DNA of 47,033 nt from a virus, in IMG/VR virus record IMGVR_UViG_3300032242_001587, positions 1-47,033 of that record; one strand, given 5' to 3'. Under the pieces are notes generated by a model. That model saw only the letters and a program-made list of their open reading frames with translations, searched no databases and was not told where the DNA came from. A program made the translations under genes and the position numbers. This document shows positions 1 to 47,033 of the stretch, one piece after another. Within the stretch, counting starts at the first letter, position 1. Each line of letters starts with the position of its first letter.

Positions 1-291
1 ATAATGTGTACCGCAATATGCACATACATGCCGATCACGACCAAACAATGTTTTGTTTGTTAATGCGACTGTTGAATGTTTATATGGGTTGAAACCATGC
101 CCTTTAATAGCAATAATACTTTGACTTTCTAAGTAACTGATTTCGCCGGACTTTTGAATTCCCCCACGATACTTTGCTACAACTTCACCCATTGCCCATG
201 CTACTGCATTTTTAGCATGATAGGTGATTGCGTCATCTTTAGAGATCCATTGTCTTGGAACTCCTGATACGTCAAGTGCTAAAATAGACAT
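1..291 (-). CDS. HNH endonuclease, 5' part (cut by window edge)
   Basis: Reading leftward from an ATG at 291 there are 97 open codons with no stop before the window edge, so the C-terminal part is missing. The N-terminus begins MSILALDVSGVPRQW. Towards the edge comes LFGRDRHVCAYCGTHY, the R-D-x-x-x-C-x-Y-C-G zinc-ribbon start of an HNH nuclease. In bacterial and phage HNH families a second CxxC pair and the catalytic His-Asn-His follow; they would lie outside the window. It is probably a DNA-nicking enzyme. Its place directly after a tRNA array fits the free-standing homing-type endonucleases often found there in T4-like phages, but that role is inferred. No clear Shine-Dalgarno beyond an AAGGAGAAG-like stretch just upstream of the start. 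Confidence 0.85.
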   Translation of the reverse strand, partial: MSILALDVSGVPRQWISKDDAITYHAKNAVAWAMGEVVAKYRGGIQKSGEISYLESQSIIAIKGHGFNPYKHSTVALTNKTLFGRDRHVCAYCGTHY

Positions 292-334
292 TACTTCTCC
301 TTCTATGTTATGTCACACTATTATTTAACAATAT

Positions 335-421
335 TGGTACCCCCACTGAGATTTGAACTCAGATATCTTTTAAGATGCTCCCTTTTGAGGAGAGTGACTT
401 TACCAATTTGTCTATGGGGGT
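335..421 (-). tRNA. tRNA-Leu(CAA)
   Basis: Folds as a class II tRNA. Acceptor ACCCCCA pairs with TGGGGGT, D stem GAC/GTC, anticodon stem CTCTC/GGGAG around loop CTCAAAA (anticodon CAA), a 15-nt variable arm, and a T arm CTGAG/CTCAG with loop TTCAAAT. Discriminator A and an encoded CCA (335-337). It reads UUG. Confidence 0.93.
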
Positions 422-427
422 ATTCTT

Positions 428-519
428 TGGTACCAGCGTAGGGAATCGAACCCTATCAAGAACGCTAATCTGGCGCTAAAAGGTGTATAAGACCTCTCTG
501 ACTACCAAGTCTCGCTGGC
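428..519 (-). tRNA. class II tRNA, apparent anticodon UAU (Leu-like body)
   Basis: Acceptor GCCAGCG pairs with CGCTGGT (one G-U), D stem GAC/GTC, T arm TAGGG/CCCTA with loop TTCGATT, discriminator A, encoded CCA (428-430). The best anticodon stem is GAGGT/ACCTT around the 7-nt loop CTTATAC, which gives UAU. A variable arm of about 24 nt with its own stem (AGCGC/GCGTT) makes it class II, as in Leu, Ser and Tyr tRNAs. A UAU anticodon would read the Ile codon AUA, whose normal tRNA is class I. Together with A73 the body is most like tRNA-Leu; a UAA ancestor changed at position 36 would explain it. Identity is left open. Confidence 0.75.
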
Positions 520-527
520 ATATTTGT

Positions 528-604
528 TGGGGTGCTTGATGGGATTCGAACCCACGTATATCGGAATCACAACCCGAGGTCTTAACCGCTTGACGACAAG
601 CACC
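528..604 (-). tRNA. tRNA-His(GUG)
   Basis: Anticodon loop TTGTGAT (GTG). Acceptor GTGCTTG/CAAGCAC is extended by the diagnostic extra G(-1) at 604 opposite C73 at 531. T arm GTGGG/CCCAT with loop TTCGAAT. CCA is encoded at 528-530. Confidence 0.95.
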
Positions 605-613
605 GTATAAAAA

Positions 614-690
614 TGGTCGGAGTACAAGGATTCGAACCTTGGACCCCCTGGTCCCAAACCAGGTGCGCTACCAGACTGCGCTACACTCCG
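614..690 (-). tRNA. tRNA-Pro(UGG)
   Basis: Acceptor CGGAGTG/TACTCCG, D stem GCGC/GCGC, anticodon arm CCTGG-TTTGGGA-CCAGG (anticodon UGG), T arm CAAGG-TTCGAAT-CCTTG, discriminator A, CCA encoded at 614-616. Confidence 0.95.
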
Positions 691-701
691 AATAATTCTT
701 T

Positions 702-777
702 TGGCGGGTCTTAGAGGATTCGAACCCCTAACGCTGGTTTCGAAGACCAGAATGATAATCCATTTCACTAAAGACCC
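702..777 (-). tRNA. tRNA-Arg(UCG)
   Basis: Acceptor GGGTCTT/AAGACCC, anticodon arm CTGGT-CTTCGAA-ACCAG (anticodon UCG, reading CGN), T arm AGGGG-TTCGAAT-CCTCT, discriminator G, CCA encoded at 702-704. The D stem GTGA/TCAT includes one G-U pair. Confidence 0.92.
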
Positions 778-785
778 ATATAGGT

Positions 786-926
786 TTTCGGGAACTAATT
801 CTGTACTGTGAATTAGTTTGTCTCGTACACAAGAGTTTAACAACCGTATAATCGTGTGCGGTGTCACATAGCCAACCTAAACTATGCTAGATTATAAGGG
901 ACTCAATCATGCCGTCTATCCCGAAA
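786..926 (-). ncRNA. candidate structured RNA inside the tRNA array
   Basis: No tRNA or plausible ORF fits this gap between tRNA-Arg and tRNA-Ile, yet it is dense in inverted repeats. Its ends are perfectly complementary over 8 bp (TTTCGGGA with TCCCGAAA, 786-793 and 919-926). Inside, on the minus strand, are CATAG/CTATG, ACCG/CGGT, a two-part stem TTGT...ACAA with CTC/GAG, and an 8-bp hairpin ACTAATTC/GAATTAGT (793-816). That pattern is a multi-helix junction closed by one long-range stem. No known RNA family was recognised; it lacks tmRNA and tRNA T-loop motifs. Strand is assumed from the neighbouring tRNAs. Confidence 0.4.
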
Positions 927-928
927 CT

Positions 929-1005
929 TGGTGCCTCAACCTAGATTCGAACTAGGCACCCTCGCCTTATCAAGACGATGCTCTAACCAAATGAGCTATT
1001 GAGGC
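929..1005 (-). tRNA. tRNA-Ile(GAU)
   Basis: Acceptor GCCTCAA/TTGAGGC, D stem GCTC/GAGC, anticodon arm TCGTC-TTGATAA-GGCGA (anticodon GAU), T arm CCTAG-TTCGAAT-CTAGG, discriminator A, CCA encoded at 929-931. It is an ordinary class I Ile tRNA, in contrast to the UAU class II tRNA at 428-519. Confidence 0.94.
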
Positions 1006-1160
1006 GAATAAATACAATATGTCAATGTTTAAAGAAAAAGTTAATTTAGGTGTAAACGAATTATGGTATGTTGCTTATAAAGACTATAAGCCATATACAG
1101 ATCGCCTACGTTCAACTAACGAAACTGAATTTAAACGTGACACAACACTTGATAAAAAAG

Positions 1161-1236
1161 TGGTAGTTGAAGTCGGACTCGAACCGACGATAGATACCGT
1201 ATGAAGGTATTGCATTAGCCACTATGCTACTCAACT
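1161..1236 (-). tRNA. tRNA with CAU anticodon (elongator Met or Ile2)
   Basis: Acceptor AGTTGAG/TTCAACT, anticodon arm ATACC-TTCATAC-GGTAT (anticodon CAU), T arm GTCGG-TTCGAGT-CCGAC, discriminator A, CCA encoded at 1161-1163. The paired A1-U72 argues against an initiator tRNA, which has an unpaired first position in bacteria. Elongator Met cannot be told by eye from a lysidine-modified Ile2 tRNA. Confidence 0.92.
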
Positions 1237-1242
1237 ATAACT

Positions 1243-1316
1243 TGGTGCTCCCAACTGGTAACGATCCAGTGTTTCTACATTACCAATGTAGTGTAATGCC
1301 TTTATACTATGGGAGC
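1243..1316 (-). tRNA. tRNA-Thr(GGU) with atypical T loop
   Basis: Acceptor GCTCCCA/TGGGAGC, short D arm with GTA/TAC, anticodon arm CTACA-TTGGTAA-TGTAG (anticodon GGU), T stem ACTGG/CCAGT, discriminator A, CCA encoded at 1243-1245. The T loop is ATCGTTA rather than TTCRANY: position 54 is A and position 58 is U, the reverse of the usual T54-A58 pair. Everything else is canonical. Confidence 0.88.
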
Positions 1317-1318
1317 GT

Positions 1319-1393
1319 TGGCAGGGGGTATAGGATTCGAACCTATGCATGACGGAATCAAAATCCGTAGTCTTACCGCTTGACGAACCCCCT
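1319..1393 (-). tRNA. tRNA-Gln(UUG)
   Basis: Acceptor AGGGGGT/ACCCCCT, D stem GTC/GAC, anticodon arm ACGGA-TTTTGAT-TCCGT (anticodon UUG), T arm ATAGG-TTCGAAT-CCTAT, discriminator G, CCA encoded at 1319-1321. Confidence 0.94.
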
Positions 1394-1405
1394 ATGATTA
1401 ATAAA

Positions 1406-1659
1406 CACATGTACTCTACCTTTCAGGGGTAGGTCATATTGTTTTTTACATGTGCTATTCTAAAACACATTTAGTACTCCCGAGTCGTATGGGTAGGTAG
1501 TTGTAGTACCAATTGTTCCACTATAATATGTTTTAGAATAGCCAATATTTCTATTGACTATGTTAGGATCAATACCCTAACCAGTAGTCTTACTAATGTG
1601 TTATCGCCACATTTTCATGTTTACTGTCCGCCCGTTCATTACTGTTTATAGTGTGTAAT
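1406..1659 (-). ncRNA. run of strong inverted repeats, possible structured RNA
   Basis: About 300 bases upstream (in minus-strand terms) of the tRNAs hold no gene but at least five stable hairpins in a row. CACATGTA/TACATGTG (1406-1413, 1447-1454) encloses CTACC/GGTAG. A perfect 14-bp stem lies at 1454-1467/1529-1542 with inner GTACT/AGTAC. GACTA/TAGTC with TTAGG/CCTAA lies at 1556-1589. AATGTG/CACATT lies at 1595-1613, and ATTAC/GTAAT at 1638-1659. No tRNA T-loop or known family motif was found. They could be leader RNA, processing signals for the tRNA precursor, or an independent non-coding RNA. The strand is assumed. Confidence 0.35.
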
Positions 1660-1689
1660 ATAGTCCTCGTTACTACTACCACTTTGAGT

Positions 1690-1851
1690 TTACTTTAACA
1701 AACTTTTTAGTTTGTTGTCTAACTCTACTTGCTTGAAGGCACGTTTTAATTTGTCCTCAATCAATTTTTGTTTTTGCTCTAATGACAACGAATGTTCTTT
1801 CGACCATTTTAGTTTGTCATTAACGCTAGTTGATTTTATATCATTTTTCAT
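1690..1851 (-). CDS. small charged helical protein, 53 aa, unknown
   Basis: ATG at 1851, preceded by AGGAG about 11 bases upstream, opens a 53-codon frame ending in TAA at 1690. The product (starts MKNDIKSTSVNDKLKW) is rich in Lys, Glu and Leu with heptad-like spacing (LIEDKLKRAFKQVELDNKL), so it is probably one long amphipathic helix. It has no Cys, no membrane segment and no family recognised. It sits between the terminator at 1892-1926 and the structured stretch leading to the tRNAs, so it could be the first cistron of the tRNA transcript. The Shine-Dalgarno and codon pattern support it; the function is unknown. Confidence 0.6.
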   Translation of the reverse strand: MKNDIKSTSVNDKLKWSKEHSLSLEQKQKLIEDKLKRAFKQVELDNKLKSLLK

Positions 1852-1891
1852 TTGTTGTCAAACTCCTTTGTTGTTATTTTGCTATATAAGC

Positions 1892-1926
1892 AAAAACCCC
1901 TGAGACTTTTTAGTTTCCCAGGGGTT
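1892..1926 (-). terminator. rho-independent terminator, minus strand
   Basis: An 8-bp stem AACCCCTG/CAGGGGTT (1895-1902 with 1919-1926), with an inner ACT/AGT extension, is followed on the minus strand by TTTTTG. No T-run follows on the plus strand, so it acts leftward. It closes the short transcript of the 46-aa gene at 1954-2094. Confidence 0.75.
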
Positions 1927-1953
1927 AGATAAAGTTGTTATGATGTTAACTTG

Positions 1954-2094
1954 TTACCTAGTCCCCGGGCCTCTTAGCATATCTACTGATTCATTTGAGC
2001 CACGAATAACTGTAGGATATGCTGGTACAAAACTTATGGCTAATGTTAGCCATTGTCCGTTATGTTTCTGCATGTTACAAGATTTATTCATCAT
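1954..2094 (-). CDS. small protein, 46 aa, unknown
   Basis: ATG at 2094 (or the adjacent ATG at 2091) begins a frame of 46 codons ending with TAA at 1954. The product starts MMNKSCNMQKHNGQW, has a short hydrophobic middle (LTLAISFVPAYP) and ends in RGPGTR. No family is recognised. It is the only ORF between a good sigma70-like promoter (2161-2189) and a terminator (1892-1926), so it looks like a one-gene, early-type transcription unit. The Shine-Dalgarno is weak (AGGAC about 12 bases upstream). The flanking signals are the main support. Confidence 0.5.
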   Translation of the reverse strand: MMNKSCNMQKHNGQWLTLAISFVPAYPTVIRGSNESVDMLRGPGTR

Positions 2095-2160
2095 AGTCTT
2101 TTATTTAGTCCTGGTTAAAAAACATATCAAATAAGATGTGTTTTTTCAATTTATGTATGT

Positions 2161-2189
2161 ATTGTATAACACCTATGTTTAGATGTCAA
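2161..2189 (-). promoter_or_regulatory. sigma70-like promoter, minus strand
   Basis: Minus-strand TTGACA (2184-2189) and TACAAT (2161-2166) are exactly 17 bases apart, close to the bacterial sigma70 consensus. Transcription would start near 2154 and run leftward into the 46-aa gene. A host-type promoter fits early expression before phage control takes over. Confidence 0.65.
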
Positions 2190-2247
2190 CCGTCAACTTA
2201 CCCATAACACTTTTTTATGGAATGAATAGTTACGTCTTAAATACTTG

Positions 2248-3864
2248 ATGTTATTTAATAGTAATTACTACCCAACAGTTTTTTTAAGTTATGACGAACC
2301 AAACTGTGAGGAGAACTATAACCATTTATCCAGTATCTGTCCTAGCAAGGTTCTCAGAGTACATGGGGTAAAGGGTAGTGACACTGCACATAAGTTTGTC
2401 GCTGAACTAGTTAAAGGATCATCAACTCACGTGATTATAGTTGACGGAGACAATTTTGTCAAGCCTGACTTCTATGATAGAACTATAGAGTTAAATGATG
2501 ATATAGACCCTAATAATAGTGTTATCAGTTATAGCGGACGTAACAATATTAATGGAACATGTTATGGTAACGGTGGTATTAAGATATGGCCTGTACAACT
2601 ATTACTAGATATGAAGACCCATGAATATAGTAATGATGCACTAACCAGGGTAGACTTTGACTTTAATAAGTACCTACAATTAAATGAATATGCTAGTACT
2701 GTTGTTATAAACACTACCCCATTACAAGCATTTCGTGCAGGATTCCGTGAGGGTATTAAGTTATGTTTAAATGACGGAGAGGTCAAGTATAAACTAACCG
2801 AACTTGATTGGCGTAACTATGATAGACTATGGAACTGGATGCATATTGGTATGGATGTAGTTAACGGTGTCTATGCGATATTAGGCGCACGTTGCGCGGT
2901 ATATTGGATGGTGCAAGGAACATTTGATATTGCAAAGATTAATGACTTTGACTATCTTAATAATGTATTTCTAGAGGTTAGTGGAACTGTAGGCAATACT
3001 CCATTAAGTTATGCAAATACATATGGGAAGTTAATTAAAGAATTAACAGGCGACCATAGAATCACAGATATATATTCTACAAATGATAGTATAGAATATA
3101 AGAAAATAGTCAAGCCTATATATCGCAGTCCACAGACATTTTTGTGTAATCCAACATGTAATGAATATGATATTGTCTTTATCAGTTATGATGAAACAAA
3201 CCGTGAAACAAATTATTATAATTTACTAGCCAGATTCCCAAGAGTAAAAAGAATTGACGGTGTCAAGGGTATATATAAAGCGCATATAGAGGCTGCTAAG
3301 ATATGCACTACTGATTACTTCTGGGTAGTTGATGGGGATAGTGAAATCGTACCCGACTTTAATTTTGATTATATTGTACCCTTCTATGACTATGAGAAGG
3401 TACGTGTTTGGCGTAGCATTAATCCCATCAATGATTTAATATATGGTTATGGTGGGGTTAAATTACTACCACGTACTAGTGTATTAAAGAAATATAATAA
3501 CTATAACAGTTTAGAAAAGCCGGATATGACTACAAGCATTAGTAGAAATTACGAACCTATAATGGAAATCAGTAATATTACTAATTTTAATACAAGTCCA
3601 TATAGTACTTGGAGAGCGGCATTTAGAGAATGTGTTAAATTATCTAGCAAGATAATCAATGGGCAAGTTGATAGTGAAACACAAAAACGATTAGATATCT
3701 GGACTACAGTGGGTATTGATAGAAAATATGGAAAAGATGCGATATCCGGTGCAAATGCAGGAAAGAATTATGGCATTAAACATAGTAATGACATAGAACA
3801 ATTGTTAAAAATAAACGACTATAAATGGTTACGTGAATATTATGAAAATATGGATCTTTGGTGA
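2248..3864 (+). CDS. glycosyltransferase-like protein, tandem duplicated GT-A-type domain
   Basis: 538 residues from ATG 2248 (a TTG lies one codon upstream). The protein is two copies of one domain. Copy 1 has TVFLSYDEPNCEENYNHL, then RVHGVKG, then HVIIVDGDNFVKPDF and YGNGGIKIWP. Copy 2, after about residue 308, has DIVFISYDETNRETNYYNLL, RIDGVKG, FWVVDGDSEIVPDF and YGYGGVKLLP. The VDGD motif with acidic residues at the end of a hydrophobic strand is like the DxD metal/nucleotide-sugar site of GT-A glycosyltransferases. The acceptor and sugar are unknown. It starts a plus-strand operon; its last 23 bases overlap the next gene. The Shine-Dalgarno is weak. Confidence 0.65.
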   Translation: MLFNSNYYPTVFLSYDEPNCEENYNHLSSICPSKVLRVHGVKGSDTAHKFVAELVKGSSTHVIIVDGDNFVKPDFYDRTIELNDDIDPNNSVISYSGRNNINGTCYGNGGIKIWPVQLLLDMKTHEYSNDALTRVDFDFNKYLQLNEYASTVVINTTPLQAFRAGFREGIKLCLNDGEVKYKLTELDWRNYDRLWNWMHIGMDVVNGVYAILGARCAVYWMVQGTFDIAKINDFDYLNNVFLEVSGTVGNTPLSYANTYGKLIKELTGDHRITDIYSTNDSIEYKKIVKPIYRSPQTFLCNPTCNEYDIVFISYDETNRETNYYNLLARFPRVKRIDGVKGIYKAHIEAAKICTTDYFWVVDGDSEIVPDFNFDYIVPFYDYEKVRVWRSINPINDLIYGYGGVKLLPRTSVLKKYNNYNSLEKPDMTTSISRNYEPIMEISNITNFNTSPYSTWRAAFRECVKLSSKIINGQVDSETQKRLDIWTTVGIDRKYGKDAISGANAGKNYGIKHSNDIEQLLKINDYKWLREYYENMDLW

Positions 3865-4945
3865 TAGCTTTGCTAACAACGAATCCGAAATTTCATGGGT
3901 CAGTTTATTAGCAAAGTCACATACAGTTATTAATAAATCAAGTAATGGATCCAGTGAGTATAGGATCTATAAGACCTACAACCATTATAAAGAACAAATA
4001 CATAGTACAGACCATGTAATCTTTGTCCATACAAGTAGTTCTAGGATATATCTACGTGAGGATCAAGATTTAGATAGCCGTAAATTAAATACGCATAAAC
4101 ATTGCGATTTAATCTTTAGTGATATCTATCATAAGAAAGAGCAAAAATACATCGATATTTTAGAAACCATTTGGGATGACGCTTATTTCGTTGATAATTA
4201 CTCATTGTTGTTGGATAAGTTGTTAAGTGTTGCTAATAGTACGCATATTACCTTCTTTGAAAACCATCACGGATTATATAGTTACTATGATACATATAGT
4301 AATAACAAAGGTTCTGTCAATCATATGAATGAGTTGGGTAATAATATCGTTTATAACGATATTAAAGATAGATTGTCAATCTATAAACGACTATTACACT
4401 TCGGAGCATCATTAACTAGTGGGCAGGGCTTAGATAGTATAGAAGACGCATACCCATATAAGTTAGGACAGTTATTGAATATACAGAGTATTAATCATGG
4501 AGTTCCGGGAATAAGCAATCTACAGATACTACACGATATACTAAACTATAAGTTTGTTCCAGGAGACGTTGCTATATTAATGTGGGCGCCCTGTAACAGG
4601 GATACGTTATTTGAGGATGATAAACTGTTACAGATTGGATCCTGGCAAGACACAGAGATTGCTAAGAACTGGATGTTAACGCATAGTGATAGTGACTTAA
4701 CCGTACGTACATGGTACCATATACATCAAGCAACATTATACCTAGAAAGCATTAACGTACCATATTATAACTTTGCCGGATATACTAGACCATTATTAAA
4801 ATACAAGCCTGATTATATTAATATTGATTTAATTGATAGTAATATGTCAATTTATAGAGATAAGACAGAATATGCTAGTGACGGGCATCCCGGACCAGAT
4901 GCACATACATTACTTGCTAATAGAATGAGAAATATTATTATATGA
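3842..4945 (+). CDS. two-domain SGNH-hydrolase-like protein
   Basis: ATG 3842 is preferred to an in-frame GTG at 3833; 367 residues. The first half has the block I signature WIFGDSFAN at its start and HMNELGNNIV near residue 165. The second half restarts the fold: LHFGASLTSGQGLD (GASL in place of GDSL), HGVPGISNLQ (the oxyanion Gly block), MWAPCNRD (Asn block) and SDGHPGPDAH (the catalytic Asp-x-x-His block). SGNH enzymes are esterases, lipases or carbohydrate O-acetyl/acyl hydrolases; some phage and polysaccharide-cluster members act on glycan acyl groups. The substrate here is unknown. Overlaps the glycosyltransferase upstream and shares ATGA with the gene downstream, so translation is probably coupled. 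Confidence 0.7.
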   Translation: MKIWIFGDSFANNESEISWVSLLAKSHTVINKSSNGSSEYRIYKTYNHYKEQIHSTDHVIFVHTSSSRIYLREDQDLDSRKLNTHKHCDLIFSDIYHKKEQKYIDILETIWDDAYFVDNYSLLLDKLLSVANSTHITFFENHHGLYSYYDTYSNNKGSVNHMNELGNNIVYNDIKDRLSIYKRLLHFGASLTSGQGLDSIEDAYPYKLGQLLNIQSINHGVPGISNLQILHDILNYKFVPGDVAILMWAPCNRDTLFEDDKLLQIGSWQDTEIAKNWMLTHSDSDLTVRTWYHIHQATLYLESINVPYYNFAGYTRPLLKYKPDYINIDLIDSNMSIYRDKTEYASDGHPGPDAHTLLANRMRNIII

Positions 4946-5643
4946 TTAATACATTCTTAGCAAAGGATATCCCTACAAATAATAAATATTCAGGGTTTGA
5001 CACGGAAGAATTATATCAAAAACATTTATTAAGTCAGCCCAATGATTGGTACTATCGTAATAATACTGTTACATATACAGTTAACAGTCAGGGATATAGA
5101 TGTCCTGAGTTTAATCAAGTTGACTGGGCCAATAGTATTGTATTAATAGGATGCTCAAACGTCTATGGGGTAGGGATAGATGATGTTCACACATTAGATA
5201 AAGAGTTAAGTAAATTAACTAATTGTACTGTAATCAATTTGGGAGCGGGCGGAACAAGCATACAGTATTCATTGTATAACGCTGTGATATTACGTGAGTT
5301 ATATCCTACGCCCAAAGCAGTAGTTCAAATATGGACAGGGATACATCGTTATACACAGTTTATGGAAGATAATAAAGTACATAATCACGGGTCTTGGAAC
5401 TATAGTATAGATGACAAATATAATACAGACATTAATTTGTCAACTCATGGGTACTTAAATATAAAAGCCAGCAAATACATGTGGAGTGATACAAAATACT
5501 ATGAGGCTAGTTATTTTATAGATACAGCAGAACTTGCTAACTGTGATAAATTAAGAAAGATTGACTTGGCCAGAGATTTAAGTCATCCGGGAATTGAATC
5601 AACTAAACAATCAGCATTACAAATATATGAAAACATTAAGTAA
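4942..5643 (+). CDS. SGNH-hydrolase-like protein
   Basis: 233 residues; ATG overlaps the previous stop (ATGA). About 65 residues of N-terminal extension (with WYYRNNTVTYTVNSQGYRCP) precede the SGNH core. The core has VLIGCSNVYGVGI (nucleophile block with GCSN for GDSL), NLGAGGTSIQYSL (Gly block), VQIWTGIHRYTQF (third block, Thr at the usual Asn) and DLSHPG (Asp-x-x-His block). The YTVNSQGYRCPEF segment resembles the lead-in seen in other phage SGNH proteins. It is one of three adjacent SGNH genes sharing the W-T/A-x-x-x-R signature, so they are probably diverged duplicates. Substrate unknown. Confidence 0.68.
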   Translation: MINTFLAKDIPTNNKYSGFDTEELYQKHLLSQPNDWYYRNNTVTYTVNSQGYRCPEFNQVDWANSIVLIGCSNVYGVGIDDVHTLDKELSKLTNCTVINLGAGGTSIQYSLYNAVILRELYPTPKAVVQIWTGIHRYTQFMEDNKVHNHGSWNYSIDDKYNTDINLSTHGYLNIKASKYMWSDTKYYEASYFIDTAELANCDKLRKIDLARDLSHPGIESTKQSALQIYENIK

Positions 5644-6325
5644 TTATAAAAGATTTTATGCATTTGGGGATAGTTATACCAAGTATTACTGGCCTACATA
5701 TGCTGACATAATCGGACAACATATACCTAACAATGAGAATTGGGGATTAAAGGGTGCGGGCAATCATTATATATACAATAGCATTGTAGAATGCAACCAA
5801 CGTAATAGATTTAATGTTGATGATTTAGTTATTGTAATGTGGACCGGAGTCACACGTGAGGATAGATATGTTGATAATCATTGGGCTACCGCCGCAAGTG
5901 AGTATCGTAAAATAGCATATGGTGATGAATGGATGCGTAAATATGGAACTGAGATCCGTGGCAATGTTATACGTGACTTAGCATATATTAAATCTACCCA
6001 AATATTATTAGAAAGTGTTGGGTGTGACTATACTTTTCTGAGTAGCATTGATATAATACGTGATGACACGGATGTTATACAATTATATAGTGATGTGTTA
6101 AAAACGATTAAACCAAGTTTATATAACGATATTAAAGATAGTAAAAGACCTAACTTTACAGATATGCATCCTACTCCGGTAGAAGCGTCACAATATATAA
6201 AGAAACATATGAATATTGATATACATTGTGACTTTGTAGATTATTGGGAAAATCAAGTGTGGAATATAGAATTAAAGAATATATTACCTGTTACATACCA
6301 TAGACCAGAAATACACAGATTATAA
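5627..6325 (+). CDS. SGNH-hydrolase-like protein
   Basis: Start placed at ATG 5627, 17 bases inside the previous gene; a TTG at 5594 would add 11 residues with no better signal. 232 residues. The nucleophile block is FYAFGDSYTKYYWPTYAD near the N-terminus, followed by WGLKGAGNHYIYNS (Gly block), VIVMWTGVTREDRY (third block) and FTDMHPTPVEASQYI near the C-terminus (Asp-x-His block). This spacing matches a minimal SGNH fold. No signal peptide is visible, so it acts in the infected cell or on a structure assembled there. The TAA stop overlaps the ATG of the radical SAM gene (TAATG). Confidence 0.7.
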   Translation: MKTLSNYKRFYAFGDSYTKYYWPTYADIIGQHIPNNENWGLKGAGNHYIYNSIVECNQRNRFNVDDLVIVMWTGVTREDRYVDNHWATAASEYRKIAYGDEWMRKYGTEIRGNVIRDLAYIKSTQILLESVGCDYTFLSSIDIIRDDTDVIQLYSDVLKTIKPSLYNDIKDSKRPNFTDMHPTPVEASQYIKKHMNIDIHCDFVDYWENQVWNIELKNILPVTYHRPEIHRL

Positions 6326-7347
6326 TGTACACATATAAAGATATCACAGAGTTACACATAGAATTATCTAGCCGTTGTCAGGCTAGTTGTCCTCAATGCA
6401 TACGTAATATTGATGGTGGTGTGACCAACCCATTGATTACTGAAACTGATATAGATTTAGAATCATATATTAAGATAGTAGGCCCTATACTACACCAATT
6501 AAAACATATTATATATTGCGGTAATGTGGGTGATCCATTAATGAATAAAGACTTTCATAAGATAGTAGAATATACACGGGATAACAACCCTGACATATAT
6601 GTTGATATACATACTAATGGATCATTGCGTAACACAGAATACTGGAGTGACTTAGTTAATCTATTGCCAAAGAATCATACAGTATATTGGGGCATCGACG
6701 GATTAGAGGATACACATAGTATCTATCGTATAGGGACGGACTATCATAAGATATTGAATAATGCTACTGCATTTAATAATAATGGTGGCAATAGTGTTTG
6801 GACGTTTATTACATTTAAACATAATGAACATCAATTAGAAGTTTGCCGTGATTTAAGTAAACAATTAGGGTTTAAATCCTTTAGCGAGAAACAGTCCTCA
6901 CGTTTTATGGACGATGTATCACTAACTGTTAGAGATAAGCATGGATATAAAACACATACGATTGAACCCGCAAGTACCGCAAAATTAGTCTATATTAAAC
7001 GTAGTGACTTAGATGATTATAAGAAACTATTTAAAAATGTAAAGGTGTCTTGTAAAGCAAATAACGATAATTCAATATACATTGATAGTAGAGGTATATT
7101 ATATCCTTGTTGTTATTTGGCTAATGCCCCTATATCTATTATGTCAAACAATTATCATATAGATAACAATAGGCAGTTAAGAGAAATACCATTATATAAC
7201 ACACATTATAATACAATTGAAGCCGTTACAAATGGTGTTAATTGGCAACTATGGGATAAGCATATTACAACATTACCCATGTGTTCACGTACATGCGGGG
7301 ATATAGACTACAGCAAGCCTATAGACCAATTTATCTCATTGAGTTAA
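6325..7347 (+). CDS. radical SAM protein with C-terminal SPASM/twitch-like Cys cluster
   Basis: 340 residues. LSSRCQASCPQCIRN near residue 15 is the CxxxCxxC motif that binds the SAM-cleaving [4Fe-4S] cluster. GNVGDPLMNKDF follows, at the place of the usual GGEP motif (here GDP). Near the C-terminus CKANNDNSIYIDSRG, PCCYLANA and CSRTCG give further Cys clusters typical of SPASM or twitch domains holding auxiliary clusters. Family members modify peptides or mature enzymes, or act on small metabolites. No precursor peptide is seen nearby. Last gene of the plus-strand operon; its end overlaps the convergent gene at 7331 by 17 bases. Confidence 0.8.
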   Translation: MYTYKDITELHIELSSRCQASCPQCIRNIDGGVTNPLITETDIDLESYIKIVGPILHQLKHIIYCGNVGDPLMNKDFHKIVEYTRDNNPDIYVDIHTNGSLRNTEYWSDLVNLLPKNHTVYWGIDGLEDTHSIYRIGTDYHKILNNATAFNNNGGNSVWTFITFKHNEHQLEVCRDLSKQLGFKSFSEKQSSRFMDDVSLTVRDKHGYKTHTIEPASTAKLVYIKRSDLDDYKKLFKNVKVSCKANNDNSIYIDSRGILYPCCYLANAPISIMSNNYHIDNNRQLREIPLYNTHYNTIEAVTNGVNWQLWDKHITTLPMCSRTCGDIDYSKPIDQFISLS

Positions 7348-8422
7348 ACAGTTCGTTAAAGTCTTCTGTTGACTGTGCTTTGGGCACGCACATTCCGCAA
7401 CTACAAGAACTATTAGGACATATAATATGTTCTATTGTTTCAGCATTTAATCTATTATTAAGTACTTCTAACATACTTTGTGTATCACTTAAACTACCAA
7501 TACTTCCTATGCGCTTCCCATGTTTAGCACGACAAGTTTGATGGTGATAGACTAATTCGGTTTCTTGGTCTATATGCAAAAAGTACCAATCGACCATGCA
7601 ACTCCAGTCATAGAATCTATTATCAACTAAGTCTACACTAGTCCATTTGTTGTCTACTTTGCCACATAAAGGGCGACTTCCGCAGCATTGACGGCCTAAC
7701 TGATTACCCTCTAGATTAGTATTTGACTTTTGACTTGACCCTGTTTGCTCATAGAACCAATTTTGTTGCTCAGGGGTATATTTGTGGCTTGTCTTGCGAT
7801 TAGTCCCGTCGCTATCAATGAACCAACCCTTACGTGCAAAACTACCATCACCGATTGGTCTTATCTTAACATTAATGTTCTTACTCTTTAATTCATTGTA
7901 TACATTAACACATTCGTCCCAGTGTTCATTATGCATCATTAGATTAACTTGTAACCATATGTCACTATTAGATAATTTGTATATATTTTCTATAACTTGT
8001 TCTTTTAATGATGTATCTGCTTCTGTATGATAACTAACAGTTACACCCACAAAGTTCTCTATAATCTTGTCTGTATTCTTACTATGCCATGCACCGTTCG
8101 TTGTCATTGACATTCTAATACTAGGGTCGGTTGATTTAACATAGTCAACTAAGTCCCAGAAGTTTGGATTAACAGTGGGTTCGCCGCCCGTGAAGTTAAT
8201 TGTAGTTTCAAATGGTGTTGTTCTTTTACTGTTATAAGTATCAGTCCATTGTTTAATGAAATTAAATGCATGTTTTAATTCATCTACTGTACGATGACGG
8301 CTGTGATTATTATGATGCAATGCTGTACAATAACTACAGTCATAGTTACAACGCCTACCCAAGTCCCAGGTTACCATCATAGGCCCCACATATACAGGCT
8401 TAATAGCAATTGTTTTATACAT
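7331..8422 (-). CDS. radical SAM protein with C-terminal Cys-rich region
   Basis: 363 residues. VTWDLGRRCNYDCSYC near residue 25 is the CxxxCxxC cluster motif, and TTINFTGGEPTVNP near residue 80 is the GGEP SAM-binding motif. The C-terminal half carries RQCCGSRPLCGK, a further CRAKHGK region and CPNSSCSCGMC near the end, enough Cys for one or two auxiliary iron-sulfur clusters. Likely chemistry is radical modification of a peptide, protein or sugar; the substrate is unknown. ATG at 8422 overlaps the stop of the twitch-domain radical SAM gene upstream, so the two are probably co-translated and may work together. Confidence 0.82.
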   Translation of the reverse strand: MYKTIAIKPVYVGPMMVTWDLGRRCNYDCSYCTALHHNNHSRHRTVDELKHAFNFIKQWTDTYNSKRTTPFETTINFTGGEPTVNPNFWDLVDYVKSTDPSIRMSMTTNGAWHSKNTDKIIENFVGVTVSYHTEADTSLKEQVIENIYKLSNSDIWLQVNLMMHNEHWDECVNVYNELKSKNINVKIRPIGDGSFARKGWFIDSDGTNRKTSHKYTPEQQNWFYEQTGSSQKSNTNLEGNQLGRQCCGSRPLCGKVDNKWTSVDLVDNRFYDWSCMVDWYFLHIDQETELVYHHQTCRAKHGKRIGSIGSLSDTQSMLEVLNNRLNAETIEHIICPNSSCSCGMCVPKAQSTEDFNELFNSMR

Positions 8423-9677
8423 AGGGTTTAAATTCAGGGATAATAACTTCTAATGGGCCTTGCTTACGTGACATATCTAATCTATGATTAAATTCTACAA
8501 AATCATTCCATAAATGATTATAGTCTTCACCCTGTAAAAACTTAATAATATTATCTATTTGATTATGTGCAATAGTAATTGTATATGGATCTTTAATACA
8601 CATTTTAAACGTTGGGACTTTATCTCTAACTATTATTAATCTATCTATTGCTAATAATTTTAAATCACTGGGTAATACCTGTGCTGATAATATCATAGGA
8701 TATTTGACAAAGTTATTCCAAAATGTCACTTCCATTGTATCTAGGAAGTATTCAATAGTCTTATCTAATGACAATACATTAGTTGCTTGAACTGCTACAC
8801 TTGCTAATATACGTTTGACAGTGGGTATTTGTTTAATTTTCTGTATATTATCTGATACTTCGTTCCAATCAGCGTTTGTGCGTATATATTCAAATAAGTC
8901 TCCTACACCGTCAATACTAGCATGTACAGTAACAGATTTAAATCTAGGCCAATAATCAAATACATTACGCTTACCTTTACCCAATGTAGTTAAATTGGTA
9001 GCATATTTTAAATCAACATTACTTGCATGTTCACCGAACATGTCTAATATTCTATAATGACTTGGATCCATTAATGGTTCGCCACCTGCAAACTCTAAAA
9101 AATTAATATTGGGTATTAGTTTCTCAAAACTCTGCCACCAACGTTCATTATCTTCAAATGAATCTAATAATGGCTTTTCATCTAGTTTTAATTCAATGAT
9201 AGTCTTACCGATATGGCTACTTTCTTTTACATAAAAGTCCTTAATATCGTTCCAATCATTCCAACTAGTACTATCCATTGGACTGCACATACGACATTTT
9301 AGATTACATAGATTAGTTAATCGTATTTCAATACTGGGCATGACGAATGGCATTGTATAATCGTCATTTAAATTATCCAATATATTTGGATACATATTAA
9401 TACGTGACTCAGGGAAGTCTTTGTTAATATGTCTTTGACGCATACTTTCTACATTCTGATCCTCATATGAGAAACAACCTATACATTCTGGTGGACGTTC
9501 ATTATTCAGTACCTGCTTACGGATACGTTTCATGTTATCATTGTTCCAGACTTCCTCTAATGTATGATTGTTGATTTCCCCTATAGGCCAACTCTTACAA
9601 CAGATTTTGATTTCTCCGTCTTCACGTGTGGCAATGCCCGTGAAGGGCAACATGCAGAATGTACTAGACTGTTCCAT
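8415..9677 (-). CDS. radical SAM protein with N-terminal twitch/SPASM-like domain
   Basis: 420 residues. The N-terminus reads FCMLPFTGIATREDGEIKIC-C, then LEEVWNNDNMKRIRKQ and PPECIGCFSYE. This is the Cys-containing module seen ahead of the radical SAM domain in phage and environmental twitch-domain proteins. The core motif LTNLCNLKCRMCSP (CxxxCxxC) follows near residue 130, with NFLEFAGGEPLMDP as GGEP. The auxiliary cluster domain thus precedes the barrel rather than following it. Function unknown. Starts immediately after the FkbM stop (TAA then ATG with no gap), and its stop overlaps the next radical SAM start. Confidence 0.85.
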   Translation of the reverse strand: MEQSSTFCMLPFTGIATREDGEIKICCKSWPIGEINNHTLEEVWNNDNMKRIRKQVLNNERPPECIGCFSYEDQNVESMRQRHINKDFPESRINMYPNILDNLNDDYTMPFVMPSIEIRLTNLCNLKCRMCSPMDSTSWNDWNDIKDFYVKESSHIGKTIIELKLDEKPLLDSFEDNERWWQSFEKLIPNINFLEFAGGEPLMDPSHYRILDMFGEHASNVDLKYATNLTTLGKGKRNVFDYWPRFKSVTVHASIDGVGDLFEYIRTNADWNEVSDNIQKIKQIPTVKRILASVAVQATNVLSLDKTIEYFLDTMEVTFWNNFVKYPMILSAQVLPSDLKLLAIDRLIIVRDKVPTFKMCIKDPYTITIAHNQIDNIIKFLQGEDYNHLWNDFVEFNHRLDMSRKQGPLEVIIPEFKPYV

Positions 9678-10517
9678 TTAAAACATTAATACATATGATT
9701 GTATTCGTTTAGCCGCATCAGCGTATGCTTCACCCTCTACTACTGGAATTAAGTTATCAATACGCGGTAATTCATTTGGAACTGCTATGATGTTAGTGAT
9801 TCCACCTAAGCCGAATCCTGAATCATCATTTTCTTTCTTTGGAATGTATGTGTCATTTTTTACTGGTGTGTTATAACAACCTATCCAATATTGTCTATAA
9901 CCTTTATGGTCTAGAAAATCGTGACATTTATCCCATTCTAACTGTAGTGCTTCATATAATATAACAGGTCTATATTTGTCAATAGTATTTTCTGCACCCT
10001 TCATTACTTTATATTCATATCCTTCAACATCTATTTTAATACCAGATATCTTAGGGAGATTTAATGAATCTAATGTAATGCATTTTGCTTCTACGGTACC
10101 TTCATTATCATATCCTGTTTCTCCATAATTACCTTCTGTATTGAAAGGTGGAATGTCAGACATGTTAATATTTTCTATTTTAGAACCTAATGCTGCATTG
10201 AATAATTGTATAGGTAATCCTTTACAATTCTCAACGGCTAATGCAAAGTGTGTTGGATTGGGTTCAAATCCAACAACTGCACAACCACTATCTTTATGCA
10301 TAGCCAATGCATGATAACCGATATTGACACCTACATCTATGTATATTGAATTCTTCTCAACAAACATTTTCATAATGTCTACTTCAGCATGGCAATATTC
10401 ACCATAATATCTAATGGCTTTACTGACAAAGCCATCATTCTTGTATACATACATAGGGCCGGGTTTGGCCTGTATTAAATCTAAATTGGGTTTAATTTTT
10501 TCAAAATCTATAGTCAT
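9678..10517 (-). CDS. FkbM-family SAM-dependent methyltransferase
   Basis: 279 residues. YIDVGVNIGYHALAM near residue 95 is the Rossmann glycine-rich SAM site, GFEPNP the acidic residue after strand 2, and IKIDVEGYEYKVMKGAE the conserved FkbM motif with the D-V-E-G core. FkbM enzymes O-methylate sugars and other small hydroxylated compounds. The N-terminal 60 residues include YVYKNDGFVSKAIRYYGEY, which helps bind substrate in relatives. It heads the leftward three-gene run with the two radical SAM genes, suggesting a shared product. 30 bases separate it from the small gene upstream. Confidence 0.85.
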   Translation of the reverse strand: MTIDFEKIKPNLDLIQAKPGPMYVYKNDGFVSKAIRYYGEYCHAEVDIMKMFVEKNSIYIDVGVNIGYHALAMHKDSGCAVVGFEPNPTHFALAVENCKGLPIQLFNAALGSKIENINMSDIPPFNTEGNYGETGYDNEGTVEAKCITLDSLNLPKISGIKIDVEGYEYKVMKGAENTIDKYRPVILYEALQLEWDKCHDFLDHKGYRQYWIGCYNTPVKNDTYIPKKENDDSGFGLGGITNIIAVPNELPRIDNLIPVVEGEAYADAAKRIQSYVLMF

Positions 10518-10547
10518 ACAGTTATTTAGATTGAGAAAGTGTTGACT

Positions 10548-10700
10548 TTATTTTTTGTCTTTACGCATTAATGACCGTATTGCTTCTATCATTTCATTGC
10601 GATTTGTTTTTTTAAGATAAGCAACTTTTTCTTGCAGGCTTAGATTTTTTCTAGTTATATCACTAATCATCTTTTTAATATCCGGTTCATTATTGTTCAT
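10548..10700 (-). CDS. small helical protein, 50 aa, unknown
   Basis: ATG at 10700 lies inside the last codons of the 144-aa gene, giving an 11-base overlap typical of translational coupling. The product starts MNNNEPDIKKMISDI and ends MRKDKK; it is charged and helical with a Leu/Ile-rich middle (SLQEKVAYLKK). No family recognised and no Cys. The tight overlap with its neighbour is the best support. Confidence 0.6.
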   Translation of the reverse strand: MNNNEPDIKKMISDITRKNLSLQEKVAYLKKTNRNEMIEAIRSLMRKDKK

Positions 10701-11124
10701 TTTTATTTTCCGTAGTTATTATCCAACCCAATTTAAATAAATCATTACGAATTTCGTCGGTTATCTCACCCTCTGATACTGTACCTGGTATACGATTATT
10801 ATCATCAAATATACCTGTACAGTACCAATCCATATAGTCACCCTTTTCTATCATTCGTGCAATTATGCCACCGGCATGACGCCAGGAACAATGCCACCGT
10901 TTTTCACTCAATATAGGCCAAATGTCATTCTTAGTAAAAGTATTATTACACAATGCGGCATATAGATTTTGTGCGTAATTCTCATTATTACGCACTTTAT
11001 CTATTATCCAATCTGTAACAAGCAAATCATATTCTAAGTTATCTATTCGCCATTTAGGATCATAGGACTTGTCACGATCCCTGAGGGAGTTCAGTATTTC
11101 CTCGAATTCGGTGTCGTCGGTCAT
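10690..11124 (-). CDS. conserved-looking phage protein, 144 aa, unknown
   Basis: Starts at ATG 11124, within the 3' end of the SleB gene (53-base overlap), with a weak AGAAG ribosome site. A central stretch KRWHCSWRHAGGIIARMIEK, followed by DYMDWYCTGIFDD, is rich in Trp, Cys, His and Arg and looks like a conserved core. A C-terminal part with EGEITDEIRNDLFKLGW follows. It resembles small uncharacterised proteins of T4-like marine phages from memory, but no function is known to me. No signal peptide or membrane span. Confidence 0.75.
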   Translation of the reverse strand: MTDDTEFEEILNSLRDRDKSYDPKWRIDNLEYDLLVTDWIIDKVRNNENYAQNLYAALCNNTFTKNDIWPILSEKRWHCSWRHAGGIIARMIEKGDYMDWYCTGIFDDNNRIPGTVSEGEITDEIRNDLFKLGWIITTENKNEQ

Positions 11125-11662
11125 GCTTCTTAGATTTCTTTTTCTTACTATAGAATATATGATTTCCTATTACCTGTACCTTTTCATAATAGTTCCAATC
11201 AGGTTGTACTGACTTATTATGAAAGAACAATGTATTTTTGGGTATCACATCTTTATACTTATCTAATATTAACACATCGTAAGCCACTTGTAAACTGTCT
11301 TGGTAACTTGGGTCACGCTTGTTTGGGTTACCTTTACCTTCACATACCCAACTAAACTGACAGACTTTTTGGTCATCTTTAGTAGCTGTTTGATATACTA
11401 CTTGGCAAGGTGTTTTACCAAACCCACTATTTACACGGTTTAATGTTACACGTGCTACTGCCGCTTTGCCATCCGTGCTTTCACGACCGGCTTCATAAAA
11501 GATATTAGTAGCCATGCAAATAAGTTGCTTTGGATCTAAAATCTTTGTTACTTGTTCTTCTGTTTGAATTATATCATCATACAGAGTTTTATTAAATGAT
11601 ACGGTTGTAAACAATACTAATATTGAAACCAATATACATTTACCACATTGATTTATCGTCAT
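11072..11662 (-). CDS. SleB-type cell-wall hydrolase with N-terminal membrane anchor or signal
   Basis: 196 residues, ATG at 11662 preceded by AAAGGAG. Residues 8-24 (KCILVSILVLFTTVSF) form a hydrophobic signal or anchor. The catalytic region is the Hydrolase_2 (SleB/CwlJ) fold: LICMATNIFYEAGRES with the conserved Glu, then AVARVTLNRVNSGFG, then VCQFSWVCEGKGNPNKRD. In SleB this domain is a lytic transglycosylase or amidase on peptidoglycan. Here it would be a phage endolysin or another wall-degrading factor, exported by its own signal. A Lys/Arg-rich tail (KKKKSKKHDRRHR) ends the protein, as in some lysins. Confidence 0.85.
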   Translation of the reverse strand: MTINQCGKCILVSILVLFTTVSFNKTLYDDIIQTEEQVTKILDPKQLICMATNIFYEAGRESTDGKAAVARVTLNRVNSGFGKTPCQVVYQTATKDDQKVCQFSWVCEGKGNPNKRDPSYQDSLQVAYDVLILDKYKDVIPKNTLFFHNKSVQPDWNYYEKVQVIGNHIFYSKKKKSKKHDRRHRIRGNTELPQGS

Positions 11663-11704
11663 AAGACTCCTTTCTTAAGGTACCTATGGTACTAGCATAT
11701 CAAC

Positions 11705-11724
11705 TTAATATATCACTATATTAA
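11705..11724. repeat. AT-only inverted repeat in the gap before the SleB gene
   Basis: TTAATATA and TATATTAA (8 bp) flank a 4-base loop, in the 88-base gap between the 744-aa gene and the SleB gene. It has no GC pairs and no T-run, so it is a poor terminator; it may be an operator or a weak transcript-end structure. Confidence 0.4.
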
Positions 11725-11750
11725 ATGATAAACTTTTACTGTTTAGTACT

Positions 11751-13985
11751 TTATTGTAATAAGTCCCAGCAATCACAATTACATTTATGAACGTAATCTC
11801 TTGCTATACTGGGCACTAGTATCGATGGGACAGTTGCCATATTTAATACATTTAAATTATCGGGTACTAGTGTTGACTGAGGGCTTCCATTGAGGCTACC
11901 CGGGGTAGGGGTACCTGCATCAAAGAAAATATCAACATTGCCAGTGGTTGTGGCTACTGTTGTCTTTACACCTCTAGGTACGGGTAATGTAAGCGGAGTA
12001 GTTTCTATTTTATTATCTAGTTCTCCTCCCATTAATCCCATACGCTGACTATTGCGTGCCTCACGCATACTACCAATTAAATTTATACCTCCTATTGTTG
12101 AAAGGTCTGCTATCTGTTCTATAACACTAGCAGTTTCTCCGAACTTGGTCTCCAGAGAATATGTACTCAGACTATCTATAAAGCCATAGATATCTGCATT
12201 TGAACTAGTAGTATTTTCTATACCACCAGGGAATACTTGTTTTCTAAACCTCTGTTCTCTGACTAATTTACCACCTAAATCATTATAGAGAGCATCGATA
12301 GGTCCTAGTATATCGTTATATGTACTAGCCATACTATTTACTAAATTGTTTATATCGGCGATTATAGGATTTATGTGAGTACTAAAGTCGGCTGCTGTAA
12401 AGGGACCGGTTCCTATAGTCTGAAATTGTGTAAGCATTAATTGAAAATGATGCTGTAATGTTGGTATTTCAGGCAACGTTGCTAACTTGGATATCATATC
12501 CTGTAATTTAGGCCAATCATATACTATATTTGTCATGCAACCAAAAAAGTCAGCTGTCCTGAATTTACCGTTAGTATCTGAACCTAAGGCTATTTTACTT
12601 AGTGCAGAATTTACTGCCGCTAAGTTAACTGGTACATTAGTACTATTAACATTCAAATCATTTACATTTTCTAAGTTAGTAACAACCTGTGCAAATTTTT
12701 CAATATCTATATTTTGAATATTTTTAACTTGGCGCATACTCATACTAAAGGCATCACATGCATATGCAATATCAGCAGGCAATATACCCGCTAATCTATT
12801 ACCATAACTTAAACTAGGTATTTTATTAACATTAGTACCCTCATACAATAGATAGTATGTTTTACTATTAGTAGTTCTTGGCATAGTATTATATTGGGGG
12901 AACGTTAATGATTGATAACTATTAGGGAATATCTTTTTAGGATTTAATAAGTCTGCTAATGTATCTAAATGTTCAGTATGACAATTTAATGGTATTAATA
13001 CATCTTCTAAATCAGTTCCTGATATCATGTTATAACAGGCATATAATAGTTTTTGTTGATTGTTATTAGCACTTTGACCATTAATGATATTTGTAATATC
13101 GTTTGCAGATAATCCGGCAGCTGCAAATGCTATACTCAAACTATTGGTCATAGCCTTATTCTTTGCTATAGTTCTTAACAAGTTATCTGGACTACCAAAA
13201 TTTTGAATAGTTTGTAAATCTAATGCACGACCTAATTTGATTAAATCTTGTCCCCAAAAGAATGTACTTAAACTTACACCGGCTATATCACCGGTAATTA
13301 AGTCATTCATATTTGAATAGATACCATCTAAGTGATTAATACTTAAACTAAGACTATCAATAACTGTATTAGTTTTGTCTTTATACCCTAGTATGGTACT
13401 GAATGTACTAAAGAAATCAGCATATGATCCGTTTAGTAAATAAAATTCATCAAATGCTTGTACTGCAAATTGCCCCAAAAATCCAAATTTACAAGTAGTT
13501 GAATTAGGGTCAAAATAATAATCAAGCGGGGGAGTATTAGTTAATATAGGAGCTGCAAATCCCATATTTGTTAAACTAGAATATTGGTCAAATGTCATAC
13601 CTGTTTGACTGTTTCCACTAATATCATTACATTTGCCACCTGCCCCTGCAGACGCCCCTGAATCGGTTGCAACAAACGTTATTCCCACACGATTGGCAGA
13701 CGCACCTATCTTAGTAAAATCAGTATCACTTACTACTGATATATAGTATAATCTTCCTACTATAAGATTACCCATTTCTACAACCGGGTATCTTATGTTA
13801 AATGCATATTCAAATATATCTTTTGTTACTTGCAAGAAAGTACCAAATAATACTGAACCTGGGATGTATGCACCGTCTCCCTTACCTATACGACCTATAT
13901 ATCCCTGAGCATCAGCATTGATATGTAGTCCTTGGTTATTAAGGAAAGAACCAATACAGTTAAGATTCATTGGACTATAACTCAT
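11751..13985 (-). CDS. virion structural protein, 744 aa (baseplate or tail, inferred)
   Basis: ATG at 13985 overlaps the PAAR stop. The N-terminal 65 residues (MNLNCIGSFLNNQGLHINAD) contain a YIGRIGKGDGAYIPGSV segment. Residues about 70-118 (LYYISVVSDTDFTKIGASAN, then GITFVATDSGASAGAGG) are a module repeated in many phage and tail proteins, apparently inserted in the N-terminal domain. The rest is long, rich in Asn, Leu and Ser, with helical stretches and no enzyme motif. A CNCDCW cluster lies next to the C-terminus. Position directly downstream of the PAAR tip gene suggests a baseplate or central-spike role; that is inference. Confidence 0.75.
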   Translation of the reverse strand: MSYSPMNLNCIGSFLNNQGLHINADAQGYIGRIGKGDGAYIPGSVLFGTFLQVTKDIFEYAFNIRYPVVEMGNLIVGRLYYISVVSDTDFTKIGASANRVGITFVATDSGASAGAGGKCNDISGNSQTGMTFDQYSSLTNMGFAAPILTNTPPLDYYFDPNSTTCKFGFLGQFAVQAFDEFYLLNGSYADFFSTFSTILGYKDKTNTVIDSLSLSINHLDGIYSNMNDLITGDIAGVSLSTFFWGQDLIKLGRALDLQTIQNFGSPDNLLRTIAKNKAMTNSLSIAFAAAGLSANDITNIINGQSANNNQQKLLYACYNMISGTDLEDVLIPLNCHTEHLDTLADLLNPKKIFPNSYQSLTFPQYNTMPRTTNSKTYYLLYEGTNVNKIPSLSYGNRLAGILPADIAYACDAFSMSMRQVKNIQNIDIEKFAQVVTNLENVNDLNVNSTNVPVNLAAVNSALSKIALGSDTNGKFRTADFFGCMTNIVYDWPKLQDMISKLATLPEIPTLQHHFQLMLTQFQTIGTGPFTAADFSTHINPIIADINNLVNSMASTYNDILGPIDALYNDLGGKLVREQRFRKQVFPGGIENTTSSNADIYGFIDSLSTYSLETKFGETASVIEQIADLSTIGGINLIGSMREARNSQRMGLMGGELDNKIETTPLTLPVPRGVKTTVATTTGNVDIFFDAGTPTPGSLNGSPQSTLVPDNLNVLNMATVPSILVPSIARDYVHKCNCDCWDLLQ

Positions 13986-14263
13986 GTAATCTCCACTGTT
14001 GGGCTACCTATAGTTATAGGATGTCCGCATGTTGTACCAGACCCGACCATAAGTACAGGTACGTTATCTATTAATATACTTGCACTACCATTAGTGGTAG
14101 ATGCTGCCTCATGAGGTGGATGAGGATTTCCATATGGGCTATGTGATGATATCTTACTGATGTGTAGTCCTGCCGGTACATTATCAACCAACACGGTTTG
14201 AGATCCTCTAAGAATCTTTCCACCTACACTATTTTGGTCATTTTGACGGCTTAAATTTGGCAT
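13982..14263 (-). CDS. PAAR-domain spike-tip protein
   Basis: 93 residues; ATG shares bases with the previous stop (TAATG). It has the spacing of PAAR proteins: a hydrophobic strand VLVDNVPAGLHI, then PYGNPHPPHEAASTTNGSAS, then ILIDNVPVLMVGSGTTCGHP and a short IGSPTVEI end. His and Cys residues in these loops are candidates for the metal site of the needle tip. PAAR proteins cap the trimeric central spike (T4 gp5.4-like) and sharpen it for membrane piercing. Its neighbours, a structural protein downstream and a small barrel-like protein upstream, fit a baseplate-hub block. Confidence 0.85.
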   Translation of the reverse strand: MPNLSRQNDQNSVGGKILRGSQTVLVDNVPAGLHISKISSHSPYGNPHPPHEAASTTNGSASILIDNVPVLMVGSGTTCGHPITIGSPTVEIT

Positions 14264-14562
14264 TATCCCATTATAATTTTTTTGTCAGGCAATTGAATAC
14301 CTGTCGTCATAGTGATATACTGATCCTTTACATTGTCTTCAGTATGTCCATATAACGTAACACTACTAGTATTTAGTCTGATAGGTTTCTCAGGATCACA
14401 AGTAAACATACTTGGAATTAATGTCATTCCTTTAGGTCCTTGAGCAATGCTCAATGGATCTGTAATACTTAATTGTGTATCTGTAATCTCAATTACTTTA
14501 GCAACCAACTCTTCTCCACTGTTTAACTTAATGGTGTAAACTGAACCGACTTCATATGTCAT
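14263..14562 (-). CDS. small beta-rich protein, 99 aa, possibly Sm-like
   Basis: ATG at 14562 overlaps the glutaredoxin stop (ATGA). The N-terminal half, GSVYTIKLNSGEELVAKVIE followed by QLSITDPLSI, has the alternating strands and the G-E-E-L-V-A pattern of Sm or Hfq-like small barrels. The C-terminal half (TSSVTLYGHTEDNVKDQYI) has no match I recognise. Role unknown: an RNA-binding barrel or a small baseplate part are both possible. It links the nucleotide-metabolism genes to the PAAR block in one overlapping chain. Confidence 0.6.
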   Translation of the reverse strand: MTYEVGSVYTIKLNSGEELVAKVIEITDTQLSITDPLSIAQGPKGMTLIPSMFTCDPEKPIRLNTSSVTLYGHTEDNVKDQYITMTTGIQLPDKKIIMG

Positions 14563-14780
14563 TGTAACTTCTTTCTTAATTCTGTAAATCCACCTATATA
14601 TTCTTCATCTAAGAATATTTGCGGTACTGATCGGGCAGTTGGTACTGCTTCTAATAAATCATCTTTATCCCAGCCGTTATTAATATTGCGTTCTTCGTAC
14701 TCAATACCTTTACTCTCTAACAATGCCTTTGCTTGTACGCAATACGGGCATTGATCCTTTGACCAAACGATTGCTTTCAT
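14559..14780 (-). CDS. glutaredoxin
   Basis: Start at ATG 14780 with AAGGA seven bases upstream; 73 residues. VWSKDQCPYCVQAKALLE carries the CPYC redox site. SVPQIFLDEEYIGGFTEL holds the cis-Pro and GG-F/T glutathione-binding motifs. Length and order match a minimal phage glutaredoxin. It would keep the class Ia ribonucleotide reductase encoded upstream in this same run reduced, in a role like T4 nrdC. Confidence 0.93.
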   Translation of the reverse strand: MKAIVWSKDQCPYCVQAKALLESKGIEYEERNINNGWDKDDLLEAVPTARSVPQIFLDEEYIGGFTELRKKLQ

Positions 14781-14796
14781 TTTATTTTCCTTATAA

Positions 14797-14973
14797 TTAT
14801 TTTGGAGTATTACTGTGTGTTGCTTGTGGTTTAATATAGTCAATACCATATTGATTGTGCAACCATTCTACAAACTTTAACACTTCTTCTTCCTGGAAGT
14901 TTGTGTGTAGTCTATTGTTATTGTATTCCGTGCATCCTAATACAACTTTATCTAACCATTCTTTATCAATCAT
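14797..14973 (-). CDS. small protein, 58 aa, unknown
   Basis: ATG at 14973 overlaps the nrdB stop (ATGA) and the frame ends with TAA at 14797, 16 bases before the glutaredoxin start. The product starts MIDKEWLDKVVLGCTEYNNN and ends ATHSNTPK, with an amphipathic helix EEEVLKFVEWLHNQYG. It is acidic, with one Cys and no family recognised. It is translationally coupled in the nrd run. Confidence 0.65.
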   Translation of the reverse strand: MIDKEWLDKVVLGCTEYNNNRLHTNFQEEEVLKFVEWLHNQYGIDYIKPQATHSNTPK

Positions 14974-16073
14974 AATGTAGGCAATTCCTCATACTCAACT
15001 ACATCACTCATTACACCAATAACATAGTTTGTACTTTCTGTTTCTTGTAATGCACTTTGTTTCTTGTTAATGTTTACATGTTTATTGAACCATGGAATAG
15101 GACTATGCTTTGGGTGATTCTCATTATACTTGATGCCGATTTCTTTTAATCTAGTAAATGCAGTATAGTCTACAAAGTCTTTAAGAATTTCTGCATTCAA
15201 TCCAATTACAACACCTTTGCTGAATAGATATTCAGCCCATTCTTTTTCTTCACGTATAACATCCATATACATTTCATATACTTCACGCTCACATTGTTGT
15301 TTTGCTATAACAAATCTATGGTCATCTTTAATTACATTATTAATTAACCAAGCAGTCCATTCAGCATGTAGTATCTCATCTTGTAATATCAAACCAATGA
15401 TGTTGCCATTACCAATGTAAATCTTGTTCTCTACCATAGCAAGACTTGTTGCAAAACTTACCATAAAGCGGAATGCTTCTAATGCGTAACTAGCATTTAA
15501 TGCTAACCAAATACTATTGATATGTTCTTGCTCACCAACTTTACTAGGATCCAATTCTTTCAAACAATTTAGTTGATGTAAGTTTTCATAGTATTTACCT
15601 ACGTTACTTGCCATACTTACTATTTCTTTGGTATCGTGAATCTTATTGAATTCTTCCTTAGGCACACCATATACGTTCCTAATAATATGGCTGTAAGATT
15701 TTGAGTGTATATTAGTCTCAAAGAAACTCCAATTGCTAACTAGTGCTTCTAATTCAGGGATACTTATTACCGGGCTGAATACTTGATTAGGGGCACGACC
15801 CTGTATACTGTCAAGTGCAGTTTGTCTTAATAAGTTACTAGTAAAGATATGTTTAATAGCCTCACTACTATCTTTGTGGTCAATCTTATCTTTAGTTAAT
15901 GATACTTCTTCAGGAACCCAAAAGAAACCACGTGCAGTTTCTTCATACTTAGCAATCTTTGGGTATTTAACTTCTTCAAAACGTTGTACTGTTACAGGAC
16001 CTTCTGGGTCTAAGAACATTGTTCTGTTTAGATAGTTTGTTTGTTTAGTTAAGTCGTATTGTCGTTTGCTCAT
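14970..16073 (-). CDS. nrdB: ribonucleoside-diphosphate reductase class Ia, beta subunit
   Basis: Start placed at ATG 16073 because GGAAG lies five bases upstream; an in-frame ATG at 16109 lacks such a site. 367 residues. The ferritin-like fold is seen in RGFFWVPEEVSLTKD, LDSIQGRAPNQVF, then FFETNIHSKSYSHIIRNVYG (Glu and His ligands and the radical Tyr) and LILQDEILHAEWTAWLI (second Glu and His ligand helix). Between Glu and His in the ETNIH segment there are three residues; E. coli NrdB has ETIH with two. It makes and stores the tyrosyl radical for NrdA. Overlaps its neighbours on both sides. Confidence 0.93.
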   Translation of the reverse strand: MSKRQYDLTKQTNYLNRTMFLDPEGPVTVQRFEEVKYPKIAKYEETARGFFWVPEEVSLTKDKIDHKDSSEAIKHIFTSNLLRQTALDSIQGRAPNQVFSPVISIPELEALVSNWSFFETNIHSKSYSHIIRNVYGVPKEEFNKIHDTKEIVSMASNVGKYYENLHQLNCLKELDPSKVGEQEHINSIWLALNASYALEAFRFMVSFATSLAMVENKIYIGNGNIIGLILQDEILHAEWTAWLINNVIKDDHRFVIAKQQCEREVYEMYMDVIREEKEWAEYLFSKGVVIGLNAEILKDFVDYTAFTRLKEIGIKYNENHPKHSPIPWFNKHVNINKKQSALQETESTNYVIGVMSDVVEYEELPTL

Positions 16074-16311
16074 ATTCTTCCATATCTGTATGTGGTCTTT
16101 GCCAGTCATCGCCGTAGTATGCTATATCGATGGCACCTTCGTCATCTAATTTTATACTTGCAATATCATCTTGATTTAGTGCTAGTATAACTACTGGCAT
16201 ATCTTCTACATCTACTTTATAATCTAATGGTAGATTATGATATGCTAGTAACAATTTTAACTTTTCTTCCATTGTCAACTTTGAAAGTTCATCATTAAAT
16301 TCTATTAACAT
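16045..16311 (-). CDS. small acidic protein, 88 aa, unknown
   Basis: ATG at 16311 overlaps the end of the 60-aa gene; its 3' end runs 29 bases into nrdB. The product starts MLIEFNDELSKLTMEEKLKL, and later has VVILALNQDDIASIKLDDEG. It is acidic, soluble and has no Cys or motif I recognise. Placement between nrdA and nrdB in an overlapping chain suggests co-expression with reductase. Confidence 0.65.
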   Translation of the reverse strand: MLIEFNDELSKLTMEEKLKLLLAYHNLPLDYKVDVEDMPVVILALNQDDIASIKLDDEGAIDIAYYGDDWQRPHTDMEEYEQTTIRLN

Positions 16312-16487
16312 TTTATTACCACTTTATCATTTATTATTGTTACATTAGTAACTTCTACTAATTCCCCGTTTATATCTACATATACCGGTACTACATTATA
16401 CTGCTTTTTCACATCACTTGCACTAAAATTGGGTGCTAATAATTTCCAAGCATCAAATATTTTCTGTTGTATGATATATGCATCCAT
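16305..16487 (-). CDS. small protein, 60 aa, unknown
   Basis: Start at ATG 16487, overlapping the nrdA stop (TAATG), rather than an earlier frame start inside nrdA. The product starts MDAYIIQQKIFDAWKLLAP; the second half VVPVYVDINGELVEVTNVTI is beta-rich. No family recognised. Coupled to nrdA. Confidence 0.6.
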   Translation of the reverse strand: MDAYIIQQKIFDAWKLLAPNFSASDVKKQYNVVPVYVDINGELVEVTNVTIINDKVVIKC

Positions 16488-18814
16488 TATAGTACACAAC
16501 TTTCGCAATATTCATCATCTTCAATAACGTCTTGTTTAACGAATGGAATAACATTATCTTCTTGTAATGCTACCTTGCTACCTACTTTGTTAATTAAACT
16601 ATAATAGATAGTCTTCAATCCCCACTTATATGCTAACATCAAGTTCTTAGCAATTAATGTTGCAGGTACTTTACCTTCACTAAAATATGCAGGGTTATAG
16701 AATGTATTAGTTGAGAGACTTTGGTCAACATATACTGCTAGTACTGCTGATGTTTTTAAATATTCAACACAATCACGTTGATCCCACATTAACTGATAAC
16801 GATTCTTTAGTCGTTTGTATTCTGGTACAACTTGCACAAAACTTCCTGCTTTACTTTCTTTAACTGAAATTAGTTCCATAGGCAACTCAATACCGTTCGT
16901 GCTGTTTAATACAACACTAGAACTTTCAACAGGTGCAACTGCCATTAGTGTAGCATTGCGAATACCGTACTTTAATAAGTTACTACGTAATGTTTCCCAG
17001 TCTAAGTTTTGACTTGGAGTAAAGTCTGCTAACTCATTGACACCCTCTGCTCTGCGTTCCCAAGGGAAGATACCTTGTCCATAGAATGTATGTTGGCTAC
17101 GTTTACAAGCACCTTTTTCTTGTGCTAATTCTACTGACATTTCAGTTAGATAATATGCTTGATGTTCCATCCAGCGTTTAACTTCACTTAATGCAATTGA
17201 TTCTCCATATTTGAATCCACGCTTTGCATGCCAGTATGCTAAATTTGTAACTCCTACACCAAGAGGTTCAAAGTCTAAGTTAGCCAACTTACTCTGCACT
17301 GAGAGAAAGTCTTGATAGCTAAGGAGATTACTCAAACTTCTAACTAATACTCTACATGCCTTACGCATGTCTTGGGCTGATTTAAATGCGCCCCAGTTAA
17401 TACTGCCTAATGTACATAGTGCAATACGCCCTGCCTCGTCTTCAATGCGTTGAAAAGGTTTTGTAGGTAATAGAATTTCTTGGCATAAGTTACTCTGATA
17501 AATCGGATCTGTTTTTGTATTAAACGGACCTTGATTAATTACGTTGTCAATAAACACAAGATAGATACGTCCTGTGTCTGTGCGTTCTTTTAATATGCCG
17601 TTCTTAAAGATTTCAACGGCGGGAAGAACTTTCTTTTTGATACCACGTTTGTTTTCGTAGTGTTTATATAATGTTTCAAATTCTTCTGTGTCTCTATAGA
17701 AGGCTTCATATAAGTCTGGTACATCATGTGGATCGAATAATGTAATATTCTCTTGGTTCTTATAACGATTAAAGAACATCTTGTTGACTACAACTGAGTA
17801 ATCCATTTGACGTACACGTGTTTCTTCTGTGCCTTGATTGTTCTTTAATACGATTAGGTCTTCAAACTGATAGTGCCAAACGGGGAATGTAACTGTACAA
17901 CTTGCATTACGTACACCACCTTGACTACAACTACGTAGATCACCAAACCATTTCTTTAAGAAAGGAATCATACCTGTGTGTTTGATTTCACCATTACGAA
18001 TAGGTGCTCCTAGTGGGCGAATGCGACCAATCTCTAATCCTATTCCAGCACGTTTACTAGCATACTTGGCCATCATTTCACCTGCGGCAAAGATACTATC
18101 TAGTGTATCGTCACTGCTAATAAGAACACATGAACTAAATTGTTTAGTAGTCGTCCCAAGACCGGCCAACACAGGAGTAGCAAGAGTAAACTGACCATCA
18201 CTCGCACACTCGTAATATTCTTTAACATATTTTAATCTCTTTTCTTTTACTTCATTATGGAATGCAGTGGCGGCTGCGATTGCATAACGTACTTGCGGAG
18301 TCTCAAAAATTTGACCAGTAGCACGATTTTGTACTAGGTATTTTTCTGCTAACTGTGCAATAGCCGCATATGTATAGTCTTCATCTTTGCCATGGTCGAT
18401 GAATAAGTCAATGATATCCCATTCATCCTCTGTATACCAGGTTAACAGTTCTGTTGTATACATTCCCAACTCAACGTTCTTCTTTACGATATCATATAGT
18501 TTAGGTGGTTCATACTGACCATACACTTCTTTACGTAGCATACTAACTTTTTGTCTACCTGCTACATACTGATAGTTAACATTATTAATGTCACTATTTT
18601 CACTTTCATCAATTAAGTTTACCATTGCCTTAAGCAATAATTCATCAATTGTTTTTGTGCTTATACCATCATGTAATTCTATCTGTGCTTTAATCTCAAT
18701 CATGCTTGGGCTTACATTGTCTATGCCCTTACAATCATATGCTACTTGTCTTTGTATTTTGCTAATGTCTAGAGGAACTGTTTCCCCATTTCTTTTAACT
18801 ACTTTTATATTCAT
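16487..18814 (-). CDS. nrdA: ribonucleoside-diphosphate reductase class Ia, alpha subunit
   Basis: 775 residues, close to the E. coli length. The N-terminal ATP cone begins IKVVKRNGETVPLDISKIQ, implying allosteric activity control. Active-site parts are SSCVLISSDD (first redox Cys), SNLCQEI (thiyl Cys with Asn and Glu), ALCTLGSINWG (second redox Cys), KTIYYSLINK (Tyr pair of the radical path) and a C-terminal CESC thiol pair that relays electrons from glutaredoxin. No intein or intron interrupts it. ATG at 18814 has AAGG upstream. With nrdB and glutaredoxin it forms a complete dNTP-supply set. Confidence 0.96.
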   Translation of the reverse strand: MNIKVVKRNGETVPLDISKIQRQVAYDCKGIDNVSPSMIEIKAQIELHDGISTKTIDELLLKAMVNLIDESENSDINNVNYQYVAGRQKVSMLRKEVYGQYEPPKLYDIVKKNVELGMYTTELLTWYTEDEWDIIDLFIDHGKDEDYTYAAIAQLAEKYLVQNRATGQIFETPQVRYAIAAATAFHNEVKEKRLKYVKEYYECASDGQFTLATPVLAGLGTTTKQFSSCVLISSDDTLDSIFAAGEMMAKYASKRAGIGLEIGRIRPLGAPIRNGEIKHTGMIPFLKKWFGDLRSCSQGGVRNASCTVTFPVWHYQFEDLIVLKNNQGTEETRVRQMDYSVVVNKMFFNRYKNQENITLFDPHDVPDLYEAFYRDTEEFETLYKHYENKRGIKKKVLPAVEIFKNGILKERTDTGRIYLVFIDNVINQGPFNTKTDPIYQSNLCQEILLPTKPFQRIEDEAGRIALCTLGSINWGAFKSAQDMRKACRVLVRSLSNLLSYQDFLSVQSKLANLDFEPLGVGVTNLAYWHAKRGFKYGESIALSEVKRWMEHQAYYLTEMSVELAQEKGACKRSQHTFYGQGIFPWERRAEGVNELADFTPSQNLDWETLRSNLLKYGIRNATLMAVAPVESSSVVLNSTNGIELPMELISVKESKAGSFVQVVPEYKRLKNRYQLMWDQRDCVEYLKTSAVLAVYVDQSLSTNTFYNPAYFSEGKVPATLIAKNLMLAYKWGLKTIYYSLINKVGSKVALQEDNVIPFVKQDVIEDDEYCESCVL

Positions 18815-18825
18815 TGTTTGCCTTA

Positions 18826-19263
18826 TTATAGTTTTAGTTGTAAGTGTGATATGTCTATGTGACGTTTGATGGTAAAATCAGTTAGTGTATTACTTAGTAC
18901 CGTATCGGGCCAGTAATTAAGTATATATTTTGCGTTATCAACTAGGACTAATACCACATCCTCACCATTATTATCAGTTGCTTCAACTAATTCTATATCA
19001 TTTACTCCTGTCAGAAGTAAAGTATAACACATTCCTAAGGCTCTTGCAACCGTACAATAGGTATTTTCTACCAAAAGATCCCAGGGCCCAGGCCATGCTG
19101 AAACGTCTAGTATATGTAAATGGTGATTGACTAATGGCGCATGTTGCCAATATTCATCTATTTCTACGCATTTATTTTGGATTAGTGTATCCTCGATTTG
19201 GGATCTAAGTTCGTACCAACTGCGTAGTCTGGTATCATAATTTAATTGAAATACATTTATCAC
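18826..19263 (-). CDS. conserved-looking phage protein, 145 aa, unknown
   Basis: Starts at a GTG at 19263; no in-frame ATG fits. The product starts with INVFQLNYDTRLRSWYELRS. A core of AWPGPWDLLVENTYCTVARA followed by LGMCYTLLL, and KYILNYWPDTVL near the C-terminus, looks conserved from memory of T4-like marine phages, but no role is known to me. The Cys within a helix after W-D-L-L could hint at a papain or transglutaminase fold; no matching catalytic His is evident, so this is not claimed. It lies between the giant gene and nrdA, with 12 bases before nrdA. Confidence 0.75.
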   Translation of the reverse strand: MINVFQLNYDTRLRSWYELRSQIEDTLIQNKCVEIDEYWQHAPLVNHHLHILDVSAWPGPWDLLVENTYCTVARALGMCYTLLLTGVNDIELVEATDNNGEDVVLVLVDNAKYILNYWPDTVLSNTLTDFTIKRHIDISHLQLKL

Positions 19264-19300
19264 AATGTACTTATCAATTACAATTTGTTACCAATTTAAA

Positions 19301-22300
19301 TTAATACCAGACTTGTTGGTTGCTAGTGAATGAACTACCACTACCACCACTTTGTACGTTACTAGCAGTAATAAACACACCGTCTGTATATGAATATGTT
19401 GGGTATAATGCAAACGTAACACTAGAGCTAGGTGGATTTGTACCCACATCTGCTATTACTCTAGGTGTACTGAATACATTAGGCAAGAATACATTAGATA
19501 TCGGTTCTACTAAATTAATATTTGCTATATTTCCTACATATGTAACATACAAATTAGCACCACCTGTACTTGCATTTGCAGTTAATGTACTATTTCTTTG
19601 ATCCTGGAACATCCATTGTGTTAGTACAATATTACCACTTAGTGGTATTGGTGAGTTAATCAATGGTTCTGATAAGTTACTATTGAATCCTTCATTAATA
19701 AGTATATTAGCTGCACCTGTTTGTGTATTTGCCACTAAAGTACTATTTCTATAATCTTGTAACATCCACTGTGTAATTATAATATTTCCTATATTCGGCG
19801 TAATTGGTGTACTATATACTGCTTCAGATAAAGATACATTGCTAGTATTAGGATCAATAGAAAGTGCGATATTTATTGCGGGTGGATTATATCCAGTATC
19901 AAGTGTAACTCTATTGCCAATATTATTAGTATTCAATGCAGTAACACTAATTGAATATGTATTAGTTGTGACATTATCATTTGCAGTTACTAATAGATTT
20001 GCAAAGTTAACTATATTTGCAGTAATACCTAACGTACTAGCAGTATTCAATATTAATATACCATTGCTATTATATGTTCCGAATGGACTTAGTGTGCTAC
20101 TTGTAGGTGCAGTACCTGATGTAGTAAATGTATTAAAGTTAATACTAGATTCTGAATTAATAGTACTGGTTTGCAATGCTAACACACTTACCAAACTACT
20201 TGGAATAGTAAATGGGTTGTATACAGTAACAGATTGCGGGGCAGTTGTACCATTAGCAATAGGAGAGTTAGCAACACTAATATCACTATAACTGTATGGC
20301 AATAATAAACCAGTAACTGATTTACTTGTTGTGAATGGACTACTATCAGTAGGTGCTACTCCACCACCAGTTACAGTCATTTGTGACCTAGTATTACTGT
20401 TATCAGTTATTAATGTACCTTGTAATGTTAATAATGGAGTATCACTATTAAACGGTCCGTTAATTGTACTAACTGGTATAGCTGTACCTTGATTGACCAG
20501 AGTATATGAACCAGTAGCATCGTTTAATAAAGTACTAGTCTGCGCTGCTAACAATGCAGTTGGTGTTTGTGCACCAAACGGTGTTACAGTTGTTTGGAAT
20601 ACTGTAAAATTAACACCTATACCGCTCGACATTGAATTTATACTATTATCTGTATTAAGTGCTGATTGTGCTGTTAAGAATGAAGGTACATTATATCCAC
20701 CAAGTGGGCTAAATGATTTTTCTAATGCAACACCACCTGTAGCAAGGTTTGCCGGGGTCAATACATTATTATATATACTTGTATCTGTTGTCAAACTATT
20801 CTGTAATGCTAATAGTGCAGTAATACTAGTACCAAACAATCCATATACTTGTGCAGAGGTTACTGGTTGAGCACTATTTGTAATAGTTACACCATTAACA
20901 CTATTATCAACAAATGTAGCATTTTGTGCAGTTAATAACGAAACACCTGTATTGTTGAACAATCCAAATGCTACTGAGTTAAGAGCAGCACCGTTATTTG
21001 TAATAGTAGTACTATTAATACTATTATCAATAGATGTAGCATTTTGTGCAGTTAATAACGAAACACCTGTGTTATTAAATAATCCATATGCAATGCTTGT
21101 AATAGTAAAACCACTGCTATTAGTAATAGTATTATTAAATGTACTATTATCAACAAAGGTTGAACTTTGTGCAGTTAACAATATTACTGCTGTACCTGTA
21201 ATTGCACTGATATTTGTACCAGAACCTTGAGTAGCAGCTAATGGTCCTGTTGGTACAGTAAACGCACCTGTATATACAGCAACTCCTTTGGTTATTCTTA
21301 AATTAGACAATGATCCATATAAAGTACCTGTATTACTACCGGACGCACCTCGGTTAGTATCACTCATTATTTGTAAGCCGCTAGCACCATTAGGAGACCA
21401 TGTATAATTTGTTGCGTCTGCATTAGTTGCAGCTAATACTCCGTTAACGAACAATTTAGTAGAACCAGATGCACGTGATATCGCTACATGGTTCCATGAT
21501 CCATTTAAAATAGTTGTTGTCGCAGCATAAATCCATGCGTTTGATAGACCGAATGCACTCTGCCAAACCATGTTTCCTGCACTAAAATAAAGTGCCCAAT
21601 ATCCAGTGCCTTGAGTAGTTGAAGGTACTACACATCCACCTGTAATATCCGTAGTATTAATAAAAAACTCAACAGTAAAGTCACCGGTACCAAATGCATA
21701 ATTAGAACTAACCGGAACAGTAATGTCAGAACCTGAATTACCATTAAACGCATAAGCATAATATCCATTACTAGTTGTAGGTGCTGTGATTGCAGCAATA
21801 TTAGTACCAGTACTTTGTGTTGCTGATAATGGTCCTGTTGGTACCGTAAACGGGGTACCTGTGTATACTGCAACCCCTCTTGTTATTCTTAAATTAGAAA
21901 CAAATCCATTTATATAAGTGTTAAAATAAGCACCAACTACTAATGGTTGATTTGGATTAGATAAAGGTGTCGAGACAATTGCTACAGCGGTAGTACCTAC
22001 ACCGTTAACCCAAATTCTAATACCTGCTGAAGTTTTAGTCATTGCAATATGGTTCCATTGTCCAACTGTAACTGTTGCACTTGATGTAACTACTTGCTGT
22101 GCACCGGTATAATAATAGAATCTAACTGTACCGTCAGTTAACGGACCAAAAGCCCAATAATTACCGTTGTTGTTATATTGTGAATTTGATACCATACAAG
22201 GTATGTTGTTTGTACTAACTATACTCCATCCTGCTAATGTAGTAGGCATTACCCATGCTTCAATTGTGAAATCTGTAGTCCACCAATCGAAACTAGAGGT

Positions 22301-25300
22301 TACATATGGTATCGTTAGATATTGATTTGTACCATTAAACGAAGTAGCATAATAACCAACACTAGTTGTAGCCGCTGATATAGACACTATTGAACCGCCA
22401 CTACTTATACTAGTAGTTAACGGAGTTGTACTTGGAGTGAATGATGTAGTATATGCAGCGGTACCGTTGACTACACGCAAGTTAGATATAAAGCCATTCA
22501 ATGGATTACTACTAGCATAACCTGTACCAATATATGGACTACCAATTACATAATTATTACTATCTGTGTATGTACTACCTGACTGTGTGCCGTTTACATA
22601 CAATTTGGTACTACCAGAAGATTTAACTACTGCAATATGATACCAAGTAAATGTACTTACCGAACTACCCGTAATAGCAACTGTTCCACCTACTGCATAA
22701 TATATAGTACTACCGGTAATATAAATCTGCGGACTTACTGTAGTTGCACCAGTTCTATTGTCAAATAACGTACCTGCTGTAGCACTAGTATATAGATATA
22801 TCCAACCCTCAATTGTAAAGTTGTTTGTACCAAATGTGAATAATGCGTTACTTGGTGCATTGATATATTGTGTGCTACCACTGAAATATACACTACTACC
22901 ATTAGTTGGTGTAGGACTTAGATTTAATGAAACTAAAGACGTAGAATAATTACTAGATAATGAATTATTTTTACCACTACTATCAGTCGCTATATTTGAT
23001 GAATTTAATGCTAACAATTCTGTTTGTCCTGCACTAATTGCACCTATAGTAGAAGTTGCATACTGTGTTGCTTGTAATGGTGTTGTTGGTGGGGTAAAGT
23101 TTGCAGAATATATACCAACGCCTTTTACAATTCTAACTGTACTTATATAATTACCACTGCTAGGTCCATTGTTTAATGAATTATCAGTACCTATTACTGG
23201 TCTGTTAGTTGCTGCACTATATGTTTGTACATCTGTGGGTGCCTGACCAGTTTGTGTTCCGTTAATGAACAGTCTAGTGACTCCACCGGATCTAGCAACT
23301 GCAACATGATACCACGTACCAACAGTCATATTAATAGTAGAAGCAATAGCATAACCACCGGCAGTAAAAGTTATAATGCCATAAGATACAACTGCCATAC
23401 TAATTGCCATATACCCGGTGTAGTTACTAACTCCCGATGGTCTGAAATCTATTAGTGTACCTCCACCATAGTATGGATTTACCCAGAATTCAATGGTAAA
23501 GTCACCTGTTCCAAAACTAATACCGGTAGTAGTGTATGCATACAGATTTGTACTTAGTAGCATACCATATTGTTGAGTGCTAGTTCCATTGAATGGGCTT
23601 GGATATGCAGTTAACGCTGGGCTACCTGTAACAGTTAGTGTTAAGTTATTTGTACTTGCATCTGTTGTGGTTGCATTTTGTAATGCCATTAAACTAGCAG
23701 GAACATAACCTCCGCCACTTTGTGTATTAGTTAAAGGTGTTGTTTGAGGTATGAATGTAGAACTATATACTCCCACACCATATGTAAATCTCATATTGCT
23801 TATGAAGCCGTAGAATGGTGCAGACTTAGGTTGATATTGTATTCCTATACCACTAGTATTGACTACCCCGATAGATTGACTTAATGTAGTAGTAACCCCT
23901 ACAACACCGTTAACATAAATTATAAATCCATTTGCACTTGTACTTGTTCGTACTGCAGCGATATGAGTCCATGTTGTTAACGGAACTGCATTTGAAGTAG
24001 TAATTGTTGTAACTGCTGATGCTGAAGTTGCATATAAGAAATTGACTGTGCCGGTAGTAAAAGTTAAGTATATTTGCCATTGACCGACAGCATATGAACC
24101 TGATGAAGCATTTGTAAAATTATCTACAACCATTGATGATGCAGTGTATGATGTCATATATACCCAACACTCAACTGTAAACGGACTAGTACCAAATACA
24201 AATCCTGTACTAGGCAATCCTAAATACTGTGCAGTATTACCAGTAAACACATAATTATAATAACCAGTATTAGTTGATTGTGCGATTGCGAGGCTTGGAC
24301 TACCATTTGTATTTGCACTTTGTGTTATTGTTAGTGCAGTTGTACTTGGAGTAAAATTACTTATATAATTTGCCTGTCCTAATGTAACTCTTAAATTGCT
24401 TATGAAACCAGGGAAATAGTAAGGGTATGAAGCCTGACCGTTGTATCCAATATAGTAAGTAGTATTATCTACCCAAGTACTAGTGTTTGTATATGATCCT
24501 AAACTTACCCCGTTTACATAACATGTGAACGTTCCACTACTATTTCTCATGGCTGCAACATGGTACCATGTTGCTAAAGAGAAATTGTAACTAAATGCAT
24601 TAGTAATTGTAGTCGGAGTAGACCAAGCATATACTCCAAATCCTGATATAGCTGTAGCACTACCGGTGAAGTTTACTAAAAATCCTGCATTGTTTGAAGC
24701 GTTTATAGTAGACAATAATGTAATATTATATGCACCAGTGCTGCCTGGATAATTTGTAAAGTATACCCATGCTTCAATTGTAAACGCACTACCTGCTAAT
24801 ACATTATATGATGTCTTGTTGAAACTTAAGTATCCATTAGTACCATTTAAGTATGCACTATAGTAACCTGTTGTAGGTAATGAAGTCAATGCTTGCGTAC
24901 TTGCACTACTAGACTGTGTACTAGTTAGTGGGGTTGTTTGTGGTGTAAAGTTGTATACATATGCACCAGTACCATTTACTACACGTAAGTTACTGATATA
25001 GCCATTCAATGGGTAACTATTATCATAACCCTGACCAATGAATGGTGCACCGATTACATAACTATTACTATCTGTATAATTACTTCCTGACTTAACGCCG
25101 TTTATATATAATTTTGTTACGCCAGAAATTCTTACTACTGCAATATGATACCATGTTATTGTATTCAATGATGAACCAGTAATAACAATATTTCCTGCTA
25201 CTGCATAATATACAGTATTGTTGTTTATATAAACTTGCGGGCTGACAGTAGTTGCACCTGTTCTGCTATCATACAACGTGCCTGTTGTTGTAACACCACT

Positions 25301-28300
25301 TAGATATATCCAACCTTCAATAGTAAAATCATTTGTACTAAGTGTGAATACATTATTACTTGTTATACTTAAATAGTTACCACTACCATTAAATGATACA
25401 CTACTACCGTTAGTTGCTACAAACGGTGAAACAGTACTTAAATTTGTAAATCCGGTTGGTGTTAAAGTGACACCGTAATAACCAATATCAGTAGTTAATG
25501 ACGATTGTAATGCTAGTAACTGTGTTATACCTGTATTAAATAATCCATTTGCAGGCACTAAAGTTGTAGAACCACTATTACCGAGCGTGAATCCATTGTA
25601 ACTATTATCAACTAATGTATTATTTTGTAATGTTAGTAATTGAGTTACACCGTTATTTACACCAAATAGATTAATTACTGGGAATGTTAAAGTAGAACCA
25701 ACGTTTGTAATAGTAGTTGGGAATGCACTATTATCAACTATAGTTGAACTTTGACTTGTTAACAATGTTGTGCCTGAATTATTTCCAAACAATCCAATTG
25801 CAATTATTGTGTTTACAGAATTACCATTTGTAATAATATTAGTTGCACTAAATGTACTGTTGTCAATAATAGTTGAACTTTGACAAGTTAATAAAGACGT
25901 TGCAGTACCTGTAATTGCACTGATGTTTGTACCTGAACTTTGTGTTGCTGCTAATGGGCCTGTTGGTACTGTAAAATTACCCGTATAAACCGCTATACCC
26001 TTAACTACACGTAAATTAGATATGAATCCATTTAGGAAACCAGAAACTGAATAATTAATTCTACCGATTGAAGGACTATTCAGTGTGAGGTTGAAGCCTG
26101 GTGTTGCAGACCCACCACTTACGCCATTAATATATCCAGTAAGTGTTGTGCCATTATATGACCACGCAACATGGTACCAAGAACCTGTGGTAATTGCTGT
26201 GGTTGTTAATACATTGTTTGCTGAGCCAGAATAGTATAATGTTCCGGTTGGGTCAATACGCAATCCAATACCATTAGTAGCCGCACTATTTCTAGTATCG
26301 AAAACAAAACTCTCTTGAAGCGTTACTAAATAAACCCATGCCTCAACAGTCCATGCTCCAGTGCCGAAAGCAAATGCTGCATTTGCCGGTAAACTTAATA
26401 TCTGTGATTGTGCGCTGTTGAACGAGCAAGCATAATAACCGTTAGTAGTTGTTAGTGATGGTATTGCTGCAATATTTCCACCTACTGTTGCAGTTAACGG
26501 TACAGTTGGTACAACAAAGTTGTTAGTATATACTGCTAGATTTTTTACAATACGCACGTTAGTAATATATCCATTCAATGGATAAGTACCGGAATAACCT
26601 GTACCGATAGCAGGAGTGCTTACTGTATTCAATACTGTGTTATCTGAGTATATAATACCTGTTTGAACACCGTTTATATATAAACTTGTATTGTTTGACA
26701 CACGGGCAACTGCAATATGATACCACGTACTATTAGATAATGTCACGCCTGTAATTACAACAGTACTACCTACTGCATAGTATAATGTACTTGCATTTAT
26801 ATAGATTACTGGACTTGTTGAGGTCAATGATGTTCTACCATCATATAGTGTACCTGTATTACCATTTAATATATATATCCAACCCTCAATAGTAAAATCT
26901 TGTGTACCAAATTGAAGTGAAGAATTACTTGGTACTGTTAGATACTGTGAACTACCTGTAAAGTATACACTATAACCATTAGATACTGCAAAAGGTGTTA
27001 TTAATGGATATAATGTTAATGACCCAGATGATATATTCAATATAAAATTATTCACACTTGCATCATTAGTAGTTGCATTTTGGAACATTAATACTTGTGG
27101 AACATAAATGAACGGTGATACTGTTGTACTTAATGTTACTGTACCGGTAGCAGTTAATGTATAGTTTACCAAACTTGCATCAGTAGTTGTTGAGTTTTGC
27201 AACACTAATATTTTTGTATTTGTTATTGCAGTTAGTGGTGCTGAAGGTACTGCAAAGTTAGATGCATATACTGCTGTACCTACTACTATTCTAAAATTAC
27301 TAATATAGCCATTGAATGTATTTGTACCTGCTCCTGTTTGTCCTATACGTAATCCATATTGGGAATGAGTATTATTATCTGTGCCAGTACCCACATTGAC
27401 ACCATTTACATACATAGTAACACCATTTGTATTCTGATTTGTTCCTACAACCGCAACATGGTACCAGAAAGGTGAACTGAAAGTTACGCTTGATGTTATT
27501 ATAACAGTAGTACCAACATTATATGTTATTGTATTATTACTCAATAGTTGCATGAATGATGCAATATTTGTGGTTGTTGCACCTCTTAAGTCATAGAAAC
27601 ATTGTTGTACACTTAGTGCATTAAAATAAACCCAAAATTCAATTGTATATTGACTATTATTAAATGCAAGTTGACTACTACCTGCAGTGCTTAAATATGA
27701 ACTACCGTTGAAGGTAACACTTGATCCATTTGTAGGTACAGTACCTGTAATTGCACTAATATTTGTGCTTGAACTTTGTGTTAAAGTTAACGGAGCAGTA
27801 GGAGTTGTAAAGTTACCTGTATATATTCCTAGTCCCCTTACAACTCTAAGGTTAGTTAAATATCCACCAAAGTAACCACCGACTTGTGGATTATATCCGA
27901 TATACATGTAACTATTAGACGTAAAGTTTAATAAACGTGTAGATGTTGATACAAGCACACCATTAAAATACAATGATTCAACGCCATTGATTCTAACATA
28001 AGCAATATGAGTCCATACATAAAACAATGCGGCACTTGTATTTCTATCTAAACTAGTATTTGTAGTAAGTCCACCATAACTAAATATACCAGCGGTAGCA
28101 AAACCTAAATAGAAACCTGTATCACTATTAGCATTGTTAGTACTTAATATATAATTAAAATTACTTGAGTTTGTGCAATAAGCATATACCTCAACAGTAA
28201 AATCTCCTGTAGTCATGGTATATCCATAACTAGGGTTTAAATAACTGATGGTAGATGCATTATAAAATACGCTACTTCCATTAGGTACAACAAAGGGTGA

Positions 28301-31300
28301 TGTTATACTCAGTGTTGGACTACCTACCGCAGTCAATGTGAATGCGTTAGTACTTGCATCAGTAGTAGTTGCATTTTGAGCCACTAATAAACTACTTTGT
28401 GAAGTACTTACTGAATTCTGTGATTTAGTTAGTGGACTATTTTGTGGTGAGTATATACCGGTATAAACTGCCACACCATTAGTTAATCTAACATTAGATA
28501 TAAACCCGTTCAATGGTGATGTTTTATTGCTGGTTAATATACCAATACTGCTTGTTGCATTTATACCTATACTTGCACTTAATGTTGCAGTTTGAGCAAG
28601 CAATCCATGTACGTATATTGCAAATCCATTTGCACTAGTATTAGTTCTCACTGCCGCAACATGTGTCCAGCGTCCTACAGGTATACCAATTGTAGTTGTT
28701 ATAATAGTTTGTGCAACAGTACTAGTGGCATATGCAAAGACTACATAACCTGTTGTGGCAAGTGAATATAATGTCCATTGACCCGGAACAAATGTGGTGT
28801 TAACCCAATTATCAACAAATACTTGATTGGCTGATAATGAAAGAGCATATACCCAACATTCTACTGTGAATGGATTTGTACCGAATACATATTGTGATCC
28901 AGGCACTGATAAATATTGACCTGTGCTATTAGTAAAATAATTATCATAATAACCATCTGAGGTTGTTGGTGCTGATATACTATTAATATTAGTACCTGAA
29001 CTTTGTGTACTAGTCAAGTTAGTTGTAGGTGGAGTAAATGCTCCTGTATATACTATACTACCATTAACTATACGCATGTTACTTATATAACCATATAAAT
29101 AATTACTACCAGCACCCGTGTAGATAGTACCTATAATAGGTCTCGATGGTGTACCTAATAGGTATGTATTGGTATCAGTATATGTACCTTGTGCTACACC
29201 ATTCACATATAATGTAGTAATATTATTATTTCTTGTTAATGCACAATGATACCAAGTATATTGCAATAAAGTTGAACTAGCAATTTTAGAAGCACCTAAA
29301 GTATAATAAAATAATATATTATTAGACACATATATACTTGGATATGGAGAAGAATCTGATCCTCTAAAATCAATGAAATATAGAGGATTGCCTGATGCAG
29401 AGTAGTAAAAGTAAAATTCAATAGTGAAGTTATTATTACCTAATACAAATTGATATGAATTAGATGGTACGAAGATATATTGTGATCCATTAAAATAACC
29501 TGAATATGCATTAACTGCTATTGCAGCGCTTGGACTACCGTTAATATTGGCACTTTGTGTAGTAGATAAGGTTGATGTAGGTACAGTAAAATTACTTGTG
29601 TATAATGCTATACCGTTGACAAGTCTCACATTAGATATATATCCAGTAAAGGGGAATGTAGTACCGTTTTGTTCAGCACCAATACGCATTACACCCTGTG
29701 CATAAGCAATAACATTTGAACCAGTATATCCGGATTGTCCATTGATATAGATTGTTACTGTACCACCAGAAGCTGTATAACTTCTTACAAATGCTAAATG
29801 ATTCCACGTATTGAATGTTACGACGGTAGATGTTACCCCAGTTTGTCCATAACTAGCAGTAGGTGAATATCCATAAAATATAGTTCCACTTGAATTTATA
29901 CCAAACGGTGTAAGTCCAGTTGATGCATCATTACTAATAATAATTTGATATGTACCGCCGAATGTAATTGGATATATCCAACATTCTAGTGTAAATGTAC
30001 CTACAGTATAGTTATAGATACTAATACTACTAGGCACTGTTATTGAAGAGGTACCTGATGTTGCAGGGAAAGATTGAAAATAAGCACTACGTGCATATGC
30101 TACTTGGAATGCAGGATATACCTTTCTATTAATTGTTGGTGTACCTGTAACAGTCAATGTTAAATTATTTGAACTTGCATCGGTTGTAGTTGAGTTTTGT
30201 AATGCTAATAAAGCAGTATTAGTACCAGTTATTGCGTTAACGTTTGTTACTATACTTTGTGTATTAGTTAATGGATTAGTTATGCTTGGTGTGAAATTAC
30301 CTGTATAAACTGCTATATTTTTCAATACTCTTAGGTTACTAATATATCCATTCAATCCATATCCTGCAGTACTTGCACTAGTTCCTAAACTAGCCTGATA
30401 TGAGTACGGCAAACTAACAATAGTAGGTATATTTATTTGACTTCCAAGAGCTACACCATTTACGTATGTTGTAGTAATACCATTGTTTATTACATATGCA
30501 ATATGATACCATGTTGCAGCTGTCATGTTATGTTGATATCCAATGTACGATGTATTGCTTACTACTATGAATAGATTGCTTGAACCAATGACAAAATGTA
30601 CACCAGTTGATAATGAACCAGCAATACTAAACAATGTTGACACACCAGTAGTCCATGTGTTTGATGTAGGCATTACATATAAATAAACCCAGGCTTCAAC
30701 TGTTAGATTTAATAATCCACCATTCAGAATAGAACCGTATGTTGATGAATATGTTACAATTTGATAACCTGTACTACCACCACCGCTAAACCAAACTGCG
30801 CCACCATTAGTAACTAATGATGTTGATATTGCTGCAATGTTAGAACTTGAACTCTGTGTTGTATTGAAACCAGATGTAGGTAATGTGAAGTTTGTAGTAA
30901 CTGAATTTGTACCTGAATATAAACCTATACCATTAACTACACGGAAATTACTTAGATAACCAGTTATAAAACTAGTAGAAGGATTATCACCTATTCCACC
31001 GATATACCATGTGTTATTAGGACTATAGACAACATAATTACCTAAGGTAGATGATGAATCTAATACACCATTAATATATAGATATACTACTCCTGATCTA
31101 CGCACCACTGCAATATGTGTCCACTTACCATATATAATATTACTGTTACTTATTAATGCGTTAGTCGGGAATGATAATCCATTAAATGCAAGTTGATATT
31201 TTGTTGTCACACTAGAGTTGTGACCGGCGTACATTGCCAATGAACCTGTAGTAAAAGAATTATAATTTCCGAATAAGCAAGGATATGTAGTACTAGCAGA

Positions 31301-34300
31301 TCTACCACTTAAGAAATGCCAGAATTCAACAGTATAATCATTCAAACCAAAGTTCAATGTTGGTATTGGTGTTATTGTTACATAACTACTAGCAACACCA
31401 TTAAATGTCCAACTATACCCAGTTGGTGATGTGATTGATGTAGCATTATAAGCAACAACATTAGTTCTACTAGTTTGTGATAAAGTTAAGTTACTTGTTG
31501 GTGGGGTAAATACGCCCGTGTAAATACCAGTACCATTAATGATACGTAAATTACTTAACATACCACTATATGCTAATTGTGCTATTGAATATGTACCGTC
31601 ATTATTACTACTACCTATTGTATAATTACTATAATCCCAAGTACCAGTATTAGTAAAACTATTATTTGGACTTGTATCTAGTACTCCATCAATATATATT
31701 TTAACAATATTATTAATTCTTACAATTGCAATATGATGCCACTTACTATCGCATACTGGTGTTGTGCCTACGAATACAGGATTTGTGGTACTATACGAAT
31801 AACTGTAAATTTGTATGGTTTGTAAACTTGTAGGACCTGCATGACCTACACCAGGATGACTACACATGATATAATAATTATTATTAGTTGCCGTAGTATA
31901 TGAATTGTTTCTTCCTAATATCAATGCACCTGTACTAGCAGTTTGTGGTCCTGCCATCATAAAGAATTCAATAGTAAAGTCACCGCCTAAACTATTATAT
32001 AAATTAGTAGTATTAGTAATATATTGCGTACTACCATTAAATGCAATTGCATTAGTAGTACCACTGAATGGTGTTACATATGGATTAATTCTAGGCTCGC
32101 CGGTATATCCGGATATAGCATAGTTATTAATACTATTATCACGTGTTAGACTTGATTGACCAAGTAAGAACACTGGTGCTACACCAAACGGACTTACAGT
32201 AGGTTGATAACTTGCATACAATAATGAACCACTTGTAAATGTTGCATTATATATACTACTATCTTTAAAAGATGCACTAGCAACATCTCTAGTAGTTTGT
32301 GCTGTAAGAACTACAGGCAATTTCATCATTGTATATGGATTGGTAAATGTTGATAATACAACGCCTGTGTTTGTAACTGTTACATTGTTTGTACTATTAT
32401 CTTTGGTTAATGTTGACTGCAACAACAATAATGTTGTGTTTGTAATAGCCGTTAACGGTGCAGAATAAGGAGGTGTAGTATAAAGCGGTGTACCCGGATT
32501 ACCTAAGTATATTGAAGATGAACCATATACAAATCTTACGTTAGTAATATATCCTGCAAAGTAAGAACCCGTAATTGGTTGATAGCGTCCAACATTCAAT
32601 GTGTCGGTACCGCCGAATACTGTTACTTTACTTAATGTAGTAGCCTGTTTGTATCCGTTAACATACATGCTTATAATACCACTTGAACGAACAATTGCAA
32701 TATGTGTCCATGTGTTTATTTTAGCCACTGAAGGAGTTACGCTATCTATACTCGAAGCCGCACTATCTACTGCTAGTCTAATCACACCACTTGATATTAT
32801 CCATAGATGGAAAGAACCAGCACTCAATGGTGAGGTGAACGGGCCACCTGATGTAACAAATGATGGAGTACCTATAGCAGTTAATGTAAGATTATTTACA
32901 CTGGCATCAGTAGTAAGAGCAGATTGTAATGCTAATAATTGTGTACCACTAGTTCCTGCAACTCCTGCACTAATTGCAGATATGTTTATTCCTGAAAGTT
33001 GTGTTGCAGTTAATGGACTTGACGGTGGAATAAATGATGATGTATATACTGCTGTACCTTTTACAACTCTTAAGTTAGAAATATTTCCTGTAAAATATTT
33101 GTTATTGGCATCATCAGCACGACCTATATATTGTGTACCGCTAGCTGTATAGTTGGTATTATTCGCTACGGTACCACCTAAGTTACCGTTAACATAGATA
33201 TACATATTTCCACTATATCTTACGACTGCTATATGAGTATATGTACTTGTTGCAACTGAGATTGAACTGGCCACTGATCCAGTTGGTGAATAAAAATTAG
33301 GTATTAATGTGGCACCGTTTTGAAGATATACAGACCATGATGGTGTATTTCCAATAGCGCCAAATATAAATCTATCTGTAGTTGATGCACCGTTTGTGGC
33401 TGCTACTGTAGTATATACCCAACATTCAATTGTGAAGTCACCTGTACCAAAAACAAATCCGTTATTAGAAGGTACAGTTAGATATTGAGTTGTACCGTTT
33501 AGTGATACATATCCGTTAGTAGTAGAGGCAGTAGATCCTGTAGTACTGGTACTCAATAAATACTGTGATGCGGGCAATGATGTGGGATATGCCCACATTT
33601 CAATTGTAAAGTCGCCGGTACCTGCACTAGTAGGTTGTGTTAAAGATAGATATGAAGTTGAACCATTGAAGTATCCACTATTACCGTTAGTAGGTGTAGG
33701 ATAAGTAAAGAACGATGGACTAAACATCGGAGTATATAATGGAACACCAAATCCCATTATTGTATTATTGTATCCACTGTTATCAGTGAATGGTGAATTC
33801 TGGAATAGTAATAAACTAGTGCTTACTGAACTTGTTATTGCCGCAATATTTGTACCTGAGTTTTGTGTTATGGCTAATGGGCTTGACGGTACAGTAAATG
33901 CCCCGGTATATACTGCTATATTCTTAACAATACGTAAATTACTCATGTATCCTACGGCATATTGAGTTGGTCCACTTAATTGAGTTGCACCTATATATAA
34001 TGGAGATCCTACACTTGTTAAACCAAATTGCGATCCAAAACTTACAGTTCCGTAACTGGCACCATTAACATATAATGTTATTGTACCACTTGCTCTTACT
34101 AGTGCAATATGTACCCACTCATTAGCTAAAATAGCAGTACTTGCTGTAAAGTTAGTAGAACCATTGTAGTATACTGTTATAATACCTGCAGTTGTAACTT
34201 GAATATTCCAATATCCTAATGCAGTGGTTGCAGCTGTATACTGTCCTAGTAATGTTGAAATTGCAGAAAGACTAGTTGGATAGTAATATAATTCAATAGT

Positions 34301-37300
34301 AAAATCATTTACACCCATATCAGTTACTGAACTAGGTAACTTCATATAGTCATTAGCACCATTAAAGTAAACGCTACTACCTAAACTTGGTATTGAACTA
34401 TTCAATGCTATAGTACTTGAACTGCTAGTTTGTGTACTTGTTAATGCCGCAATAGGAGTGAAGAAACTGTTTGAATATACACCGGTACCATTAACGACAC
34501 GTAAATTACTAATATAACCATTTAATGGATTACTACTATTATATCCAGTTCCAATATATGGTGCGCCAATTACATAGTTATTAGTATCAGTATAGTTATT
34601 ACCTACTTGAATTCCATTTACATATAATTTTGTTATATTTGAAATACGAACCACTGCAATATGATACCACGTTGTAGTGCTTAATGGTAATATAGTTGTA
34701 GAATTGATGACACTAACACCTGCTACTGCATAGTTAACAATATTTGATTGAATATAAACTTGTGGGCTTAGTGTAGTTAAACCTGTTCTACTATCATATA
34801 ATGTACCACTACTAGTACCGCTGGCTAGATATATCCAACCTTCAATTGTAAAATCATTTGAAGAACCAAATGTAAAAACATTGTTGCTAGGTGCTTGTAT
34901 ATATTGACTACTACCAGTAAAGAATACACTACGTCCATTACTACTAGCAAACGGAGCATATGCCATATTTGCAGGACTAGTTACAGGTGTACCTGAGACT
35001 GTCATTTGATAATTATTACCATTACCAGTGAGACTTGCATCATATATTGGTGCAGTAGTCTGGAACATTAATAACTGTGTATATGTAAATATCACTGGAG
35101 TTTGGCTAATAATTACCCCATTCCAATTTGTAATTGGTAATAATGATGTGCCATTATCTATTATTGATGAACTTTGACAAGTTAACAATACAGTTTGACC
35201 TGTTGTTATTGCATTAATATTTGTACCACTAGATTGTGTAGCAGTTAGCGGACCTGACGGTACCGCAAAGTTAGCGGTATAAACGCCTACACCTTTAGTA
35301 ATTCTTACATTAGAAATAGATCCGTTAAAAAATGCTGGATTGATGTTAGATATATAACCAATAGCCATTGCTGCTGTACTAGCAGTAAAGCTAGTATTAT
35401 TAGTTACTGCACTTCCTTGTACCACACCATTCAAGTATACATTTATAGTTGTACCTATTCTTACCAATGCATAATGATACCATACATTAGTAGATATTGT
35501 TACTGAAATTCCCTTAATTGATGCAGAGTATGTTTGAAAATTTATAACGCCTGCACCATTATACCATATAGCCCACCCATTACTACTTGCATCACCGTTT
35601 CCTACTAAACTACCGGCAACTCCTGGATTATTAGTATTAAACCAGAATTCAACTGTAAAGTCAGTGCCCGCAGGGAATGCAAAGTTTGAAGTAGAGAATG
35701 TAGTTAGATATTGACTAGATCCATTAAATGAATTATAATATGTACTATTGGCACTTGGAATTGCTTGAATATTTGTACCACTAGTTTGTGATAATCCTAA
35801 TGCATTAGTTGGCACAGTAAAGTTACCTGTATATACTGCAATACCCTTTACAATACGTAGATTAGAAAGATAACCAGTTAATTTGTTAGTTGCAGTGACA
35901 TTTGCACCAATCAAAATGCCATTTGTTGAATTATATACTGCGGCAATAGTTGCATCAGTACCTTTAACACCATTGACATAACAAGAAATTGTACTTCCAA
36001 ATTTAACACCAGCGATATGATACCATTGATTTGCGATAGGAACTGTTGTGTTATATGAGCGTTGTAACCCACCAACAGCCCCTGTAGTAGAAGCTGCAAA
36101 TTCCCAACGACTTAGGTCATATCGATAATATAAGAACCAATCTCCAGCGTCTGCGCTAGTATGCCACTGAGATATTATCTCCATTGAACTAGTTGCTAGA
36201 CTAGCAACAGAAGGGAAATATATCCATGTTTCAACTGTAAAATCACTAATGTACGGGTTTAATGTTCCACTATAGGATAGAATCAAATATGTATTACCAT
36301 CAAAATAAGTACTATAACCAGTTGTTGTAGGTAGATAAGGTACGACTGTTGAACTGACAGATGGACTACCTGTAGCAGTTAATGTTAAATTATTTGAACT
36401 GGCATCACTAGTTGTTGAATTTTGTAATGCTAATAAACTTGTTACTGTACCTGTGATAGTATTACTATTATTAATTATATTTTGTGTATTAGTTAATGGA
36501 CTAGTACTTGGAATAAAGTTTCCGGTGTATACTGCATAACCTTTGATAATACGCACATTGCTTATATAACCCAGGAAAGTATTAGTATAGCTACCAGCTG
36601 ATACAAATTGGCTACCAATAGACGGTGTAGTTGTAGTACCTGTAGATCCAAAATATTGTTGGCTTACAGGTATGAATATGGTACATGCTGATAGACCATT
36701 CAAATATGTTGTAAGTATATTTCCTGTACGCACTACTGCAACATGATACCATTGATAATTGTTAATAGTAAGTGTTGATGAATAACTATATAATATAGTT
36801 GTCGTAAATCCAGTATATGTTTCAAAGTTTAATGTACCACTTGATCCTATTGCAGATTTTCCTAAATATAAACGCCAAGCAAAATCGGATGTACTAGTAG
36901 AAGCCGCACTCACTATAGTTTGTGTTGAGGTTGCCGCCGTACTATAAAACCAGGCTTCAATAGTAAAGTCATATGCAGCCAACTCAAATCTACCTATATT
37001 AGAGTTAGGCGTACTAATATAACCTATACTAATATTGCCACCAAAATAGCAACTACCGCTATAGTTGAAACCGTTAGGATTATTTATTGACGGATATGTT
37101 GTAACACTGTTAACCGCCAATGTGTTTGTACTACTAGGAGATGTTAATACATATGGCGTTACGCTAGGCGTGAAGTTACCTATATATATTGCAGTACCTA
37201 TCGTAAATCTAAAATTACTTACATAACCGTTAGTATATGCGGCATTAACTCCTCTGCCTATAACAGGACTAATTTGACCTCTTAGGCCATAATCAATAGT

Positions 37301-40300
37301 ATTATTAGCAGTTGTTACTGTATCTTGTATACCGTTTACCCAATGTTTCAATGTACCATTTTGTCTAGTTATTGCAACATGATACCATGTGTTGATTGCA
37401 AGTAAGTTAGCGGTGGAAGTTAAATATGCACCTGCATTTCCTACAGAGAAACTTAATTGCCCACTACTAATAGCCCAAAGCCAGCCGGCGTCACTAGTAC
37501 TAGCTCTGGTATCTAAAAGATATGCGATCACCGATGAATTAGTCAAAAATACCCAACACTCGATTGTAAAGTCTCCGGGTAATTGAGTAGACGTTACATA
37601 ACCGGTCGCAATTTGTAATGAATCGTTTGCACCTGCCCCGTTAAATCCAATACTATTTCCATTAGTAACAGTAGGTATATAAGTTGAGAATGGGCTTGTT
37701 AGTGGTGCTAGTATTAAACCAGTTGCGCCGGCTCCTTTTGTTATAGTGGCGTTGTTAAAACTATTGTCAAGTGTTGCACTACTTTGTAAGCCTAAGAATA
37801 CTGTGTTAGGTATTGCAGTTAGTGGACTAGTTGGTACAGTAAATTTACTTGTATAAACAGCAGTTCCATATACCAATCTTAAGTTAGTGATATAACCAGG
37901 GAAATATTGTGCAGCAGCACTTGCTTGTCTGCCAATATAAACAGTACCTAATGTTGCAGCTTGCCATACAGTTGTTTTTGTGACGGTTGCATCACGAACA
38001 CCGTTAATATATATTGCTATCAAATTATTAGTATATACTACTGCAAGGTGTGTCCATACATATAGTGGAAATACATTATTAGATTGTATTGCTGCTGTTG
38101 CATTATTATCACTCCATACTGTTACTGCACGATTTGCTTCAATTGCAACACCAAAATAACCTGTAGATGTTGCATTATTGTTAATTATCCAACCTCTGGT
38201 TGTTGGTGCAACACCTAATAATACCCATGCTTCAACTGTTACATCATATGGTGTTAAGAATGGTGTATTGGTAACCATTGAATAGGTACCACCTGTTGTA
38301 ATAGTAAAATTATATAATGAATTATCTTTAATTGGACTTACATTTTGATGTAATAGTAAAGAAACTTGTGCTGGATTAGCACCTTGACTATTTATTGTTA
38401 ATGGTACTGTACTTGGAGTAAATGTTGCTGAGTATAATCCTATACCATTAACAATGCGTGTGTTTGACATATATCCAAAAAAGAATCTTCCATATCCAGA
38501 TTGTGGGCTATATGCAATACCAAGATTATTAGAATTTGTTAAATTTTGTCCTGCAGTTTGTGTATCAAGTAATACACCATTTACAAATAGTCTAGAAGTT
38601 CCACTTATACGAGTAATAGCAACATGATACCATGTGTTTAATAATATAGGATTAGTAGTACGGCCAAGGCTAGTTTGAGTATCATTAACATAGTTATTCA
38701 AACCTATACCTGCGTTACCTGCAGTAACGTTATTGTTAGAGAATATGATTAAACTCCAACCGTTTTGTGGTCCGCTAGAACTTAACATTGATAGTAAACA
38801 TTGATTTCTAAGAGAGTCAGTCATATTACTATAACCGTTATCATTCATAAAGAACCAAGTTTCAATAGTGAAGTCATTTGTACCTATATTGAATGCTGTA
38901 CCAAAACCTGTAGCTGAACTAACAATTAAATTGTTACCTGGATTATAGTAAACACTATAATAAGAACTTGCTGGTTCAGGGAATGTTAAGAAGTCATTGG
39001 AGTTATTGAAGTATACACTACTACCATTATTAACAACATATGAACTAGCATTATCAATACTTGCAACACTTGATGTTGCACTTTGCGTAGGATTAAATGG
39101 TGTTGTACTTGGTGTGAATCCAACATCATAATTAACTGTATACAATGCTTTACCATATACTACACGTGCATTACTAATGTAACCATTAAATGCAGTAGTT
39201 GCACTATTTTGTGAGTTTGCAATGGTGATATAACTTGCAGACTGTGCTGTGTATAATAAATTATTTACACCGTTGACAGTACCGGTATATACTCCGTTAA
39301 AGTAAAAATTAACATTAGTTCCTACTTTAGTTAATGCTAAATGCATCCACTGACCTTGAATAATATTTGCAGTAAATGCAGTGCTTGTCGTAGTGCCTGT
39401 TGGAACACCTGATGCTGTTTGGAAATATAAACCACTGCTTGTTATACTGAAACTCCATTCTAAACCAGTAGTAGCTCCAGTACCTTTTTGTATAATATAC
39501 CAACCAGGTGCTGCCGGTGGAGTTCCATTCAAATAGACCCATGCCTCAGCAGTAAAGTTATTTTGACCTTGACCCAATGATAGTGCAGGACTATATGCAC
39601 TTGATACTTGTTGATATGCAAGTGCAGTACTTAAGAATTGTGTACTTCCAGAACCATATATAGTAAAAGGACTTACTGTAGTAGATAATACCGGTGAACC
39701 ACTAGTTGTTGCAGTTATATTATTTGTACTTGCATCTGCTGTTATAGTAGTCTGTAGTGCTAATAATTGTGTATTTGTTATTGCAACTAAAGGAGATTTA
39801 GGAACATTTAATGTTATTTGACTTGGATCATATACTGCATATCCGTTAACAACACGAACATTAGACATATAACCATTAAGATAGTAACCTGCTGTACTAA
39901 TACCACCTATTTTTAGTGGACCAGTAACAGTCCAATTGGTACCATCTGTTCCGTTAGCAATACGAGTGCCATTTAAGAATATAGATGTTTGATTTGCAAA
40001 TAATCCTGCACGTACTGCAACGACATGATTCCATGCACCAACCGTTAATGATGTTGCTGAACCTAGAATGTTTAATCCTGCTCTTGCTGAGATAACAATA
40101 CCATTACCTACACCATTTGCATTTTGATCCCATATACCCCATCCACCGGTTGTATCATTAAACACAAGAATAGGACCATTAGTAGAACCATATGTACTTG
40201 TAGCAATATTAGGATATACCCAGAACTCAACTGTGTATGGATTGCCTTTGAAAGCAAATCCTGAATTAGATCCAAAGTTAATTTCTGTTGATCCAGGTAA

Positions 40301-42451
40301 ACTTACGCTATTACTATTTGGTTGTACTAAACTTGATGTGCCGGTATATGGATTGAATAACACAAATGACGGTGATCCTGATGCAGTTATAGTAGAATTT
40401 AGAGAACTTGCATCAGATGTTATATTAGTCTGAAGTGCTAAAAATGTAGTATTACCTGCAACTGTAAACGGAACGCCAGATGGAATAAAGTTTTGTGTAT
40501 ATTGTGCAGTACCTTTTACAATTCTAAAATTACTAATTAAACCGTTTAACGAACAGTTGGCTGCATCACCTTGTGAGCCACCTACATATGCAGTTGTTAT
40601 ACCAAACAAATTAGTAGAAGAAGTAATTGTAGTTGCATCTGCTTTACCATTTACATATAAAGTAATAATAGTACCAACACGAACTAATGCTATATGAACC
40701 CATGAGTTATATATGACACTTGTTGAGAAATTTGTTTGACTACCGCCACCAACAAAAAGATTATATTTTGTTGTGTCAACTGAATTATGTCCTGCTGTAA
40801 ATAAAACTCTATTTGGTTGTCCTAATGCGCCTGCATTATCAAATATAGTAGGATATAAAGTTATTCTTGAATATAAATATGTCCAGCATTCTAATGTGAA
40901 ATCACCTGCACCTAAGTCTCCTGAGGTACCTGCTCCTGCAGGAAAACTTACCCATTGGCTAGATGCACCTTTTAGATATAAACTACCTTGAGTTGTAGGT
41001 CCGCCTGTAATAGCACGAATATTTGTGCTGGCACTTTGTGTTAATCCTAATGGACTTGTTGGTACTGTAAAGTTACCGGTATATATTACATAACCCTTAA
41101 CCATTCTAAAGTTACTGATGTTACCAACTGTCCATTCTGTATAACCAATAGCCCCGCCAATTTGTAATGGACCAGCAACATCTGCTCCTAATAATATATT
41201 GAGAATATATACTCTGGAACCATTAACATAAATTGTAATATTGTTGCCATCATATGTATATGCTACATGACTCCATTGATTGAGCGGTACAGCATAACCT
41301 GATGGGTATAAGGTACCCTGATAAAAACCTATAATACCGGTTGTAGCAGCCAAGTAACCTTGATATGAAGTAGTAGTACTACTTGCTACACGTTTTGCAA
41401 ATAGTGTGTTTTGTGCTGTATAACTAGTAGGGTATACCCATAATTCAACTGTCCAAGAATAATTAGCAACACTCACTGGTGTAGAGTTTGCATATTGTAA
41501 TGAACCATTAATAAAGTTTTCACTATAGCCACTTGTAAAAGAAGGTGCTGAACTAGCAATAGTTGATTGTCCACTAGTTAATGATACATTACTATTGAAT
41601 TTAATACTTGAATATGTTGCATCATTTGCAGTTGGTGTTAAACTTATAGCAACAATATTACTTGGTGCACTAAATGTATATGATGTTGTACTAGTACTAA
41701 ATGTAGGTGATAGTGTTACATTTGCATTTGCTTGTAGTATAGGTGTGAATTGTCTGAAACTAACACTACCAGCAGAAGTGATAGTAAGATTGTTTACACT
41801 ACCGTCAACCTTAAAATTAATAGTATTACATGCTAATAAACTTGTATTTGCAATAGCAGTTAATTGTGTGCTTGGTACATTGAAGTTTGCAGTATATAAA
41901 GGTGTTGCAGCACCAACCATGAATCTTAAATTAGATAGATAGAAATTTCCACCGTTATTACCTAAACCGTTATTATCATTCAACCCGTTAATAACAAATG
42001 TAGTTCCGGTTGCAACTGCAGCGGTATTATACGTGACAGTAGCATCTTGTACACCGTTTACAAATATTCTTAAAACACCTGCACTTGTTCTAGATACTGC
42101 AACATGGTACCAATTTCCAAGTGCGTATGTATTTGTAGTAGTTAGTATTACCGGGTTACTAGAACCATTACCTTGCATTAAACTAAACTTGTTAGCAACT
42201 TGTCCACCATATGTAATAGCGACACTATTTCCAAATGCACTACCTGAACCTATACCAAAGAAATATCCAGTACCTGCAACTGGATATACCCAACATTCAA
42301 AGTTCCAAACTACCGTAGTTGATGATACATTAAATATCGCATTTGAACCAGTAAGATAACTACCGGTTGCTGGAAAATACGTACTATAATATGTATTTGT
42401 GCTATACGTAGCTAGTGTTAGACTTGATAGGCCTGCGTCTGATGTTGCCAT
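19301..42451 (-). CDS. giant LamG-repeat protein, 7,716 aa (putative fibre/adhesin)
   Basis: One continuous frame of 23,151 bases, ATG at 42451 with AGGGG upstream. It has 32 LamG (Laminin_G_3-like, concanavalin-type) cores, each with DFTIE-x-W-[VI]-Y, W-[YTNV]-H-[IV]-A-x-x-R, [YF]-x-NG and ISN-x-R...Y...NF...P. Between many modules stands LLALQ-x(n)-TDAS-x-NN-x-T, the first hairpin of the next module. Cadherin-like beta-sandwich pieces lie at residues 1-12, about 241-304 and about 7,461-7,509. The last 200 residues duplicate TQWM-[LF]-QD-x-RNSTL-x-AN. Composition is Ser/Thr/Asn/Gly/Tyr-rich with few charged residues. Position among fibre-like genes suggests a virion-borne adhesin of about 0.8 MDa (estimated); no experiment supports this. 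Confidence 0.95.
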   Translation of the reverse strand: MATSDAGLSSLTLATYSTNTYYSTYFPATGSYLTGSNAIFNVSSTTVVWNFECWVYPVAGTGYFFGIGSGSAFGNSVAITYGGQVANKFSLMQGNGSSNPVILTTTNTYALGNWYHVAVSRTSAGVLRIFVNGVQDATVTYNTAAVATGTTFVINGLNDNNGLGNNGGNFYLSNLRFMVGAATPLYTANFNVPSTQLTAIANTSLLACNTINFKVDGSVNNLTITSAGSVSFRQFTPILQANANVTLSPTFSTSTTSYTFSAPSNIVAISLTPTANDATYSSIKFNSNVSLTSGQSTIASSAPSFTSGYSENFINGSLQYANSTPVSVANYSWTVELWVYPTSYTAQNTLFAKRVASSTTTSYQGYLAATTGIIGFYQGTLYPSGYAVPLNQWSHVAYTYDGNNITIYVNGSRVYILNILLGADVAGPLQIGGAIGYTEWTVGNISNFRMVKGYVIYTGNFTVPTSPLGLTQSASTNIRAITGGPTTQGSLYLKGASSQWVSFPAGAGTSGDLGAGDFTLECWTYLYSRITLYPTIFDNAGALGQPNRVLFTAGHNSVDTTKYNLFVGGGSQTNFSTSVIYNSWVHIALVRVGTIITLYVNGKADATTITSSTNLFGITTAYVGGSQGDAANCSLNGLISNFRIVKGTAQYTQNFIPSGVPFTVAGNTTFLALQTNITSDASSLNSTITASGSPSFVLFNPYTGTSSLVQPNSNSVSLPGSTEINFGSNSGFAFKGNPYTVEFWVYPNIATSTYGSTNGPILVFNDTTGGWGIWDQNANGVGNGIVISARAGLNILGSATSLTVGAWNHVVAVRAGLFANQTSIFLNGTRIANGTDGTNWTVTGPLKIGGISTAGYYLNGYMSNVRVVNGYAVYDPSQITLNVPKSPLVAITNTQLLALQTTITADASTNNITATTSGSPVLSTTVSPFTIYGSGSTQFLSTALAYQQVSSAYSPALSLGQGQNNFTAEAWVYLNGTPPAAPGWYIIQKGTGATTGLEWSFSITSSGLYFQTASGVPTGTTTSTAFTANIIQGQWMHLALTKVGTNVNFYFNGVYTGTVNGVNNLLYTAQSASYITIANSQNSATTAFNGYISNARVVYGKALYTVNYDVGFTPSTTPFNPTQSATSSVASIDNASSYVVNNGSSVYFNNSNDFLTFPEPASSYYSVYYNPGNNLIVSSATGFGTAFNIGTNDFTIETWFFMNDNGYSNMTDSLRNQCLLSMLSSSGPQNGWSLIIFSNNNVTAGNAGIGLNNYVNDTQTSLGRTTNPILLNTWYHVAITRISGTSRLFVNGVLLDTQTAGQNLTNSNNLGIAYSPQSGYGRFFFGYMSNTRIVNGIGLYSATFTPSTVPLTINSQGANPAQVSLLLHQNVSPIKDNSLYNFTITTGGTYSMVTNTPFLTPYDVTVEAWVLLGVAPTTRGWIINNNATSTGYFGVAIEANRAVTVWSDNNATAAIQSNNVFPLYVWTHLAVVYTNNLIAIYINGVRDATVTKTTVWQAATLGTVYIGRQASAAAQYFPGYITNLRLVYGTAVYTSKFTVPTSPLTAIPNTVFLGLQSSATLDNSFNNATITKGAGATGLILAPLTSPFSTYIPTVTNGNSIGFNGAGANDSLQIATGYVTSTQLPGDFTIECWVFLTNSSVIAYLLDTRASTSDAGWLWAISSGQLSFSVGNAGAYLTSTANLLAINTWYHVAITRQNGTLKHWVNGIQDTVTTANNTIDYGLRGQISPVIGRGVNAAYTNGYVSNFRFTIGTAIYIGNFTPSVTPYVLTSPSSTNTLAVNSVTTYPSINNPNGFNYSGSCYFGGNISIGYISTPNSNIGRFELAAYDFTIEAWFYSTAATSTQTIVSAASTSTSDFAWRLYLGKSAIGSSGTLNFETYTGFTTTILYSYSSTLTINNYQWYHVAVVRTGNILTTYLNGLSACTIFIPVSQQYFGSTGTTTTPSIGSQFVSAGSYTNTFLGYISNVRIIKGYAVYTGNFIPSTSPLTNTQNIINNSNTITGTVTSLLALQNSTTSDASSNNLTLTATGSPSVSSTVVPYLPTTTGYSTYFDGNTYLILSYSGTLNPYISDFTVETWIYFPSVASLATSSMEIISQWHTSADAGDWFLYYRYDLSRWEFAASTTGAVGGLQRSYNTTVPIANQWYHIAGVKFGSTISCYVNGVKGTDATIAAVYNSTNGILIGANVTATNKLTGYLSNLRIVKGIAVYTGNFTVPTNALGLSQTSGTNIQAIPSANSTYYNSFNGSSQYLTTFSTSNFAFPAGTDFTVEFWFNTNNPGVAGSLVGNGDASSNGWAIWYNGAGVINFQTYSASIKGISVTISTNVWYHYALVRIGTTINVYLNGVVQGSAVTNNTSFTASTAAMAIGYISNINPAFFNGSISNVRITKGVGVYTANFAVPSGPLTATQSSGTNINAITTGQTVLLTCQSSSIIDNGTSLLPITNWNGVIISQTPVIFTYTQLLMFQTTAPIYDASLTGNGNNYQMTVSGTPVTSPANMAYAPFASSNGRSVFFTGSSQYIQAPSNNVFTFGSSNDFTIEGWIYLASGTSSGTLYDSRTGLTTLSPQVYIQSNIVNYAVAGVSVINSTTILPLSTTTWYHIAVVRISNITKLYVNGIQVGNNYTDTNNYVIGAPYIGTGYNSSNPLNGYISNLRVVNGTGVYSNSFFTPIAALTSTQTSSSSTIALNSSIPSLGSSVYFNGANDYMKLPSSVTDMGVNDFTIELYYYPTSLSAISTLLGQYTAATTALGYWNIQVTTAGIITVYYNGSTNFTASTAILANEWVHIALVRASGTITLYVNGASYGTVSFGSQFGLTSVGSPLYIGATQLSGPTQYAVGYMSNLRIVKNIAVYTGAFTVPSSPLAITQNSGTNIAAITSSVSTSLLLFQNSPFTDNSGYNNTIMGFGVPLYTPMFSPSFFTYPTPTNGNSGYFNGSTSYLSLTQPTSAGTGDFTIEMWAYPTSLPASQYLLSTSTTGSTASTTNGYVSLNGTTQYLTVPSNNGFVFGTGDFTIECWVYTTVAATNGASTTDRFIFGAIGNTPSWSVYLQNGATLIPNFYSPTGSVASSISVATSTYTHIAVVRYSGNMYIYVNGNLGGTVANNTNYTASGTQYIGRADDANNKYFTGNISNLRVVKGTAVYTSSFIPPSSPLTATQLSGINISAISAGVAGTSGTQLLALQSALTTDASVNNLTLTAIGTPSFVTSGGPFTSPLSAGSFHLWIISSGVIRLAVDSAASSIDSVTPSVAKINTWTHIAIVRSSGIISMYVNGYKQATTLSKVTVFGGTDTLNVGRYQPITGSYFAGYITNVRFVYGSSSIYLGNPGTPLYTTPPYSAPLTAITNTTLLLLQSTLTKDNSTNNVTVTNTGVVLSTFTNPYTMMKLPVVLTAQTTRDVASASFKDSSIYNATFTSGSLLYASYQPTVSPFGVAPVFLLGQSSLTRDNSINNYAISGYTGEPRINPYVTPFSGTTNAIAFNGSTQYITNTTNLYNSLGGDFTIEFFMMAGPQTASTGALILGRNNSYTTATNNNYYIMCSHPGVGHAGPTSLQTIQIYSYSYSTTNPVFVGTTPVCDSKWHHIAIVRINNIVKIYIDGVLDTSPNNSFTNTGTWDYSNYTIGSSNNDGTYSIAQLAYSGMLSNLRIINGTGIYTGVFTPPTSNLTLSQTSRTNVVAYNATSITSPTGYSWTFNGVASSYVTITPIPTLNFGLNDYTVEFWHFLSGRSASTTYPCLFGNYNSFTTGSLAMYAGHNSSVTTKYQLAFNGLSFPTNALISNSNIIYGKWTHIAVVRRSGVVYLYINGVLDSSSTLGNYVVYSPNNTWYIGGIGDNPSTSFITGYLSNFRVVNGIGLYSGTNSVTTNFTLPTSGFNTTQSSSSNIAAISTSLVTNGGAVWFSGGGSTGYQIVTYSSTYGSILNGGLLNLTVEAWVYLYVMPTSNTWTTGVSTLFSIAGSLSTGVHFVIGSSNLFIVVSNTSYIGYQHNMTAATWYHIAYVINNGITTTYVNGVALGSQINIPTIVSLPYSYQASLGTSASTAGYGLNGYISNLRVLKNIAVYTGNFTPSITNPLTNTQSIVTNVNAITGTNTALLALQNSTTTDASSNNLTLTVTGTPTINRKVYPAFQVAYARSAYFQSFPATSGTSSITVPSSISIYNYTVGTFTLECWIYPITFGGTYQIIISNDASTGLTPFGINSSGTIFYGYSPTASYGQTGVTSTVVTFNTWNHLAFVRSYTASGGTVTIYINGQSGYTGSNVIAYAQGVMRIGAEQNGTTFPFTGYISNVRLVNGIALYTSNFTVPTSTLSTTQSANINGSPSAAIAVNAYSGYFNGSQYIFVPSNSYQFVLGNNNFTIEFYFYYSASGNPLYFIDFRGSDSSPYPSIYVSNNILFYYTLGASKIASSTLLQYTWYHCALTRNNNITTLYVNGVAQGTYTDTNTYLLGTPSRPIIGTIYTGAGSNYLYGYISNMRIVNGSIVYTGAFTPPTTNLTSTQSSGTNINSISAPTTSDGYYDNYFTNSTGQYLSVPGSQYVFGTNPFTVECWVYALSLSANQVFVDNWVNTTFVPGQWTLYSLATTGYVVFAYATSTVAQTIITTTIGIPVGRWTHVAAVRTNTSANGFAIYVHGLLAQTATLSASIGINATSSIGILTSNKTSPLNGFISNVRLTNGVAVYTGIYSPQNSPLTKSQNSVSTSQSSLLVAQNATTTDASTNAFTLTAVGSPTLSITSPFVVPNGSSVFYNASTISYLNPSYGYTMTTGDFTVEVYAYCTNSSNFNYILSTNNANSDTGFYLGFATAGIFSYGGLTTNTSLDRNTSAALFYVWTHIAYVRINGVESLYFNGVLVSTSTRLLNFTSNSYMYIGYNPQVGGYFGGYLTNLRVVRGLGIYTGNFTTPTAPLTLTQSSSTNISAITGTVPTNGSSVTFNGSSYLSTAGSSQLAFNNSQYTIEFWVYFNALSVQQCFYDLRGATTTNIASFMQLLSNNTITYNVGTTVIITSSVTFSSPFWYHVAVVGTNQNTNGVTMYVNGVNVGTGTDNNTHSQYGLRIGQTGAGTNTFNGYISNFRIVVGTAVYASNFAVPSAPLTAITNTKILVLQNSTTTDASLVNYTLTATGTVTLSTTVSPFIYVPQVLMFQNATTNDASVNNFILNISSGSLTLYPLITPFAVSNGYSVYFTGSSQYLTVPSNSSLQFGTQDFTIEGWIYILNGNTGTLYDGRTSLTSTSPVIYINASTLYYAVGSTVVITGVTLSNSTWYHIAVARVSNNTSLYINGVQTGIIYSDNTVLNTVSTPAIGTGYSGTYPLNGYITNVRIVKNLAVYTNNFVVPTVPLTATVGGNIAAIPSLTTTNGYYACSFNSAQSQILSLPANAAFAFGTGAWTVEAWVYLVTLQESFVFDTRNSAATNGIGLRIDPTGTLYYSGSANNVLTTTAITTGSWYHVAWSYNGTTLTGYINGVSGGSATPGFNLTLNSPSIGRINYSVSGFLNGFISNLRVVKGIAVYTGNFTVPTGPLAATQSSGTNISAITGTATSLLTCQSSTIIDNSTFSATNIITNGNSVNTIIAIGLFGNNSGTTLLTSQSSTIVDNSAFPTTITNVGSTLTFPVINLFGVNNGVTQLLTLQNNTLVDNSYNGFTLGNSGSTTLVPANGLFNTGITQLLALQSSLTTDIGYYGVTLTPTGFTNLSTVSPFVATNGSSVSFNGSGNYLSITSNNVFTLSTNDFTIEGWIYLSGVTTTGTLYDSRTGATTVSPQVYINNNTVYYAVAGNIVITGSSLNTITWYHIAVVRISGVTKLYINGVKSGSNYTDSNSYVIGAPFIGQGYDNSYPLNGYISNLRVVNGTGAYVYNFTPQTTPLTSTQSSSASTQALTSLPTTGYYSAYLNGTNGYLSFNKTSYNVLAGSAFTIEAWVYFTNYPGSTGAYNITLLSTINASNNAGFLVNFTGSATAISGFGVYAWSTPTTITNAFSYNFSLATWYHVAAMRNSSGTFTCYVNGVSLGSYTNTSTWVDNTTYYIGYNGQASYPYYFPGFISNLRVTLGQANYISNFTPSTTALTITQSANTNGSPSLAIAQSTNTGYYNYVFTGNTAQYLGLPSTGFVFGTSPFTVECWVYMTSYTASSMVVDNFTNASSGSYAVGQWQIYLTFTTGTVNFLYATSASAVTTITTSNAVPLTTWTHIAAVRTSTSANGFIIYVNGVVGVTTTLSQSIGVVNTSGIGIQYQPKSAPFYGFISNMRFTYGVGVYSSTFIPQTTPLTNTQSGGGYVPASLMALQNATTTDASTNNLTLTVTGSPALTAYPSPFNGTSTQQYGMLLSTNLYAYTTTGISFGTGDFTIEFWVNPYYGGGTLIDFRPSGVSNYTGYMAISMAVVSYGIITFTAGGYAIASTINMTVGTWYHVAVARSGGVTRLFINGTQTGQAPTDVQTYSAATNRPVIGTDNSLNNGPSSGNYISTVRIVKGVGIYSANFTPPTTPLQATQYATSTIGAISAGQTELLALNSSNIATDSSGKNNSLSSNYSTSLVSLNLSPTPTNGSSVYFSGSTQYINAPSNALFTFGTNNFTIEGWIYLYTSATAGTLFDNRTGATTVSPQIYITGSTIYYAVGGTVAITGSSVSTFTWYHIAVVKSSGSTKLYVNGTQSGSTYTDSNNYVIGSPYIGTGYASSNPLNGFISNLRVVNGTAAYTTSFTPSTTPLTTSISSGGSIVSISAATTSVGYYATSFNGTNQYLTIPYVTSSFDWWTTDFTIEAWVMPTTLAGWSIVSTNNIPCMVSNSQYNNNGNYWAFGPLTDGTVRFYYYTGAQQVVTSSATVTVGQWNHIAMTKTSAGIRIWVNGVGTTAVAIVSTPLSNPNQPLVVGAYFNTYINGFVSNLRITRGVAVYTGTPFTVPTGPLSATQSTGTNIAAITAPTTSNGYYAYAFNGNSGSDITVPVSSNYAFGTGDFTVEFFINTTDITGGCVVPSTTQGTGYWALYFSAGNMVWQSAFGLSNAWIYAATTTILNGSWNHVAISRASGSTKLFVNGVLAATNADATNYTWSPNGASGLQIMSDTNRGASGSNTGTLYGSLSNLRITKGVAVYTGAFTVPTGPLAATQGSGTNISAITGTAVILLTAQSSTFVDNSTFNNTITNSSGFTITSIAYGLFNNTGVSLLTAQNATSIDNSINSTTITNNGAALNSVAFGLFNNTGVSLLTAQNATFVDNSVNGVTITNSAQPVTSAQVYGLFGTSITALLALQNSLTTDTSIYNNVLTPANLATGGVALEKSFSPLGGYNVPSFLTAQSALNTDNSINSMSSGIGVNFTVFQTTVTPFGAQTPTALLAAQTSTLLNDATGSYTLVNQGTAIPVSTINGPFNSDTPLLTLQGTLITDNSNTRSQMTVTGGGVAPTDSSPFTTSKSVTGLLLPYSYSDISVANSPIANGTTAPQSVTVYNPFTIPSSLVSVLALQTSTINSESSINFNTFTTSGTAPTSSTLSPFGTYNSNGILILNTASTLGITANIVNFANLLVTANDNVTTNTYSISVTALNTNNIGNRVTLDTGYNPPAINIALSIDPNTSNVSLSEAVYSTPITPNIGNIIITQWMLQDYRNSTLVANTQTGAANILINEGFNSNLSEPLINSPIPLSGNIVLTQWMFQDQRNSTLTANASTGGANLYVTYVGNIANINLVEPISNVFLPNVFSTPRVIADVGTNPPSSSVTFALYPTYSYTDGVFITASNVQSGGSGSSFTSNQQVWY
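19925..20070 (-). other. last part of a split cadherin-like beta-sandwich domain
   Basis: Encodes NGILILNTASTLGI and then LLVTANDNVTTNTYSISVTA. The second piece matches the typical final strands (V-T-A-x-D-x-x-T-x-T-Y-x-I-x-V-T) of the cadherin-like domain. No first or middle strands of such a domain precede it locally. Confidence 0.55.
20065..21205 (-). repeat. C-terminal run of about nine truncated module starts (~40 aa each)
   Basis: After the last full LamG module come about nine units of the LL-[TA]-x-Q-x(5)-D-x-S type, each about 120 bases, with no LamG core following. At DNA level 20916-20950 and 21036-21070 are 35 bases identical, exactly 120 bases apart, showing recent tandem duplication. 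A late unit (residues with GLLLPYSYSDIS) is diverged. Confidence 0.8.
25435..25905 (-). repeat. run of four truncated module starts
   Basis: Four consecutive units read LLTCQSSTIIDNST, LLTSQSSTIVDNSA, LLTLQNNTLVDNSY and LLALQSSLTTDIGY. Only the last leads into a full LamG core. Unit length is about 38-41 aa. Confidence 0.8.
32060..32430 (-). repeat. run of three truncated module starts
   Basis: Three units, LLLLQSTLTKDNST, VVLTAQTTRDVASASFKDSS and FLLGQSSLTRDNSI, stand in a row between two full LamG modules. The middle one is irregular. Confidence 0.7.
32834..33523 (-). repeat. LamG module inserted inside another LamG module
   Basis: The outer module starts FNGSTSYLSLTQPTS and reaches YLLSTSTTGSTAS. 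Then a whole second module begins (TTNGYVSLNGTTQYL) and runs about 230 aa to GGPFT. The outer module then resumes with SAGSFHLWIISSGVIRL and its own TWTHIAIVR and MYVNG motifs. One copy is therefore nested in the other. Confidence 0.8.
41540..41730 (-). other. middle part of a split cadherin-like beta-sandwich domain
   Basis: Encodes NVTLSPTFSTSTTSYTFSAP and later TPTANDATYSSIKFN, matching the centre of cadherin-like beta-sandwich (PF12733-type) domains. Its expected first strand (GLSSLTLA) is at the protein's N-terminus, before LamG module 1. Its expected last strands are at 19925-20070. Confidence 0.6.
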
Positions 42452-42472
42452 GTTACCCCTAAATGTAAGTTA

Positions 42473-42480
42473 TACTTATA
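42473..42480 (-). promoter_or_regulatory. possible T4-type late promoter ahead of the giant gene
   Basis: Minus-strand TATAAGTA, one base off the T4 late consensus TATAAATA, ends 22 bases before the ATG at 42451; CATAAATA overlaps it at 42479-42486. AT-rich surroundings make chance matches common. Confidence 0.3.
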
Positions 42481-42481
42481 T

Positions 42482-43900
42482 TTATGCGTAACGTATCAAG
42501 TACATTGTGTTACCGAATACAACCGGTATATATGTATCCGTAACTCCTAACACACTATTGTATATGCTGTATGTTTGTCCTGCAGAAAAATAATTTTTCA
42601 TTAGTGCTTGTGGCATACTTAAACTCTTATACATTCCACGAATAGCACCACCTGGATTCCAAGAACCAGGTCCGGTTCTTTTAATAACTATTGGATATGC
42701 ACTGGGCACACCTGTACCTGTTGCAGCATCCACTGTTGGCATATAAAGCATGTTGCTGCCTCCAGGAGTAAAACTATCGTTAGTCAGAAATATCGGTGCG
42801 GTTAGTCCATAATTAGTACCCTGACTAGTCAGAGTACCACCGGTTGCGCCATAACCAGATGCTGCAGGAAAACTAGTTGTTGTTGGGCTTATCCCTCCTA
42901 AGACAATAGGACCACTAGGATAATAATCATTAACCCATACTCGATAAGGTGCCCCTTGTATACCGTTACTATCTAGAGTCGCCATAAAAGCACAAACACT
43001 ATGTTGAGGTTGTGGATTTTGTGCAGAATTAGATATATATGCAGTATATACATGTGGTATCTGCATAGCTACCCAAGGAGGATTATCTGACCTACTATTT
43101 TCCCATAATACTGTTTCTCTTAATCCACCGTACATTAATCCACCATATGCACTATTTGCTACAGAACTGCCAGGTACAGTAGCGAATGTATTACTATATC
43201 CATTAGCATAACTATTGCTAGTATGTACTTCCCATATAATACAATAAGTTGACGTTACTGCCATTCTATAGTTAACCACTGGATTAGTTGCCCAAAACAT
43301 TGGATGATGATATTGTGGTTGATTACTAGAATTACTACCTACATCATTCATTGTCCAACTAGTACTTTGATTATAATTGGGATAACCATTATCCTGTGGT
43401 ACATAATTTGGGGCACTACCTGACCAATCTGTTGCAGTATGACAACCAAATGTCATTCTTATATATGGATAAGATGCAAATTGACTAACATTTCCACCAT
43501 ACATTGAACCATTGCCGTAATATGAACTGGAATAACCAGTTTTAGTTGGACCATGAAATGATAATTTCATATAAGGATAAGTACCCTTGTTTGATGCATT
43601 ATATGCGTCAAATTTATATAAGTTAGTAGCAGCACTTGCAATTGCAGTAAATGCACCGGATTGTACTACGTTACTTGCAGTACTTTCAGTCCATCCACCT
43701 GCTTCTGTATTAGCATCAATACTAATAATACAATTACGTGTACTATCAATTGTACCTGTATTATTAGTGAATGGATTTACTGTTAAACTACTTGTACCCT
43801 GTGCCGCAGTACAAATTGCTCTTACGCAACGTAAGAAATTCATATAGGCTGCATTTGCATCTGCGCCAGAGTTAATCATTGGGTTGAAGGTTACTAACAT
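42482..43900 (-). CDS. virion structural protein, 472 aa (fibre/tail type, inferred)
   Basis: ATG at 43900, four bases after the previous stop. Starts MLVTFNPMINSGADANAAYM. The composition is rich in Ser, Thr, Tyr, Asn and Gly with few charges, like neighbouring fibre-type proteins. No enzyme motif; repeated Y-P-Y-[IM]-[KR]-[LM] strands (TYPYMKLSFHG, SYPYIRMTFG) suggest a beta-rich fold. It ends 31 bases from the giant gene start. Function cannot be assigned beyond probable virion part. Confidence 0.7.
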   Translation of the reverse strand: MLVTFNPMINSGADANAAYMNFLRCVRAICTAAQGTSSLTVNPFTNNTGTIDSTRNCIISIDANTEAGGWTESTASNVVQSGAFTAIASAATNLYKFDAYNASNKGTYPYMKLSFHGPTKTGYSSSYYGNGSMYGGNVSQFASYPYIRMTFGCHTATDWSGSAPNYVPQDNGYPNYNQSTSWTMNDVGSNSSNQPQYHHPMFWATNPVVNYRMAVTSTYCIIWEVHTSNSYANGYSNTFATVPGSSVANSAYGGLMYGGLRETVLWENSRSDNPPWVAMQIPHVYTAYISNSAQNPQPQHSVCAFMATLDSNGIQGAPYRVWVNDYYPSGPIVLGGISPTTTSFPAASGYGATGGTLTSQGTNYGLTAPIFLTNDSFTPGGSNMLYMPTVDAATGTGVPSAYPIVIKRTGPGSWNPGGAIRGMYKSLSMPQALMKNYFSAGQTYSIYNSVLGVTDTYIPVVFGNTMYLIRYA

Positions 43901-43904
43901 ATTT

Positions 43905-44735
43905 TTAATCCACTAAAATTGAGTAATCGTTATAACTTAAACGATAAAGATTATTACTATCTTTATAAATTGCAACACCATTAAACGTTGCAGTAGGTAT
44001 CTTATAGATAGCATATATCAAATTGATAACACTACCACTAACAGTATTTTTAATAAATGTTGGGTTTTCAAATACAACTAGATTTGAATTTGAAGTAAAT
44101 TTCTTTACTGGTGTAAGGTCTAAATGTGCATTAGTAGTTTGTGCATAACTCAATGTATCAAAGTTATATGTATATGGTACAATACAACCAGTATTTGCAC
44201 CATAGCCTACTACGTTTTGCATATCTTGGAAACACATTAACATACTACTTGTATATGCACGTGAAACACCATTATGACCCATGTCAAACATTCCAAATAC
44301 AGGACCTGATTGTACAGCCTGAATTAAAAGACATTTATTGCTAATCAAAATATCCATACCAATTGGATAATAAACATCATAGTTAAGATTTGGTGTAATA
44401 TTCAAACCAGTTTTTTGATATGTATTAATTAATGTATCAGTTCCTGAGTTATAACTTTGTGCTAAGTCCCATGTAGTTAATTGAGTAGCACTAAAACCAA
44501 ATCTAAAATAATGAGTATAACCTGATACAACATTATGTGCTTTACTATATGTATATGTTGTAGCATTAACACGACTATAGATACCATTTGGATATGTACC
44601 ATATACTAAACTGTTTGCTCTTGCATTTGAAGTTAAGTCTGCAGGAGCAGCCACTGCACCAGTAATGATATTATTCAAATCTTGTTGAAAGTTTGCTAAT
44701 GATTGATTACCTGTTGTTCTATATCTTACTAACAT
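43905..44735 (-). CDS. virion structural protein, 276 aa (inferred)
   Basis: Start placed at ATG 44735, with AAGGA upstream. An in-frame start at 44843 would add a Lys/His-rich 36 aa that is only the shadow of the Thr/Gln/Glu repeat of the gene upstream. Begins MLVRYRTTGNQSLANFQQDL and resembles its neighbour in opening with MLV. Beta-rich, low charge, ending SYNDYSILVD. No family recognised; structural role inferred from position and composition. Confidence 0.7.
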   Translation of the reverse strand: MLVRYRTTGNQSLANFQQDLNNIITGAVAAPADLTSNARANSLVYGTYPNGIYSRVNATTYTYSKAHNVVSGYTHYFRFGFSATQLTTWDLAQSYNSGTDTLINTYQKTGLNITPNLNYDVYYPIGMDILISNKCLLIQAVQSGPVFGMFDMGHNGVSRAYTSSMLMCFQDMQNVVGYGANTGCIVPYTYNFDTLSYAQTTNAHLDLTPVKKFTSNSNLVVFENPTFIKNTVSGSVINLIYAIYKIPTATFNGVAIYKDSNNLYRLSYNDYSILVD

Positions 44736-44736
44736 T

Positions 44737-45120
44737 TTATTGTCCTTCCCCAGGTGTTTCTTGGGTTGTTTCTTCTTGTGTGGTTGAAGTTTCTTCTTTT
44801 GTGGTTTCTTCTTGTGTGGTTTCTTCTTGTGTGGTTTCTTCAACTACATCAGGAACTAAATCAGTAAGTAACACAAATTCTTCAGAACTATTTACATTGG
44901 TTTCGCTATTGCAAAATAATACAATTCTATGATTTTGAAATGGAAATTGAACTACCGAAGTAGCTACTGTATTATCACCGTGACTTGAAATAAATGCTTC
45001 TGTAACGTGTGCTGACATTTCTGGTGATTCTGGACCTACACCTTCTGGTAAAACTCCAATATACTCATATGCATGTCCTACATCAGAGTGAAAAATAGTC
45101 TTTAAAAAATCTTTATTCAT
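44737..45120 (-). CDS. protein with acidic Thr/Gln/Glu repeat tail, 127 aa
   Basis: ATG at 45120, AGGAAA upstream. About 90 residues of globular N-terminus (MNKDFLKTIFHSDVGHAYEY, later QFPFQNHRIVLFCNSE) are followed by a low-complexity tail of EETTQ-type units (three EETTQ or EETTK copies, a STTQEETTQE stretch) ending TPGEGQ. The tail is probably disordered. One base separates it from the next gene. Function unknown. Confidence 0.7.
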   Translation of the reverse strand: MNKDFLKTIFHSDVGHAYEYIGVLPEGVGPESPEMSAHVTEAFISSHGDNTVATSVVQFPFQNHRIVLFCNSETNVNSSEEFVLLTDLVPDVVEETTQEETTQEETTKEETSTTQEETTQETPGEGQ

Positions 45121-45136
45121 AATATTTCCTATATTG

Positions 45137-45144
45137 TATTTATC
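45137..45144 (-). promoter_or_regulatory. possible T4-type late promoter
   Basis: Minus-strand GATAAATA, one base from TATAAATA, ends 17 bases before the ATG at 45120, in the gap after the 190-aa gene. Confidence 0.3.
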
Positions 45145-45147
45145 TTT

Positions 45148-45720
45148 TTAAGTATAACTAATTTTTACAGACAAGTCATTTCCAACCGCTGAACCTGTTA
45201 ATATATCAACTGTTAGATAATCTGAGGGATTAACTGATATAGCAGTTGTGTATATTGTTGTCATTAATGGATTTTGTGCAGTAATTGTAAAAATGTTATT
45301 AGTAATCTGAGATCCGTTCTTTTTGATAATAAACTTAAAATCTCCACTAGGAGCACTACCCAAATTAGCATTTACTGTTGTTATCGTAATAGTCCTAGTA
45401 GGATAATATCTTGCAGTACCTGTTACAGGGGCAGTAATAGTTCCAGCCATAGCCATAGTAATAACTTGTGTTAAATTAGTAACGTTTAAACTACCACTTG
45501 CACCGACAGTTAAATTACCTGATATCGCCAAATTACCAAAAGTTGCAGTACTATTACTAGGTGTGGTAGAAAAGAATTCTACCCACTGTGGACTAATTGC
45601 ATTATAAGATATGTTTTTATATAGTGTATTGGTTTTTGAATTATACCACTCGTCCCCTATACCTGCGCTTAGGGGTTGAGTGTCACTTACCATGTGCGAA
45701 ATTGACGTTTTTGAAGACAT
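45148..45720 (-). CDS. tail-fibre-like structural protein, 190 aa
   Basis: ATG at 45720. Residues about 20-36 (AGIGDEWYNSKTNTLYK) match the G-D-x-W-[YF]-[ND] segment found in many phage fibre and neck proteins. Next come GNLAISGNLTVGASGS strands typical of fibre shafts, then a C-terminal beta domain (STAPVTG-like region, FKFIIKKNGSQITNN). A small fibre or fibre-associated protein is likely. No chaperone-type motif. Confidence 0.75.
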   Translation of the reverse strand: MSSKTSISHMVSDTQPLSAGIGDEWYNSKTNTLYKNISYNAISPQWVEFFSTTPSNSTATFGNLAISGNLTVGASGSLNVTNLTQVITMAMAGTITAPVTGTARYYPTRTITITTVNANLGSAPSGDFKFIIKKNGSQITNNIFTITAQNPLMTTIYTTAISVNPSDYLTVDILTGSAVGNDLSVKISYT

Positions 45721-45746
45721 CTATATAAATCCGTTAATATATAAAA

Positions 45747-47033
45747 TTAAGCCTGAGCCTCTGTCCAAGATAAACGAGCCTGTAAGTTACCTGAACTACC
45801 TGCTAAGTTTGTCGCAACAATTGTAATAACGTCCGGACCGTCTGGATAAATACCTGTATTAGCAACTAATGTACCACCACTCAATATACTTGTACCCAAG
45901 TCACGAACTAGTATCAAATCTTGCTGAGTAGTAGAACCTGCAGTCGCGCCTGAATTGTTTAAGAAGAATCCAAAAACTGTTTCACCACCTGCTACTGTTG
46001 TACCTGACGTATGGAAAATATACTGACATAAACTAGAACCACCAACACTAGCCCAGTTTGGTGTTGCACTATTTGTAATTCCGTTCAATACGCAAGTCAT
46101 CAAGAATGAGCCGTTACTGAAAACGTCAAGTTGTCGTAAAACTAACTGCATACGATTTACAAGTTCACGAATACCCAATGTTGCACCAACAACACCGTTA
46201 CTAACACTAGGTGCAATACGAATACTCATAACTGCGTTTGTTGTATTGCCTGCAACTGGCAATGCAGTAACCATACCCTTAGTAAACACATATGATTTAT
46301 CGTCATCAAAACGTCCATCCATAATTACTGAAGTACCCCAGTGACTGATTGTACTTGAATATAATGGACTATGTTGTTCAACTGCGGTAGGGTTAGTACC
46401 AGCCGGTTGTGTTGTACTTGCATTTGTTAGTGTAAATGTACCTGATGACTGAGCAGTTACGCCCATTGGAGCAAAGTATAAACTTACACTTGTACCGTTT
46501 GCTGTTGCAGCAATACTCATTGTAATACTTGTACCGGCTACGAAACCAGTTACATATGCACCAGCCTGAATACCTGTACCAAATATATATTGACCTATTT
46601 GAATACCACCTGTATTAGTTGTTAATAATACATTACTATCTAATGTTGTACTAGATACTGTAATTGTACCGCCTGATTGACCACGACTACAGCCAGTGAA
46701 CTGTGTTGTAGTAATACCAGTGTAGTTAATATATTCATAATTAGTACCACCTTTAATTACAATACTACCTGTAGGATTAAAACCTGTCGTACTAGATACT
46801 GTAACTGTTGTATCACTTTGTGCGATTGGCAATGTTAATATTGTTACTGCAGGGAATGTATTTGTTTCATAACGTGCAGGTAAGTTACCAGAACGCATCC
46901 ATGCTTCAAAGTTTGTATTATTGTTTGGTAGTTTATGACAGTATACAATATCACCTGTTGCACCACGGAATCCCCAACGAATGAAACCAGCACCATACCA
47001 AGAATAATCTAAGTAGAACATCTGCATCTTAGA
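45747..47033 (-). CDS. large virion structural protein, C-terminal part (cut by window edge)
   Basis: The frame is open to the window's right edge, so the visible part is the C-terminal 427 or so codons; the ATG at 47027 is probably internal. FYLDYSWYGAGFIRWGFRGA and FEAWMRSGNLPARYE resemble a conserved region of large structural proteins of T4-like marine phages (from memory). SHWGTSVIMDGRFDDDKSYV continues that core. Between them is an insert of about 150 residues with two adhesin-like modules (TTVTVSSTTGFNPTGSIVI and GIQIGQYIFGTGIQAG). Function beyond virion part is not assigned. Confidence 0.75.
   Translation of the reverse strand, partial: SKMQMFYLDYSWYGAGFIRWGFRGATGDIVYCHKLPNNNTNFEAWMRSGNLPARYETNTFPAVTILTLPIAQSDTTVTVSSTTGFNPTGSIVIKGGTNYEYINYTGITTTQFTGCSRGQSGGTITVSSTTLDSNVLLTTNTGGIQIGQYIFGTGIQAGAYVTGFVAGTSITMSIAATANGTSVSLYFAPMGVTAQSSGTFTLTNASTTQPAGTNPTAVEQHSPLYSSTISHWGTSVIMDGRFDDDKSYVFTKGMVTALPVAGNTTNAVMSIRIAPSVSNGVVGATLGIRELVNRMQLVLRQLDVFSNGSFLMTCVLNGITNSATPNWASVGGSSLCQYIFHTSGTTVAGGETVFGFFLNNSGATAGSTTQQDLILVRDLGTSILSGGTLVANTGIYPDGPDVITIVATNLAGSSGNLQARLSWTEAQA

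Follow-up and report, generated by a model that had tools for sequence, protein, structure and literature searches.

Giant open reading frame

The question raised by this locus is whether a single 23-kb open reading frame (ORF) in a phage genome is a genuine gene and, if it is, what a protein of such size may do. In the window (the whole stretch of DNA analysed, 47,033 nucleotides of IMG/VR record IMGVR_UViG_3300032242_001587), the ORF listing and the translation place the giant ORF at 19301..42451 on the minus strand, with an ATG start and 7,716 codons without an internal stop. At its composition, a frame of this length would stay open by chance with a probability of about 10^-250, and the single unbroken frame announced in the preliminary description is thus borne out. 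The product (7,716 aa, 815 kDa) is rich in S, T, N and G and has a K+R content of 2.4 %; over its whole length, trypsin would release only 63 peptides of 7-30 aa. The gene is among the longest phage genes known and, its own orthologue excepted, was the longest single ORF in the analysis. It illustrates the length to which a modular protein of the surface type can grow in a phage.

As the gene is repetitive and was recovered in one metagenomic contig, an artefact of assembly or frame was considered, be it a collapsed or expanded repeat or a chimera. However, the longest exact repeat in the gene is 37 nt and the best module pair shares about 74 % DNA identity over about 500 bp, so that collapse or expansion of the array during short-read assembly, the flaw envisaged in the preliminary description, is very unlikely. 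In addition, a syntenic orthologue of 8,153 aa with an almost unchanged module register is present in a separate metagenome contig, from which we conclude that the gene and its frame are real, and the substitution pattern by codon position is that of a translated gene. An artefact is scarcely credible on these grounds and was rejected.

LamG module array

The following features were delineated in the array and beyond its C-terminal end:

21293..42361, minus strand: array of 32 LamG (PF13385) modules of about 140 aa each, found with PF13385 and a module profile built from the window
33527..33667, minus strand: module 14 (aa 2929-2975), N-terminal half of a split LamG module, by module profile; common to the orthologue
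33059..33499, minus strand: module 15, complete LamG module nested inside 14/16; the most conserved module, 91 % identical to the orthologue
32531..32824, minus strand: module 16 (aa ~3210-3307), C-terminal half of the LamG module split by module 15, by module profile
20252..21199, minus strand: tandem half-repeats of about 40 aa (LLtaQnat..DNS...itN) without a LamG body; the unit is found before many LamG modules
19304..19918, minus strand: C-terminal tail without a known family; its end (TYSYTDGV..A.NVQSG.....F..N.Q.W) is kept in the orthologue

PF13385 matched the giant ORF 33 times; 32 of these matches pass the curated cut-off unaided, and the remaining one is partial. Two of the matches, numbers 14 and 16, complement each other, scoring 35 and 68 bits separately and 109 bits when joined (window-built module profile). 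Judged by these scores, they are the two halves of one module, between which the complete module 15 has been inserted. Counted in this way, the 33 matches represent 32 modules, in agreement with the number given originally.

The spacers between modules are mostly about 42-50 or 80-90 aa long, and a unit of about 40 residues (LL.LQ....D.S.NN.T.T) precedes many of the modules. The tandem half-repeats near the C-terminus have one copy more in the window than in the orthologue. For the C-terminal tail, distant relatives were not found in GenBank phages, IMG/VR or Pfam, and one very weak match was obtained among the PHROGs.

Identity between modules averages 27.5 % (range 16-70 %), and clear relationships are confined to two small subfamilies (12/25/27/31 and 22/29). 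The most constant positions are scaffold motifs (DFTIE.W, W.H.A, YVNG, IG and GYISN.R). Outside these motifs there is wide variation, strands being slightly less variable than loops (mean entropy 2.16 vs 2.42 bits).

Predicted fold of the modules

When two modules were modelled with AF2 from 28 paralogue-rich sequences, a model of moderate quality was obtained, which is all-beta with a pLDDT of 71 and poor spacers. Its best matches among solved structures are laminin LG pairs (LG4-5), CBM40 sialic-acid-binding modules and pentraxins (Z about 16-17). According to this model, the LamG modules are of the laminin-G jelly-roll (concanavalin A-like) fold. The AF2 model of the nested module (pLDDT 44.6) was uninformative.

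The LamG/ConA fold also occurs in domains that do not bind a ligand, and the fold alone shows no function. The link between LamG folds and sugar or protein binding, on which the preliminary description relied, agrees with a predicted fold common to LG, CBM40 and pentraxin domains (AF2 model and structure matches). In phages, LamG has been proposed, not demonstrated, to be a host-recognition domain (PMC7504290, PMC8541153), and papers on phages describe it as a domain that may bind receptors or be accessory.

Comparison with the orthologue

The search for homologues in related phages, suggested at the outset, led to the orthologue mentioned above. It is located at 113949-138410 of a phage contig of 367,104 b from another metagenome (IMGVR_UViG_3300023174_002543, G003), in which the gene order on both sides of the giant gene is the same as in the window. 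G003 also carries a gp23-type major capsid gene (PF07068, E = 1.9e-99) about 50 kb upstream of the fibre-gene block and on the same strand. The phage is T4-type, gp23 having been seen in the orthologous contig, beyond the window's reach.

The two proteins are 55 % identical overall and align module for module from 1 to 29, with 35 HMM matches to LamG in G003 vs 33 in the window, and the nested insertion 14-[15]-16 is common to both. One stretch is particularly well kept:

30935..34912, minus strand: conserved core of modules 12-18, with 62-91 % identity to the orthologue by alignment

Overall dN was 0.39 and dS 1.07, giving a dN/dS of about 0.37, and modules 12-17 gave about 0.13-0.27; all of these dN/dS values are rough as synonymous sites are near saturation. 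This pattern indicates that the giant gene is under purifying selection. The strong selection proposed earlier is uneven along the gene: it is seen in the highly constrained modules 12-17, and other modules were exchanged or have diverged beyond recognition. When the conserved core was sought in bacterial genomes, none was found.

Modules 1, 4, 10, 11, 26 and 30, although in register, are only 30-38 % identical between the two proteins, which is the level of random module pairs (34 ± 6 %). The spacers flanking such dissimilar modules are 45-82 % identical (53-82 % around modules 10 and 26, for example). Module 32 of the window and module 3 of the orthologue are reciprocal best matches. Furthermore, module 31 of the window shares 73 % amino acid identity with a module of contig G005 (IMGVR_UViG_3300006115_001165) vs 74 % with its counterpart in the orthologue; G005 represents a third, more distant phage, and its phrog_5838 protein is only about 63 % identical. 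In its simplest reading, this looks like mosaic exchange and relocation of modules between phages. Rapid divergence without exchange could account for some of the dissimilar in-register modules.

The window and the orthologue form a natural pair in which the retention, swapping, insertion and loss of modules can be followed. Should exchanges of modules track host range, one could read from the array how uncultured jumbo phages have adapted to their hosts.

Gene neighbourhood and late-promoter-like signal

The giant gene is flanked by the following features:

42452..42486, minus strand: late-promoter-like CATAAATA, overlapping the upstream stop codon, and an AGGGG ribosome-binding site
42482..43900, minus strand: upstream gene, 472 aa, without a known family, 53 % identical to its orthologue in G003
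45747..47027, minus strand: gene of the virion structural protein phrog_5838, cut short at its 5' end where the window stops, 86 % identical to its orthologue in G003
16487..18814, minus strand: nrdA, flanking the giant gene at its other end, 92 % identical to its orthologue in G003

The three genes between phrog_5838 and the giant gene are 53-68 % identical to those of G003. The modules had been described as lying among fibre-type genes; this holds for the upstream side, where the genes are of fibre or structural type, but not for the downstream side, which is occupied by nrdA/nrdB.

Before the giant gene stands CATAAATA, which we take to be similar to a T4 late promoter. It is followed by 30 non-coding bases before the start codon, 28 of which are identical in G003. 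ATAAATA (7-mer core, either strand) was also considered as a promoter signal for the whole window and was rejected in that capacity. It occurs there 14 times vs 41.5 expected under a first-order Markov model, about three times more rarely, perhaps through avoidance of the promoter signal. Owing to this rarity, only conserved copies before genes were used.

Several other gene groups were observed in the window. Nine tRNA genes are clustered at 335-1393. Four successive plus-strand genes without a PHROG match are located at 2245-6325, some of which look by eye to be of SGNH-hydrolase type. Three adjoining radical-SAM genes (6325-9677) lie beside a methyltransferase gene (9678-10517), a density unusual for a phage. 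A 744-aa protein without a known family (11751-14263; 87 % identity to an IMG/VR contig) adjoins a PAAR-like spike gene.

Probable role of the giant protein

The PHROGs matched by LamG segments of the protein bear the names baseplate wedge subunit or virion structural protein, which may reflect other parts of those long proteins. Together with the promoter-like signal and with the phrog_5838 and fibre-type genes upstream, these names make a late virion adhesin the most likely role. From the sequence evidence, the giant protein is probably an adhesin of the fibre type, expressed late and associated with the virion of an aquatic T4-type jumbo phage. We infer both the location in the virion (tail or fibre) and the binding of a ligand.

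A non-virion protein acting in or on the infected cell, such as an intracellular scaffold or a surface-exclusion protein, might be expected beside nrdA and nrdB, and a signal peptide is not evident in the first residues, which go straight into a LamG module. However, the upstream genes are structural or fibre-like and include the homologue of the cyanophage virion protein phrog_5838, the promoter signal before the giant gene is of the late type, and in T4-type cyanophages the LamG families carry structural annotations. A role of this kind is quite improbable.

The protein might also belong to the virion but not bind a receptor. It could then be a decoration, or a whisker, with which the phage adheres non-specifically to mucus, particles or extracellular polysaccharide, or it could space the tail. 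The high divergence of the modules, the S/T/N/G-rich composition with few charges and the scattering of related multi-LamG proteins across structural gene blocks are consistent with this, as is the lack of a recognised anchor or tip: in the giant protein, no dedicated virion-anchoring domain was recognised. On the other hand, the apparent swaps of single modules at fixed positions and the constrained core are explained more easily by specific binding, and we consider a non-specific decoration unlikely.

For the preferred adhesin, the protein would be produced late and attached to the tail or baseplate, and its 32 LamG modules, alike in scaffold but otherwise variable in sequence, would be displayed there. 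The modules may bind glycans or proteins exposed on the surface of the host, or of particles associated with it, and many weak contacts could provide avidity and reach. Recombination would swap modules between phages and so shift specificity while the backbone stays; module turnover, which appears to have occurred here, is expected of a surface-binding protein. The multivalent host-surface adhesin of the preliminary description is still the best explanation, given the late structural block, the purifying selection and the LG-type fold, but its estimate of more than 100 nm would hold only for a linear, fully extended rod.

Possible cadherin-like ends

Segments near both ends of the protein may belong to a cadherin-like beta-sandwich (PF12733):

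41552..41743, minus strand: N-terminal part of the domain (PF12733 positions 3-51; aa 237-300), sub-threshold profile match
42404..42442, minus strand: possible first strand of the domain (aa 4-16, LSSLTLA), adding only about 1 bit
19919..20068, minus strand: putative C-terminal strands of the domain (aa 7462-7511), 7,160 residues from the N-terminal part

The N-terminal part alone scored 23.9 bits against the PF12733 cut-off of 24.2 bits, and when it was joined to aa 7462-7511, a segment chosen by eye, the score rose to 30.4 bits and the match became almost complete (profile positions 3-87). In the orthologue, the join raised the score from 22.9 to 30.7 bits. Control joins with ten segments of the giant protein gave 19.2-24.3 bits and a shuffled segment 18.7 bits. 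The joins were made for scoring only; because the C-terminal segment was picked by eye beforehand, a split cadherin-like domain is suggested, not proven. The cadherin-like segment was not found when sought in other phages.

The two ends may thus form one cadherin-like domain, with the array as a loop anchored at the base. Such a loop would have about half the reach of a rod, and for an adhesin this large the architecture would be unusual. As a tentative reading of the sequence, the whole LamG array may have been inserted in one cadherin-like domain, its ends closing into a giant loop, and may have grown by module-in-module insertion (15 in 14/16) and been remodelled by exchange at fixed positions.

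Comparison with known phage proteins

In the relevant part of Al-Shayeb et al. (2020; PMC7162821), predicted proteins of huge phages reach 7,694 aa and some are tentatively structural; that part gives no domain analysis for them, and the products of the window (7,716 aa) and the orthologue (8,153 aa) are slightly longer. Among T4-type phages, the giant structural protein of cyanophage S-CAM8 (YP_008125616, 6,167 aa; phrog_701, profile 6,136) also contains LamG, but it has only three LamG modules and its gene lies upstream of baseplate wedge genes. In the parts of the window protein scanned, which include little of aa 2001-7049, the best match to phrog_701 is to its LamG stretch. The product of gene 179 of Synechococcus phage ACG-2014h/S-MbCM7 (1,383 aa, 'virion structural protein', three LamG modules) likewise adjoins a phrog_5838 homologue; however, it is far shorter and is encoded on the opposite flank of that homologue. 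Tandem LamG modules are also present in uncultured Caudovirales proteins (BFVD A0A6J5T0D4 and A0A6J7WRK3) and in the putative adhesin S5VMI9 of Pseudomonas phage PaBG, which were among the top structural matches and are shorter.

Contigs G005 and G059 (IMGVR_UViG_3300047560_002167) carry a related phrog_5838 gene and giant modular ORFs as well, but these consist mainly of RCC1 propeller repeats interleaved with LamG. In G005 (1-11871, L113), an ORF of at least 3,957 aa, with RCC1 propeller repeats alternating with LamG, runs off the contig. In G059 (15474-45304), two overlapping ORFs in different frames (L124 and L125; 4,821 and 5,133 codons) contain more than 150 RCC1 matches and a few LamG; the second opens in mid-repeat, and the two may be one gene of about 9,900 codons split by a frame change (an assembly indel or a programmed shift).

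Multi-LamG proteins and phage structural proteins of more than 6,000 aa are therefore already known, and the gene of the window adds an extreme new variant to them. It is set apart by its almost purely LamG composition, the nested insertion, the apparent in-register exchange of modules and, possibly, its joined ends.
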